Shown: positions 1-64,000 of the stretch, piece after piece
How the letters are laid out: every line of letters starts with the position of its first letter
How positions within the stretch are numbered: the stretch's first letter is position 1
NCBI GenBank assembly: GCA_036365145.1
Contig: JAEOAD010001942.1
Location: forward strand, 1,798,001 to 1,862,000
Length of the DNA: 64,000 bases
Direction: 5' to 3'
DNA from: Orientallactaga sibirica
Taxonomy: Eukaryota; Chordata; Mammalia; Rodentia; Dipodidae
Notes under the pieces: generated by a model
Databases searched by the model: none
Told to the model about the DNA's origin: nothing
The model's input: the letters and a program-made list of their open reading frames with translations, nothing else
Position numbers and translations under genes: made by a program

Positions 1-122
1 AGGTGGAACATGCATTTGGAGTTTGTTTGCAGTGGCTAGTGGCCCTGGCGTGCCCATTCTCTCTCTATTTGCCTCTTTCTCTCTCTCATTAAATAAATAA
101 ATAGAATGCATTTTTTTTTTTA
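1..122 (+). mobile_element. B2-related SINE type A, 3' part
   Basis: The element is cut by the window edge. The right half of the SINE body, the CT-rich part and an AAATAAATAAATA tail are present. Confidence 0.85.
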
Positions 123-590
123 AAAGAGGAATAGCTAAGTTAGTAGGCAAGCCCATCTTCTGGGGGCTCATCTGTGTGCAGGCAGTCGTTTGTCCTATTT
201 AGGGGTGGAAAACAAAATGGGTGACCCCCAAGGCTGATTTGCTTTGCAAGAGCTGAGGACGGTCCAGTGAGGATGAGCTCAAGCATGCACAGTCTCAGGG
301 ACAGCAGGAACACTGGGGTCATAAAGGGGCAGCAAGTGAAGGCAAAGGTGGAGGAGGTTAAAGGGGGGCGTTGCTTGTGCTTTTAATAAGACCGAGAGCT
401 GGGTTCATGCTTGACCTTGAGCTAGCCTATGCATGGGCATTACAGAGCCTGTCTCACTTAACCCAGTGCTTTGACACAGTGTAATGTCTTGGCAAATGTT
501 TCTGACTGAACTACAAAACTGGGAGAGCTTTATTGAACAGTACTAGAAGAAGTAGTAACCCTCAATACACTGCCTCCAAAATTCTCACGA
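123..590. other. No recognisable feature
   Basis: This is unique-looking sequence. The only open frames are short and lack similarity to anything I recognise. Confidence 0.5.
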
Positions 591-604
591 AAATGCCTAG
601 GGAG

Positions 605-835
605 GGCTGGAGAGATGGCCTAGCAGTTAAGGCATTTGTCTGCACAGCCAAAAGACTTTGGTTTTATTCCACGGGACCCACATAAACCAGATGCGCAAGG
701 TGGCCCATGTGCCTGGAGTTTGTTTGCAGTGGCTGGAGGCCCTGGTGCGCCTATTCCCTCTCTCTCTGTCTCTAAGTATCTATCTCTCTGTCGCTCTCAA
801 ATAAATAAATAAATAATACAAAAATTTTTTTAAAG
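605..835 (+). mobile_element. B2-related SINE type A
   Basis: A full-length copy from the tRNA-like head to the A-rich tail. It is flanked by the 13-bp target duplication AATGCCTAGGGAG at 592-604 and 836-848. Confidence 0.95.
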
Positions 836-1324
836 AATGCCTAGGGAGATGGAGAAAATAACCAAATCTTGCAGCAACACTGAAAACTAAGGCCAATGGG
901 CCATCAGTAGACAAATGGACTGGGATCAGAGTATGAAGCAGATGTAGCCATTTTGGGGGAGAAAAACCACCCAAGCTATAGGGCCTGGCATTTACTCTCG
1001 CTGTACCTCATGAACACATGAGTATGGGATGTAAGGAAAAGCACGTTTGATTCTTCCAGATCCTGCCCACTTGTCTGCTCAAAGCAGAGCGCCCTTTCAA
1101 TTTCCTAGATATTTCTTTGTGCATGTTTGTACATAGTTCATTTCCCTAACTCCCTCCATATCAGTTACCTTCCAGTTGCTGAGACAAAAAACCCCATACA
1201 GCTTATGCAATGAAAAGGGTCTAATTGGCTTACAGTTCCAGAGGATAGAGTCCATCATGGTGGGGAAAGCCTGGCAGGAGCGGTGGCGTAGCTTGAATAT
1301 ATGTCCATAAACTCCGGTTCTTGT

Positions 1325-1532
1325 TTTTGTAAATAGTTATTTTATATTTATTTATTTGAGAGAGAGAGAAAGAGTGAGTGAGAATGGGCTCGCCAGGGCC
1401 TCCAGCCACTGGAAACGAACTCCAGATGCATGTGCTATCTTGTGCATCTGGCTTATGTGGATCCTGGGGAATCCAACCTGGGTCCTTTGGCTTTGCAGGC
1501 AAGTGCCTTAACGGCTAAGCCATCTCTCCAGC
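1325..1532 (-). mobile_element. B2-related SINE type A
   Basis: A reverse-strand copy: the T/A-rich end comes first and it finishes in CCATCTCTCCAGCCC. It is inserted in the inner MaLR LTR. Confidence 0.9.
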
Positions 1533-1542
1533 CCTCAGGTGT

Positions 1543-1705
1543 ATTTTTGTTGTTTTTTTGGTTTTTCCAGGTAAGGTCTCGCTCTAGCTCAGGCTGACCT
1601 GGAATTCACTATGTAGTCTCAGGGTGGCCTTGAACTCACGGCAATCCTCCTACCTCTGCCTCCTGAGAGCTGGGATTAAAGGCGTGGGCCACCCCCCCCC
1701 CGGCC
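1543..1705 (-). mobile_element. B1-like SINE
   Basis: A reverse-strand B1 flanked by CCTCAGGTGT at 1533-1542 and 1706-1715. It lies directly beside the preceding SINE. Confidence 0.92.
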
Positions 1706-2280
1706 CCTCAGGTGTTTTAATGAAGCTTGTAACTTGGGTCTCCAGCCTCCTGGTTGGAGGAGGTGTCACTGGGGGTGGATCTTGGGGCTCAGGCCTAAGA
1801 TATGTTTGGGGGCAGATCTGAATTCCAGCCCAAAGGTATGCAGAGGAGTTTGAGCTCTGCCTGGGTCCCTGCTGTTTGCTGCTGGTTTGTTTTTGTTGCT
1901 TTTGGGGTTTGCTGGCTGGTAATGGTTTCTCTCTGCTTCGATGTATGGAAGCAGCTTCTTCCCCTTGGATCTGTAAGCTTGAAATAAATCTCCTCCTCCC
2001 CTAAACAGTGTCTGGTTTGGCTGTTCATCCCAGAGACCTGAAGCTACAAGCAGGAAGCCAGCATCCCACCCCATCCCATCAGCAAGGAAGAAGTACAGAA
2101 GCGTCAGGAATGTTTAGTGTGACTGGACTATACAACATCAAGGCCCGCCCCCAGTGACGCACTTCCTCCAGGAAGGCTCCACCTCCTAAAGGTTCCACAA
2201 CCTTCCCAAACAGTGCCACTTACTGGGGATTAAGTTCTCAAACACACATGTCTATGGGGGCATTTTATATTAAAACTACC

Positions 2281-2905
2281 AAACCTCCCTTCTCAGTCAT
2301 ACCATCCACAGTCACACTTCCTATTTCTGAAGGAAGATGCTACCATATGTAGGAGGCATGCCAATACGTGAGCATTGTACATATGCATTTTGATTGGTGA
2401 GTGTTGGGGAAGTAAATGTGTGTCTGCTACATTTGGGAAAATGAGTCCTAAAAGTAAAGAACTGTGTATGACAGAAACCCTTAGTAATTCATGCCATGAA
2501 TATACTATTAACTCAGAGATCTAGAAAAATTACCTGAAAGGCAGGATGAGGAAGCTGCAATGTCAGTAACTCAGCATTCCTTGGGAAGGCCAATCAGGTA
2601 TGGAGCTAAGAAATCCATCTGTTCCAAGCTAAAGATGTAGACGCTAAAGCAAACACTGTGGAGAATGGGACCGGGAGCCACGTTCCTCAAAGATTCCATG
2701 TGATCACATCTAGCTTGCTTGACGTGGAGTTAAAGAGAATGGTAAGAGACTGAAAAGTACAGGGGAAGAGAAAGTGATGCAGGGGAAAGAAGCAAGAAGT
2801 GTGCTCTAGCCAAGTGGCTCCTCAGCACGGAAGGGGAAATAGAAATGACCCCCAAAATGTAAGCAGCCTTAAGAAAAAGAGACTGGCAGCCCTACTCACA
2901 TAACA
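2281..2905. other. No recognisable feature
   Basis: Unique-looking AT/purine-balanced sequence with no long open frame and no repeat that I recognise. Confidence 0.5.
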
Positions 2906-3036
2906 AGGCTACCTTCCTCCCTTCCATCCTTCCTTTCTCTCTCTCCTTCTTTCTCGCTTCCTTCCTCCCTCCCTCTCTCTCCCTTCCTCCCTCCCTCCCT
3001 CCTTCCCTCCCTCCCCTCCCTCCCTCCCTCCCTTTC

Positions 3037-3099
<63 letters not shown>

Positions 3100-3109
3100 A
3101 TTTTGGTTT
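2906..3109. repeat. Pyrimidine microsatellite (CCCT/TTCC then TTTC)n
   Basis: About 200 bp of almost pure pyrimidine on the plus strand, degenerate CCTT/CCCT units grading into clean TTTC units. It adjoins the reverse B1 that follows and probably grew from its A tail. Confidence 0.95.
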
Positions 3110-3236
3110 TTCAAGGTAGAGTCTTGATCTAGCCTAGGCTGACCTGGAATTAGTCTCAGGCTGGCCTTGAACTCACAGCGATCCCCCCTACCTCAGCCTC
3201 CCAAGTGCTGAGATTAAAGGCATGTCACCACACCTG
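3110..3236 (-). mobile_element. B1-like SINE
   Basis: Reverse-strand copy with a short internal deletion around the CTATGTAGTCTCAGG region. Confidence 0.88.
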
Positions 3237-3239
3237 GAA

Positions 3240-3418
3240 AATTTCATATTTATTTATTTATTTGAGAGAGGGAGGGAGAGAGAGAGAGAACAGGAACATC
3301 AAGGCCTCTACGCATGTGCCACCATGTGCATCTGGCTTACATGGGTACTGGGGAATCAAACCCGGATCCTTAGGCTTTGCAGGCAAGAGCCTTAACCACT
3401 AGGCAATGTCTCCATCCC
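3240..3418 (-). mobile_element. B2-related SINE type A
   Basis: Reverse-strand copy ending in a mutated head (GCAATGTCTCCATCCC). Confidence 0.88.
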
Positions 3419-4417
3419 AAGGCTACATTTCTCACAAGCCTCAAATCAGGTTGAGGAGTTTGGGCAGACAATGATTCCTCCAGGGTGATGGGCCAACACT
3501 TTGCCACTCTCATGTCTTGGAGGGCTATGGCTGGGTGTGAGGTGACCTGGAGTAAAGCAGTCGTGGATGGTGGATGGGAGCCAGCAGTAGGAGGTAGTTG
3601 TGGAGAAGCAGAGCTCCAGATGCCTACCAACCAAAAACTTCTGGTGGTAAGATGCTCAGCTCAGGCTATAGTGGACATTAGCCCCACTGTCCATAGCTAG
3701 AAGCAGAGCCCATCACCTGAGGATGACTGTGAAACTCCAGCCCAGCATTTGACATGTGTAGTCTCCTTCCTCCAGCAGACTGAGTAGATTTCAAAAGCAT
3801 AGAGGCTAATTCGCCTATATTGATGTCAGTGCTGTTTGGTTCCTCTGCTTCAACACATTTGGGAGACATCCCCTGGCTAGAACATTAGCCATGCCAGGGT
3901 AACAAAGTAGGGGTTGCCAGGAGCATAGAAGATTGGGCAGTATGGCAGACTGCAAAGCTAAGTACGGCCAGCAGAGGTCCCTGGTATGCAAAGCAGGGTA
4001 GCTACTAAAGTGAAGACAGCTTTGCAGGACATCTGACACTTGTCCAGTCCAGGCTCAGTACCAGCCTAAATGGTGAGAAAGATAAGCGTCTTCAAGTTCA
4101 ATTGACTTCACCGTGACCACCCTTACCTGTCAGACTCCAATTTTAGATGCCCCAGAAGGAAGCTGCTAAAACACCTCATCATTTTATTTGTTGCTTGTGT
4201 TTCCATTTTTCTTTTAACTATACTTACGGTGGTATTTATATTTTGTTTATATTAGCATATATTAATTCTACCTAATGGGTTTATTCTGCCGTTTTCACAC
4301 ATATTAATAATATATTTTGATTGTATTCACTCTCCCATTATCCTCTCTTGTCCCCCTGTCACTTCCATGGATACTCTTCTTCTTCTCAATTTTCCCTCTT
4401 TCCATATTCTTTACTAA
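3419..4417. other. No recognisable feature
   Basis: About 1 kb of unique-looking sequence. The frames present are short and overlap on both strands, which is the pattern of non-coding DNA. Confidence 0.5.
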
Positions 4418-4513
4418 AATGTATTTTATTTATTTGCACATGTGTTTGTGTGTGTATGTATGGGTGCATCAGGATCTTGTGCCATTGCAAACAAATGCCA
4501 GATGCTTGCACTG

Positions 4514-4552
<39 letters not shown>

Positions 4553-4695
4553 AGGTAGGGTCTTGCTCTAGCTCAGGCTGACCTGGAATTGCACAACTTG
4601 TTGCATCTGGCTTTATGTGGGTGCTGGAGAATTGAACTCAGGCCATCAGGCTTTGAAAACAAGCACCTTTAACCACTGAACTATCTCCCCATTAC
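4418..4695 (-). mobile_element. B2-related SINE type A, interrupted
   Basis: Both halves of a diverged reverse copy are present, separated by a truncated B1. Confidence 0.8.
4517..4592 (-). mobile_element. B1-like SINE, 5'-truncated
   Basis: A poly(T) run of about 35 then the 3' part of a reverse B1. TTGCAC-type flanks on both sides suggest a target duplication inside the older SINE. Confidence 0.8.
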
Positions 4696-4769
4696 AATGC
4701 TATTTTTCTTATTACTGTGACTCTGTAGTATAACTTGAAATCATTTTGAAGTCTTCCACATTATTCTTT

Positions 4770-5118
4770 TTTTCATGTGTGTGTGTCTGTGTGTGCGGGT
4801 GCACATGTGTGGTGTGTGTGGTGTGTGTGTGGTGTGTATATATGTGTGCTTGTATGTGTGGGTGAGAGGTCAACATCACGTGTCTTTCCTCAACTGCTCT
4901 CCACCTTGTGTTTTAGACAGTGTCTGTCGCTGAAACTAGAGCTCACCAAATTAGCTAGACTAGGTACTCATTGAGGCCTAGGGAGTCTGTGTCTATCTCC
5001 TGAGCACTGGGATTATAGGCACATGCCACACCTGGCATTTTACAGGATGCTAGAGATTTGAATTCAGGTCCTCATGCCTGCATGGCAAGCCCTTTTGCTG
5101 AACCATCTCCCTAGCCCC
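4770..5118 (-). mobile_element. Old B3-like SINE with (TG)n
   Basis: A diverged reverse element: TG-rich start, a B1-like middle (GGGATTATAGGCACATGCCA), and a tRNA-like head at the end (CTGAACCATCTCCCTAGCCC). Confidence 0.6.
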
Positions 5119-5260
5119 TCCAACATTATTTTTTTAACTTGGGTTTCCTATGGCTTTTTGAAGTCTTTTGTGTTTCCATATAAATTTTTACTTTTTCCCA
5201 TTGTTGTGAAGTATGGCTTTGAAATTTGGATGGACATCGTCTGAAATCTACTTTTGATAA

Positions 5261-5869
<609 letters not shown>

Positions 5870-5870
5870 A

Positions 5871-6202
5871 GTCATTCTCATAGTATTAATTCTTCTAGTC
5901 CACAAGCATGAGAGATCTTTCCATCTTCTAGAGGCATGCTCATTTTCTTCCTTCAGTGTTGTAAAACTTTCAGTGTGGAAGTGTTTCATTTCCTTGGTTA
6001 GATTTATTCCAAGGTTTTGAGGCAATTGAATGTGACTGTTTCCATGATTTCTTTCCCAGCGTGTTTGTTATTGATATATAGGAAGGCAGCTGATTTTCAT
6101 AGGTTAATTTTGTGTCCTGCTGCCTCTGAGAGTGTCTGTCAGCCCTCAGGGTGTTCTAGTGAAGTCTTTAGGGTCCCTTTTGTACACAATTGAATATAGG
6201 CT
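5871..6202. other. No recognisable feature
   Basis: AT-rich sequence downstream of the retrocopy with no recognisable element. Confidence 0.45.
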
Positions 6203-6340
6203 TCCTGACACTGCAAATGAACTTCAGATGCATGTGCCACTTTCTGCATCTGGCTTTCTGTGAGTGCTGGGGAATCGAACCTGGACCATCAGGCTTTGCA
6301 AGTAAATGCCTTTAACAACTGAGCAAACTGTCTAGCCCTT
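6203..6340 (-). mobile_element. B2-related SINE type A fragment
   Basis: A diverged reverse copy lacking the CT-rich and A-tail end. Confidence 0.75.
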
Positions 6341-6369
6341 TTCCTGGTCTTTAAAATGTCTATTTCTCT

Positions 6370-6558
6370 GGCTGGAGAGATGGCTCAGTGATTAAGGTGC
6401 CTTCCTGCAAAGCCTAATGACCTAGGTTTGAATCTCCACAGATGCACAAAGTGGTGCATGCATCTAGAGTTCATTTGCAGAAACCCTGGTGCGCCCATTC
6501 TCTCTCTGTCTTCTACTTATCTCTCTGCTTGCAAATAAGTAAGTAAATAAAATATTTT
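6370..6558 (+). mobile_element. B2-related SINE type A
   Basis: A plus-strand copy flanked by TTAAAATGTCT-like repeats (6351 and 6559 onward). Confidence 0.88.
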
Positions 6559-6624
6559 TTAAAATGTCTGTTGCTGAAAGTGCAGTACTGAGTCTCTGAG
6601 ACTATCTTAAGCAGTGTCTCTTTT

Positions 6625-7116
6625 TTTAAAATTAGTTACTTTTTTTTATTGACAACTTCCTTAATTGTAGACAATATCCCATGGTAATTTCCTCCCGTCC
6701 CCCACTTTCCCCTTGGAAACTCCACTCTCCATTATATCCCCTCTCCCTCTCAATCAGTCTCTGTTTTCATTTTGATGTCATCATCTTTTCCTCCTATTAG
6801 GATGGTCTTGTGCAGGTAGTGTCAGACACTGTGAGGTCATGGATATCCAGGCCGTTTTGTGTCTGGAGGAGCATGCTGTAAGGAGTCCTACTCTTCCTTT
6901 GGCTCTTACATTCTTTCTGCTACCTCTTCCGCAATGGACCCTGAGCCTTGGATGGTGTGTTAGAGATGTTTCAGTGCTGAGCACTCCTCTGTCACTTCTT
7001 CTCAGCACCATGGTGCCTTCTGAGTCATCCCAAGGTCACTGCCATCTGAAAAGAGAAGCTTCTCTAGCTGAACGTGAGAGTAGCATTAATATCTGTGTGT
7101 GGACATTAAGAGAAGT
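6625..7116 (-). mobile_element. L1 3' end, 5'-truncated
   Basis: On the plus strand it starts with poly(T) and TTATTGACAACTTCC, the complement of the L1 3' UTR end (GTTGTCAATAAAAA). It is flanked by a perfect 15-bp duplication AGCAGTGTCTCTTTT at 6610-6624 and 7117-7131. Related copies lie at about 12950 and 60586 (reverse) and at 45005 (forward). Confidence 0.9.
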
Positions 7117-7131
7117 AGCAGTGTCTCTTTT

Positions 7132-7387
7132 CACTGGGAGGAGGGAGCTCCCCAAATAAGCCAATCCCTCCAAACAGATTCCAGACCCTGTCTCCTGCTT
7201 TGTAAAGTTCTCTATGTGAGTTCACTATCAAAGCTAGAAATACTCAGACATCATCCACCTCTTCTAGCAGCTGTCATCCAACTTTTCTCAATTTAGTTCC
7301 AATTTAGTTCTGGCAGACTGTGCCTGGGTCATCACCCGACTTCCATCCCTAGATGCAGAGATTGTAAACAAAATAGGAGCAAATTGT
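7132..7387. other. No recognisable feature
   Basis: Short unique-looking stretch between the L1 and the next SINE cluster. Confidence 0.4.
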
Positions 7388-7493
7388 AGGTAGACATGGT
7401 GGCCCAGACTTTAATCCCAGCACTTGGGAGGCAGATGTAGGAGGATTGCTGTGAGTTCAAGGCCACCCTGAGACTACATACTGAATTCCAGAG
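7388..7493 (+). mobile_element. B1-like SINE, truncated
   Basis: Forward B1 that stops at GAATTCCAG, where a reverse SINE begins. Confidence 0.85.
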
Positions 7494-7683
7494 AAAGAGG
7501 CAGAGATCGATAGAGAGAAAGAGAGAGAGAGAATGGGTACTTCAGGGCCTCCAGCCACTGCAAACAAACTCCAGACGCATGTGCTACCTTGTGCATCTGG
7601 CTTACTTGGGTCCTGTGGAATCAAACTGAGGTCCTTTGGCTTTGCAGGCAAACGCCTTAACCACTAAGCCATCTCTCCGGCCC
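7494..7683 (-). mobile_element. B2-related SINE type A
   Basis: Reverse copy ending in CCATCTCTCCGGCCC, joined directly to the truncated B1. Confidence 0.88.
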
Positions 7684-7689
7684 CCATCG

Positions 7690-7922
7690 TTTTTTTAAAA
7701 TAAATATTTTTATTCATTTATTTGCAAGCAGAGAGAGAGATAGAGAGAAAAGAGACAGACAGAGAGAATGGCATGCCAGGGCCCCCAGCCACGGCAAATG
7801 AATGAACTCCAGATGCTTGCACCTCTTCCTGCATGTGGCTTTTCTTGGGTACTGCCCTGGGGATTGAACCCAGCCATTAGGTTTGCAGGCAAGTGCGTTA
7901 AGGGCTGAGCCATCTCTCCAGC
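7690..7922 (-). mobile_element. B2-related SINE type A
   Basis: Reverse copy with flanks CCCATC and TCCATC. Its body has a small internal repeat (GCAAATGAATGAACTCC). Confidence 0.88.
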
Positions 7923-9168
7923 CCTCCATCAGCTTTTACCAGCAGCATGCCCTGACAGCTCATAGGCAAGTGCAGCAGCCCGTCGCGCCCTCTAGTGTCA
8001 CAGCTCTTCAGCAGAGCCCATGTGGGCCTAGCAAGTCAGGAGTCCTCAGCCCCTGACAGCAGCTTGTGTTACATCTTGTGGACCTAGGGTGTCGGGGGTC
8101 CTCATCCCTTAGGGCCCTGTCTTCTGATGCTCTCTGAGGATGTTATTGCCATGCCATTGCTGCCGCTGTAACCGCTGTCTCTCTCCTGGGCTGCTATGTT
8201 CATGGTCCCCATGGCTGTACCTCAGCCGCTGTCAAGGCCAATCTCTTCCCAGGGCTCCCTGCTTCTGTGGCTGCTATCGGTGGCTCCAGCTCTTCTTCAG
8301 CTGTCAAGTAGTGGTTATGTCACCACTTTTGCAGCTCAGCTTGCCCCCTGCTCAACTCCATTGCTGCTGCCTCTGCTCCATTACTGTGGCTTCTTCCTTC
8401 CTCTTACCCAGCTCGGTGGCTCCACTAAAAGTCAGCAAGAGCATAACCACTCCAGAGAAGCCTTTTAACAGGCCTGATGTTGCACCACTGCGGCAGATAA
8501 GTGGGGGGAGGACCAGGAGGGGAGCTGCACGCTGGGGTGTCTTCCAGTCAGCTGACCAAGTAATTGGAAAAGCCTGCGTGTACAGCCGGGAAGGGGCTGT
8601 TTGCACGAACCACAGCAAACCTTTCATGCAACAAACAAAGGTAAGTATTTACAATAATCATGGCATTGTCCCTTTTGTACCAGTCATAGCAGTTTTCTGC
8701 CAGGCCACTGGGAGAAGTGCTGCCCTGTAGCCTGGACAGAAATAGTTGCAGGGTCATCTAGAGTTCACTGAAGCCTGCGATAGCAAAAACGTCTAGTGCA
8801 AACGGAAACAGTTGTGGCTAGGGTGAACATTTAAGAACCGGAGCAAGCAGCTGTGATGGTGGTGTAGTTTCCTCAAGGCATCCGTCCATGAAGCACTGCT
8901 GCTATAGTGGTGGCTCAGCAAAAGGCATCGGTCCATGAAGTGTTAAAGACAGTGTTGTTGGTATAGTGGTGGGTCAGCTAAATGCTTAGCTGATGTTCTT
9001 GTATTCAAGGCAGCCAGGGAGAGTCCAGAAGCTTCCCATCCTCTAACATTTCCATTATTCTTTCTTTTCCTAGCTTTCCTCAGGGATATGTCATTAAGTC
9101 GCTGGCCTTCTATCAAACTGTCAGACTTGAAAACAGAAAGAAATTTGTCACATGGTGACATATTAAGA
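7923..9168. other. Unassigned GC-rich stretch
   Basis: About 1.2 kb free of the SINE families that crowd the rest of the window. The part at 7980-8560 is rich in CTG/CTGCTG and contains overlapping open frames on both strands, the longest 8140-8730 (196 codons, cysteine- and leucine-rich at first). The residue pattern follows low-complexity GCTG/CTGC base composition, so I do not call it a gene. It could be a retroviral LTR remnant or an unrecognised exon. Confidence 0.4.
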
Positions 9169-9176
9169 GTGTCCTA

Positions 9177-9465
9177 GGGCTGGAGAGATGGCTTAGGGGT
9201 TAAGGCGCCTGCCTCCCAAGCCTAAGAACGCTGGTTCCAATCTCCAGCGGTTCCGATCTCCAGGTCCCACGTTTAGCCAGATGCAAAGTGACGCAAGGGA
9301 GCAATGCCGCACTTGACCACAAGGGGGCGCACGCATCTGGATTTCGTTCACAGCAGCTGAGACACTGCTGGCGCGCCCATCTCTGTCTTCCTCTCTCTCT
9401 CTCTCTCTCTCTTTCTCTTTCTGTCTCTCTCTGTGTGTCTCTCTCCAAAAAAAATTAAAAAAAAA
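9177..9465 (+). mobile_element. B2-related SINE type B
   Basis: Full forward copy with the type B block (GCAATGCCGCACTTGACC followed by ACAAGGGGGCGC), a CT tract and a plain A tail. It has a TGTCCTA target repeat on both sides (9169-9176, 9466-9473). Confidence 0.95.
9317..9330 (+). promoter_or_regulatory. CTCF-motif-like site in SINE type B
   Basis: CCACAAGGGGGCGC, close to the CTCF core consensus (CCASYAGRKGGCRC-type) with A in place of the usual Y. Motif match only. Binding is not shown. Confidence 0.45.
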
Positions 9466-9476
9466 ATGTCCTAAGA

Positions 9477-10002
9477 GGAGGGGAAGCTAGTACCATAGTT
9501 TGGATACATAGATATGTTGTGTCCATCCAATTACCCTGTAAGTGATTATTGTTAGACCCATAAAGGAGTGTTGCTCTCACTTTTGGTCAGAGAAGCTTCT
9601 CCTTGCAGACAGCAGTGACTGCTGGAGAAACTGAAAAGTCATCAAAGTGCTGAGAAGATGTGACAGTTAAGTGCTCGGTGTTAAGTGAGAGATCTTTATC
9701 ACACCCGCCAAGACTCAGGGAATTTTATGGAAGAAGCAGTGGGAAGAATGAAAGATCCAGAGAATGGGGAGGAGTGCTTTGGAAATGTCCTCTGGACACA
9801 AAGTGGCCATTGCATTCATAACCCCACAGTGGCTATTGTTACCTGCACAATACTGGGCCTGTCAATATATATCATTATAGTTGATGGGGGAAGGCAACAA
9901 CAAGAAGACCTCAAAGTAGAAGAGGGACTAGGGAAAAGAAAGTAATTGGAAGAGGATTATGATCAAAAAACATTATGAAAATTGTCAATAAAAATCAATT
10001 TT
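9477..10002 (+). mobile_element. L1 3' end, 5'-truncated
   Basis: Ends AATTGTCAATAAAAATC and includes the rodent L1 3' UTR-like stretch from GAGAAACTGAAAAGTCATC onward (about 9626-9985). The target repeat TGTCCTAAGA is at 9467-9476 and 10210-10219. A small open frame at 9685-9945 is part of this UTR, not a gene. Confidence 0.8.
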
Positions 10003-10208
10003 AGCTGGGTGTGGTGGTGCACGCCTTTAATCCCAGCAGTTGGGAAGCAGAGGTAGGAAGTTCAAGTTCATCATGAGTTTGAGGCCAGCCTGAGACTACA
10101 TGGTGAATTCCAGGTCAGCTTGGGCATGAACAAAACCCACCTTCAAAAAATCCAAAACAAAATAAAACAAAAAACCCAAAAATACCCAAAAATCAAGTTA
10201 AAAAAAAA
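10003..10208 (+). mobile_element. B1-like SINE in the L1 tail
   Basis: Forward B1 directly after the L1 tail, ending in a long A-rich stretch. It shares the outer target repeat of the L1. Confidence 0.85.
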
Positions 10209-10261
10209 GTGTCCTAAGACGGGGCCAAGGAGATGGATCAGCTGGTAAAGTGCTCAACATG

Positions 10262-10620
10262 TGTGACAGTTGGTCTCTGGTTGTCAACCTGACAGGATCT
10301 AGAATCACCATGGAAACATGTCTGCGAGGAATTTTCTAGGTTAGGTTAGTTGAGGTCTGAGGGCCCTCCTAGCTGTTGGATGCGCCATACCCTGGGCTGG
10401 GTTTCAGGACCGTATGACAAGAAGAAAGCTAGCTGAGCATGGAACATGCGTCTCTCTCCTTCCTTGCTGCTGATGTGATGGTAAGATGCTGGCTTCCTGT
10501 TCCTGCTATGCCTTCCTTGCCAAGATGGACTCTACCCTTTGGAACTGTAAGCCAAAATAATCTCTTTTCTTCTGTCATTTGCTACCGGTAGGGTATTTTG
10601 TCCCAGTTTCAAGAAAGAGA
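10262..10620 (+). repeat. 5' LTR of the MaLR provirus
   Basis: Starts TGTGACAGTTGG and ends just before the primer-site region. It carries the GTAAGCCAAAATAATCTC end common to MaLR LTRs here. Confidence 0.7.
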
Positions 10621-11104
10621 ATTGGTACTGAGAAGTGGGACACTTGTTATGGTAAACCTGACCACGTGGTCATTAGTCTTTTGGAACTGGTTGCAGGAGG
10701 ACTATGGAAGTATTTGTAATGTTAGATTAGACAAGCCTTACAATGCTGTAAACAGAGCTTGGGCCATCCTGGTGAGAGTTTGAAAGACCAGAAGGCCAAG
10801 AGCAATATGAACTCTGGAGATCTGACTCAACAGCTTCCAGAGGGGAAAAGGGATTTCACTGGGAACTGGGCTGAAGGCAGTCCATGTGATTGTGTTCTAC
10901 CCATGTCCTGAGAACTCGAATGACATTACGTTTAAAAGTGATGGCCTGACGTGATTGGTGGAGGAAAGTTCAAGGCAGACTGATATTGAGTCTGTGGTGT
11001 GGATTCTCTTAGTTGTTCTTACTCAGATCCACAATTAAAAAGAACAAAATACAGAGAAGAAAGGAATTAACATTGTGAAGATTGGCACAGAAACAAGTGA
11101 AAGC

Positions 11105-11476
11105 TGTAGAGAGCCGCAACCAATAGGAGCAAATGACATAGGCACAGCCATGTCTACCCCTAGCTGAACTGTTTGTACAGGCCTGATCTTGTACAGAAGA
11201 TAGCACATGCAGAAAAACAGTCTGCAGCTGCTTCATTCCTACATCATCTGACCTTGTCCCCTGGTCCCATGCTTTCTCTATATTTGATAAAAGAAAGTTG
11301 TTGCCAAAAGCTTTTCTGCTTGAGCATAAATTAAACCAACACTTGGTTAGGCCATGCTGCAGTGTCTCCAGCAGAGTCTGTAGACTACCTGATCCCAGCT
11401 TTCCCTCTATTGCTTGTGTCTGTCTTTCTAATTCTTGAGTTTCCCTTAACAGGTCATAGCCACACTAGTCACAGCA
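11105..11476 (+). mobile_element. Class II (IAP/ERVK-like) solo LTR
   Basis: 372 bp with TG...CA ends and a perfect 6-bp duplication GAAAGC at 11099-11104 and 11477-11482. A 6-bp duplication is typical of class II proviruses. The start (TGTAGAGAGCCGCAACC) resembles IAP-like LTRs. It lies in the MaLR internal part. Confidence 0.75.
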
Positions 11477-11563
11477 GAAAGCAAGTTTGAAGTCTTAGGC
11501 AAAGGAGCTGCAGCTGCTTCAGCTGTAACTGTCAAAGAGATTATCATCATTAATGATAAGACA

Positions 11564-11712
11564 GGGCTAGAGAGAGGGCTTAGCAGTTAAGGCACTTGCC
11601 TCTTAAGTCTAAGGGCCTAGGTTCAACTCTCCTGAACCCACGTAAGCCAGATGCACATGGTGGTGCGTGTGTCTGGAATTCATTTGCAGTGGCTAGAGGC
11701 CCTAGCATGCTA
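11564..11712 (+). mobile_element. B2-related SINE type A, left arm of an inverted pair
   Basis: Head and body of a forward SINE, cut off at CCTAGCATGC before its CT tract and tail. It faces a reverse copy 13 bp away. Confidence 0.9.
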
Positions 11713-11725
11713 TGGGGGGGGGGGC

Positions 11726-11881
11726 GGAGAATGGGTGTGCCAGGGCCTGCAGCTACTGCAAACGAACTCCAGATGCATGCGCCACCTTGTACATCTGGCT
11801 TACGTGGATCCTGGGGAATTGAACTGAGGTCCTTTGGCTTTGCAGGCAAGTGCCTTAACTGCTAAGCCATCTCTCCAGCCC
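11726..11881 (-). mobile_element. B2-related SINE type A, right arm of an inverted pair
   Basis: Reverse copy lacking its tail, so the two SINE bodies meet across a G-rich spacer (TATGGGGGGG...). Mirror-image open frames of 89 codons on the two strands reflect the palindrome. Confidence 0.9.
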
Positions 11882-11979
11882 TGAAAATTCTTTTGAAAAG
11901 AAAAGCCTAAAGAAAGAATGCTGAGGCTCCCTGCTCCTCAAGGTCAGCATCCAGAGACTGCTACAGCTGTGTTCCATGG

Positions 11980-12372
11980 TGTAGCAGACAGCTTCAGGTT
12001 CGCTGAGATGAACTTCCAGACCATGCAAAGTTATGGAGAAAGGGATTTATTGAAGCTTACAGATCCAGGGGAACTTCCATAATGGCAGAAGAAGCTGGCC
12101 TGCTTTTAAACGTAATGTCATTCGAGTTCTCAGGACATGGGTAGAACACAATCACAAGAAAGCAAAAGCACAAGCCAAAAGCCACACAGCAGAGCACACT
12201 TCAGGAACTCCAGCTAGGCACACTTTGCATATCTTTAGATTGAAATCTGAAACCCACCACCACACCTGAAGATCCGCCCAGTGACACTGCCTCCAGCCAG
12301 GTAGCTGCAGATGCAAACTACAAACTAATAAAACACTGACTATATCGGGGGCCACCTACTCAAACTACCACA
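11980..12372 (-). mobile_element. MaLR solo LTR
   Basis: A reverse LTR, TGTAGCAGAC...ACTACCACA, with a perfect 5-bp duplication CATGG at 11975-11979 and 12373-12377. The 5-bp duplication fits ERV-L/MaLR integration. Confidence 0.85.
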
Positions 12373-12949
12373 CATGGCAGAACTTGGCAGCACTGCTTAG
12401 ATGGTACCGGTTGTAGAAGAACAAAAGACACATGATTGAGGAGGTCACGGAATGCTGCATCATGTTTTCAGAGAGCTGCTGAGGCTAAGCAGTGTGAGGC
12501 CGGGCTGAAGTACCTGCAAGGAGATCACTGTGAGGCTACTGCATGAAGCTGTGAGGGTGAACTCTACATTGCAATGAAGACCTCAGAATGTTAGAGGTGT
12601 CAGTGCCATGGGACATCTGCTATGGGCTTAGGGTGGATCTGGCTACAGGCACCCCAGCTGGAAGGGCGGAGCTACCCAAGCTTTTTGGGGGCCCAGAAGA
12701 TTCCAGCATAAGTCCCAGATACTGGATATGGAGCTGCAAGATTTGGTGTTTGCCCTCCTGGGTTTCAGTCTTGCTTTTGTCAATGTCCTTGCTATGTCCC
12801 CATGTCTCTCTTTTGGAATGGGAATATTTATTCTGTGTCATTACATGTTAAAAGTACGTGACTTGTGTTTTGATTTTACAGGATACTCACAGTTAGTGCA
12901 TTAAGTCTCAGATGAGACTTTGGACTTTGTTTTAAGATGTTTTGTTTTT

Positions 12950-13222
12950 TCATTTTATTTTTATTTTTTGACTTTTTTTATTGACAACTTCTTTCATTGT
13001 AGACAATATCCCATGGTACTTCCCCTCCCTCCCTCCACTTTCCCCTTTGAAACTCCACTCTCCATCATATCCCCTCCCCATCTCAATCAGTCTCTCTTTT
13101 ATTTTGATGTGATGGTCTTGTGTAGGTAGTGTCAGCCACTGTGAGGTCATGGATATCCAGGCCATTTTGTGTCTGGAGGAGCATGTTGCAAGAAGTCCTA
13201 CCCTTCCTTTGGCTCTATTTTA
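12950..13222 (-). mobile_element. L1 3' end, 5'-truncated
   Basis: Starts TTTTTTATTGACAACTTC on the plus strand and parallels the copy at 6625. Flanks AAGATGTTTT and AAAATGTTTT are similar. Confidence 0.85.
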
Positions 13223-13235
13223 AAATGTTTTTTAA

Positions 13236-13430
13236 AATTAACTAAATTATTTATTTGAGAAAGAGACAGAGAAACAGAGACAGAGAGATAATAGGCATGC
13301 CAGGGCCTCTTGCTGCTGCAAAGGAACACCAGACACATGCACCACTTTATGTGTCTGCTTTTATGTGGGTGCTGGGAAATCAAACCCAGGCTAGTAGTTT
13401 TTGCAGGCAAGTGCCTTTAATCACTGAGCT
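13236..13430 (-). mobile_element. B2-related SINE type A
   Basis: Reverse copy with a degraded head (AATCACTGAGCTGC), in the MaLR internal region. Confidence 0.82.
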
Positions 13431-13459
13431 GCTTTGGACTTTTTCCTTTACTTTTTAAA

Positions 13460-13677
13460 TAAAAAAATATTTTATTTATTTACTTATTTGCAAGCAGAGA
13501 GAGAGTTGAAAGAGAGAGAGAGAATGGGTGCTCTCCAGAGCCTCCAGGTACTTCAAACAAACACCAGATGCATGTGCCACTTTGTGCATCTGTATTTTCG
13601 TGGGTACTGGAGAATCAAGCTTGGGTGGTTAGGCTTTGCAGGCAAATGCCTTAACTGTGGAGCCATTTCTCCAGCCC
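13460..13677 (-). mobile_element. B2-related SINE type A
   Basis: Reverse copy ending CCATTTCTCCAGCCC. Flanks resemble the MaLR sequence TTTGGACTTT. Confidence 0.88.
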
Positions 13678-13694
13678 AACTTTGAACTTTTAAA

Positions 13695-13940
13695 ACTATT
13701 TAAATTTTTTTAACTTTATTTTTGAGAGAGAGAGAGACAGAGAGAGAGAGAGACAGAGAGAGAATATGAGAGAATGGGCATACCAGGGCCTTTCAGGCAC
13801 TGTGAATGAAGTCCAGATGCATGCGCCCCCTTGTGCGCATGTGTGACATTGCATGCTTGCGTCACTTTTGCATCTGTCTACATGGGACCTGGAGATTCGA
13901 ACACGCATTCTTAGGCTTTGCAGGCAAGCGCTTTAACCAC
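13695..13940 (-). mobile_element. B2-related SINE type B
   Basis: Reverse copy with the type B block, including GCGCCCCCTTGTGC at 13823-13836, a slightly altered form of the CTCF-like motif. The head is missing. Confidence 0.85.
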
Positions 13941-14074
13941 TTTATTTCTTTATTTGTTTGTGAGTGATGGAGAGAGAAGCGTATGGGCACACCAGGGCCC
14001 CTTGTCTCTACAAACAAACTGCAGATGCATGTGCCACTTTGTGCATCTGGCTTTATGTGGGTACTGAGGAATCA
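13941..14074 (-). mobile_element. B2-related SINE type A, truncated
   Basis: Reverse copy that stops at GGAATCAAA, where MaLR 3' LTR sequence begins. Both partners lack their adjoining ends, which implies a deletion. Confidence 0.8.
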
Positions 14075-14271
14075 AATTGTGTGCTGGGGGATGGATCTGG
14101 AGGCTGCTTGCTCCACTTCTTCCCTGTGGCTATGGTGAGGGGAGCTAGATTTATGTTCTTTCCCCACCATAATGGACTCTACCCTTTGGAACTGTAAGCC
14201 AAAGTGAGCTCTTCCCTTTCCTAAGCTGCTTCTGGTCGGTATTTTGCTCCAGCAACAAGAAAATAACTGGC
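14075..14271 (+). repeat. 3' LTR of the MaLR provirus, 5'-truncated
   Basis: Matches the end of the 5' LTR. The first half is missing. Confidence 0.7.
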
Positions 14272-14666
14272 ACATTGAGCAGCATAAGGACCTGAATTGG
14301 ATCCCCAGCACCCATGTAAAAGCTAGGAATGGTGATAAATACCTCTAGTCTTAATGCTGGGGAGGTAGAGACAGCAAGATCCCTGGGGATTGCTAACTGG
14401 CTGGTCTAGCTGTATTGGTGAGTCCCAGGTTCAGAGAGAGATCTTGTTAAAAAAAAAAAATAAGGTGGAAAGTGGTTGAGAAGGACACCCATTATCAACC
14501 TGTGACCTCCACATACACACATACACACACACACCTACATACATATAAACACACCTATATGCACATATGCCACACATATAACCACGTGAAAAAACAGTGT
14601 CCTAGGAAAATTTAATTACTTTTTATTATATAGGACGCCATTGAAATGAATATAGATTGATGTACT

Positions 14667-14840
14667 TTATTATTTACTTATTTATTTATTGTCTTTTTGA
14701 GGCAGGGTCTTACTCTAGCCCAGGCTGACCTGGAACTCACTCTGTAGCTCCAGGCTGCCCTTGAACTTGTGGCCATCCTCCTCCTACCACAGCCTCCCAA
14801 GTGCTATGACTAAGAGGTATGTGACATCATACCAAGCTGC
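14667..14840 (-). mobile_element. B1-like SINE
   Basis: Diverged reverse copy with a (TTTA)n lead. Confidence 0.88.
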
Positions 14841-14894
14841 TTTATTATTTAATATGAATGTTAGGTTTGGTTGTTATCTAGCATGTCTGTCTTT

Positions 14895-15069
14895 TTGTTT
14901 CTTTTTTTGTTTGTTTGTTTGTTTTGTTTTTTTGAGGTAGGGTCTCACTCTAGTCCAGGCTGACTTGGACTTCACTATGTAGTCTCAGGGTGGTCTTGAA
15001 TTCACAGCAATCCTCCTACCTCTGCCTCCCCAGTGCTGGAATTAAAGGAGTGTGCCACCACACCCGGCT
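14895..15069 (-). mobile_element. B1-like SINE
   Basis: Reverse copy with a perfect duplication GCATGTCTGTCTTT at 14881-14894 and 15070-15083. Confidence 0.95.
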
Positions 15070-15083
15070 GCATGTCTGTCTTT

Positions 15084-15671
15084 ACCATAACTGAATTCTG
15101 TTATTAAAAGGAGAAAGATTTATGCAATCTGAAGAGAAGTCAGAGTATGAGTTCTGTTATTTAAAAAACAACAACAACAACACAAGAACTGTGGTTTTCT
15201 TGAACGCTTATCTGGCAAGTGAAGATCTGAGAAAAAGGAATCTCATGTCAGTGACTGTCTCGGGGGGAACAGGAGAGAGAAATGAACTGTAAGCATCTCT
15301 CAGAGCAGGAAGGAGGTTTGAAGGCACAGCAAGGCTGGCTCTGTAGTCCATAAATAAACTGTGGAAGGCCCTGCTGTCTGCTGTCAGGAACAGGTTTTAT
15401 CACAGGGCTGCATGCTTTTGTTCTCTTGAACAAAGGAAGAAAAGATTCCAGAGATATAGGAAGAGGAAATGAAATGAGCAGAAGGTTCCCATCCTAGTGG
15501 GGCTGTCAATAGGCAGTTAGAGGTGTGTGCTCCCAGAAAGAAATGGATCTTGATGGTAAAACTCCAGAAGGAGTGGATCAGATCAGCCTTTCCTCTTGCT
15601 ACCCAATGCTTGAAGTAGCAGATTCCTTTAAATGCACTTTCCAGTTATTTTTTATTCATTTATATTTTTGA
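15084..15671. other. No recognisable feature
   Basis: Unique-looking sequence with a short (AAC)n at about 15167-15182. The 61-codon frame on the minus strand lacks recognisable features. Confidence 0.5.
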
Positions 15672-15924
15672 GACAAGCCCAACAGACTGGCTTTTTTTTT
15701 TTTTTTTAAAGAGACAGAAAGAGAGAGAGAAAGAGAGAATGGGTGCGCCAGGGCCTCCAGACATTACAGTCAAACTCCAGACGCATGTGCCACCTTATGC
15801 ACATGTGCAACCTTGCGCACTTGTGTCACCTTGTGCATCTGGCTTGCATGGGACCCGGAGTCGAACTTGAGTCTTTAGGTTCCACAGGCAAGTACCTTGA
15901 CTGCTAAGCCATCTTTCCAACCCT
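15672..15924 (-). mobile_element. B2-related SINE type C
   Basis: Reverse copy with the type C block (ACCTTATGCACATGTGCAAC). The AAGCCCAACAGACTGGCTTT lead is shared with the type C copy at 58100. Confidence 0.82.
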
Positions 15925-15929
15925 ATTTT

Positions 15930-16094
15930 TAATTTTTAGTTATTTATTTATTTTTTGAGGGTAGTGTCTTGCTATAGCCCAGGCTGACCTGGAATTCACT
16001 TTGTAGTTTCAGGCTGGCCTCTAACTCACAGCAATCCTCTTTCCTTGGCTTCCCAAGTGCTAGGATTAAAGGCATGTGCCACCACACCCAGCTT
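15930..16094 (-). mobile_element. B1-like SINE
   Basis: Reverse copy abutting the preceding SINE. Confidence 0.9.
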
Positions 16095-16245
16095 CCATTT
16101 TTTTTAATTATAAGGGTAACATATACTCAGTCTAGGAAACAGAAAATATAGACAATTGTGAGGGAAATTCATCACTACCCAGATATAAATACCATTACCA
16201 ACCATCTCCTTCTGTTACATGCATATATACCTTTTTAGTTTTTAA

Positions 16246-16403
16246 AATTTTGTTTATCTATGGGGGGGGAATGGGCACTGAAAATGAACTCCAGGTGCAT
16301 GCACCACCATGTGCATCTGGTTTACGTGGATTCTGGGGAGTCAAACCTAGGTCCTTAGGCTGTGCAGGCAAGCACCTTAACCACTAAGGCATCTCTCCAG
16401 CCC
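16246..16403 (-). mobile_element. B2-related SINE type A
   Basis: Reverse copy with a G8 run replacing part of the purine tract. CCTTTTTAGTTTTTA-like repeats flank it. Confidence 0.88.
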
Positions 16404-16450
16404 TCCTTTTAGTTTTTATTTATACCTTTTTAGTTTCTGTTGTGGGGGCA

Positions 16451-16592
16451 TTTATTTATTTAATTATTTGAGACAGGGTCTCATGTACCCAGTCTGGATT
16501 CAACTTAATATGTAGCTGAGATGGTCTCAAATTCTCCGACCTCCACCTCCCAAGTGCTAGGTTTTACAGGCATGCAGCACCACGTCTGTCAC
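16451..16592 (-). mobile_element. Old B1-like SINE
   Basis: Diverged reverse monomer with GAGACAGGGTCTC and CCCAAGTGCTAGG blocks. Confidence 0.7.
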
Positions 16593-16691
16593 CCTTTTTA
16601 AGTTTAACATAATCAGGAATACAGCACAGACAGATTAGTGCTTGTATTTTCACCCTTTTTACATGATATCTTGTTAAAAAAAATATTTATT

Positions 16692-16841
16692 TAGCTGGGC
16701 GTGGTGGCGCATGCCTTTAATCCCAGGACTCGGGAGGCAGAGGTAGGAGGATTGCCGTGAGTTCAAGGCCACCCTGAGACTACAGAGTGAATTCCAGGTC
16801 AGCCTGAGCTAGAGTGAGACCCTACCTCGAAAAACCAAAAA

Positions 16842-16849
<8 letters not shown>
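16692..16849 (+). mobile_element. B1-like SINE
   Basis: Well-kept forward copy (GCTGGGCGTGGTGGCGCATG) ending in A14 then (TA)n. Confidence 0.93.
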
Positions 16850-16872
<23 letters not shown>

Positions 16873-17066
16873 TATTTGAGAGAGACAGAGAGGAAGAGGC
16901 AGATATCTAGAGAGAATGGGCACACCAGGGCCTCCAGCCACTACAAATGATCTCCAGATGCATGTGCCATCTTGTGCATCTGGCTTACGTGGGTCCTGGA
17001 GAATTGAACCGAGGTCCTTAGGTTACGCAGGCAAGTGCCTTAACCGCTAAGCCATCTCCCCAGCTC
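16850..17066 (-). mobile_element. (TA)n and B2-related SINE type A
   Basis: A (TA)13 run joins the B1 tail to the tail of a reverse type A SINE. The head reads CCATCTCCCCAGCTC. Confidence 0.88.
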
Positions 17067-17111
17067 TGACATAATATCTTGACTATAATCTCATTCCATT
17101 AACTATCACTT

Positions 17112-17258
17112 AATTTTTTTTTTAAGGTAGGGTCTCACTTTGGCCCAGGCTGACCTGGAATTCACTATGTAGTCTCAGGGTGGCCTCAAACTCATGGTGA
17201 TCCACCTACCTCTGCCTCCCGTGTGCTGGGATTAAAGGTGTGTGCCACCATGCCTGGC
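17112..17258 (-). mobile_element. B1-like SINE
   Basis: Reverse copy with perfect duplication AACTATCACTT at 17101-17111 and 17259-17269. Confidence 0.95.
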
Positions 17259-17269
17259 AACTATCACTT

Positions 17270-18205
17270 TAAGTGGAGCTTAAGTGACCACATAATATTC
17301 CACATTGCAAACATACTATAACTTATTTATTTATTTATTTATTCCTCTGGCATCAGACTTAACTTTCCTATCTCATAACGAACATTTATTTGCATCTGCT
17401 TATCTAGGTTCCTAACAGTGGAAATTCTAGTTCAGAGAGTATGAGGTTCTCAAAAGTCTTTGATGCATGCCATCTGGGTACCCATCAGGCAAGCCTCTAC
17501 CTGATTAAACTCTAATTATAGATGAGTGCAAACTATTTTCTATAGGTAATACGAGTCCCATGAAAATCACTGGATACCCCTTTTTCGTCTTGAGAATACT
17601 ATGGGAGTTTGAAGGTGTGCAGTTTATCATCACCTTTCAGCTCCAAATTTGCCCTTGCCTGTTCTTTGAAAACGCTGCTGGGACTTTAAATAGTTTTGCC
17701 TTCCCAGTGGCACTGAAGCTTTGTCAGTAGAGAGTGCTAGAGAGTCACTGCAGGAAGAACTCTTTGCTTGGTTCCAGTCTAGTTCCTTTTGTCTATAAGT
17801 TCCAGTTGCAAGTAAGCTTCCCCAGGTCCAAGTTCCCATAGCACTCAGAAGCCCCAGCTCCTCCTGGTACCCCATGATACCTGTGGCAGTTTATCATGAA
17901 GTACCTTCAGGGACACCTCCCAATGAGCAGCTTGCCCTGGCACTTTAGAGAGCTGGTTTCCAGCAAGTCCTGCAGGCACAGATCTCACAACTCTTCCACC
18001 CCATGGGACATGACAACCGTAGGGCTAGCTGCCATTCCTACGTTCTTTGGCATTCTGTTTGCTTCTTACTAACCAGTCCCTTGTTGTTCTAATCCACTTT
18101 TATGGCTGACTTTTTTTCCCATGCTAAATTGAACCTGGGCTTTCACACATGCTAGGATAGCTCTCCATCACTGAGCAATATTCCCAAGCCCAAATATAGT
18201 TCATT
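17270..18205. other. No recognisable feature
   Basis: About 0.9 kb of non-SINE sequence. The last 60 bases resemble a worn ID/B4 end (GAACCTGGGCTTTCACACAT). An 81-codon frame on the minus strand (17630-17875) has no family hallmark. Confidence 0.45.
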
Positions 18206-18210
18206 CCTTT

Positions 18211-18403
18211 TTAAATTTTTATTTATTTATTTTGAGAGGGAGAGGGAGGGAGAGAGAGAGTGCCAGGGCCTTCAGCCACTGCAAACAAACTCCAGACGCA
18301 TGTACCACCTTTGTGTATCTGGCTTATGTGGTCCTGGGGATCTGAACCTGGGTCCTTGGCTTTGCAGGCAAGTGCCTTAAACACTAAACAATCTCTCCAG
18401 CCC
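18211..18403 (-). mobile_element. B2-related SINE type A
   Basis: Reverse copy ending CAATCTCTCCAGCCCC. Confidence 0.88.
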
Positions 18404-18434
18404 CTGATCCCTGGTTCATTCTTTTTTTTTTTTT

Positions 18435-18775
18435 TTTGGCTTGTGTAAGTGTGTGTGTGTGTGTGTGTGTGTGCGTGCATGTGTGTTGGTAAGCTTGGGT
18501 GTGGAGGCCAGAAGTTGATGTCAGGTATCTTACTCTATCACTCTCACTTTATTTACAGAGGCAGGGTCTCTCATTGAACCATAAATTATGGATGTGTTTA
18601 GTTTAGCTAGCCAGTTTACCCAGAGAAATCCTGTTTCTACCTCCCAAATGTTGGGATTACAAACTGGCCACCATGACCGGCCAGCATTTGGGGGCGGTGC
18701 TGGGGATCTGCACTTCTGTGCTCACATATACACACCAATCACTTTATCCACTGAGCCATCTCCTCAGCCCCCTGT
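18435..18775 (-). mobile_element. Old B3-like SINE with (TG)n
   Basis: A (TG)13 run at about 18449-18473, then a diverged body ending in GAGCCATCTCCTCAGCCCC, a worn tRNA-like head on the minus strand. Confidence 0.65.
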
Positions 18776-18779
18776 TTGT

Positions 18780-18990
18780 TAGATTTTTGAGTCAAGGTCT
18801 CTGTGTAGCTGGTCTGAACTCACTGTGTAGCTGAGAATGATCTTGAATTCCAGACTCTCTGCCTCTACCTCCCAAGTGCTGGGATTACAGGCATGTGCCA
18901 CCACATCAGATTTATGTAGTGCCTGGGATCAAGCCCAGGGTTTCCTTACATGCTAGGCAAGCACTCTATCAACTAAGCCTCATTCCCAGC
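18780..18990 (-). mobile_element. B4-like composite SINE
   Basis: Reverse B1-like part (GTGCTGGGATTACAGGCATG) followed by an ID-like part (CCTGGGATCAAGCCCAGGGT...CTAAGCCTCATTCCCAGCC). This order matches B4. Confidence 0.65.
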
Positions 18991-19774
18991 CTGTATGTTT
19001 CAGTTTTAAGTCATTGAAAGTCTGACTTAAATATCTTCTTGTTTTCAAACTACCAAGCTTTATTGGCGTGCAATTTAGGAGACGAAATACAGGTCCTTTT
19101 GAACTATGTAAACTCTTTTCTCGTTCCTTGACACCCAGCTGCTGAGCAGCCACCCAATTTGATGATATCATCTTCTGTTTCTTCTCTCTTCTTCCCAGCT
19201 GCTGTCTCTTTGCCTGCTCTTCTCCCTCCCCCCTACTCCTACCCCACCCCCGGCACTTCAAGGGCCTAATCTGCCAGCCACACCAAGTAGTCTTGCTGTG
19301 GGTACCTGGTAATTCTGTTTTCTGCATACTGCTCCTCTGCTCACAACCAATAGTCTTTGGGCTAACAGTCCCCAGCTATGACCTTGGTTGGTTAGCAACC
19401 GTGTGAACTGATGAGGGTCATTCATTTTCCCTTTCCTGTTATCACTGAGAACACCATCAAATGAGACTGCTCAGCTGGTCCCAGGAGTAAAGGATCGTAA
19501 CTTATTCTGTGCTGCTGAGCGGAAAAGAGAACTCTCAGTTAAGGAGAGTTGACTTGTCATTAAGTAATGGACTCCCTCCATCTCTGCTTCCTGGGCACCA
19601 CACACATCCTTCAAGATCTAAATGGCACATTACCGCTTCAGCTATTCTTCCTGCCAGCTTCCCAGGGGCATGGATCCCTTCAGCACAGATCACAGCTGGT
19701 GGATTACTGCCAAGTTAGCCATCACTCTGTGAATGTCTGCCGAAAGGGTGTGGTCCATGCAAACGGATTAAGGG
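18991..19774. other. No recognisable feature
   Basis: Unique-looking sequence. A 115-codon frame on the minus strand (18980-19327) is rich in K/R/E from purine-rich bases and has no recognised domain. Confidence 0.45.
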
Positions 19775-19787
19775 ATAGTTTATTCTT

Positions 19788-20004
19788 TTTTTCGTTTGTT
19801 TTGAGAGAGAGAGAGGCAGAGGAAGAGAGGAAGAGAGAAAAAGAGAGAAAGAATGGGCGTGCCAGGGCCTCTAGCCACTGCAAACAAACTCCAGACACAT
19901 GCACCACCTTTTACATCTGGCTTACATGGGTCCTGAGGAATCAAACTGAGGTCCTTTGGCTTTGCAGGAAAGTGCCTTAACCACTAAGCCATCTCTCCAG
20001 CCCA
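19788..20004 (-). mobile_element. B2-related SINE type A
   Basis: Reverse copy with perfect duplication ATAGTTTATTCTT at 19775-19787 and 20005-20017. Confidence 0.95.
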
Positions 20005-20284
20005 ATAGTTTATTCTTGAACCAAATGAGCCACTGTGGCCTGGGAACATGGATTCAGGTTGTCCTGAAAGACATGTTCCATTATGAAAGCAGCTACGTGA
20101 GATTGTGTTAGTTATAGAGCAAAGAAAGTCTCAAGGCATTCAGACATTCACCACTACATTGGTGGGGACCACAGGTAGGCAGCTTGTGGCAAAGGGGAGA
20201 AAGCTCTGCTCTTGGTTTCCAGTGTTCTCTGACGGCATTCTTCGCTTTGAGATTGCTGGAAGCTAAGGGTCTTTTGAGACATTT

Positions 20285-20630
20285 GAGGACTGGGGAGATG
20301 GATCAGTGGGTAGAAGTGCTTGCCATGCAGACCTGAGTTGTTTGGATCCCCAGAACCCACATAAAGTTGGACACGGTAGCGGGTGTGTGTGTAATGCAAG
20401 TCCTTCTATAGAGAGCACGAGGCAGAGACAAGAATATCCAGAAGCTTGTGGGCTAGCTAGCCTGGTGTATGCAGGGGCCAACAAAAGACCCTGTCTCAAA
20501 CAAGGTAGAAGGGAGGACCAACATTTGAAGTTGCCTTTGACCTCCACAAGCATAGTGTGAAACATTGCACACCTACTGTCATGGCAGAGGCATACCAATA
20601 AATACACACGTGCATACACAAAGATTTTTT
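20285..20630 (+). mobile_element. Old B3-like SINE
   Basis: Forward head GACTGGGGAGATGGATCAGT, a B1-like middle (GACCCTGTCTCAAACAAGG) and a CA-rich end. Same type as the split element at 10220. Confidence 0.65.
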
Positions 20631-20635
20631 TTAAG

Positions 20636-20960
20636 GTACATTGCCTCACAAGTATGAGGACCCAAGTTCAATCCCAAGAATCCAGTAAAAATGCTGGACT
20701 TGGTGATGCATCACTGTGATTCCAGTGTTGGGGAGGCAGGGACAGGAAGAACGTAGGGCTTACTGGCCAGCCAGTCTAGCTTAATTGGTGAGCTCAGGCC
20801 AGTGGAAGACCCTGTCTCAAAGGAAGTGGATGATATTCCAGAGGAATGACACCTGAGTTGTCCTTTGGCCTTTGCATGCACACACACATGGACACACCTG
20901 TACACACATGTGCTCCTGCACACACTTGAACATATGCACACATACATATATAAAATATTT
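20636..20960 (+). mobile_element. Old B3-like SINE
   Basis: A second forward copy directly after the first, with a (CACA)n end at about 20880-20945. Confidence 0.62.
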
Positions 20961-21045
20961 TTTAAGCACACACCTATAATCCCAGCCCTCAGGAGGTAGA
21001 AACAGGAGGATTGCCCATGTAGTCAAGGCCATCTTGATATATATA
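20961..21045 (+). mobile_element. B1-like SINE fragment
   Basis: Forward fragment containing CACACCTATAATCCCAGCCC. Confidence 0.6.
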
Positions 21046-21098
21046 TAAAATCTCGTGAGTCCAGGCTGTTGGGTCAGACATAGAAGTGGGCAATGGCG

Positions 21099-21318
21099 GG
21101 CTGGGGAAATGGCTTAGCGGTTAGAGCATTTCCCTGTAAAGCCCAGAGGACCCTGGTTTGATTCCCCAGGACCCACGTAAGCCATATGCACAAGGAGGTG
21201 CATGCGTTTGGAGTTTGTTTGCAGTGGCTGAAGGCCCTGGTGTGCCCATTCTCTTTCTGTCGATCTGCCTCTTCCTCTCTCTCTCTCTCATAAATAAATA
21301 TTCAAAATATTCAAAGGG
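21099..21318 (+). mobile_element. B2-related SINE type A
   Basis: Forward copy. Flanks GGCAATGG and GGAAATGG are near-identical. Confidence 0.88.
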
Positions 21319-21654
21319 AAATGGACAATGCACGGCTTGTCCAAAATGTTGCACTGGTTTGCAACAGTCTAACTCTCTGCACTTACTACGTTCAGGTGCT
21401 TGTGGCTTTCCTTTCGTCTGGGATCTCCAACTCACAGTGCCATGTTCTTTTTATTGCTTGTGTTGACTCAGCACAAAATGAAAGCTATCATTATTACAAG
21501 TAATGAAAGCTACATTATGTTCACAGTAATGAAATCAGTACTGTGTGATAAACAGACAGAGGAACATAACAAGCAGATTAAAGTGAACCTTAAACAAATG
21601 GTTCTCAAACTTTCATTTACTCCAAGCTCTGGGAAGAGCTTGTTCACATGCAGA
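21319..21654. other. No recognisable feature
   Basis: Unique-looking sequence with overlapping short frames only. Confidence 0.45.
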
Positions 21655-21775
21655 TGCTTAGTCAGATATGATGGCACTGCAATCCCAGCACTCCAGAAGC
21701 AGGGACACTAGGATGAGAGAGTTTGAGACCAGTTTCAGGGGCACATAATGAGACCTTGTGTCAAAAACACAAAGC
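21655..21775 (+). mobile_element. Old B1-like SINE
   Basis: A worn forward copy whose A-rich tail (CAAAAACACAAAGCA) became the landing site for later SINEs. Confidence 0.65.
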
Positions 21776-21778
21776 AGG

Positions 21779-21996
21779 GGCTGGAGAGATGGCTTAGTGA
21801 TTAAACACTTGCCTGTGAAGCCTCAAGACCCTGGTTCAAGGCTCGATTTCCCAGGACCCACGTAAGCCAGATGCATAAGGTGGCGCATGCATCTGGAGTT
21901 CGAATGCAGCGGCTGGAGGCCCTGGCGCGCCTATTTTCTCTCTCTCTGCCTCTTTCTCTCTCAATCGCTCTCAAATAAATAAATAAAATTAAAAAA
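21779..21996 (+). mobile_element. B2-related SINE type A
   Basis: Forward copy with perfect 15-bp duplication AAAACACAAAGCAGG at 21764-21778 and 21997-22011. Confidence 0.95.
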
Positions 21997-22011
21997 AAAA
22001 CACAAAGCAGG

Positions 22012-22206
22012 CCTGGAGAGATGGCTCAGTGGTTAAGGAGCTTGCCTGCAAAGCCTAACAACTCAGGTTCCAGTATCCATGTAAAGCCAGATGTGCTAAG
22101 TGGTGCATTATCTGGAGTTTATTTGCAGTGGCTAGAGGGCCTTGGCATGCCCATTCACTCTCTCTCTTTGCAAATAAATTTAAAAAATATATTTAAAAAA
22201 TGCTTT
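22012..22206 (+). mobile_element. B2-related SINE type A
   Basis: Forward copy in the same site, immediately after the repeat of the previous SINE. Confidence 0.9.
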
Positions 22207-22350
22207 CCAGGCGTGGTGGTGCACATCTTTAATCCCAGCACTCAGGAGGCAGAAGTAGGAGGGCTGCTGTGAGTTTGAAGCCAGCCTGAGACTACAGAGC
22301 GAGTTCCAGGTCAGCCTGGGTTAGGGCAAGACCCTACCCCCCGCCCCCAC
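22207..22350 (+). mobile_element. B1-like SINE
   Basis: Forward copy joined to the tail of the previous SINE and followed by ACACAAAGCA, a third copy of the target. Confidence 0.9.
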
Positions 22351-22428
22351 ACACAAAGCAAACAAGATCCCTGGGCCATACTCATATAGTTTCTAATTCA
22401 ATTAAGACTAAGCTAGTCACAAAATTGC

Positions 22429-22601
22429 TTTATTTTATTTTATTTTATTTTATTTTTTTGGTTTTTCATGGTAGGGTTTCACTCTGGTCCAGGCTGACCT
22501 GGAATTAACTATGTAGTCTCAGGGTGGCCTCGAACTCAGGGCGATCCTCCTACCTCTGCATCCCAAGTGCTGGAATTAAAGGCATACGCCACCACACCTG
22601 G
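22429..22601 (-). mobile_element. B1-like SINE
   Basis: Reverse copy with a (TTTTA)n lead and perfect duplication CACAAAATTGC at 22418-22428 and 22602-22612. Confidence 0.95.
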
Positions 22602-22819
22602 CACAAAATTGCATTTTTATGAAGTTCCCAGGTGATATCGAAGCTTCTGGTTGGGCCACACTTGGAGACCCATCGGGCTAGCCCACCTATGCCTGTCCTA
22701 GTGTTCCTCCACACGCACTTCTGTAATCCTCAGATAACTGCAGCTCCGAGCAGACTCCTTCCCCAGAGCAACGCCTGCCTGAGAATCAGATACTTGACAT
22801 GGACATTTCAGTTGTAGAA

Positions 22820-23058
22820 ACTCCAGAGATGGCTTAGCAGTTAAGTGCTTGCCTGTGAAGCCTAAGGACCGTGGTTCGAGGCTCTATTCTCCAGAACCCA
22901 CGTAAGCCAGATGCATAAGGGGACGCACACATCTAGAGTTCGTTTGCAGTGGCTGGAGGCCCTGGTTCATCCATTCTCTCTCTCTCTCTTTCTCTCTACC
23001 AGCCTATTTCTGTATCTCTCAAATAAATAAATAAATAATAAAATATTAAAAAAAAAAC
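22820..23058 (+). mobile_element. B2-related SINE type A
   Basis: Forward copy with a slightly shortened head (CTCCAGAGATGGCTTAGC). Confidence 0.9.
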
Positions 23059-23065
23059 TTTTTAG

Positions 23066-23332
23066 GGCTGGAGAGATGGCTTAGCAGTTAAGGCACCTGC
23101 CTCCTAAGTCTAAGAACACTGGTTCCAATCTCCAGCGGTTCCAATCTCCAGGTCCCACGTTTAGCCAGATGCAAAGTGATGCAAGAGTGCAATGCCGCAC
23201 TTGACCACAAGGGGGCGCACACATCTGGATTTCGTTTGCAGCGGCTGAGAGGCTGCTGGCGCGTCTATCTCTATCTGTCTTCCTCTCCCTCTCTCTCTCT
23301 CTCTCTGTGTCTCTCTCCAAAAAAAAAAATTT
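23066..23332 (+). mobile_element. B2-related SINE type B
   Basis: Forward copy, closely similar to the one at 9177, with the CTCF-like motif and a plain A tail. Confidence 0.95.
23205..23218 (+). promoter_or_regulatory. CTCF-motif-like site in SINE type B
   Basis: CCACAAGGGGGCGC, identical to the site at 9317. Confidence 0.45.
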
Positions 23333-23337
23333 AAAAT

Positions 23338-23516
23338 TTGTGTCTGTGTGTGTGCATGTGTGTGTGTGTGTGCATGTGTGTGTGTGTGTAAATGGGTGCA
23401 TATGTATAAGGATGCATGCATAACTTTTCAGAGGTTTTACATGTATACTGGGTATTTAACTCAGGCTGATAGGCTTTACAAGCAAGTGCCTTTAACTGCT
23501 GAGCTATTTTTCCAGG
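23338..23516 (-). mobile_element. B2-related SINE type A, old, with (TG)n
   Basis: A TG/TGCATG repeat replaces the purine tract. The rest is a worn reverse copy ending GCTATTTTTCCAGGC. Confidence 0.75.
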
Positions 23517-23532
23517 CTCCAGAGCTCTTTTC

Positions 23533-23553
23533 TTTTTTTTTTTTAAATTATAT

Positions 23554-23596
<43 letters not shown>

Positions 23597-23795
23597 TCAG
23601 AGAGAAAGAGAGAGAGGGGGAGAGGGAGAGGGAAAGAGAGAGAATGGGCACGACAGGGCCTCTAGCCACTGCAAACGAACTCCAAACACATGTGCCCTCT
23701 TGTGCATCTGGCTAACGTGGGTTTTGGGGAATTGAACCTGGGTCCTTTGGCTTTGCAGGCAAACTCCTTAACTGCTAAGCTATCCCTCCAGCCCT
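23533..23795 (-). mobile_element. B2-related SINE type A
   Basis: Reverse copy with a long (TTTA)n tail. Flanks AGCTCTTTTCT and AGCTCTTCTTT are similar. Confidence 0.9.
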
Positions 23796-23861
23796 GAAGC
23801 TCTTCTTTAGCATCCTTTCTCTCTCTGCTCTCTCTTCTTTCCCTCATTCCTTTGTGTTTGT

Positions 23862-23998
23862 TTTATCTTTTTGAGACAGAATCTCATATAGCTCAGGCTA
23901 TCTTTGAACTATGTAGCCAATTCTGGCCTTGAACTTCTGATCTTCCTGCTTCTACCATCTGAGCGCTAGGATTACAGGTGTGCACTAACATGTTCAGC
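23862..23998 (-). mobile_element. Old B1-like SINE
   Basis: Worn reverse copy (TTTTTGAGACAGAATCTCAT...GGATTACAGGTGTGC). Confidence 0.75.
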
Positions 23999-24006
23999 TC
24001 CAGAAC

Positions 24007-24219
24007 TTATCTATTTATTTGTTTGTTTATTTTGCAAGCAGAAAGAGAGAGAGAGAAGAAAGACAGAATAGACATGCCAGGGCCTCCAACTGCTGTAAAC
24101 AAACTCCAGATGCATGTGCCACCTTGTGCATCTGGCTTTACATGGGCACTGGGAAATCAAACTTGGGTCCTTGGGCTTTGCAGGCAAGTGCCTTAACCAT
24201 TAAGCCATCTTTCCAGCCT
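24007..24219 (-). mobile_element. B2-related SINE type A
   Basis: Reverse copy ending CCATCTTTCCAGCC. Confidence 0.88.
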
Positions 24220-24229
24220 GCAGAAATTT

Positions 24230-24417
24230 TAAAATTATTTATTTGCATGCATGCATGCATGCATGCATATGAGAGAGAAAGAGAGTGTGTATGTCAGAGT
24301 CTGATACTACTGCAATCGAATGCCTGTCTGGCTTTATGTGGGTGGTTGGGGAATTGAACCCAGGCTGACAGGATTTGCAAGCAAGTACCTTTAACCACTG
24401 AGCCATCTCCCCAAGCC
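24230..24417 (-). mobile_element. B2-related SINE type A
   Basis: Reverse copy with a (GCAT)n expansion at about 24246-24268, ending CCATCTCCCCAAGCC. Confidence 0.85.
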
Positions 24418-24442
24418 TCAGAATTATTTTTTCTTAATTTTA

Positions 24443-24619
24443 TTATTATTATTATTAATTTATTTATTTATTTTGGTTTTTCGAGGTAGGGTTTCACTCT
24501 AGTCCAGGCTGACCTGGAATTAACTATGTAGTCTCAGGGTGGCCTCGAACTCTCGGCGATCCTTCTACCTCTGCCTCCCAAGTGGCTGGGATTAAAGGCG
24601 TGCGCCACCATGCCCGGCA
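24443..24619 (-). mobile_element. B1-like SINE
   Basis: Reverse copy with perfect 17-bp duplication ATTTTTTCTTAATTTTA at 24426-24442 and 24620-24636. Confidence 0.95.
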
Positions 24620-24796
24620 ATTTTTTCTTAATTTTAATGTTACACTCTTTGACCCTAGTGGCTGTAAGTGTCCCATTTGATGAAGTCTTCACCTTGCCTT
24701 CAGTAGACTTGGACCCAGGCATGATGCTGAGATGTTGCCTAACCAGCACCGGGACTGTCTTTCCAAATGTCACCTCCTGTGGTCACTCTCTGTTAT

Positions 24797-24880
24797 GAAA
24801 GGCTTTTTTTGTGGTATTGGGGATCAAACCCAGGGCCTTGTATATGCTGCGCAAGCTCTCTACCATGGAGACACTCTTGT
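24797..24880 (-). mobile_element. ID-like fragment
   Basis: GTGGTATTGGGGATCAAACC and the following CCAGGGCCTTG match the reverse of an ID-type tRNA-derived SINE. Confidence 0.55.
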
Positions 24881-25119
24881 TCTGAAACTCCTCTCCTGTA
24901 GTTCTGAGTTTTTCTGGATTTTCACACAGGATAAGTATTCTATTCTATGAGTTTGAATTTGGAAAGGACATGCTGAACAACATGAGATCTTCCAACCCCC
25001 TATAGCCTCTTCACTACTTTTGGGGACCTTCCTACTGGGAACAGCCCCAAGCCAGGGCCCCAAGGGGTCCCCTTCTCTGGCCTGAAGAAGCTCCCATCTC
25101 CATTGACAGTATGACTCTT

Positions 25120-25274
25120 TTTTTTTGTGGGGGGAGGTTTGAGGTAGGGTCTCATTCTAGCTCAAGCTGACTTGGAATTCACTGTGTAATCTCAGGGTGG
25201 CTTCAAACTCTCAGCGACTCTCCTACCTCTTCCTCCAAAGTGCTGGGATTAAAGGCATGTGCCACCATGCCCAG
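25120..25274 (-). mobile_element. B1-like SINE
   Basis: Reverse copy at a reused target. The left flank is TGACAGTATGACTCTT at 25104-25119 and the right flank CTAATATGACACTT. Confidence 0.9.
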
Positions 25275-25288
25275 CTAATATGACACTT

Positions 25289-25337
25289 AAAAAAAACATT
25301 TTTATTTATTCATTTGCAAGCAAAGAGAAACAGAGAG

Positions 25338-25375
<38 letters not shown>

Positions 25376-25532
25376 AAGAGAATGGTCATGCCAGGTCCTA
25401 TAGCCACAGCAAATGAACTCCAGATGTATACATCACTTTGTGCATCTGGTTTTAGGTGAGTACTGGGGAATTGAACCTGGGTTGTTAGGCTCTGCAGACA
25501 AGCTCCTTAACCACTTGACCATCTCTCCAGCC
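25289..25532 (-). mobile_element. B2-related SINE type A
   Basis: Reverse copy with an (AG)n tract at the same target, followed by TGACAATATGACTTTT at 25533-25548. Confidence 0.9.
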
Positions 25533-25544
25533 TGACAATATGAC

Positions 25545-25557
25545 TTTTTTTTTTTTT
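25545..25557 (-). other. Bare poly(T) between two target repeats
   Basis: A run of T lies between TGACAATATGAC and TGACAATATAACTCTT. It looks like an insertion that kept only an A tail. Confidence 0.5.
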
Positions 25558-25587
25558 TGACAATATAACTCTTGAAAGGAGAAATTG

Positions 25588-25770
25588 GACTGGGGATGTG
25601 GCTCAGTTAGTAAAGGATGAGGCCCTGGGCATGGTAGCATACACCTGTAATTCCAGCATTTGCGAGGAAGAAACAGAAGGATCAGATGTTGTAGGTCATC
25701 CTCAGCTACGTAGTGAGCTCAGCACCCTATTGGGATGTATAAGACCCTGTCTAAAAATAATAATAATAAA
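25588..25770 (+). mobile_element. B4-like composite SINE
   Basis: Forward ID-like head (GGGGATGTGGCTCAGTTAGT) then a B1-like part ending AAGACCCTGTCTAAAAATAA. Confidence 0.65.
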
Positions 25771-25794
25771 AGAAGTCTTGGTTTATAGCCAGCA

Positions 25795-26058
25795 AATGCC
25801 ATTTGCATGTTGGTTGTCTCCCAAGCATGTCCTTAACCAAACTTCTGGCCATGCTCCCCCTTCAGAGTTTGGCCCCAGCCTGATGTGCCCACCTGATGTT
25901 GGCAAGGAGGTGATGTCCAGCCTTGGCTCATGCCACGCTTTTTCCTGCCATCATGGACCTTCCCCTACAGACTATCAGCCAAAATAAGAGCTTTCCTCCC
26001 ATCAGCTGCTTTTGGCTGGGCGCTTTGTCCCAGCAATGAGGTGACTAGAACAGGAGAT
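25795..26058 (+). mobile_element. MaLR LTR, 5'-truncated
   Basis: Shares CACCTGATGTTGG...AGGAGGTGATGTCCA and the AGCCAAAATA...GTCCCAGCAA end with the LTR at 54287. Confidence 0.65.
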
Positions 26059-26116
26059 GTATACATTCAGACTATGGCATGTGGCATTTGACTGAATTAT
26101 AAAGAGGGATGTCTTG

Positions 26117-26304
26117 GGCTGGAGAAATGGCTTAGTGGTTAAGACACTTGCCTGTGAAGCCAATGGATCTCGCATGCGTCTGGAGTATGTTTGCAGTGGC
26201 TGGAGGCCCTGGCACATCCATTCTCTCTCTCTCTCTGCCTCTTTCCTTCTCTCACTGTCTCAAATAAATAAATAACTAAAATAAAAATTTTAAAAAATTT
26301 TTAA
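26117..26304 (+). mobile_element. B2-related SINE type A, internally deleted
   Basis: Forward copy missing the middle (the head runs straight into CGCATGCGTCTGGAG). Flanks AAAGAGGGATGTCTTG (26101-26116) and AAAGAGGTATGTCTTG (26305-26320) differ by one base. Confidence 0.92.
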
Positions 26305-26332
26305 AAAGAGGTATGTCTTGATTTAAAGGATT

Positions 26333-26612
26333 AAATTTTTTTTATTATTTTTTATTTATTTTTGGAGAGAGAGACAGAGAGAGATAGACAGGGAGATGGA
26401 GACAGAGATGGGCGCGCCAGCAGTCTCTCAGCTGCTGTGAACGAAATCCAGATGCGTGCGCCCCCTTGTGGGCAAGTGTGGCATTGTCCCTTGCCTCACT
26501 TTGCATCTGGCTAAATGTGGGACCTGGAGATTGGAACCACTGGACATTGGAACCAACGTTCTTAGGCTTAGCAGGCAGGCGCCTTAGCCACTAAGCCATC
26601 TCTCCAGCCCTC
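26333..26612 (-). mobile_element. B2-related SINE type B
   Basis: Reverse copy with perfect duplication GATTTAAAGGATT at 26320-26332 and 26613-26625. It has an internal repeat of the GGAACCACTGGACATT kind, also seen in the copy at 49540. Confidence 0.95.
26458..26471 (-). promoter_or_regulatory. CTCF-motif-like site in SINE type B
   Basis: GCGCCCCCTTGTGG on the plus strand is the complement of CCACAAGGGGGCGC. Confidence 0.45.
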
Positions 26613-26781
26613 GATTTAAAGGATTTTTAAATACCAGAAGTTCAAGATGCTATAGTGATGTTTATAACAAAGGCCTCTCTGCCGCTTGTATTTTCTGAGA
26701 CAGACACCAGTTATTCAAAGTAAATTTCTGTCCTACCTTGGCAGCATAAAAAAGCAAATCTATTATACCCTCTCAGTACAG

Positions 26782-26931
26782 TACTTTTTGTTTGTTTGTT
26801 CACTTGTTCATTTGTTTTCACTCAACAAACTCCAGATATATGTGCTACCTTATGCATCTGGCTTTACATGGGTACTGGGCTCCTTTGGCTTTGCAGACAA
26901 ATGCCTTAACTACTAAGCCATCTCTCCAGCC
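26782..26931 (-). mobile_element. B2-related SINE type A fragment
   Basis: Reverse copy lacking the purine tract, ending CCATCTCTCCAGCC. Confidence 0.8.
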
Positions 26932-27040
26932 TTGTTTTGGTTTTTTGGAGCAGAATCTCACTCTGTAGCTCAGTCTGGCCTGTAACTCACTTTGTGACCC
27001 AGGTTGGCTTCAAACTCCTGGCAAACCTACTGCCTCAGCT
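26932..27040 (-). mobile_element. Old B1-like SINE
   Basis: Worn reverse copy (CTCACTCTGTAGCTCAGTCT). Confidence 0.6.
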
Positions 27041-28045
27041 ATGCATAGTCCTTCATTGAACAAATTAAGCACTACTAAGTGCATCACTGGGGCTTTAACA
27101 GGACCTGTGTATGCATATTGTCCCTGACCCAGGGAACTCATCTATGTGACAGTCTCTTCTCCTGGTCTAGTGGGGACAGGGACAGGGGTTTAGAGGAGGG
27201 ACAGGAGCATTGTCCAGTGCTGGTATCAGAAGAGACTTTCTGGAAATGACAACAGCCCATCCAGGAAGAAGAACCAACAGGTGGAGGTGGTGTGTAAGCT
27301 GTCCCACCAGCCACACTGTTTTCCACTAACCTAGCTCTGGCAAGGCTGGAGCAGGGCCCAGTCAAGATAATCAGGAGGAAGTTAGCCACGGTCCAGTCAA
27401 GGTGGAGGCTCCTGGAGAGCTTGCTAAGAACTAAGTTCTAGGGCTGGAGGAAGGCAGAGAACAGAGGGCAGCGGAGGTCTGTATCCTGAGCAGGCACGCC
27501 TGACTGCCCCATTCCCAATGCCATCTTGCCGTTCATGATCTTGAAGCTTCTCTCCTCTCTCTTGGGGGTTCCTTACCCCTGGGGCATTCCAGATGCTTTT
27601 ACATTTGGGAAGTTAATTGTGCCAGACTCTGAAATAATCCAGTGTGGTCCTGTCTGCTCAGATGTTCCCTGAAACCTTATCCTCTTGATGGTCTCTCTCC
27701 CTCCTCACCTCCCTGTCCCTTCACATCCATTGCCAAACCATGGTGCTTTGTAGAAACATCAGAACCAATTAGCAGGGCTGGTTAGAATGCAGATTGTAGG
27801 CCCCACCCCTCAGAGTTATCCTGTAACTTCCACAGGTCCTGGGCAGGCCATTTTCTCCAAAAAAATTAAATTGTATTTTACCACTATGCTGGGTTAAAGA
27901 CCACAACCAGGCTAGATTATATTCATTTTTTTCTTTCTTATTAAAAAAAAAAGTAAGAGATTACTGTGCTTCCCTAAAACATGGCAGGTGTGTATGTGAC
28001 TCCTCTTACCCCTGACTGCTCAGGTCAGAAGGGACTGGGGAATTC
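27041..28045. other. No recognisable feature
   Basis: About 1 kb free of recognisable repeats. An 83-codon minus-strand frame (27138-27389) and others are short and unsupported. Confidence 0.45.
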
Positions 28046-28300
28046 ACATTTAAATATAATGGCAATGACTATACCTAAAGAAAGAAAGATGGAGATAGTG
28101 AGAGGGAATTTTCATGGTTTATTGTCTATACATATGGAAGTTGTCAATACAAAGTTTGAAAGAAAGAAAGAAAAGATGGAAGGAAAGAAGGAAGAAATCC
28201 TTGCTTCAGAAATAATCACACACATTGAAATAACAAAAGAAAGAAAGAAAGAAAAAAGGAAAAAAGAAAGAAAGAGAGAAAGAAAAACGAGCATAAGACC
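28046..28300 (+). mobile_element. L1 3' end with expanded (AAAG)n tail
   Basis: The 3' UTR end (TATGGAAGTTGTCAATACAA) is followed by about 140 bp of AAAG/GAAA units. Confidence 0.75.
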
Positions 28301-28496
28301 CAGGAGACATCCTAGGGCAGCTGCCTGATTAGTCTTTGACCTCTGCCCATCTCTAGGCAGGATGGGTGCTTGTGTGTGTGGCGCAGTATGCGGCTGGGAG
28401 GAGGCTCCAGGAGGGGAGGTAAAGGTAGACTGGAAGGTGGTTTGAACTAGATACATGCATGGTGATGTCAGAACATGAGCTAGAACAAGATTGTAA

Positions 28497-28655
28497 TTTA
28501 TTATTTATTTAATTAATTATTTTATTTTATTTATTTTTTGAGTCAGGGATTCATTCTAGCCCAGGCTGACTTGGAACATACTCTGTTGCCCAAACTGGTC
28601 TCAAACCTCAGCGATCCTGTTACTTTAGCCATCCAGTGCTGTCACCACACCTGGC
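28497..28655 (-). mobile_element. B1-like SINE
   Basis: Reverse copy flanked by TAGAACAAGATTGTAA and TAGAGCATGATTCTAA, a worn target duplication. Confidence 0.88.
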
Positions 28656-29076
28656 TAGAGCATGATTCTAAACTTGGGGGTGGGGGGTGGGGGTGGGGTA
28701 GGCAGTGCTGTAATGACATCAGTGGGATGCATGGGCACATTACCTGGAGTTAGCCAGGATGTGTGTAACACCCTCAGCCCAAGGCAGCTTCCTGTGCTCA
28801 GGGATAGAATACTGCCCACCCCATAGGCTCCCTGCTCCTGATATTCTGAATCCAGGCTGGACTAGGTAGCTGCTTTTCTGGCTTTAGTAGAGGCCTACCT
28901 ATAGTGGCCGAGATCTAACTGCTGTGGGCAGCCCAGTTTCCACAGGGAAGCACGTTTCTGTATCCACAACAGATTTCTGCGGGACTCTTGACAGCAATCG
29001 AGTGTGTCACTGAGGTTAGCTGCCTTGGTGGTAATTCATTGAATGAGAGGACAGAGCCTTTTGTTGTGACAGTCGG
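28656..29076. other. No recognisable feature
   Basis: Contains a G-rich GGGGTGGGGG stretch at about 28676-28700 and otherwise unique-looking sequence. Confidence 0.45.
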
Positions 29077-29139
29077 GGGTTTAAACTCTTCCAGACAAAG
29101 GAGCCTGTTTGCTGTCCATCACATCAAAACCAGCTCCAG

Positions 29140-29287
29140 GGTTTAAACTCTTCGATTCCCAGGACACGTAAGCCAGATGCACAAGGGGTGCATCATCTAA
29201 ATCCAAGTCTCTGACAAGCAGCTCTCCTCTCTCTCTCTGGCTGTCCATCACAAATAAATAAATAAATAAATAATAAAATATTTAAAA
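29140..29287 (+). mobile_element. Patchwork SINE type A between target repeats
   Basis: Flanked by perfect AAAACCAGCTCCAG at 29126-29139 and 29288-29301. Only parts of a SINE are present (CACGTAAGCCAGATGCAC, a CT run, an AATA tail). They are mixed with pieces matching the left flank: GTTTAAACTCTTC and GCTGTCCATCACA. Confidence 0.75.
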
Positions 29288-29301
29288 AAAACCAGCTCCA
29301 G

Positions 29302-29687
29302 ATGGATTAAAGTTTGTGGAACTCACTCAGTTTCCACAGAGGCCACTGCTACACGTAGGGAAAAGAAAAAGAAAAAGGTTTTGTTAATTCTGAATGAAAG
29401 CAATTACCCTAAATGTTCCTAGCTCTCCTGTCTACCAATCAGAGGAAACAAACTAAGACTTGAGCTAACCATAAAGGCAGAATTTCAAGTTTCATATTTT
29501 CTGCTGGCTCTAAGTATCAACAGTGGTAAGGAGACAGCCCAGCACTGCTCATGGCCGGGGGGGGGGAGTCCCTCTTTAAGGACCTCCACCTGGTGAAGCG
29601 GGATCCTTGACTATGCCACAGAAAAGAATGTCTGGGTGAGTTAGAATGAAGCAAAGATGAGTTTATTAAGTAGAGATAAGAGATAGG
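29302..29687. other. No recognisable feature
   Basis: Unique-looking sequence with a G10 run near 29559. Confidence 0.45.
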
Positions 29688-29915
29688 GCTGGGAATGTAG
29701 CACAGTTGCTAGAGTGCTTGCCTGGCACACATAAAAGCTGGCTAAAATTCCCACACTGCATAATGCTGGGCAGAGTAACCCGTGCCTATATTCCCAGAAC
29801 TCTGCAGGTGGAGGCAGAAGGATCCGGAGTTCAAAGTCCTCCTTGGCTACATAGTGAACTCAAGAGTTCAGGGCAGACTGTACTCCATGAGACGATGTCT
29901 CATGGAAAGAAAAAA
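29688..29915 (+). mobile_element. B4-like composite SINE
   Basis: ID-like head (GGGCTGGGAATGTAGCACAG) followed by a B1-like part (GCTACATAGTGAACTCAAGA). Confidence 0.65.
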
Positions 29916-30101
29916 GAAGAAAGAAAGAAAAGGACACTACACATCTAAGATGTGTATCCTTCTTCAGAGACAGTCTTGTTTGGATGTCTTTACAATGTCT
30001 CTGTGTTTGTGTGTACACATTCATATATATTCTATGGCTTTTTAAGTTATGTTACTCAAAAGACATAATTTCTGACAATAAAAGATTAAATGAAGCTTAA
30101 A

Positions 30102-30330
30102 AAGGGGCTGGAGGGATGGCTTAGTGGTTAAGGCTTTTGCTGGCAAAGCCAAAGGACACAGGTTCAATTCCTCAGGACCCACATTAGCCAGATGCACAAG
30201 GGGGCACATTCATCTGGAGTTCCTTCACAGTGGCTGGAAGCCCTAGTGTGCCCGTTCTCTCTCTCTCTCTCTCTCTTCCTCTGTCAAATAAATAAATAAA
30301 CAGAAATAAAATATGTTTTAAAAATTAAGT
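30102..30330 (+). mobile_element. B2-related SINE type A
   Basis: Forward copy just upstream of the Vps35 retrocopy. Confidence 0.92.
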
Positions 30331-31029
30331 AAAAAATATTAGCTGGTTTACTTATTTCTCTTAGAACATTCTCAGGCACCGCAGAGCATGTGCTGCTTGC
30401 TACAGGCTCTGGGGACTCGCCATGCCTACAACGCAGCATGATGAGCAGGAAAAACTCTGGATGAAGCCATTCCAGCTGTAAAGGTGCAGTCATTCCAGAT
30501 GAAGGGATACCTGGACAAAAACAAGCTGATGGGTGCTCCAAAACATGCTTCCAGACTTCTATGTTATCACCAAAGAGTTGCAATGAACTTGATATGGCTA
30601 TTTCTGATGAATTGCACTGCTTGGAGGTCTGCCTGACAGATGAATTTGCTAAAGGAAAAAAAGTAGCAGGTCTCTATGAATATGAACTTGTGCAGTATGC
30701 TGGAAACATCATTCCAAGGCTTCCAGGAAAGATACTTTGAAAGATTTGATAGAAATGGGCCGAGCTGTGCAGTGTCTATTGAGGGGTATATTTCTTCAAA
30801 ATTATCTTCTTCAATGTACCAGAAACATTTTACCTGAGGAAGGAGAGCCAACAAATGAAGAAACAACTGGTGATATCTGTGATTCCATGGATTTTGTATT
30901 ACTCCACTTCACAGAGGTGAACAAGGTGTGAGTGCGACTGCAGCATCGAGGACAGAAAAAGAGAAACACAAGAACTGAGAATTTTAGTGGGAACAAATTT
31001 GGCGTGCCTTAGTTGAAAAGTGTCAGTGT

Positions 31030-31269
31030 GGGGCTGGAGAGATGGCTTAGCGGTTAAGGCACCTGCCTGCAAAGCCGTTCAAATCTGCAGGTCCCATGTA
31101 GAGCCAGTCGCAAAAGTGACGCAAGCGTGTAATGTTGCACATGCGCACAAGGGGGCGTCTGGAGTTCTCTCACAGTGGCTGAAAAGCCCTGGTGGGCCCA
31201 TTCTCTCTCTACCTCTTCCTCTCTCTCTCTCTCTCTCTGTCTCTCTCAAAAACTAAAAAAAAAAAAAAA
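31030..31269 (+). mobile_element. B2-related SINE type B inside the Vps35 pseudogene
   Basis: Forward copy with flanks GAAAAGTGTCAGTGT (31015-31029) and GAAAAGTGTAAATGT (31270-31284). The CTCF-like site here is altered (GCACAAGGGGGCGT at 31145-31158). Confidence 0.93.
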
Positions 31270-32662
31270 GAAAAGTGTAAATGTAGAACATGACAGATTA
31301 TTTTAACAGGTATTTTGGAGCAAGTTGTGAATTGTACGGATGTTTTGGCTCAAGAAAATACCTCATGGAGTGTATTATTCAGGTTTTTCCTGATGAATTC
31401 CATCTCTAGATTTTGAATCCTTTTCTTAGCGCTTGGGCTGAGTTACATCAACATGTAAATGTGAAAAACATAATTATTGACTTACTTGACAGTTTCGCTT
31501 TCTTTGCTCATCGTGAAGATGGACCTGGTATCCCAGCAGAGATTAAAGTTTTTGACCTATTTTCACACCTGGTGGCTACAGTGATACAGTCTAGACAAGA
31601 CATGCCATCAGAGAACGTTGTCTCTTTACAAGTCTCCCTCATTAATTCTGCCATGAAACGTTACCCTGATTGTGTGGACTATGTTGATAAAGCTCCAGAA
31701 GCAACAGTGGAGACATTCAAAAAGCTTAACCTTGAACATATTGCTATCAGCAGCACAGTTTCAAAGGAGTTTACCAGACTTTTGAAGATACCTGTTGATA
31801 CTTAGAATATTTTAACAGTTTTGAAATTAAAACATTTCCACCCACTCTTTGAGTATTTTGACTATAAGTCCAGAAAGAGCATGAGTTGTTATATGCTCAG
31901 TAATGTTCTGGATTATAACACAGAAATTGTCTCTCAAGACCAGGCAGATTCCATAATGAATTTGGTGTCCACATTGATTCCGCACCAGGCAGACCAACCT
32001 ATGGAAGACCCTGATCCAGAAGACTTCGCTGATGAGCAGAGCCTTGTCGGCCGATTCATTCATCTATGGTCTGATGACCCCGGTCAACAGTACTTGATTT
32101 TGAACACAGAGCGACATTTTGGAGCTTGTGGAAACCAGTGGATTTGGTTCACACTGCCACCTTTGGTATCTGCAGCTTACCAGCTGGCTTTTGAATACCA
32201 AGAGAATTCTAAAGTGGATGACAAGTGGGAAAAGAAATGCCAGGAGATTTTTTTTTCATTTGCTCACCAGATGATCAAAGCTGAGCTGGCTGAGTTATCG
32301 CTGAACTTATTTCTTCAAGGAGCTCTGGCTGCTGGAGAAATTGGATTTGAAAATCATGCAACAGTAGCATATGAATTTCAGTCCCAGGCATTTTCTCTGG
32401 ATGAAGATGAAATCAGTGATTCCAAAGCACAGCTGGTTGCCATCACCTTGATCATTGGTACCTTTGAGTGGATGAAGTGCTTTAGAATCAGGAGCCCCTG
32501 AGGACTCGTGCACTTGCTGCATCAACACTGCTGAAAACCCTGACCAAGTTTGAGCTGTGAGCTTCTGAGCACATTTCTCTGGTCTGGCAGCAACTCCAAC
32601 AAAAACAGGGAGGAACTTCACGGAGACAAAAGGGTCATACAGTGCCTAAAGAAAGCTCTAAA

Positions 32663-32831
32663 GCCGGGCGTGGTGGCGCACACCTTTAATCCCAGCACTC
32701 GGGAGGCAGAGGTAGGAGGATCACCGTGAGTTCAAGGCCACCTTGAGACTACATAGTTAATTCCAGGTCAGCCTGGACCAGAGTGAGACCCTACTTCGAA
32801 AAACCAAAAAAATAAAAATAAAAAAATAAAT
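32663..32831 (+). mobile_element. B1-like SINE inside the Vps35 pseudogene
   Basis: Well-kept forward copy with perfect duplication AAAGCTCTAAA at 32652-32662 and 32832-32842. Confidence 0.95.
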
Positions 32832-33679
32832 AAAGCTCTAAAAATAGCAAATCAGTGCAGGGACCCCTCTTTACAAGTGCAACTTTTTGTAGAGAGTCTG
32901 AACAGATACATCTATTTTTATGAGAAAGAAAACGATGCTGTAACAATCCAGGTTTTGAACCGGATTTTCCAAAAGATTCAAGAAGATCTCCCAAATCTTG
33001 AGTCCAGTGAAGACACAAGAGCAGATCAACAAACATTTTCATAATACACTGGAGCATTTGAGCTTGAGGTGGGAATCACCAGAGTCAGAGGGGCCAATCC
33101 ATGAAGGTCTCGTCCTTTAAAAGAAGAAAATTCACCACACTCCTGTCCACATCCATCTGGAAAGGTTTATTAAAAGGTCTCCCTTCCACGGATGGTGCCT
33201 TTCAGAACTGCTGAGCTAAGCCTCCAGTCCCTTACCTGTGATGTATTTTATACAGCACCCCCAGACACCTTCAAGACCTTAAGATAGTTAGTTATTCACT
33301 GCATGATTGTTTTAAGTCCATCTGTCTGATCACCCCAAGTGCATGACTGATCTGTTTAAGTTTCCTGTGATCTGTGAAAAACAAACAATAAACATTTATC
33401 TTGGCTACTAACGAAGCTCTCTTTCCTTGTTTTATTGCATTGTTAATTCTGTATTTCTTCACTACTGTGGAGTACTAACCCAAAAGTATTTGTTTCTTTG
33501 TGCTATGGTCCCATTTGAGATTAATTTAGAGGAAAAGAATACTGCATGTAAAATTCAGCTTCGGCTTTCCCTGAATGCAAGTTAAGCCTATGTGTAGTAT
33601 TTTCCTTAAGACTAGAATATATTAACACATGTTTGGGAATTTTAAAACACCACAGTCAGAAGCAGAAGCTATATATCTT

Positions 33680-33840
33680 TTTTTTTTTTTTTTTTTTTTT
33701 GGTTTTGCGAGGTAGGGTCTCACTCTGGTCCAGGCTGACCTGGAATTAACTATGTAGTCTCAGGGTGGCCTCGAACTCTCAGCAATCCTACCTCTGCCTC
33801 CCGAGTGCTGGGATTAAAGGCGTGCGCCACCACGCCAGGC
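33680..33840 (-). mobile_element. B1-like SINE in the pseudogene 3' UTR
   Basis: Reverse copy with CTATATATCTT / CTATATCTT at its ends. Confidence 0.93.
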
Positions 33841-34102
33841 TATATCTTGCATTTTTGGACTTTGCCATCCATTGAGAACCTAAGTCATCCTCTGGACACA
33901 TTTATCAACATAATTTGATTCTAAATAGTATCAAAAAAGTTTTTGTGACCTGTATAATTTATGTATAACCTCTATTATTATAAATTTAATAGGAACTGCA
34001 TCACTATCATGACCTTTTTCATCAGTGAAATAATAAAAGCTTTATTAGCAAAAAGAAAAGAAAAGAAAAATTTCTCCTGTAAACGAAACTGTAAGATGGT
34101 TT

Positions 34103-34318
34103 AAAAACTTTTTTTCTGACTTATTTTTATTTATTTATGAGAGACGGAGAGAGAGAGAGAGAGAGAGAATGGGCACACCAGGGCCTCTAGCCACTGCAAA
34201 CAAACTCCAGATGCATGTGCCACTATGTGCATCTGGCTTATGTGGGACTTGAAGAATCAAACCTGGGTCCTTAGGCTTTGCAGGCAAGTGCCTTAACCAC
34301 TAAGCTATCTCTCCAGCC
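34103..34318 (-). mobile_element. B2-related SINE type A
   Basis: Reverse copy with CTGTAAGATGGTTT repeated at 34089-34102 and 34319-34332. Confidence 0.95.
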
Positions 34319-34489
34319 CTGTAAGATGGTTTTATGAGGGGTGTTGTTTGGGTTGAGGGATGAGAGAGAAGTGCTAATATAAACTCAAGGCCATAAACAT
34401 TCTGGCCCTAAGTAAACATAATTTGTTGCTTTTCACATCCTTGTTTGAGATGTCTTTAGGAAAACGGGCACTGTCTCTGGAGGCAATAT

Positions 34490-34714
34490 TAATTTTTTCA
34501 ATTTATTTATTTATTTGTAATTTTTTAATGAGAGAGAGAGAGAGAATTGGTATGTCAGGGCCTCCAGCCACTGCAATCAAACTCCAGACACATGCACCAC
34601 CTTGTGTGCATGACTGACCTTGTGCGCCTGGCTTACCTGGGACCTGGATGGTTGAACATGGACCCTTAGGCTTCACAGGCAAGCACTTTAACCGCTAAGC
34701 CATCTCTTCAGCCT
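34490..34714 (-). mobile_element. B2-related SINE type C
   Basis: Reverse copy with the type C block (CACCTTGTGTGCATGACTGA). Confidence 0.88.
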
Positions 34715-34751
34715 GATTTTTTTTTTAATTTTTAAAAAATATTTCATTAAA

Positions 34752-34900
34752 AGCCAGGCGTGGTGGTGCATGCCTTTAATACCAGCACTTCAGGAGGCAC
34801 AGGTAGGAGGATCACTGTGAGTTCAAGGCCTAGTGAATTCCAGGTTAGCCTGGGCTAAAGTAAGACCCTACCTCAAAAAAAAAAAAAAAAAAAAAAAAAA
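34752..34900 (+). mobile_element. B1-like SINE
   Basis: Forward copy with a small deletion after TCAAGGCC and a long A tail. Confidence 0.9.
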
Positions 34901-35043
34901 AGCCCGGCATGGTGGTGCACGTCTTTAATCCCTGCACTTCGTAGGCAGAGATAGGAGGATCGCCGTGAGTTCGAGCCCACCCTGAGACTACAGAGTAAAT
35001 TCCAGGTCAGCTGGGCTAGAGAGAGACAAAAAAAAAAAAAAAA
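34901..35043 (+). mobile_element. B1-like SINE, tandem
   Basis: A second forward copy landed in the A tail of the previous B1. Confidence 0.9.
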
Positions 35044-35220
35044 CCCTCTTATTTATTTGAGAGAGAGAGAATGAGAATGGGCATGTCCAAGCCTCCTGCC
35101 ACTGCAAATGAACTCCAGACACATGAGCCACTTTGTGCATATGGCTTTACATGGGTATTGGGGCCTAAGTCTTTTGGTTTTGCCAGCAAGCAACTTAACT
35201 GCTAAGCCATGTCTCCAGCC
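35044..35220 (-). mobile_element. B2-related SINE type A
   Basis: Reverse copy abutting the B1 A tail. The tail region is short. Confidence 0.88.
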
Positions 35221-35238
35221 CAGCAATACTGATTTTAT

Positions 35239-35498
35239 TTATTTATTTATTTTTTATTTTTGGAGAGAGATACAGAGAGAGAGACAGAGAGGGAGAGGGA
35301 GACAGATAGAGATGGGTGTGCCAGCAGTCTCTCAGCTGCTGTGAATGAAATCCAGATGTGTGCGCCCCCTTGTGGTCAAGTGCAGCATTGTGCCCTTGTG
35401 TCGCTTTGCATCTGGCTAAACGTGGGACCTGGAGATTGGAACCAGGTTCTTAGGCTTAGCAGGCAGGCGCCTTGACCGCTAAGCCATCTCTCCAGCCC
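35239..35498 (-). mobile_element. B2-related SINE type B
   Basis: Reverse copy with a perfect 18-bp duplication CAGCAATACTGATTTTAT at 35221-35238 and 35499-35516. Confidence 0.96.
35362..35375 (-). promoter_or_regulatory. CTCF-motif-like site in SINE type B
   Basis: Complement of CCACAAGGGGGCGC, intact. Confidence 0.45.
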
Positions 35499-35671
35499 CA
35501 GCAATACTGATTTTATCTGCTGTGCTGAAGTTTCTGACTCCCAGCTAGATCCTGGAGTGAGGGACTTCTTTCCCTTCCTGTGTCCCCTTAGTTTTTATTT
35601 CTTTTTCAATCCTGTTTCACAAGTATCAATGGTGGTCTTGTCTTTGAAGCAATCCTTTAAAACTTCTTTTC

Positions 35672-35861
35672 TATTTTTATTTATTTATTGGGGGGGGGAG
35701 AGGAAGGAGAGGGAGATAATGGGCACTCCAGGGCCTTCAGCCAGTGCAAATGAACTCCAGACACATGTGTCTCTTTGTGCATCTGGTTTATGTGGGTTCT
35801 GGGGAATTGAACCTGGGTCCTTTGGCTTTGCAGGCAAGTGCCTTAACCGCTAAGTCATCTT
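35672..35861 (-). mobile_element. B2-related SINE type A, truncated
   Basis: Reverse copy that ends at TAAGTCATCTTA without CTCCAGCCC. Confidence 0.85.
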
Positions 35862-35892
35862 AGTAATCATTTAGAAGTAATCATTTTAACTA

Positions 35893-36045
35893 AATGATGT
35901 GTGGTGGCTCATACCTGTAATCCCAAAACTTCAAAGACTGAGGCAGAAGAATTGTTATGAGTTTGTGGCCATGTTGGACTACATAGTAAGTTCCAGGCCA
36001 ACTTGGGCTACAGTGTGTCTGTCTCCAAAAAAAGAAATGTAGATG
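35893..36045 (+). mobile_element. Old B1-like SINE
   Basis: Worn forward copy (ATGTGTGGTGGCTCATACCT). Confidence 0.75.
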
Positions 36046-36360
36046 TAAAGATTTTTTTTTTTTAAATAATAGCCCCTTGTTATTGACAAACATACAAATA
36101 CCTAGTATAAATATACATGTAATATATTTGTAATATATTACAATATATAAACATGCATTGGATATTTATATAATGCTCATGTTACATGGAATATTTATAT
36201 ATAGTTTTGAGGTTTCTAGTGATACTGAAGGTCATTATCAAGTTTCAGAAGGTTACAGGCTTTTGTGTCCTAGAACAAAGATTTGGACCAAGACACGTAG
36301 ATAGTAGTGACAGAATTTATTAAGGAAAGGTATACTTCCAAGGATGGAAGGGTAAGGGAT
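36046..36360. other. AT-rich stretch
   Basis: TATA-rich tract at about 36100-36200 with repeated AATATATT words. No gene or element recognised. Confidence 0.45.
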
Positions 36361-36374
36361 AAAGAGAAAGTTTT

Positions 36375-36587
36375 TTTAAAAAATATTTTAAAAATATTTT
36401 TTATTTATTTGTTAGAGAGAGAGAGAGAGAGAATGAATGGGCATGTCAGGGCCTCCAGCCACTGCAAATGAACTCCAGACACATGTGCCACCTTGTGCAT
36501 CTGGCTTATGTGGGTGTGGGGAATTGAACCTGAGTCCTTTGACTTTGCAGACAAGTGCCTTAACCATTAAGCAATCTCTCCAGCCCT
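36375..36587 (-). mobile_element. B2-related SINE type A
   Basis: Reverse copy with perfect duplication AAAGAGAAAGTTTT at 36361-36374 and 36588-36601. Confidence 0.95.
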
Positions 36588-36601
36588 AAAGAGAAAGTTT
36601 T

Positions 36602-36919
36602 AGCAGCTCACCAGTCCCACCGGCTATACAAAGAGCTGGGGATTTTATGTTACCCTAGTGAAGGCTTTTTGCCTCATTTGTACAGTACAGGCTTTTCCTG
36701 AGCATGCTCTATCTGATACATGTGGTTCTACATACAACTTCATGTGTCACGTGTCTCATTATCATCTTGAATCTCCACCTAGGGGTGTGAGCTTTAGAAT
36801 CATAATGAGCCGTAAGTCACTTTCAGGCATTCTGGAATGACGCTGCATATGTGCAGAGGTTGGGCGTGATAAGGGGTAAGGCTGTCCTTCCTCTTTGCCA
36901 AGTTGGTTCTTTTCATATG
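36602..36919. other. No recognisable feature
   Basis: Unique-looking sequence with one 60-codon frame of no known family. Confidence 0.45.
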
Positions 36920-36935
36920 CTAATTTTACTTTTTA

Positions 36936-37104
36936 TTTATTTATTTATTTATTTATTTTTTTTGTTTTTCGAGATAGGGTTTCACTCTAGTCCAGGCTGA
37001 CCTGGAATTCACTATGTAGTCTCAGGGTAGCCTTGAACTCATGGTGATCCTCCTACCTCTACCTCCTGAGTGCTGGGATTAAAGGCGTGTGCCACTATGC
37101 CCAG
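36936..37104 (-). mobile_element. B1-like SINE
   Basis: Reverse copy with (TTTA)n lead at a reused TAATTTT(T)A target. Confidence 0.92.
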
Positions 37105-37117
37105 CTAATTTTTATTT

Positions 37118-37325
37118 ATTTATTTATTTATTTATTTTATTTTATTTTATTATTATTATTATTATTATTATTTTTTTTTTTTGGTTTTTTGAGGTAGGGT
37201 CTCACTCTAGCTCAGGCTGACCTGGAATTCACTATGTAGTCTCAGGGTGGCCTTGAACTCATGATGACCCTCCTACCTCTGCCTCCCGAGTGCTGGGATT
37301 AAAGGTGTGTGCCACCACACCCAGC
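37118..37325 (-). mobile_element. B1-like SINE
   Basis: A second reverse copy at the same target, with (TTTA)n then (TTA)n lead. Confidence 0.92.
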
Positions 37326-37441
37326 TTAATTTTTAGTTTTTAAATTTTCATTTATTTATTTGCAGGTGTGTGTGTGTTGTGTGTGTGTGTGTATGGGTGT
37401 GCCAGGGCCTCTAACTGTTGCAAACAAATTCCAGATATGTG

Positions 37442-37704
37442 TATTATTATTATTATTTTTATTTTTAGAGATAGTAAGAGAGAAAGAAAGAGAAAGGCAG
37501 AGAGAGAGAGAGAGAGAGAATTGGCATGCCAGGGTCTTAGCCACTGCAATTAAACTCCAGATGCTTGTGCCACCTAGTGGGCACATGCGACCTTGCGCTT
37601 GCCTCACCTTTGTGTGTCTGGCTTATATGGGATCTGGAGAGTGGAACATAGATCCTTAGGCTTCGCAGGCAAGCACCTTAACTGCTAAGCCATTTCTATA
37701 GCCC
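37442..37704 (-). mobile_element. B2-related SINE type C
   Basis: Reverse copy with a (TTA)n lead and the block GTGCCACCTAGTGG, inside an older SINE. Confidence 0.88.
37567..37580 (-). promoter_or_regulatory. CTCF-motif-like site in SINE type C
   Basis: On the minus strand it reads CCACTAGGTGGCAC, a full match to the CTCF core consensus as I know it. No binding evidence. Confidence 0.5.
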
Positions 37705-37814
37705 ACATGTACTACTTTTTGCATCTAGTTTTATATGGGTACTAGGGAATCGAACCTAGGCCAACAGGCTTTGCAAGTATGTTCCTTCAACAATTGAGCC
37801 ATTCTCCAGTCCTG

Positions 37815-38158
37815 TCATATGTTAATTTTGTAAGGCTTTGCTGGAGACCTTCCAGACCTCGTTCTCAGCCCTGCTGACCTGCCTCAGTAGTGATCGAACT
37901 TCACATATGTTAGGCTAGTGCTCTACCATTAACTACCACCCCGCCCTAACGTATGATTGTCTTCACAAAGTCATATTCTGTTTAATTGTGGCAGTAGTAG
38001 GAAAATATAGGGCAGGTTTCCTGTGTTTCTTCCCTACTTCCCAGATACTGGTGTACCTGGTACGACTTTAATTTTATTTTGTCTTATAAACAACCTTGTG
38101 AGTTCACTATTGTGTGGATGAAGAGACTCAGGTTCCAAAATCTAAAAGTTTACTGTTA
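37815..38158. other. No recognisable feature
   Basis: Unique-looking sequence containing a worn ID-like scrap (TCGAACTTCACATATGTTAG). Confidence 0.4.
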
Positions 38159-38173
38159 CTATTATAAATTCTT

Positions 38174-38371
38174 TTTTAAAATGTTTTATTTGTTTATTTA
38201 TTTATTTGAGAGAGAGAGAGAATGGGTGCTCCAGTGCCTCTAGGCACTGCAAAGAACTCCAGACACATGCACCACCTTGTATATCTGGCTTATGTGGGTC
38301 CTAGGGAATCAAACCTGGGTCATTAGGTTTCACAGGCAAGGGTCTTAATCACTAAGCCATCTCCTCCATCC
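38174..38371 (-). mobile_element. B2-related SINE type A
   Basis: Reverse copy with perfect duplication CTATTATAAATTCTT at 38159-38173 and 38372-38386. Confidence 0.95.
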
Positions 38372-38386
38372 CTATTATAAATTCTT

Positions 38387-39030
38387 GTGAGACTTTTTTT
38401 TTTTTTTTTCTTGGAATAGCATAAGAATTCAGTTTCCTGACACAGACCAGGTTTCCTCTGGCCTGGAATTCTTGGCTTGCGTGGTCGGAACAGTTCTCAC
38501 ATCTGGAGGGAGGACTACTTGTTTTCCGGACTTCTCAGCCAGGTCTATGGGAACAGTGGTGCCGCAGGGAAGTATGCACTTCCTTCACGCTTCTCAGTAG
38601 CTGCTACTCATAAAATTTAATCAGAACCCTTCAGCTTTTCGCGCAGAGGATTCTGGGCCCTCGGGGAAGGAGACTCACTCTGTGCTTTGCTGGCCATTGA
38701 TCCAGCAGGCTTAGAACTTTCTAGATGGTTACCACAAGACTAATGACACTCTCTAAGGATATCAGAAAACTGAAGTGAGGCTAGCACTATCACCTCCCCT
38801 CCCTGGCTCAAAGCAGGTCTGGGATTTTGGAATCCTTATGTGTTATTGTAGTTGACCAAGCCCTACCATACCAGGGCTGAGGGGACGGGAATGGTACCTC
38901 CTCCTAGCTTATGCTAAGCTCCTACATCCCATGCCATTCATGCCCTCCCTCTCAGTGAAAGGGCCTCCAAATCTCCTTCTTACCTTACTCAGGGTTCTAA
39001 AGCCACTTTGGATCCCATTATTCTCCCCTG
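38387..39030. other. No recognisable feature
   Basis: Unique-looking sequence after a T run. No coding signal. Confidence 0.45.
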
Positions 39031-39052
39031 GCATTAAATAAAAAGCTTGGGG

Positions 39053-39240
39053 GTGGGGCTGGAGAGATGGCTTAGCACTTAAGGCACTTGCCTGCAAAGA
39101 AGAACGACCTAGGTTCAATTCCCCAGGGTCCACTTAGGCCAGATGCGCAAGGTGGCACATGTGCCTGGAGTTCGTTTGCAGTGGCTAGAGGTCCTGGTGT
39201 GCTCATTATTTATTTTTCTCTCTCTCCCCTTCCCCATCCC

Positions 39241-39305
<65 letters not shown>
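39053..39305 (+). mobile_element. B2-related SINE type A with (TC)n(TG)n
   Basis: Forward copy whose CT tract grades into a (GT)n run (about 39267-39306). Flanks TAAATAAAAAGCTTGGG and TAAATAAAGGCTTGGG. Confidence 0.92.
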
Positions 39306-39310
<5 letters not shown>

Positions 39311-39320
39311 AAAGGCTTGG

Positions 39321-40009
39321 GTCCAAGAACTTGTCTATCTCCAGTTTTCTGTTTTCTAACCTGAACCTGACAAGGATGGGGCAGAACCAGGGGCTGGGAA
39401 GGGAAGACAGACTCACCTATTCTCTGTGTTTGATATATTTACCTGGGAGAACTGTGGGGGCTGCCAGTCTGAGGGGATGTAAGTCTAGGACTTTAGGGGC
39501 CATCTTGTGTTTGACTCTCTATGTGGCCCCCACTTCCATCAGATGTGAATATCTGAGAGAAGGAGCTCATGAGCTTGGCTTGGGTGGAGGAGTCCAATGC
39601 CAGTGAAGAGGGCATGATCCGGAGTCCATCTCGTGTTTCCACCCATTAATTTATTCATTCATCCCACAAGCTTGCACGGAACACCTGCCATATGCCTGAC
39701 ATAAGGCCGGGAGGTGAATAACCAGACCCGGGCTGGCTGGGATTCTTTAGCCCAGTGGGACTGAGAGATGTGTAACCAAATACAAGGCCCTGCAATGCAC
39801 CTGTTATGTGAACAAAACTCCCGAGAAGCCAAGTAGAGAGTTGACGCTAGACAGGACTGCGAAAGATGTGTAAGATGTCAGGGAGATGAGAGAGGGTCCT
39901 CCAGGCACTGGACACAGCCAGGTTACGTGGTGGGTGCACGCTGCTCTGCTGCACGTCATGGGGGAAGAAATAGCAAAACTCACTTACTGGGAGGCATGTA
40001 CTGTGGACT
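39321..40009. other. No recognisable feature
   Basis: About 0.7 kb of unique-looking sequence. The 91-codon plus frame at 39331-39606 has no recognised domain. Confidence 0.45.
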
Positions 40010-40023
40010 AGAACCTACTCTTT

Positions 40024-40129
40024 CCTGTCTTCCTTCCTTCCTTCCTTCCTTCCTTCCTTCCTTCCTTCCTTCCTTCCTTCCTTCCTTCCTTCCCTCCCTC
40101 CCTCCCTCCCTTCTTCCCTCTTTCCCTCT

Positions 40130-40174
<45 letters not shown>

Positions 40175-40340
40175 TGTTTTCTTGGCTTTGTTTTTGTTTT
40201 TTTGAGGTAGGGTTTCACTCTAGCCTAGGCTGACCTGAAATTCACTATGTAGTCTCAGGCTGACCTTAAACTCACAGTGATCCTCCTACCTCTCTACCTC
40301 TTGAGTGCTGGGATTAAAGGCATGTGCCACCACACCAGGC
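40024..40340 (-). mobile_element. B1-like SINE with a giant pyrimidine tail
   Basis: A reverse B1 (about 40190-40340) whose A tail has become (TTCC)n, (TCCC)n and (TTTC)n. AGAACCTACTCTTT at 40010-40023 and AGAACCCACTCTTT at 40341-40354 enclose the whole, showing that the microsatellite is part of the insertion. Confidence 0.92.
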
Positions 40341-40354
40341 AGAACCCACTCTTT

Positions 40355-40892
40355 TTGCGTGCATTTGTATGTGGGTGCACATACACGTGTAAACGTGTGT
40401 GGAGGCCAGAGGTCATCAGTGTTTTCCTTGATTGCTTTCTACTGTATTCATTTATTTACTTATTTTTGTGGTTTTCTAAAAAATTTATTTTGTGTGTGAG
40501 AGAGAGCTAGAGAATGGGTGGGCCAGGGCCTTCGGCCACTGCAAACTAACTCTAGACACAAGGTGTGCCCCCTTGTGCCCATGTGCAACATTGTGCACTT
40601 GTGTCGCTGTGTGTCTGGCTACGTGGGACCTGGAGATTCCAACATAAGTTCTTAGGCTTCGCAGCAAGTGCCTTAACCACTAAGCCATCTCTTCAGCCCA
40701 TCTGTATTTATTGAAATAAGGTCTCTCGCTGTTTGGCTAGCCAGCTTGCCTCAGGGATCCACCTGTCTCTACCTCTCAAGCACTAGGATTCCAGGCTTGC
40801 TCCACGACACCCAGCATTGATGTGATGAAGATCCAAACTCATGTTTTCATAATTGAATGGCAAGCACTTTACTGCCTGGGCCATCTCCCCAG
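40355..40892 (-). mobile_element. Old B3-like SINE, interrupted
   Basis: Reverse element from a GTGTGGAGGCCAGAGGTCAT start to GGGCCATCTCCCCAGTA, split by a type C SINE. Confidence 0.65.
40448..40699 (-). mobile_element. B2-related SINE type B/C intermediate
   Basis: Reverse copy with GTGCCCCCTTGTGC (40565-40578), a degraded CTCF-like site, and a type C-like block after it. Confidence 0.85.
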
Positions 40893-40894
40893 TA

Positions 40895-40977
40895 CTTCCC
40901 CTTTCCTGAGACAAGATCTCACTGTGTAGTCCAGGCTGGCCTTAAACTCTAAATCTTCCTGCCTCTACAGATGTACT
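40895..40977 (-). mobile_element. B1-like SINE fragment
   Basis: CTGAGACAAGATCTCACTGT then CCAGGCTGGCCTT in reverse orientation. Confidence 0.65.
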
Positions 40978-41110
40978 AACAGACTACACTCTTCCCTTAC
41001 TCATTCCACACACGCATATTGAGTTTCTGTTCTGTGAAGGCATCGTTTTAAATACCAGGGACTCTGCAATGAACATATCGGGGGGAAAACATAGGGGAAA
41101 GTCTGTCTTT

Positions 41111-41267
41111 GGGGCTGGAGAGATGGCTCAGTGCTTAAGGCGCTTGTCTGTAAAGCCTGAGGACCCGAGTTTGATTCCCCAGGACCCACGTAAAGCCAGA
41201 TACACAAAGCGGCACGTGTGTCTGGAGTTTGTTTGCAGTGGCTGGAGGCCCTGGAGCACCAAAATAA
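41111..41267 (+). mobile_element. B2-related SINE type A, 3'-truncated
   Basis: Forward copy that stops at GGAGGCCCTGGAGCAC. ERV-like pol begins at once, so the junction is a deletion or rearrangement. Confidence 0.85.
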
Positions 41268-41530
41268 GGAAATGAGGGTGGCAGTGAACACCAATAAAAT
41301 CCACGGAGCTGGATTATCTGTCAAATTGTTGGGCATTGTCTGATAAGGCAAGACAAACACATGCCTGAGGCTGTTATGGACAAAGTACAGGCATACAGTT
41401 GTAGGCATTTTGGTTTGCTGGGGGACTGGCATACCTTCATACCCCATTTAGCTCAGACTGCATGGTCTTTATACCACCTGACAAAGAAGGGGGAAACTTG
41501 GGCTTGGACCCAGGACATAGAGGCTGCATT
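41268..41530 (+). pseudogene. ERV-L-like pol: reverse transcriptase end and connection
   Basis: The stretch around 41290-41345 reads as the reverse transcriptase thumb start (K-I-H-G-A-G then V-K-L-L-G). Near 41470 it enters the L-T-K-K-G region before RNase H. At least one frame change lies near 41345-41400. Confidence 0.7.
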
Positions 41531-42290
41531 CTAGGTGGCCAAATGCTTGGTGGTCCAGGCACAAACTTTAATAGGAGTAGACCCACATGCCTGCTTTCAG
41601 CTGAGTGTTCATGTAACCCCAGAAAGGCATAGCTGGGGGCTCTGGCAGTCCCAAGGGAGGAAACGAGTCCCTACAGGGTTCTGGTCCCAACTGTGGAAGG
41701 TTGCTGAAGAACAGTATTCCCCTAGAGAGAAGCAACTGGCTACTGCTTACATGGCCTTACTATGCCACAGAACATATTACCAAGCATCCCATTACAGGTG
41801 CAAACTCCCCATCCAAATTAGGGTTGTGTCTAAACTTGGACAACTAAACCTTGTTTTGAAGTTGCACAACCCCTCCCACCTTGATTAAGTTGGGTACTTA
41901 AATCAATAGGCATGTTTTTCCTCCAGCCTGCTGTTCCAAGAGTTACAGGCAGTATTTGGACCCGTGACATATGCCACTAAGGATGGATGACATGCCTCCT
42001 GAAGAATCACAGGTCCCAAGCCCATACGTGGAGGGTTTGGAAACCCCTCCCCAGAAGGCCTGGTGTAGGGAAGGTTCCTGTAAAAAAAGAACCCATCCAC
42101 TTGGGGAAGGGCCAGTCGCTCTTCATCCTTCTACAGAAACATTTTGATATGAGACGGGACAAGGACAGTCCAGTCAATAGGCTGTTATAGATTGTCTGGC
42201 TCATACTCACACAGGAAGATGCTCCAGCCACAGATAGCTGGGCCATACATCGTGGTTTGGTTCTGTGGTTGTCCTAAAGGGATTCCCAGG
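41531..42290 (+). pseudogene. ERV-L-like pol: RNase H region
   Basis: An open frame at 41535-41888 contains W-G-L-W-Q, G-F-W-S-Q and a Y-S-x-x-E-K-Q-L pattern, typical of the ERV-L connection/RNase H segment and unlike gammaretroviral pol. After 41890 the frame is broken. A T-D-S-W-A motif at about 42232-42246 marks the RNase H core. Confidence 0.75.
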
Positions 42291-42336
42291 AATGGGAGGT
42301 AGGGAGATAACCCTTGAGGAAAAGATACATGTCAGG

Positions 42337-42549
42337 GATTGGAGAGATGGCTCAGTGGTTAAAGCATTTGCCTGTAAAGCCTAATGACCTGGCTTTGATT
42401 CCCCAGTAACTACATGAAGCCAGATGTACAAAGTGGCACGTGCATCTGGAGTTTGTTTACAGTAGCTAGAGGACCTAGCATGCTCATATTTTTCCCCTCT
42501 CCTCTCTCTCTATTCCTCTGCTTGCAAATAAATACAAAAATATTTTTAA
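42337..42549 (+). mobile_element. B2-related SINE type A in pol
   Basis: Forward copy with AAAGATACATGTCAGG (42321-42336) and AAAGATATGTGGCAGG (42550-42565) flanks. Confidence 0.93.
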
Positions 42550-42705
42550 AAAGATATGTGGCAGGAATTTTGGGAGATAGGTCCCTGGACACAGCCTCCC
42601 ATTTATCATGTTTCAGGGCACAAACCCCAGCTGTCCCCTGGTAATGGTATGGCATATGCTCTGGCACAGGGGTGGGCTGTAGGTATTCAACCCCCAAGTA
42701 ATACA
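42550..42705 (+). pseudogene. ERV-L-like pol: end of RNase H
   Basis: Open stretch with D-M-W-Q-E-F-W, a Y-H-V-S-G-H motif and A-L-A-Q, matching the last part of ERV-L RNase H just ahead of integrase. Confidence 0.72.
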
Positions 42706-42881
42706 GGACCCTTTAATCTAAGCATTCGGGAGGCAGAAGTAGGAGAATTGCTGTGAGTTTGAGGCCAGCCTGAGACTACATAGTGAATTCCAGGTCAGCC
42801 TGGACTAGAGTGAGACCCTACCTTGCCCACTTGAAAAAAAAGAAAAAGAAAAATAAATCAAAAAGAAGAAGAAGAAAAAAC
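42706..42881 (+). mobile_element. B1-like SINE in pol
   Basis: Forward copy missing its first bases, with an A/GAA-rich tail. Confidence 0.88.
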
Positions 42882-42972
42882 TTGGACATGCTACATGCTG
42901 GAATTAAGACACTGCAACATTTCTCTCCGTCTGTCTCTCTTCCATCTTTCTTTGCCTGAAAATAAAAAGGGG

Positions 42973-43192
42973 GAGGGCTGGAGAGATTGATTAGTGGTTA
43001 AGGCACTTGCCTATAGAGACTAACATCCTGGGTCCAATTCTCCAGTCCCTACATAAAGCCAGATGCACAATGTGGCACATGCATTTGGAGTCCATTTGTA
43101 GCGGCTGGAGGTCCTGGTGCACCCATTCTCTCTGTCTGTCTCTCTTCTATCTCTCTGTACATGCAGATAACTAAATAAAAATCTTTTTAAAG
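42973..43192 (+). mobile_element. B2-related SINE type A in pol
   Basis: Forward copy (GGGCTGGAGAGATTGATTAG). A short CT-rich scrap of another SINE tail precedes it at about 42920-42970. Confidence 0.9.
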
Positions 43193-43745
43193 AAAGACTC
43201 TGTGACATGATACACAGTGATGGGTCCTGCAGCTGAGCGCAGGACGCACGGTTAGCTGTGCAACAACGTCCCTGGTGTGCAGAGCACAGGCGGCCCTGCC
43301 GGGGACACACTGTGACCCTAGACATGTGAAACGAGCTCTGGAACCCCTCTCGCCTGTCAGGTGGACCATGTCGGTCCCCTACCCTCCACTATTGGTCTGA
43401 AGTATCTCTTTCCAGCAGTAGATATGCAACCACTGGGTTGGGAGTTGCTTATCCCATTGCTGACCCGTCTCAGTCTACAGCCAGCCGGGCCTCACAGCAA
43501 CTGGTGTCCCATTTTGAGATGCCTATGGAGAGCCAAAGTGACCGAGGCTCAGCCTTTGTTGGGCAGGACGCCAAACCTTAGGCCAAGAAACAAGGCATAC
43601 AATGAATGTTGCATGTGCCCTACAGGGCCCAGGTGGTGGGTATGATCGAAAGTTTCAATGGTCTCTTGAGAATGAAAGAAACTATGTACTCTGGTGTCCA
43701 CAGGACGAGGTTGGCAGAAAATATTACCCATGTATAGTTACTAAA
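43193..43745 (+). pseudogene. ERV-L-like pol: integrase
   Basis: The zinc-binding end is worn. The core begins V-D-H-V-G-P-L-P at about 43361. Candidate catalytic acids are Asp at 43421-43423, Asp at 43540-43542 and Glu at 43648-43650. The last two are in one frame with exactly 35 residues between them, the retroviral D-D-35-E spacing. The first Asp is in another frame, about 40 codons upstream, so roughly 20 codons and the frame have been lost. A stop lies between the last two acids. Inactive. Confidence 0.78.
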
Positions 43746-43821
43746 TGAATAACCTTGAAAAGATGAAAAAAAGTCCCATGGATAGGATATTATTGGGGAG
43801 TATCTGTCAGGTTTTTTTTCC

Positions 43822-44070
43822 AGATTTTTTTTTTTTTTTGAAGAGAGACATAGAGAGACAGAGAGAGAGGGAGAGAAAGACAGATAGAGAATGGGTGTGC
43901 CAGCAGCCTCTCAGCCTCTGTAAACAAACTCCAGATGTGTGCGCCCCCTTGTGGGCAAGTGCGGCATTGCGCCCTTGCATCACTGGCTAAACGTGGGACC
44001 TGGAGATTGGAACCTGCGTTCTTAGGCTTAGCAGGCAGGCACCTTAACTGCTAAGCCATCTCTCCAGCCC
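43822..44070 (-). mobile_element. B2-related SINE type B in the provirus
   Basis: Reverse copy with TCAGGTTTTTTTT / CCAGGCTTTTTTT flanks. Confidence 0.92.
43941..43954 (-). promoter_or_regulatory. CTCF-motif-like site in SINE type B
   Basis: Complement of CCACAAGGGGGCGC, intact, inside the provirus. Confidence 0.45.
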
Positions 44071-44099
44071 CAGGCTTTTTTTAAAAAAAACCAACTGGG

Positions 44100-44545
44100 A
44101 AAGCTAACAGTTAATATTATTAGCCTCCCCCCCATAGCACTGAGTCCTGATTAAACAGCTCACATGAACTTGAGGGGCTCAGGCAATAGTATCTGGACTA
44201 TGGGCAGTATTAGTAGGACCATGGGGGCCAGGATTAGACCATAATGTATCCTTATACCCCAATACTACTTCGTGACCAATAGAAGTAGTTGCAGAATTAC
44301 CCATGACCAGTTCTGCTGTTTTAAACAGTATGGTGGCTTGTGCTTGGCCAATACCCACCCTACCAGCAGAGAAAGAGGTGTCACCCTCTACTACCACCAT
44401 AGAAGGGGAGAAAGTATGGTATCATTGGCCTGGACAAGCAGCTATTCCTGCCTCCATTCTGTCCCAAGACAAACAGATGGCATGCATATTGTACAATGGC
44501 AAAGATTTACATTTAATGGTATCCTTAACCAATCTCTCTGTCTGA
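44100..44545 (+). pseudogene. Post-integrase-core region (probable integrase C-terminal part)
   Basis: An 80-codon open frame at 44303-44545 includes K-V-W-Y-H-W-P-G, which resembles the SH3-like C-terminal domain of integrases. Another 112-codon frame overlaps it. The assignment is tentative. A dUTPase, found here in some ERV-L elements, is not recognised. Confidence 0.45.
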
Positions 44546-45004
44546 CCAGGCTAGTCCAGGCCAACTCTGTAGTCTTTTGGGCCTTTGCACAGGTCCACAA
44601 TGTGACTTGATGCTGGATCTATATGGAGCTGCCCCCTGGTGCGGCGGTAGGACTACCATGGCGCGCGGCACCAGACACTTCTGACAACTGGACTGCTTTG
44701 CAGCCATGGAATGTGAATCAGGATGGGACTAACAGAGGCAGCGGATTGAAGCCTTCTTAGGGAAGAACCATGACAATGCTCCCTGCCCCACCGGCCCTGT
44801 TGGGACATGTGAGGTATAATGGGTGAGGCTGAAGGAAAGTGTTTATGTGTGATTGGCAGACATGGTCATACTGTGTGTTGAACAGCAACACGGGGATAGT
44901 TCTCATAGGGAGGTAAATTGTATACCCCCAATGCTCTGTAATGTTACAATATAGAATAAAAGCAGGACACCTTACAATGCACTCTTCCAGACACAAATGG
45001 CCTT
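44546..45004 (+). pseudogene. Possible env surface-subunit remnant
   Basis: Broken frames with N-W-T and tryptophan-rich fragments (for example at 44690-44760 and 44855-44960) in the place expected for env surface sequence. This call rests mainly on position between pol and the transmembrane-like part. Confidence 0.35.
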
Positions 45005-45213
45005 GATATCCATGCAGCGCCTGATGCTACCTACCGAAGACCGTCATAATAGGAGGAAAAGATAATGACATCAAAATACAAGAAAGACTAATTGACAGGG
45101 GGAAGAGGTATGATGGAGAGTAGAGTTGCAAAGGGGAAAGTGGGGGAGGGGAGGGAATAACCATGGGTTATTACTTATAATTATGGAAGATGTCAATAAA
45201 AATAAATAAAAAT
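45005..45213 (+). mobile_element. L1 3' end, 5'-truncated
   Basis: Forward copy with the same 3' UTR as 6625 (reverse). It ends ATGTCAATAAAAATAAATAA. Confidence 0.82.
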
Positions 45214-45217
45214 ATGC

Positions 45218-45424
45218 TGGAGGGATGGCTTCATGGTTAAGGCATTTGCCTACAAAGCCAAAGGACCCAGGTCCTATTCCCCAGGACCCATGTTAGCCAG
45301 ATGCACAAAGGGGCACATGCATCTGGAGTTCGTTTGCAGTGGCTGGAGGCCCTGGTGCACCCCATTCTCTCTCTTTCTTTCTCTTTTTCTCTCTCTCTCT
45401 CCCTCTTTCTCTGTCAAATAAATA
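45218..45424 (+). mobile_element. B2-related SINE type A
   Basis: Forward copy directly in the L1 tail. Confidence 0.9.
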
Positions 45425-45468
45425 ACGAAGTGGAAATTGTTTAGAAAATAAATAAAAGAATACATGAA

Positions 45469-45674
45469 GCCAGGCATGGTGGTGCATGCCTTTAATCCCA
45501 GCACTTGGGAGGCAGAAATAAGAGGATCACTGTGAGTTTGAGGCCACCCTGAGACTACATAGTGAATTCCAGGTCAGCCTGGGCTAGAGCAAGACCAAAA
45601 AAAAAAAAAAAAAAAAGAAAGAAAAAAAGAAAAAAGAAAGAAAGAAAGAAAAAAGAAAGAAAGAAGTAAAAAGA
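45469..45674 (+). mobile_element. B1-like SINE with (GAAA)n tail
   Basis: Forward copy with AGAATACATGA (45458-45468) and AAAATACATGA (45675-45685) flanks. Confidence 0.93.
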
Positions 45675-46165
45675 AAAATACATGATGGGATGGCTGCCCA
45701 TTTACATGTAATAAACGCAGGGGGCATATTTGGGTATGTGGTAGATTTGCTTGGCAGTATCTCCTCACTAAGTGGACAAGACGAATGTACTTGGTGATGT
45801 CCATACATATCTGGCTGAATCCTTACCACTCTCTCATCTTGGCCACATAATTAGGATGTTATAATACATCACTAGCATCAAAGCCACCACTGAGCTGCTC
45901 ATGCCACATGGCGGGTTTTATCTGATGGCTGTATTTGTCCCTGGGGCAGGCACAATAGTCATAGAATTACAAGTAGAAACCCTTCCCCAACACGTAGCAC
46001 AATCCTTGAACATTCTTCAGCACATACTTGACGTACTGTTAGATGAGACTACTCAGATGTAACCCACGTGGTGTTACAGAATAGGATGGCCTTAGATTTA
46101 CTCACGGCTGCCAGGGGGTAGTGGGGGGGAACCTGTGCTCTCTTATATATAGAATGCTATATGTA

Positions 46166-46415
46166 GGGCTGGAGAGATGACTTAGCGGTTAAGCGCTTGC
46201 CTGTGAAGCCTAAAGGACCCCGGTTCGAGGCCCGATTCCCCAGGACCCACGTAAGCCAGATGCACAAGGTGGTGCATGCATCTGGAGTTCGTTTGCAGCG
46301 GCTGGAGGCCCTGGTGCACCCATTCTCTCTCTTTCTGCCTCCTTTTCTGTCTGTTGCTCTTAAATAAATAAATAAAGTACACTTAAACAAACAAATAAAT
46401 AAAAGTACATTTACA

Positions 46416-46462
<47 letters not shown>

Positions 46463-46475
46463 ATTTTTTTAAAAA
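46166..46475 (+). mobile_element. B2-related SINE type A with long (AATA)n tail
   Basis: Forward copy with perfect 15-bp duplication AGAATGCTATATGTA at 46151-46165 and 46476-46490. Confidence 0.96.
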
Positions 46476-46544
46476 AGAATGCTATATGTATATATCCCAG
46501 ACCATGCACAGGATGTAGCACAAACAGTACAAGAAATGGATATC

Positions 46545-46764
46545 AGGCTGGAGAGATGGCTCAGCAGTTAAAGTGCTTGCCTACAAAGCCCAATGACCTG
46601 GGTTTGACTCCCCAGTGCCCATGTAAAGCCAGATGTACAAAGTGGCCCATGCATCTGGAGTTTGCAGTGGCTGGAGGCCCTGGCATGCAATACTCTCTCT
46701 CTCTCTCTCTTTCTCTTTCTCTCTTGCTTTGCTTGCAAATAAATAAAGAAAATATATTTTTTTA
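46545..46764 (+). mobile_element. B2-related SINE type A
   Basis: Forward copy with AAGAAATGGA at 46531-46540 and 46765-46774. Confidence 0.93.
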
Positions 46765-47064
46765 AAGAAATGGAGGTGGAGATTGATTCAATTCAGAAAT
46801 CCACTGAAGACCCCCTCACCTCTTGGTAGGCATCTTTAGGATCTACCAGATGGTGGACCCTCATAAGTTAGCTTTAGTTATGGGTATCTTAGTGGTAGCT
46901 TGCTGTTCTTTATATTGCTTTTGGGGTTTATGTACACAAGGCTCTGCTCTCTGGGCAAACAAGCTTATGATTGACTGGCCCCAAGCCTAGGGGGTGGAAC
47001 GTAGAGGCAGATACCTAAGATGCTAATAGGCTTGACTTCCGCCTGAGCATAGAAGATGGCCACT

Positions 47065-47115
47065 TTGTTATATAACCATGACTCAGCACTTGTTATGTAA
47101 CCATGATTCAGCACT
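47065..47115 (+). promoter_or_regulatory. Tandem 25-26-bp repeats in LTR U3 with AP-1/MARE-like site
   Basis: Repeat 1 (47065-47090) and repeat 2 (47090-47115) share TAACCATGA(C/T)TCAGCACT. TGACTCAGCA at 47079-47088 matches AP-1 and a Maf half-site. The second copy reads TGATTCAGCA. Confidence 0.5.
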
Positions 47116-47143
47116 ATCTGGAGTGTGCCTGAATGTGCACTGG

Positions 47144-47151
47144 CTATATAA
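47144..47151 (+). promoter_or_regulatory. TATA box of the LTR
   Basis: CTATATAA, about 60 bases after the repeated elements. A start site about 30 bases further on would fit. Confidence 0.5.
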
Positions 47152-47296
47152 GCACCCTGTGACTGGAAAGCAACACACTTTGTATTGCACTCCTGCACTG
47201 GTATCTGCAAATGTCTGCACTGTGTGCTTTCTTCCAGCTGGGCTCACCCACTCCACAACTTCTCCTGAGCCTCCCACTCCTGACAGTGGGTGGGTT

Positions 47297-47367
47297 CTAG
47301 GGATCAAACTCTGATACCCGTGCATGCAAAACAAACATTTTATCAACTGAGTTATCTCCTCTGCCCT
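47297..47367 (-). mobile_element. B3/ID-like SINE fragment
   Basis: GGGATCAAACTCTGATACCC...GAGTTATCTCCTCTGCCC, a worn reverse tRNA-like head. Confidence 0.5.
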
Positions 47368-47439
47368 GTCAGTCTTCTTGTCCTGAGAAAAATAAAACAG
47401 TACTTCTGTACTAGGCTCAGAGGCCTTTCTGATAGGGAG

Positions 47440-47580
47440 AGAGAAACATGAAGAACAAAACTCAGAAGGAATGAAAGGGACAGAGGAAGAGGACTGGAAA
47501 AGGAGAGGAAGGAAGAGGAGGGGAGGGGAGGCGAGAGAAGAGAAAAGAGGGGAGGGAGGAAACGGGAAGAAAAGACAGTG
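47440..47580. repeat. Purine-rich tract
   Basis: About 140 bp of GGGAGA/GAAGAG words on the plus strand. Confidence 0.85.
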
Positions 47581-47616
47581 AGGAGCACAGATAGGCTGCA
47601 GAAAGAATATGTGAAG

Positions 47617-47832
47617 GGCTGGAGAGATGGCTTAGTGGTTAAGGCACTTTCCTGCAAAGCCAAAGGACCCAGGTTTGATTCCCCAGGACTTACATAAACC
47701 AGATGCACAAGGTGGGTGCATGTGTCTGGGGTTCATTTGCAGTGGCTAGAGGCCCTGGCACGCCCATTCTCTCTCACACACACAGTATCTGCCTCTCTCT
47801 TTCTCTCTCAAATAAATAAAATATTTTTTAAG
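47617..47832 (+). mobile_element. B2-related SINE type A
   Basis: Forward copy with AAGAATATGTG / AAGAATACGTG flanks. Confidence 0.93.
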
Positions 47833-47847
47833 AAAGAATACGTGGAG

Positions 47848-47998
47848 CCAGGCATGGTGGCACATGCCTATAATCACAGCATCTGGGAGGTGGAGGCAGC
47901 AGGATAGGAAGTCCAGGGTCCTCCTTGGCTACATAGAGAGTTCTGCACCAGCCTGAGCTACACAAGCTCCTATCTCAACAAAAGAAAAGAAAAGACAC
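47848..47998 (+). mobile_element. B1-like SINE
   Basis: Older forward copy (AGCCAGGCATGGTGGCACAT) in which the middle differs from the young B1s. Confidence 0.8.
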
Positions 47999-48271
47999 TT
48001 GCTTACAGCATGAGGGCAGAAGCAAGTAGGCAGAACGTGACTTTTTCCATCTCAGCTGATAACATGCACTTTGAACAACTCAAAATTGACACCTCTACAC
48101 ACATGTGTGTGCCTTATCAGGCTGAATCTAAGGCTGGAGTTGTCCCCAAAGCATTGGCAGGGCAGGTTCCACAAGGGAATGTGCTCAGCTGTTTAGAGAT
48201 GGGCCCAGTTACAATGCCAAACAAAGAAGCACTGGCCACCAGGGTGGTCAGCTCAAAGCACTGATTAGGGG

Positions 48272-48605
48272 GACATATTAGTTACCTTCTCATTTGTTGG
48301 GACAAAGTACCTGACAAAAATCAGTGTAAAGGAGGAAAGGTTTATTTCAGCTTACAGTTCCAAGTCACAACCCAGCATGGCTAGAAAGGCCTGGCAACAG
48401 GAACATGCAACAGAGCTGGTCACATACAGCCCATAGTGACGAACACTGGGCTCAGCAAGATCTATCCTTTTTTATACAGTCCAGGATCTCAGCCCATGGA
48501 ATGGTGCCACCCACAGTTAAGGTGGATTTTCCCACCTCAACCTAATCAACATAATCCCTCATGGGTGATTCTGGGTCCTGCCAAGGTAACAATCAACACA
48601 GACCA
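48272..48605 (-). mobile_element. MaLR-type LTR
   Basis: A reverse LTR with the TTTATTTCAGCTTACAGTTC core and AATGGTGCCACCCACAGTTA near its middle, of the same broad family as 1165-2280. Confidence 0.6.
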
Positions 48606-48990
48606 TCAGAGGGGACATAGTACAGATGTTTTCATGTGCCCTGGGGCTGACTACAAAAAAAGAAGGGATGTTCTACTTATGTGTGTTTGCAGCAAGGACC
48701 TGGGGCATGAAATCTTTATATGCAAGATAGGAGTTTGGCTCAGAGAAGGCTGGTTTTTTACAGTGTTTAGGGCAACATAGACATCTTTATCAGTGCCTAT
48801 GAATATGTCAGGTCCCTGCTTGGGCTCAAGCCTGCTGGCACATCCCAGAGCAGGCAGGACACACTATTTTCTCAGTCAGGATAAAAGAAAAGCAGAGGGA
48901 CCCAGGGAACACCATAGTTTGCAGATGACAGAAAAAGTTCTGAGTGTACTGGCTTTCGGGGTTACAAATCAAGTTTAACAAGCAGGTAAA
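48606..48990. other. No recognisable feature
   Basis: Unique-looking sequence. Short open frames only. Confidence 0.45.
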
Positions 48991-49002
48991 TTTGCAGATA
49001 CA

Positions 49003-49202
49003 TGGACTGGAGAGATGGCTTAGCAGTTAAGGCATTTGTCTGCGAAGCCAAAGGACCTCAGTTCAATTCCCCAGGACCCACGTAAGCCAGATGCACAAAG
49101 TGGAGTATGTTTCTGGAGTTCATTTGTAGTGGTTGGAGGCCCTAGTGCACCCATTATCTCCTCCCTCTTTCTCAAATAAATAAAAATAAAATATTTTTTA
49201 AA
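49003..49202 (+). mobile_element. B2-related SINE type A
   Basis: Forward copy with TTGCAGATACA at 48992-49002 and 49203-49213. Confidence 0.95.
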
Positions 49203-49213
49203 TTGCAGATACA

Positions 49214-49539
49214 GAATCTGCAAAGAATGAGGATCAACAGTCTGTAGCATAAATGTGGCAAGTTATGAAGGAAAGCAAAGCTTCATTGAGGGGGCTTTCT
49301 GAGCTGCCCTGTGGTGTGAGGGGTTCCGAGCTGTGGGTGTCAGAGCCATCCTCCTGGAGACCCTGCACTAAGGGTTTGCTAAGCCGTTGTTGGCTGGTGA
49401 CAACACACAAAGCACAAAGCACATTGTAGAAGCTGCCTCTTTGAGCACATGCAACTCATGTTTACTGAAGGTAGCAGGAAGGCTGGTTTGGATCCCATGT
49501 TGCCTTTTGCTGGCTGGGGCGTCTTGGTCATAGCAATGA
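49214..49539. other. No recognisable feature
   Basis: Unique-looking sequence between two SINEs. Confidence 0.45.
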
Positions 49540-49794
49540 CTTTTTTTTTAGAGAGAGAGACAGAGAGAGAGGGAGAGGAGGACAGGTAGAGATGGGCACA
49601 CCAGCAGTCTCTCAGCCGCTGCGAACAAAATCCAGATGTGTGCGCCCCCTTGTGGTCAAGTGCGACATTGCGCCCTTGCGTCACTTTGCATCAGCTAAAA
49701 GTGGGACCTGGAGATTGGAACCACTGGAGATTGGAACCAGCATTATTAGGCTTAGGAGGCAGGCACCTTAACTGCCAAGCCATCTCTCCAGCCC
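49540..49794 (-). mobile_element. B2-related SINE type B
   Basis: Reverse copy with the doubled GGAGATTGGAACC unit that also marks the copy at 26333. Confidence 0.93.
49642..49655 (-). promoter_or_regulatory. CTCF-motif-like site in SINE type B
   Basis: Complement of CCACAAGGGGGCGC, intact. Confidence 0.45.
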
Positions 49795-50014
49795 GGAAAA
49801 TTCATTTTAAACTACTGTCCAATATTTCAGGAATGCAAAAAATTAAAACACACACACAGTGCTTACATATCTATCTACCAGGGTGAAGACATGAAGCTGC
49901 AAATTCAAAGTGGCTTTGTAATATGTCATCAACTTGGCTGGACTGAATGACATTCCCCAGAACTACCCTCTCTGTAGATTCCTGCTTCAGGAATGTTACA
50001 AGAAATGTTTTCTG

Positions 50015-50169
50015 CCGGGCATGGTGGCTCAAGCCTTTAATCCCAGCACTCAGGAGGCAAAGGTAGGAGGATTGCTGTGAGTTTGAGGCCACCCTGAGAC
50101 TACATAGCGAATTCCAGGTCAGTCTGAGCTAGAGTGAGACCCTACCTCAAAAAACCAAAAAGAAACAAA
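50015..50169 (+). mobile_element. B1-like SINE
   Basis: Forward copy with perfect 15-bp duplication AAGAAATGTTTTCTG at 50000-50014 and 50170-50184. Confidence 0.95.
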
Positions 50170-50309
50170 AAGAAATGTTTTCTGAGGTTTGGTACACAGA
50201 GCTTAAGCAACAGTTATCTGTTCTTTATACATGGAAGGAAGGTCATGGAAGTTGTGTATTTTGTATGCCTGGTCTCTCTGTGTACCTTCTTGGCAGGGGC
50301 AACATACTG

Positions 50310-50873
50310 TGTGGTGGTTTAGGTGGAAAGTGCATAGCCTCATATGTTTGTGCTGGTGGAGCTTTTGGAAGGTGGAGTCTTTTCGATTTTATTTATTTAT
50401 TTGAGAATGAGAGAGAGAAAGAAGCAGAGAGAGAGAGAGGCAGATAGAGAATGGGTGCACCAGGGCCTTCAGCTGCTATGAACGAACTCCAGACATATGT
50501 GCCACCTTGTGCATCTGGCTTACATGGGTCCTAGAGAATTAAACCTGGGTCCTTTGCCTTTGCAGGCAAACGCCTTAACTGCTAAGCTATCTCTCCAGTC
50601 CAGAAGGTGGAGTCTTGTTGGAGGAGGTATGTCACTGGGGGTGAACCTTTAGATTTTACAATCCAGTCCTTTTGCCAGTCCTAGGGAGCACACTTTTGCT
50701 GTTTCCTCCAAGTTGATGTGACAAGACGTGATGTCCTGCTCTCTGTCCTTGCCATGCTTTCTCTGCCATGATGAAACGTGCCCTCAAAACTTGTAAGCCA
50801 AAACAAACCCTCTCCTTCCATAGGCTGTTTGTGGTTGGGTGTTTTGTCCCAGCAGCAAGATGGTAAGTGCTGC
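50310..50873 (+). mobile_element. MaLR-type LTR, interrupted
   Basis: Starts TGTGGTGGTTTAGG and holds GGAGGTATGTCACTGGGGGT, a GTAAGCCAAAACAAACCC stretch and GTTTTGTCCCAGCAGCAAGA near the end. Split by a SINE. Confidence 0.7.
50382..50602 (-). mobile_element. B2-related SINE type A
   Basis: Reverse copy inside the LTR, with GAAGGTGGAGTCTT at 50368-50381 and 50603-50616. Confidence 0.95.
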
Positions 50874-50959
50874 ACTGCTCAGTCTTGCCCTTCTTGCTTA
50901 TGCCTTCAGTTGCTGCAATGCTGTGGTCCCCCCTAAGGCCAGCCCAGGAGGGACAGCAG

Positions 50960-51390
50960 GGTCTTTGCTGAGTTGGGGTGAGGAGTGCGGAATCACTACA
51001 CAGACTCGGGGAGTTGGGTGGAAGCAGCAGAAGGCGAGCTGCCGCAAAACTTGTTTACTGAGGAAGTGCACGTGGGTTTTAAGGGGCTTGACTGGCTAAT
51101 CATTGTATGGGGTGGTCCCCTTTTTGTGACCAATGGCAGCCTGTCTCTGGACAGGTCATCTCGTAGCAGGCTTCTAACGAGCATGGGACTGTAACTGTTA
51201 TCACGCCAGGCCTGCGCAGAACGCCATGTTCACGGAAGCCACTTCCTGGTTTCTTCTGCCATGTGGTCTGGCTAGGACCAGGCCTGTATTGTGCCATACT
51301 GCAACTAATGCAACAGTGTACGTCTACCTCGTGACAAAGGGTGTCAGCCTCCCTTGTGGGACAGAAAGCAAGAAGTGGAGAGTAACTGAC
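50960..51390 (-). mobile_element. Possible ERV LTR (reverse)
   Basis: CpG-containing stretch with GCGAGCTGCCGCAAAACTTG and TTTACTGAGGAAGTGC, which read like the complement of an LTR R/U5 with its polyadenylation area. No clean ends or target duplication were found. Confidence 0.35.
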
Positions 51391-51590
51391 ACAACTTCCC
51401 ATCCATCCCTGGGCTTCAAATCATGCTTGTGGTTTCTGTTGCTTTCATTCTTCCCAATAGATGGCCTGCCTTGTGGGCTTCAAGTTCTACCATCAGAGAA
51501 GACAGCAGCTTTCCAAAAACATTACTTAACCAGCTCCCATAATTGCATAATGTCAAATCTTTAACAAAGAATATGTATGAAAAAAAGAGA

Positions 51591-51740
51591 GCAAGGCATG
51601 ATGGTGCTGCCTGTAATCCCAGCACTTGGGAGGCAAAGGTAGGAGGATCACTGCAAGTTCAAGGTTAGTTTAGACTACATCATGAGTTCCAGGTCATCCA
51701 GGGCTACTTAGCAAGGCCCTGTTTCAAAAAAGAAAAAAGG
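51591..51740 (+). mobile_element. Old B1-like SINE
   Basis: Worn forward copy (GCAAGGCATGATGGTGCTGC). Confidence 0.8.
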
Positions 51741-51742
51741 AC

Positions 51743-51880
51743 CTGGGCTTGGTGGCACATGCCTTTAATCCCAGCTCTTGGGAGGCAGCGGTAGGAGGAT
51801 CACCATGAGTTTGAGGCCACCCAGAGACTACATAGTGAGTTCCAGGTCAGCCTGGGCTAGAGTGAGACACTACCTCGGAA

Positions 51881-51912
<32 letters not shown>

Positions 51913-51948
51913 AAAGAAAAGAAAAGAAAAGAAAAGGAAAGAAAAAAG
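51743..51948 (+). mobile_element. B1-like SINE with (GAAA)n tail
   Basis: Forward copy landed in the A tail of the previous one and ending in AAAG/AAAAG repeats. Confidence 0.9.
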
Positions 51949-52178
51949 GGTCTGGAGAGATGGCTTAGCAGTTAAGGCACTTGCTTGCAAAGCCTAAGGA
52001 TCCATGTTTGACTCTCCAGAGCCCATGTAAGCCAGATGTATAAGGTGATGTAAGGGCATGGGGTCTCACATGTGCACAAGATGGCACATGTGACTGGAGT
52101 TCAATTGTAGTGGCTGGAGGCCCTGTCGCACCAGCTCTCTCTTTCTTCCCCTCCCATAGAAAAAGAAAAAAGAAGAGT
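51949..52178 (+). mobile_element. B2-related SINE type C
   Basis: Forward copy with the type C block (GGGTCTCACATGTGCACAAG), in the B1 tail. Confidence 0.85.
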
Positions 52179-52189
52179 GCAGATGTGGA

Positions 52190-52292
52190 GGAAATGAACC
52201 CCTATATACTCACTGCAAATCAGCAAAGCTACTATAGAAATCAGGATAGAGATTCCTCAGAAAATGGAAACCCATCCCCATCCTCCATCTCA
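52190..52292 (+). mobile_element. Old L1 fragment
   Basis: AAAGCTACTATAGAAATCAG and AGATTCCTCAGAAAATGGAA match the widely shared old L1 3'-region phrase ('TATGGAGATTCCTCA...' type). Confidence 0.6.
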
Positions 52293-52309
52293 AAAAATAC
52301 AGAGATCAG

Positions 52310-52481
52310 CCAGGCATGGTGGTGCATGGCTTTAATCCCAGTGCTTGGGGTTAGAGGTAGGAGGATCTCCGTGAGTTCGAGGCCACCTTGAGACTACATA
52401 GTGAATTCCAGGTCAGCCTGAGCCAGAGTGAGACCCTACCTCAAAAAACTAAAGTAAATAAATAAACAAATAAAAGATTTT
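52310..52481 (+). mobile_element. B1-like SINE
   Basis: Forward copy with a perfect 17-bp duplication AAAAATACAGAGATCAG at 52293-52309 and 52482-52498. Confidence 0.95.
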
Positions 52482-52498
52482 AAAAATACAGAGATCAG

Positions 52499-53018
52499 AA
52501 ATGGATGAATATATGTATAGATTGATAAATACATAGGTAGATGATAGATAGTAGATAGATATTATACAGGCAAATGAAAGACAGATAATATATTTTTGTA
52601 CCTCTGGCTGATACACCCTATGTATTTCTAACTGATTACATCCCTTCCATCCCCCGACCAGACATAAAGGATCTCAAATGTATTGTTTCTCAGTCTTTTT
52701 TTCCTCTAGATGTGAATGTCTATAAATGATATACGGACTCAGCTATCAGAGTTTCATTGATATTAATGCTAAGCACACAGGAACGCAAGAGCTCTATCTT
52801 GGCTAGTGATTCTTGGGTCCTTCTGGCCCCACAAAGTGTCTCTGCAGTTACCTCTTTGACACTAAAGGCACATCTCACATGAACCCACAAACCTCTTTGT
52901 CCACAAAGGTTCCATACAGCGATATGTCTCCTTTCTTATTTCTAAGCCCGAGAGACTGTGACCCTGGCCATAGCTAGTGGGGCCCCAAAGACTGTTCCTT
53001 CTCCAGATGGCCCGTCAC
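52499..53018. other. No recognisable feature
   Basis: AT-rich lead with (GATA)-type words at about 52540-52560, then unique-looking sequence. Confidence 0.45.
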
Positions 53019-53604
53019 ACCTCAGTCAAGATGCCATTTTCTTGCATCTGCCACAATACCACACATCTTCCCCCCCAGTCCCAAAGATTAGGCTTAGTCT
53101 GGGCCCAGTGTCCCCACACAGACTCTCATTAAAGCAGGGCCCTTCCTCTTGTGTCTTTTAGCCTTCAGACCCCTAAGCAGTACCTTCTCCGCATGTGATC
53201 AACCCAAAGAATCAAAACCTCATTTGCATCACCACTGACAGGGAGTGTTCCTTCTCCACCCATCCACAAGCAGAGACTGTTGACTCACACTCACACCTTA
53301 AAACCAGATAGCCAGAGAAGGGAGGGGGCGTCATTTTCTTCAGTGGTGTAGCCACTGGTGAGTTGCCTATGACTATTAAATAACCCCTGTGGTAGTTTGA
53401 ATATATGTCCCCCAATATATTCAGTGGTTTATTACTTATAGTTTGCATCTGCAATCACCTTGCTAGAGGCAAGGTCACTGGGGGCCCCGGTCTTAAGGTG
53501 TGGTGATGGTTTTAGCAGGAGTTCCTGAAGTGTGCTGTGTGGGCCTGCTTGGCCCTGTGGAGAGCAGGCCGTTTCTCTTGCCATTATGGAACTTCCCTGG
53601 ATCT
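53019..53604 (+). repeat. Tandem duplication, copy 1 (shorter)
   Basis: Runs from CTCAGTCAAGATGCC to GAACTTCCCTGGATCTCAG. It matches copy 2 in order but lacks many short stretches. A MaLR-like LTR segment (TAGTTTGAATATATGTCCCC) lies at about 53393-53604. Confidence 0.88.
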
Positions 53605-53611
53605 CAGATGC

Positions 53612-54445
53612 CATAATGCCGTCTCAGTCAAGGATGCCCTTGCATCTGTGCCCAATACCACACATCTTCCCCCCCAGTCCCAAAGATTAGGCTTAGTCTG
53701 GGCCCAGTGTCCCCACACAGACTCTCATTAAAGCAGGGCCCTTCCTCTTGTGTAAATTTTAGCCTTCAGACCCTGTAAAAGCAGAGTACCGGTTTTCTAC
53801 CCCATGTGATCAACCCAAAAGAATCAAAACCTCATTTGCATCACCACTGATGCAAACTCTTTGGGAGTGTGGAGAAGGAACCCTTCTCCTATGGTTTATT
53901 TTGTCCCCATCCACAAGCAGAAAAAGACTGTTGACAGTTCCAGGAGCCGCTGCTGAGACTCACACCTTAAAACCAGATAGCCAGAGAAGATGGGAGGGGC
54001 AAAAGGGCTACCATTTTCTTCAGTGGTGTAGCCACTGGTGAGTTGTTAAAATGTTTACTCTGTGCCCTATGACTATCTTAAGTTTAAACCTTTAACCAAT
54101 GTGTGATAGTTATAAATCTAGCTAAATATTGGGGGCCAGGAAGGTAGTTTGAATATAATCCCCCAATATAGGGGTTTATTACTTATAGTTTGCATCTGCA
54201 ATCACCTTGCTAGAGCACCAAGGTCACTGGGAGCCCAGTCTTAGGTGTAGTGATGGTTTGATAAAGATATGTTTGAGGGAGTCCATTGTGGTGGTTTGAG
54301 TCAGGTGTCCCCCATAGACTTAGGTATTCTGAATGCCAGGTACCAGCTGATGGAAATTTGGGAACTAACGTCTCCTGGAGGCAGTGTATTTTGCTGTGTG
54401 GGCTGTGGGCTTATGCAGGTGTTATATGGAACTTCCCTGGATCAG
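53612..54445 (+). repeat. Tandem duplication, copy 2 (longer)
   Basis: Begins TCTCAGTCAAGGATGCCC and ends at TATGGAACTTCCCTGGATC (about 54425-54441). A roughly 110-base block (about 53655-53752) is identical to 53058-53155. Elsewhere the copies differ mainly by insertions in this one, such as around 53855-53900 and 54040-54140. The MaLR-like LTR segment recurs at about 54145. Confidence 0.88.
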
Positions 54446-54690
54446 CTTCAATAAATAATATCCCTTCCTCTTGCCAGTGCTTTGGCAACCCCTGTGGTGG
54501 TTTCTCCTGTTGCTGTTGTCCACCTGATGTTGGCCAGGAGGTGATGTCCACCCTCTGCTCATGTCATTGTTTTCCCCTGCCATCATGGAGCTTCCCCTCA
54601 AGTCTGTAAGCCAAAATATACCTCCCCCCGCACACATACAAGCTGTTCTTGGTCATGTGTTTTCTGCCAACATTGAGCCTGACTGCAACA
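54287..54690 (+). mobile_element. MaLR LTR
   Basis: 404 bp, TGTGGTGGTTTGAG...GACTGCAACA. It matches the reverse LTRs at 61698 and 62700. It overlaps the right end of the tandem duplication, so its left part may be rearranged. Confidence 0.75.
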
Positions 54691-55217
54691 ATTCCCTATC
54701 CATACTCATACAAGTAACAAAAATTCTTTGTTGGATAACTTTAAAACCATGTCTGTGTTTTCTTTTCAATTATTAAAAAAGTCACATATTCATCATAAAA
54801 ATCAAAAAGGTAGTCAGAGAGATAGGGAAGGGTGGGCACTCCCAACAGGTAAAGGGCACAAGGGCATGCCAGCACCCTCACATTCCCAGTCAGGGATCTC
54901 AGTGTTGGATTCATGACAAGGGTGCCCACACCTCCCCCACGACCAATGTGGGAACACTTGCTTCACTTTTAGGAAATATTAACAGCCTCTGCTCACTTGA
55001 TTAAGCTAATGAAACAGTGTACCCCAAAAGATCATTCATGCAGCATTATCGCTTGCCATCAAGTGTCCTGTACTAACTAACTGAGGTGCTGGGAATCCAT
55101 ACTGGGTAAAATCAACCAATCAGACTTTTCAAGGTATCTGTTCTAGACTAAAGCTCTGGGGATCAACAATTGATTGCAAACTTTAAAAGATCCTACATTT
55201 ATGTCTTCCCTTTAGAA
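54691..55217. other. No recognisable feature
   Basis: Unique-looking sequence. Confidence 0.45.
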
Positions 55218-55441
55218 TTTCAACTGGAAAAGTTGCTCAGTTGTTAGACCGCTGGCCTAGCATGCCGGCCCTGGGTTTGATCCCAGCATCACACAAGCTG
55301 GGTGAAGTAGTGCATACCTACAATCTCAGCACCTAGGAGGTAGAGACAGGTGAATCAGAAGGTCAAGGTCTTCCTCAGCTATATAGTGAGTTCTAGGCCA
55401 ACCTGGACTACATGAGATACTGTCTCTAAAAAATAATAAAA
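55218..55441 (+). mobile_element. B4-like composite SINE
   Basis: ID-like head (AAAGTTGCTCAGTTGTTAGA...GGGTTTGATCCCAGCATC) then B1-like part ending GATACTGTCTCTAAAAAATA. Confidence 0.7.
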
Positions 55442-55649
55442 TAGGGATGAAGAGATAGCTTAGTGGTTAAGGTGCTTGTCTGTGAAGCCTAAGGACCCAA
55501 ATTCAATTCCCCAGGACCCACACAAGCTAGATGCACAAGGTGGTGCATGCATCTGGAGTTCGTTTGCAGTGGTTAGAGGCCCTAGCATGCCCATTCTCTC
55601 CCTCCCTCTCTCTCTCTCTATCTGCCTCTTTCTCTCTCTCTCTTTCAAA

Positions 55650-55688
<39 letters not shown>

Positions 55689-55708
55689 AATAATAAAATA
55701 AAAAACGA
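55442..55708 (+). mobile_element. B2-related SINE type A with long (AATA)n
   Basis: Forward copy landed in the B4 tail. Confidence 0.92.
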
Positions 55709-55744
55709 TTTAGCTAGACTATCACATCACATATATAGACAGAA

Positions 55745-56010
55745 AGTTTTAAAATCAACTTTATTGAGATATAATTTCCCTATAATAAAATTCATGCAAT
55801 TTCAAGTATACAGTTTGTTGAGTTTAAAAAAAAATATGTACATACCATGTAATCCACTCCATTGTCAAGCCACAGGTTTCCATCACCCCAGAAAATTCTG
55901 CCATACCACTTCCCAGTCAATCTCTCTTTACCCCAAACACTAATCAGCTCTCTGTTCTTCTAGATTAGACCTGTCTTCCTTAAGTTTCCATGTAAATGAA
56001 ATCAAAGATT
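55745..56010 (-). mobile_element. Ancient mammalian L1 3' end
   Basis: ACTTTATTGAGATATAATTT, then CCATCACCCCAGAAAATTCT and TTTCCATGTAAATGAAATCA, in the order of the old L1M-type 3' end (reverse). These predate rodents. Confidence 0.82.
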
Positions 56011-56267
56011 ATGTGTTCAGTTCTGTGTATGATGTGTGCACATGTTCATGTGTGGGTAAGTAGGTGGTGTAAGTGCATGTGTGTGTGTTTTGGAGACCGG
56101 AAGTGTTGTTTCTCTCAGATACCATCCACCTATTTTTGAGATGGAGTGTCTCATTGTCATGGAGCTTGCCAATTAGGCTAGACCAGGTGGCCAGCGAGCC
56201 ATGGGAATCTGCCTGGCACTGCCCCTTCCATGCTGAGATTACAAACTTGCAACATGGCACCCAACTG

Positions 56268-56447
56268 GTTGTTTTTTGGTTTGCTTATTTGTTTGTTTGG
56301 CTTTGGTTTTTTGAGGTAGGGTCTCGTTCTAGCTCAGGCTGACCCGGAATTAACTATGTAGTCTCAGGGTGGCCTTGAACTCATAGTGATCCTCCTACCT
56401 CTGCCTCCCAAGCATGGGATTAAAGGCGTGCACCACTATGCTTGGCT
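56268..56447 (-). mobile_element. B1-like SINE
   Basis: Reverse copy with (TTTG)n lead. Confidence 0.92.
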
Positions 56448-56460
56448 CACACTCAACTTA

Positions 56461-56692
56461 AAATTTTTTTAAATATATTTATATATTTATTTATTTATTT
56501 GAGAGAGAGAAAGAGGCAGAGAGAGAGAGACAGAGAATGGGCGTGCCAGGGCCTCCAGCCACTGCATACAAACTCCAGACGCGTTTGTGCCTCTTTGTAC
56601 ATCTGACTTATGTGGGTTCTGGTGGAGAATTGAACTGGGATCCTTTAGCTTTGAAGGCAAATGCCTTAACCTCTAAGCCACCTCTACAGCCC
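56461..56692 (-). mobile_element. B2-related SINE type A
   Basis: Reverse copy with CTCAACTT flanks at 56453-56460 and 56693-56700. Confidence 0.92.
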
Positions 56693-56865
56693 CTCAACTT
56701 TTTTCTTATAGTGGGTTCAAGGCATTGAACTTAGGTCCTTATACTTGCATAATAAGCATTTTACCTATAAAGTCATTTTCTCAGCCCCACTATATACTCT
56801 GTTAGTTTTTCCTCATCTTAAGGTTTTTGAGGGTCATTGATATTGTTGCATGTACTGATATCATT

Positions 56866-56869
56866 CATT

Positions 56870-56916
<47 letters not shown>

Positions 56917-57048
56917 TCTGAGGTAGGGTCTCACTCTAGCCCAGGCTGATCTGGAACTCACTCAGTAGTTTCAGGGTGGCCTCGAACTTACACCTCCTAC
57001 CTCTGCCTCCCGAGTGCTGGGATTAAAGGTGTGTGCCACCACGCCTGG
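56866..57048 (-). mobile_element. B1-like SINE
   Basis: Reverse copy with a long (TTTA)n lead. Confidence 0.92.
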
Positions 57049-57272
57049 CTATTTATTTTTTTTAAGAGAGAGCAAGAGAGAGAGAATTAGCATGCTTGGG
57101 CCTCAGCCACTGAAATTGAACACCAGATGCTTGTACCACCTAGTGGGCATATGTGACCTTGCACTTGCCTCACCTTTGGGCATCTGGCTAATGTGGGATA
57201 TGGAAAGTAGAACATGGGTCCTTTGGCTTTGTAGGCACGTGCCTTAACCACTAAGCCATCTCTCCAGCTCTC
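57049..57272 (-). mobile_element. B2-related SINE type C
   Basis: Reverse copy with GTACCACCTAGTGG at 57133-57146. Confidence 0.88.
57133..57146 (-). promoter_or_regulatory. CTCF-motif-like site in SINE type C
   Basis: Minus strand reads CCACTAGGTGGTAC, one change from the site at 37567. Confidence 0.42.
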
Positions 57273-57284
57273 ATTAATTCTTTT

Positions 57285-57605
57285 TTATGCACGTGTGTAT
57301 GTGTGTTCACATATGTGAATGCATGTGCCTGTGGGGGGGGGTGGCTAGAGGACAACCTTGGGGAGTTATCTTCAGGAATATTGTCCATCTTCTTTTAGGC
57401 AGGGTCTCTCATTGGACTGGAGCTCACCAATTACTTTAGACTGGCTGGTTAGTGAGTCCTAGGAATCCACCTGTGTCCATCTCCCTGATACTGGAATTAT
57501 AGTCATATGCCACCACATCCAGAAATTTTACATAGATACTGGGGATTGAACTTGAGACCTCATGTTTGAGAGACAAACTCTTTGCTGACTACTCTATCTC
57601 CCTGG
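57285..57605 (-). mobile_element. Old B3-like SINE
   Basis: Reverse element, TG-rich start (GTATGTGTGTTCACATATGT) to TACTCTATCTCCCTGG. Confidence 0.65.
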
Positions 57606-57615
57606 TCAAATAGAA

Positions 57616-57670
57616 TTCTTTTTCCTTCCTTCTTTTCTTTACTTTTCTTTTCTTTTCTTTTTTCTTTCTC

Positions 57671-57737
<67 letters not shown>

Positions 57738-57968
57738 TTGGAGAGAGACATAAAGATTGGGAGAGGGAGACAGTTAGACAATGAACATGCCAACAGCCTC
57801 TAAACCCCTGTGAATGAACTCCAGACACATGCGCCCCCTTGTGGGCAAGTGAGGCATTGCACCCTTGTGTCACTTTGCGTCTGGCTAAATGTGGAACCTG
57901 GCGATTGGAACCAGTGTTCTTAGGCTTAGCAGGCAGGCACCTTAACTGCTAAGCCATCTCTCCAGCCC
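57616..57968 (-). mobile_element. B2-related SINE type B with (TTTC)n tail
   Basis: Reverse copy whose A tail has become about 110 bp of TTTC/TTTTC units (57625-57738). Confidence 0.92.
57831..57844 (-). promoter_or_regulatory. CTCF-motif-like site in SINE type B
   Basis: Complement of CCACAAGGGGGCGC, intact. Confidence 0.45.
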
Positions 57969-58099
57969 ATTCATTCTTTATTTTTCCATGTGTATGTGAG
58001 TGTGGTGTGTATGTGTATGGACACACATGTGTTTGCACATTGGTATGGAGGCCATAGATGGATATTAGGTGTGTCCCTCAAGTATTATACACCTGATTT

Positions 58100-58371
58100 T
58101 TTTTTGAGGCACGCCCAACAGACTGGCCTTATTTTTTATGTGAGGGAGCAAAAGCAAGCAAGAGAGAGAAAGAGAGAGAGAGAATTGGCTGCTAGGGCCT
58201 CCAGTCACTATAATCGAACTCCAGATGCATGCGCCACCTTGTATGCATGTGTGACCTTGCACACTTGTGTTACCTTGTATGTTTTGCATACATGGGAACT
58301 GGAGAGTCAAACATGGGTCCTTAGGTTTCACAGACAAGTGCCTTAACTGCTAAGCTACTTCTCCAGCCCTC
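58100..58371 (-). mobile_element. B2-related SINE type C
   Basis: Reverse copy between CACCTGATTT at 58090-58099 and 58372-58381. GCCCAACAGACTGGCC near its start is shared with the type C copy at 15672. Confidence 0.92.
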
Positions 58372-58381
58372 CACCTGATTT

Positions 58382-58595
58382 AAATTTTTTTTTTAAATTT
58401 TCAAGCAGAGAGAGAGAGTAAGAGAGAGAGAGAGAGAGAAAATGAATGGGCGCACCAGGGCCTCCAGCCACTGCAAATGATCTCCAGATGCATGTGCCAC
58501 TTTTTACATCTGGCTTTACGTGGGTACTGGGGAAATAACTCAGGTCATTAGGCTCTGAGATAAGAGCCTTAATCCCTGAGCAATCTCTCTAGCCC
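58382..58595 (-). mobile_element. B2-related SINE type A
   Basis: Reverse copy between CACCTGATTT at 58372-58381 and 58596-58605. Confidence 0.93.
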
Positions 58596-58605
58596 CACCT
58601 GATTT

Positions 58606-58887
58606 AAAAAATTATTTATTTATTTATTTTTAAAATTTTAAATTTTTTTTGTTTTTGGAGAGAGACAGACAGAGAGAGGGACAGGGAGACAGATAGAGAA
58701 TGGGCGCCCAGCAGTCTCTCACCTGCTGTGAACGAAATCCAGATGTGTGCGCCCCCTTGTGGGAAAGTGTGGCATTGCACCCTTGCATCACTTTGCATCC
58801 GGCTAAACGTGGGACCTGGAGATTGGAACCGGGTTCTTAGGCTTAGCAGGCAGGTGCCTTAACCGCTAAGCCATCTCTCCAGCCCCC
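58606..58887 (-). mobile_element. B2-related SINE type B
   Basis: Reverse copy between CACCTGATTT at 58596-58605 and 58888-58897. Confidence 0.94.
58749..58762 (-). promoter_or_regulatory. CTCF-motif-like site in SINE type B
   Basis: Complement of CCACAAGGGGGCGC, intact. Confidence 0.45.
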
Positions 58888-59273
58888 CACCTGATTTTTT
58901 GAGACAGTCTTGTACTAAACCTATGTCTCACTGATTGGGCTAAACATGCTCCCATCTCTGCCTCCACCCCGGCCCCAGCACTGGCGTTGTGTGTGCTGCC
59001 AGACCAGGCTTTTACATGGGTTCTGGGGATCATAACTCAGGTCCTTATGCTTGTATGGCAAGCACTTTGCCAGCAGAGCCATTTCCCAACCCCTAGTTCA
59101 TTCTTTCAATTGTGGAGTGTTAGTTTACGTTATGAACAAACCACATTTTGTTTATCCAATCTCTTGTTGACAATCCATGCAAATGGTCTGCCTTTTTAGT
59201 CCTTACAAAGAATGTTACTAAAACCATATGTTTATATTTCTCTTAGGTAAATGTCAAATTAATAGTGTTGCTG

Positions 59274-59472
59274 CAGCTGGAGATATGGCTTAGCTTAGTG
59301 GTTAAGGCACTTGCCTGTGAAGCCTAAGAACCCAGGTTTGGTGCCTTAGAACCCATGTAAGCCAAATGCACATAGTGGCACATGCATTTGGAGTTCATTT
59401 GCAGTGCCTAGAGGACCTGGCATGCCAATTCTCTCTCTCTCTCTCTAATAAATAAATAAATAAAAATAAAAT
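59274..59472 (+). mobile_element. B2-related SINE type A
   Basis: Forward copy. AATAGTGTTGCTG at 59261-59273 and 59709-59721 encloses this and the next SINE. Confidence 0.93.
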
Positions 59473-59708
59473 TTAGAGCTGGAGAGATGGCTTAGCAATT
59501 AAGACGTTTGCCAGTGGAGCCAAAGGACCCAGATTTGATTCCCCAGGACCCACGTAAACTAGATGCACAAGGTGGCACATGCATCTGGAGTTTGTTTACA
59601 GTGACTGAAGGCCCTGGCATGCTCATTCTCTCCCTCTCTTTCTCTCTCTCTCTCTGCCTCATTCTATCTCTCTCTCTCTCAAATCGATAAAATAAAATAA
59701 ATTTAAAA
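59473..59708 (+). mobile_element. B2-related SINE type A in the previous tail
   Basis: Forward copy that landed in the A-rich tail of the preceding SINE. Confidence 0.93.
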
Positions 59709-59760
59709 AATAGTGTTGCTGAACCATAGGGTAAGTACACATTTTTAGTGAAGATTTGAA

Positions 59761-59890
59761 CATCTTTTTTTAAAAAATATTTTATTGTTTAAATTATTTA
59801 TTGGAGAGAGAAAGAAAGTGAGTGAATTCCAGGTCAGCCTGGGCTAGAGTGAGACCCTATGGGGGTGAGGGTGGGGGAGAAAAAAACATT
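59761..59890. mobile_element. SINE/B1 deletion junction
   Basis: The tail and purine start of a reverse type A SINE (59761-59819) join the last third of a forward B1 (GAATTCCAGGTCAGCCTGGG). The bodies between are gone. Confidence 0.75.
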
Positions 59891-60213
59891 AAAAAATTAA
59901 GAGATTATGGCATCTGCAATCAACAATGTTAAATATGGAACTTGTGTAATAATAGTGAGAATCATTCCACTGATCTTCCTAAAAAGAGGACTTCTAATTT
60001 CACTAATAAGAACATGAAGGAGGTTAGGAAATCTCCAAAACAGTTGTCCACTTACATAACTAGACCAGCTCGACAACTGGGGAAAAGCCAAGTTAAAGTG
60101 TACAAGGTGGTCTATCACAGAGAGTTCATCAGCCCATCCTAAATCCCTGATATAGAAATCAACAGTCTCCTAAAAGTGGGGACTATGGCATGGCAAATAA
60201 AGAAAGTGAAATG

Positions 60214-60478
60214 GGGCTGGAGAGATGGCTTAGCGGTTAAGGCGCCTGCCTGTTAAGCCTAAGAACCCGGTTCCAATCTCCATCCAGGTCCCACGTTTAG
60301 CCAGTTGCAAAGTGATGCAAGGGCGCAATACCGCACTTGCCCACAAGGGGGCGCATGCATCTGGATTTCGTTCACAGCAGCTGAGAGACTGCTGGCACAC
60401 CCATTCTCTGTCTCCCTCTCCCTCTCTCTCTCTCTGTCTCTCTCTGTGTCTCTCTCCAAAAATAAAAAAAAAATTAAA
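60214..60478 (+). mobile_element. B2-related SINE type B
   Basis: Forward copy with AAGAAAGTGAA repeated on both sides (60201-60211, 60480-60490). Confidence 0.94.
60341..60354 (+). promoter_or_regulatory. CTCF-motif-like site in SINE type B
   Basis: CCACAAGGGGGCGC, intact. Confidence 0.45.
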
Positions 60479-60585
60479 AAAGAAAGTGAACTGGCTTGCA
60501 CAGCAAACCTGCTTGAAAAATTATGCCATGATAGTGGAATGGTTTTGGTTAACTCCAGGGACCATAAAACAATGGCCCAAGTTTT

Positions 60586-61381
60586 TTTTTAATTTTTTTA
60601 TTGACAACTTCTATACTTATGTACAAAAAACCCCATGACATTTCCCTCCCCTCCTCCATTCCCCTTTAGAACTCCATTCTCTGTCATATCCCCTCCCTCT
60701 CTCCATTAGTCTCTCTTAATTTGATGTCATCATCTTTTTCTTCTATTATGAGGGTCTTGCGAAGGTATTGCTAGGCACTGCAAGGTCATGGATATCAAGG
60801 GCAATTTCTAACTGTACAGTTGCATTGTAAGGAGTTGTACCCTTCCTTTGGCTCTTACATTCTTTTCACCCCCTCTTCCGCAATGGTCCCTGAGCCTTGG
60901 AGGGTATGACAGAGATGTTTCAGTGCTGGGTACTCCTCCATCCCTTCTTCTCAGCACTATGTTGCCTTTTGGGTCATCCCAGTGGTCATCGCCATCTGAA
61001 AAGAGAAGCTTCTCTAACCAGAAGTGAGAGTAGCATTAATATGTGAACATGAACATTAAGTACAGTGCTTTCAGGGCAGCTTGGTGGGGATAATATATAC
61101 ATTTAGCCAGACAAGAGCAGGCTTTATACCCCTAAGGCTCATGACCTCCCCTGCCATAGACTTTTGCTTAGTTTTTTCAGTATCAGGCATGTATTCCCTT
61201 CCATACAGAGGGCCTTCAGTCCAATTATGGAGCAGTTGGTTACCCCAAGAACAGACATGTCACTATGGCACCCATTCAGTCATTGGGCCTGTATGGCTAA
61301 ACTTGAATTTTCCAGTGTCCACTGTTTTCACTGATGATGATTTCCCTCTCTCATACGGCTGCATACAGTGCAGCTTTCAAG
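60586..61381 (-). mobile_element. L1 3' end, 5'-truncated
   Basis: The longest L1 piece here (796 bp, reverse), with perfect duplication GGCCCAAGTTTT at 60574-60585 and 61382-61393. A 109-codon plus frame within it is antisense chance. Confidence 0.9.
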
Positions 61382-61697
61382 GGCCCAAGTTTTATTCAGC
61401 AGGAATGTGAGATTAAATGTAGCTTTAACTTTCTGGAGAAAGAGAAGTGTAAGTGAACTTGTAGCCTATGTGGTGAGGACAGAAGATCTGGGAGCTGTGG
61501 TAGATTGACTTCTTATTCTAATGAACAGATGTGTAATAGTTGGTTTGAACTGGCTTCAAGCGGTAATAAAAAGGTGATGGTCACAACTGTCATCCAAAAC
61601 AAATCATAAATGATGGAAATATTAGAATTTTGAAGCAGTAAGTAAGTGGATTATGGGAACAGGAAAACCATCTTACTTCGGTTCCATGATAGACTGG

Positions 61698-62018
61698 TGT
61701 TGTAATCAGCTTCCCATTGCTGGCAGAAAACACCTGACCAAGAGCAGCTTGTGAAAGTGTTTATTTTGGCTCACAGACTCCAGGGGAAGTTCCATGATGG
61801 CAGGGGAAAATGTGGCATGACCTGAACAACATCAGGTGGACAACAGCACCAGGAGAGTGTGCCAAACACTGGCAAGGGGAAGCTGGATATAACACTTATA
61901 AGCCTGCCCCCAATAATACACTGCCTCCAGGAAGCTTCAATTCCCACGTTGCTACCAGCTGGGAACTTAGCATTCAGAACACATAAGTTTATGAGGACAT
62001 GTGAATCAAACCACCACA
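61698..62018 (-). mobile_element. MaLR solo LTR
   Basis: Reverse LTR, TGTTGTAATC...CCACCACA, with a perfect 5-bp duplication ACTGG at 61693-61697 and 62019-62023. Confidence 0.88.
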
Positions 62019-62203
62019 ACTGGTAATAAAACAAATAGATGTAGATGTTTATTACCGTTGCATTGAGAGAGTTCATCTACTAAAGAGCTTTTAGCTATGG
62101 AAAACATCACTAGATTATATAATTTCAAAAGGTAGGTCTCTTCTGAGAACTGTGGACTATGGAAGAAATCAAATCATTTTTTTTCTTTTAAAAGCCTCAT
62201 GAA

Positions 62204-62350
62204 GCTGGGTGTGGTGGCGCATGCCTTTAATCCCAGCACTTGGGAGGCAGAGGTAGGAGAATCGCCATGAGTTCGAGGCCACCCTGAGACTACATAGTTA
62301 ATTCCAGGTTAGCCTGGATCAGAGTGAGACCCTACCTTGAAAAAAAAAAA
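62204..62350 (+). mobile_element. B1-like SINE
   Basis: Forward copy with AAAAGCCTCATGAA at 62190-62203 and 62351-62364. Confidence 0.95.
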
Positions 62351-62364
62351 AAAAGCCTCATGAA

Positions 62365-62550
62365 TGCTGGAGAGATATAGTTCAGTGGTTAAGGTGCTTG
62401 CCTGCAAAGCCTAATGACCTGGGTTTGATTCCCCAGTACCCATGTAAAGCCAAATGCTCAAAAAGATGCTTCTATCTGGAGTTTGTTTGCAGTGTCTCGA
62501 GGCCCTGGCATGCCCATTCTGTGTGCCTTCTATCTACCTGTCTCTGCTTG

Positions 62551-62589
<39 letters not shown>

Positions 62590-62597
62590 ATTTTTTA
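62365..62597 (+). mobile_element. B2-related SINE type A
   Basis: Forward copy directly after the B1 target repeat, with a long (AATA)n tail. Confidence 0.93.
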
Positions 62598-62602
62598 AAA
62601 GC

Positions 62603-62667
62603 CCATTCTGTCTGTCTTCTACCTACCTCTCTCTGCTTGCAAATAAATAAATACAGTATTTTTTTTT
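62603..62667 (+). mobile_element. B2-related SINE 3'-end-only copy
   Basis: Only the last 60 or so bases of a SINE (CCCATTCTGTCTGTC... to AAATAAATAAATA) sit between AAAAGCC and AAAGCC, a strongly 5'-truncated insertion. Confidence 0.8.
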
Positions 62668-62699
62668 TAAAGCCACAAGATAAAACTACTAACGAAACC

Positions 62700-63049
62700 T
62701 GTTGCAGTCAGGTTCACATTGCTGGCAGAAATCACCAGACCAAAAGCAGCTTTTGGGAAAAAAAGGGGTTTATTTTGGCTTATAGATTTGAGGGAAAGCT
62801 TCATAATGGCGGGGGAAACCGATGGCATGAGCAGAGGGTGGACATCACCCCCTGGACAACATCAGGTGGACAACAGGAACAGGAGAGTGTGCCAAACACT
62901 GGCAAGGGGAAACTGGCTCTAACACCCATAAGCTTTCCCCCAACAATACACTGCCTCCAGGAGGCATTAATTCCCAAATCTCCATCAGTTGGGAACCTCG
63001 CATTCAGAACACCTAAGTTTATGGGGGACACCTGAATCAAACCACCGCA
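62700..63049 (-). mobile_element. MaLR solo LTR
   Basis: Reverse LTR, TGTTGCAGTC...ACCACCGCA, closely like 61698. Flanks AAACC and ACACC differ by one base. Confidence 0.85.
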
Positions 63050-63054
63050 ACACC

Positions 63055-63400
63055 CTAACAATCTACTTCACATTGAAGTGAAAAGACATCTGAAAGGAGC
63101 AGCTTCAGCATCACCAAGCTGACCGCACGCCACACGCCACACACCAGGAGAGCGCTCACTTTTGCTGCGTCTGTTTATATGGCTATTTGTAGTCAGCTGT
63201 GAGAACTGCTGGGTCTTCATGCAGTCCTGCATGAGAGTGTAATTTACAGTGTGCGAGAAAATAAGACAGGACTTACTAACTAGCAACTACAAAGACCAGT
63301 CATTAATTTTTATTGTGTTTTATATTAAAAACATTTAAATGTATGCAGCTACTTTTGTTGAAAAGACTTTGAAAGTTTAAGGCATCATAGTAAACAATCA
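63055..63400. other. No recognisable feature
   Basis: Unique-looking sequence with a 72-codon minus-strand frame of no known family. Confidence 0.45.
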
Positions 63401-63414
63401 GTATAAAAGTTTGG

Positions 63415-63640
63415 AGGGGATGGAGGGATGGCTTAGCAGTTAAGGCATTTTCTTGTGAAGCCAAAGGACCCAGGTTCAATTCCCCAGGACCCATGTAAGC
63501 CAGATGCACAAGGGCACATGTGTCTGGAGTTCATCTGCAGTGGCTATAGGCCCTAGTGTGCCCATTCTCTCTCTGTTTATCTTCTCTCTCTCTCTCTCTC
63601 TCTGCTCACAAATAAATAAATAAAAATTAAAAAAATTTTT
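63415..63640 (+). mobile_element. B2-related SINE type A
   Basis: Forward copy with AAAGTTTGG at 63406-63414 and 63641-63649. Confidence 0.94.
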
Positions 63641-63649
63641 AAAGTTTGG

Positions 63650-63873
63650 TGGGGCTGGAGAGATGGCTTAGTGGTTAAGTGCTTGCCTATGAAACCTAAG
63701 GACTCTGGTTCAAGGCTCAATTCCCCAGTACCCATGTAAGCCTGATGGACAAGGTGGCGCATGCATCTGGAGTTCATTTGCAGTGGCTAGAGGCCCTGGT
63801 GCGCCTGTTTTCTCTCTTTCCCTCTCTGTGTCTGTTGCTAATAAATAAAAATAAATAAACAAAAAAATTTTTA
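63650..63873 (+). mobile_element. B2-related SINE type A
   Basis: A second forward copy at the same target, followed by AAAGTTGTTTGG. Confidence 0.93.
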
Positions 63874-63935
63874 AAGTTGTTTGGTCTACACTGATACTAG
63901 GTATACAAAATGCCTTAGTTGTTGTTGTCATTATT

Positions 63936-64000
63936 ATTTTCTTTTGGTTTTTCAAGGTAGGGTCTCATTCTAGCACAGGCTGACCTGTAATTAACCATGT
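63936..64000 (-). mobile_element. B1-like SINE, cut by the window edge
   Basis: TTTTGGTTTTTCAAGGTAGG opens a reverse B1 that runs off the window. Confidence 0.88.

Follow-up and report, generated by a model that had tools for sequence, protein, structure and literature searches.

Expansions of CTCF sites carried by retroelements have been documented in rodents (mouse and rat), dog, and opossum, according to the part of PMC3368268 considered here. Mouse B2 copies bear CTCF or ADNP sites in about 32% of cases, and ADNP, which binds more than 13,000 B2 copies in embryonic stem cells, competes there with CTCF (PMC8136502). As far as the relevant parts of the reports describe them, the mouse and rat B2 and B3 elements (Schmidt et al. 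2012, PMC3368268; PMC8136502) are, like the elements treated below, tRNA-derived SINEs of the B2 superfamily with a two-part site at fixed spacing, and the dog SINEC_Cf (PMC3368268) is likewise a lineage-specific SINE with a CTCF core. A distance of 5 bp between core and upstream motif is the commonest in the literature, and the two-part site is defined with 5–6 bp. The methylation-sensitive CpG of CTCF sites lies at core position 2-3, and a strong upstream motif lowers the methylation sensitivity of a site (PMC10287918).

The elements studied here are Dip SINEs, a family of jerboas and their kin within the B2 superfamily. Of the three types distinguished, type A corresponds to Dip_a, type B to Dip_b with its published 34-bp insertion (an equation made through the text description of the published subfamily), and type C is a sister lineage that bears the same insertion and forms a separate clade in the tree. 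The description of Dip_b1 and Dip_b2 in PMC8466645 (Vassetzky et al. 2021) shares with the present copies, in the parts considered here, the 34-bp central insertion, a beta-signal that begins with T, the 16-bp box-B duplication in b2, and a polypyrimidine tail; type C and the intermediate forms represent a finer division than the two variants given there. The main text of PMC8466645 contains no occurrence of ctcf, insulator, or triplicat and, in the parts concerned, states no origin for the insertion. CTCF in Dip SINEs was not found in a literature search, and Rfam gave no match at gathering scores.

Dip copies of the window and their CTCF-type sites

The window, a stretch of 64,000 nucleotides from Orientallactaga sibirica, holds 18 insert-bearing Dip copies:

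9176..9392, plus: Dip_b b2 (doubled box B); site 9300-9332; core 21.82 bits; upstream AGCAATGCC, 8/9, 5 bp
23063..23279, plus: Dip_b b2; site 23188-23220; core 21.82 bits; upstream TGCAATGCC, 9/9
26399..26611, minus: Dip_b b2; site 26456-26488; core 19.63 bits; upstream 7/9; 13-bp flanking repeat, target-site-duplication-like
35301..35500, minus: Dip_b b1; site 35360-35392; core 21.82 bits; upstream 6/9; 20-bp flanking repeat, target-site-duplication-like
43879..44071, minus: Dip_b b1; site 43939-43971; core 19.63 bits; upstream CGCAATGCC, 8/9
49582..49795, minus: Dip_b b2; site 49640-49672; core 21.82 bits; upstream 7/9
57769..57969, minus: Dip_b b1; site 57829-57861; core 17.69 bits; upstream TGCAATGCC, 9/9
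58687..58887, minus: Dip_b b1; site 58747-58779; core 18.16 bits; upstream TGCAATGCC, 9/9; 13-bp flanking repeat
60212..60416, plus: Dip_b b1; site 60324-60356; core 17.69 bits; upstream CGCAATACC; 12-bp flanking repeat
37507..37706, minus: type C; core CCACTAGGTGGCAC, site 37565-37597; 20.39 bits; upstream 6/9
57075..57271, minus: type C; core CCACTAGGTGGTAC, site 57131-57163; 16.62 bits; upstream 7/9
13767..13942, minus: intermediate insert-bearing copy; core GCACAAGGGGGCGC, 12.45 bits; upstream TGCAATGTC, 8/9
31029..31213, plus: intermediate; core GCACAAGGGGGCGT, 10.21 bits; upstream 6/9
40501..40701, minus: intermediate; core GCACAAGGGGGCAC, 16.81 bits; upstream 5/9
15726..15924, minus: least-derived insert-bearing copy; three tandem 18-bp units recognisable; insertion 36 bases (2 x 18); best CTCF score 6.67
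58171..58371, minus: little-derived insert-bearing copy; three units at 18-bp period; weak CTCF score 3.65
51948..52146, plus: insert-bearing; core GCACAAGATGGCAC, 10.82 bits; upstream 3/9
34533..34714, minus: insert-bearing, one unit fewer; core 8.87 bits; upstream 5/9

All 14 coordinates of CTCF-like words in a first-pass annotation of this DNA proved exact, and each falls inside a SINE copy. The word CCACAAGGGGGCGC occurs exactly nine times in the window (plus strand, 9317, 23205, and 60341; minus strand, 26458, 35362, 43941, 49642, 57831, and 58749), the type C words lie at 37567 and 57133 (both minus), and altered forms are present at 13823 (minus), 31145 (plus), and 40565 (minus). The insert-bearing copies at 15726, 34533, 58171 (all minus), and 51948 (plus) are additions to that annotation. 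Its reading of the altered forms as altered type B had to be given up: the tree places them outside the B clade, which led to the rejection of decay from B copies, and they are taken for relatives that are less derived and whose core is intermediate. One copy, L007 1-156, is the same as L006 2266 and was left out of the tree and the retention counts.

In the alignment, exactly 34 extra bases lie between ATG/TTG and CACAAGG in the 60212 copy (plus), and 36 in that at 15726 (minus). The 16-bp box-B duplication of the b2 variant is found in four of the nine type B copies (9176 and 23063, plus; 26399 and 49582, minus). Flanking repeats of 12–20 bp adjoin the start of 4 of the 18 insert-bearing copies, and a 10-bp repeat that of one more, in a crude search; the remaining copies have shorter repeats, repeats in the wrong place, or none, as would be expected if the copies are old or the search too simple.

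With at most one mismatch, the published 14-nt core CCNNNAGGGGGCGC matches the window ten times, nine of them exactly, against a shuffle mean of 0.40 (ten was reached in 0 of 100 shuffles), and it agrees at every fixed position, without mismatch, at all nine type B sites. The 12 best CTCF-matrix matches of the window all belong to insert-bearing Dip copies (p 2.5e-8 to 1.1e-6), and the ten matches with p<=1e-6 compare with a mean of 0.27 and a maximum of 2 in 60 first-order Markov simulations. The nine type B cores span 17.7-21.8 bits (p 2.5e-8 to 5.8e-7), and the best Dip_a match in the window has a p of about 6e-5. Since types B and C score far above type A and their words recur genome-wide, the matrix scan, which the first-pass annotation had proposed as a check, placed these sites above the usual threshold. 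The same annotation had considered type C the better match, which the scores contradict (20.4 and 16.6 bits versus the type B range).

Type B copies also contain the CTCF upstream motif (YGCAATGCC), 5 bp from the 19-bp core and hence at canonical spacing; upstream 9-mer, spacer, and core together measure 33 bp. At this spacing, the upstream match amounts to 6-9 of 9 positions in type B, 6-7 (partial) in type C, and 2-4 in Dip_a, the last value being taken from the 11 Dip_a stretches, out of 65, with a best core above 5 bits; those at or below 5 bits were left out. Dip_a has a weak core only, and an upstream match is absent. When the published optimal upstream site was combined with the core and up to three mismatches were allowed, nine matches were obtained, namely eight of the nine type B copies and that at 13823, and none in 100 shuffles; the upstream 9-mer of the 60212 copy differs from the published optimum TGCAATACC at one position. 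The sense strand of Dip_b appears to include a built-in, putative recognition site for CTCF in two parts, at which binding of CTCF itself is predicted.

Origin of the insertion and comparison with mouse and dog elements

In its least-derived copies, the insertion can be recognised as a SINE unit of 18 bp repeated in tandem two more times, and the same origin presumably applies to the family. The three units of the 15726 copy (minus) match the Dip_a unit at 14, 13, and 14 of 15 positions with an 18-bp period, which was equalled in 0 of 5000 shuffles, and those at 58171 (minus) match it at 11, 11, and 12 of 15 with the same period. The upstream motif apparently arose from the middle unit, and the core from the last. 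The least-derived insert-bearing copies have poor CTCF scores (best 3.7-10.8 bits), and the key changes are few: a G-to-C at the first base of the core, a T-to-G, and two in the upstream motif. The key G-to-C seems to have been gained separately in B and C. The core gained 6.9 bits in B and 7.7 bits in C, with random-substitution P values of 0.0018 and 0.0006 that are post hoc and assume an idealised ancestor. Neither the upstream motif at canonical spacing nor the tandem-repeat origin of the insertion figured in the first-pass annotation.

The working consensus sequences of mouse B2 and B3 scored here are taken by us to stand for these families. Their best CTCF match lies antisense, at another position, and reaches 13.5-13.7 bits, whereas the Dip_b site is sense-oriented and coincides with the 18-bp repeat, with a consensus score of 19.6 bits that exceeds the 13.7 bits of the site in the working B2 consensus. 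The Dip_b site is probably independent in origin from that of mouse B2. The earlier proposal that a B2-related lineage had spread a CTCF-type site in two versions holds at the sequence level; its parallel with muroid B2 extends to the expansion but not to the site, which differs in position and strand from the working consensus. The CTCF word of mouse B2 was met in the literature inside a primer. For SINEC_Cf, the part of PMC3368268 considered here reports the expansion on the core motif solely, whereas type B combines core and upstream motif.

Genome-wide counts and predicted occupancy

Across the genome, the exact type B core word occurs 54,494 times, the type C core word 5,640 times, the core word CCACAAGGGGGCAC 20,216 times (CCACAAGGGGGTGC being its counterpart for the C-to-T versus G-to-A asymmetry), and the strict two-part form 31,415 times; reversed control words occur 0-1 times. 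Judged by these word counts, the thousands of dispersed exact words correspond to a SINE-borne CTCF site expansion of the B2 type, and all eight fetched genome matches of the type B word that were inspected lie inside Dip_b copies. In arbitrary parts of the genome totalling 84 kb, counting copies of at least about 120 bp, a core with p<=1e-6 was present in 0 of 26 Dip_a and only 2 of 6 Dip_b, so that many Dip_b copies are without the core or have lost it; in the window, all nine type B copies keep it.

Within the window, the type B 14-mer shows 0/108 non-CpG changes versus 50/1224 elsewhere (P=0.029), and the core CpG is kept in 9/9 copies versus 40/94 other CpGs (P=0.0008), the CpG counts excluding type C, intermediate, and copies scoring 150 or less (including L001 2614, core CTACAAGGGGGCAC). 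Six unselected genome copies point in the same direction for non-CpG changes (2/70 in the core versus 62/810 elsewhere), and their core CpG was kept in 1 of 5 scorable cases versus 17 of 65 other CpGs. No significant excess was seen among 100 listed two-part sites, for which one decay product was allowed per CpG (core CpG kept in 68, upstream CpG in 63, spacer CpG in 59). Together with the 1/5 in unselected copies, these values did not uphold a genome-wide preservation of the core.

It is probable that Dip_b copies carry two-part CTCF sites spread by retrotransposition, and that a fraction of them is occupied in vivo and acts as boundaries or loop anchors, by analogy with mouse B2 copies. CTCF fingers 3-7 would contact the core and fingers 9-11 the upstream motif. 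The N-terminus of CTCF is the part that arrests cohesin, and in that docking it would face the A-tail of Dip_b. If Dip_b indeed has a built-in two-part site, its retrotransposition would therefore have seeded directional sites throughout the genome. A bolder version, possible but rather doubtful, is that the SINE made the site from its own 18-bp repeat, improved it stepwise in two lineages, and supplied about 80,000 near-consensus directional sites (54,494 + 20,216 + 5,640 exact core words), many of them working, with the jerboa chromosome fold depending for the most part on a single retroelement and with CTCF affinity aiding subfamily success.

The motifs could also be real but mostly silent, with ADNP (ChAHP complex), DNA methylation, or heterochromatin occupying or closing Dip_b and few copies bound by CTCF. 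Such silencing would agree with the ADNP competition reported on mouse B2 copies, with the decay of CpGs in Dip_b copies (about 26-46% kept outside the core), which suggests germ-line methylation, and with the sheer number of exact cores, full occupancy of which would be extraordinary. We nevertheless regard it as unlikely, given that B2 copies in mouse, whose core is weaker in the working consensus, are widely CTCF-bound (PMC8136502), that core position 2-3 of Dip_b has no methylation-sensitive CpG, and that sites with a strong upstream motif are less sensitive to methylation (PMC10287918). Chance hitch-hiking, whereby the motif-like letters would be neutral diagnostic changes of successful subfamilies without any role, is compatible with the small number of key changes and the lack of a significant genome-wide excess in core CpG retention, but is improbable in view of changes that approach the motif in the core of B as well as C and also in the upstream part of B, and of an upstream part placed at the exact canonical spacing.

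Should Dip_b copies function as CTCF sites spread by retrotransposition, they would constitute a further, apparently independent SINE-borne CTCF expansion, in a sister lineage of rodents, with a site stronger than that of the working mouse B2 consensus and a readable origin in internal tandem repetition followed by few point changes per part. The natural series of Dip_a, least-derived insert-bearing, intermediate, B, and C copies would lend itself to testing the roles of core and upstream motif in occupancy, boundary function, and ADNP competition, and raises the question of how a genome maintains its loops once tens of thousands of directional sites have been added.

Strand orientation

The minus-strand dominance noted at first pass between 26 and 59 kb turned out to be ordinary, and a meaningful strand bias was rejected on the evenness of genome strands (27,212 forward, 27,282 reverse) and strand runs. 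In the window, Dip_b copies number 5 plus and 13 minus (P=0.096), Dip_a copies 29 plus and 36 minus, and the 12 strong sites 3 plus and 9 minus (P=0.146); the 2 plus and 11 minus at 26-59.5 kb (P=0.022) refer to an interval picked after inspection. A run of at least six in nine random strands has a P of about 0.075, and the first 100 sites listed on contig C1 form 51 strand runs versus 50.9 expected, the longest being 7.

Dip_b copies and their two-part CTCF-type sites

The jerboa SINE Dip is said to be specific to Dipodidae (PMC8466645), which points to a jerboa or one of its near kin as the host. Its Dip_b form is described there as having a central 34-bp insertion and a beta signal that begins with T, with box B duplicated (16 bp) in Dip_b2. 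A profile search of the window recovered 83 Dip-like stretches, fragments included, of which 18 bear the insert. Type B copies fit Dip_b by the text of that description, the published consensus being a figure: 34 extra bases were counted in the copy at 60212 (+), GGT precedes the beta signal in all nine type B copies, and box B is doubled in four of the nine. The insertion is shared with type C and with the "altered forms" of the first-pass annotation; type A is Dip_a. One Dip_a copy (46164-46336, +) has overlapping B boxes (GGTTCGAGGCCCGATTCC) that are one letter off the published Dip_a2 diagnostic string.

All 14 motif positions placed in this SINE by the first-pass annotation proved exact. 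Cores were scored with a matrix that we take to be JASPAR MA0139.1 (consensus TGGCCACCAGGGGGCGCCA), the column sums of which are consistent at 908-913. The best 12 19-mers in the window, on both strands, all lie within insert-bearing copies.

CTCF core scores of these 12 sites (MA0139.1)
Type B, nine copies: 17.7-21.8 bits
Type C, two copies: 20.4 and 16.6 bits
Copy at 40501 (-), intermediate form: 16.8 bits

Ten matches in the window reach p<=1e-6, compared with 0.27 expected under a Markov model, and the Dip_a maximum is 8.9 bits. As a check independent of our matrix, each of the nine type B sites agrees in full with the published core CCNNNAGGGGGCGC (PMC10287918).

A second CTCF motif, read by fingers 9-11, most commonly ends 5 bp upstream of the 19-bp core (PMC12885311, PMC9004084, PMC3368268), and the optimal upstream site in a Spec-seq study is TGCAATACCC. 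At a spacing of exactly 5 bp, type B copies carry YGCAATGCC or a close variant of it, a part absent from the first-pass annotation. Against TGCARTDCC, a degenerate form of our own made to cover the published ones, three type B copies score 9/9, three 8/9, two 7/9, and one 6/9, and the two type C copies score 6/9 and 7/9. Dip_a reaches 2-4/9 in the 11 of 65 stretches that have any core scoring more than 5 bits, and 0.7% of the window's 9-mers attain 7/9. The published upstream plus core pattern, allowing up to three mismatches, yielded nine matches (eight type B and the site at 13823) versus none in 100 shuffles. Outside all Dip copies, a CTCF-type site at 3965-3983 (+; 16.35 bits) with TGCAAAGCT (7/9) 5 bp upstream is a candidate ordinary CTCF site.

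Origin of the site

In mouse, about 39,000 B2 copies (32%) are reported with CTCF or ADNP sites (PMC8136502), and the full 33-bp motif is said to be present in most rodent B2-associated binding events (PMC3368268). Like B2, Dip_b is a SINE with such a predicted site. However, the best CTCF match is antisense (13.5-13.7 bits) in the sequences that we take as the consensus of B2 and of B3, whereas that of the Dip_b consensus is sense, in a different place, and scores 19.6 bits (17.7-21.8 in window copies). Given the other strand, place, and score, the Dip_b site appears not to have been inherited with that of B2.

A midpoint-rooted tree, in which 18 of 39 inner branches are weak, recovered type B as a single clade (24 rows, 99/91) and type C as a separate one (100/97), with the intermediate copies between type B and the rest. 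The first base of the core is C in both types and mostly G in the least-derived and intermediate copies, so that separate G-to-C changes in B and C are the most likely history. Relative to an idealised ancestral 33-mer, one base of which is a tie, type B gained 6.9 bits through four core changes (random P 0.0018) and type C 7.7 bits through five (random P 0.0006), both P values being post hoc; real least-derived copies reach at best 3.7-10.8 bits versus 12.7 for this ancestor.

In the least-derived copy at 15726 (-), with 36 inserted bases, the Dip_a unit GCACAAGGTGGCACA is matched three times over 15 bases (14/15, 13/15, and 14/15) at an 18-bp period; its second or third unit was equalled in 0 of 5000 shuffles. 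The little-derived copy 58171 (-) has three units at the same period (11, 11, and 12 of 15). The type C copy 37507 (-) keeps the second unit (P 0.0002) but not the third (P 0.17). The second is borderline in the intermediate copy 13767 (-) (P 0.057) and the type B copy 60212 (+) (P 0.049), with the third not significant in either. An independent Dip copy elsewhere in the genome (L008, about 430-713, -) has eight tandem units of the GCACAAGGTGGC type underlying the Dip_b insertion; the Dip unit stretch thus does expand in tandem. We infer that the upstream motif derives from the middle unit and the core from the last.

Copy number, preservation, and predicted occupancy

The genome searched comprises 2.82 Gb in 2163 contigs (window, C778:1798001-1862000).

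Exact genome-wide matches, both strands
CCACAAGGGGGCGC (type B word): 54,494
CCACAAGGGGGCAC: 20,216
CCACTAGGTGGCAC (type C core word): 5,640
Two-part YGCAATGCC-N5-TGMCCACAAGGGGGCRC: 31,415

Reversed-pattern controls gave 0 or 1, and the type B word lay inside a Dip_b copy at all eight fetched loci. Its genome mean is 19/Mb; the window, a Dip-dense region, contains nine such words across its 64 kb, roughly a sevenfold density. Dip density itself was far higher in the window, at 83 stretches per 64 kb versus 35 per 84 kb in arbitrary genome stretches, the insert-bearing model having been rebuilt between the two counts.

The sequence, spacing, and copy number of the Dip_b sites and their contrast with Dip_a are direct observations; CTCF binding, orientation effects, and boundaries at these sites would be their predicted consequences. 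That Dip_b seeds two-part sites, a fraction of them occupied, is in our judgement probable. Within 84 kb of arbitrary stretches, cores at p<=1e-6 occurred in 0 of 26 Dip_a and 2 of 6 Dip_b copies, which associates strong cores with Dip_b and also means that most of those few unselected Dip_b copies lost a strong core or never had one. Because of this low fraction, our confidence was lowered very slightly, and both alternatives, silenced sites and neutral hitch-hiking, each gained half as much. In favour of binding, the methylation-sensitive CpG of CTCF cores is at position 2-3 (PMC10287918); Dip_b has CA there, so methylated copies may still bind CTCF. On hitch-hiking, the evidence for core preservation is mixed, being strong within the window and not seen in the sampled genome. 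Hypomethylation signatures are described at TE-derived loop anchors elsewhere (PMC6979391), which makes the window's preservation signal worth a proper test. Seeding by Dip_b, with partial occupancy, remains the preferred reading.

Searches of the open-licence literature for CTCF in jerboas, Jaculus, or Dipodidae turned up no description of such sites within Dip. The run of six minus-strand sites that had been singled out as relevant to loop direction is real, although ordinary as such runs go. Finally, VPS35 pieces (Pfam PF03635) are spread over several adjacent open frames at 30465-32501 (+), with 31806-32498 matching PDB VPS35 7bln_A at E 2.3e-121, and look like a processed pseudogene.
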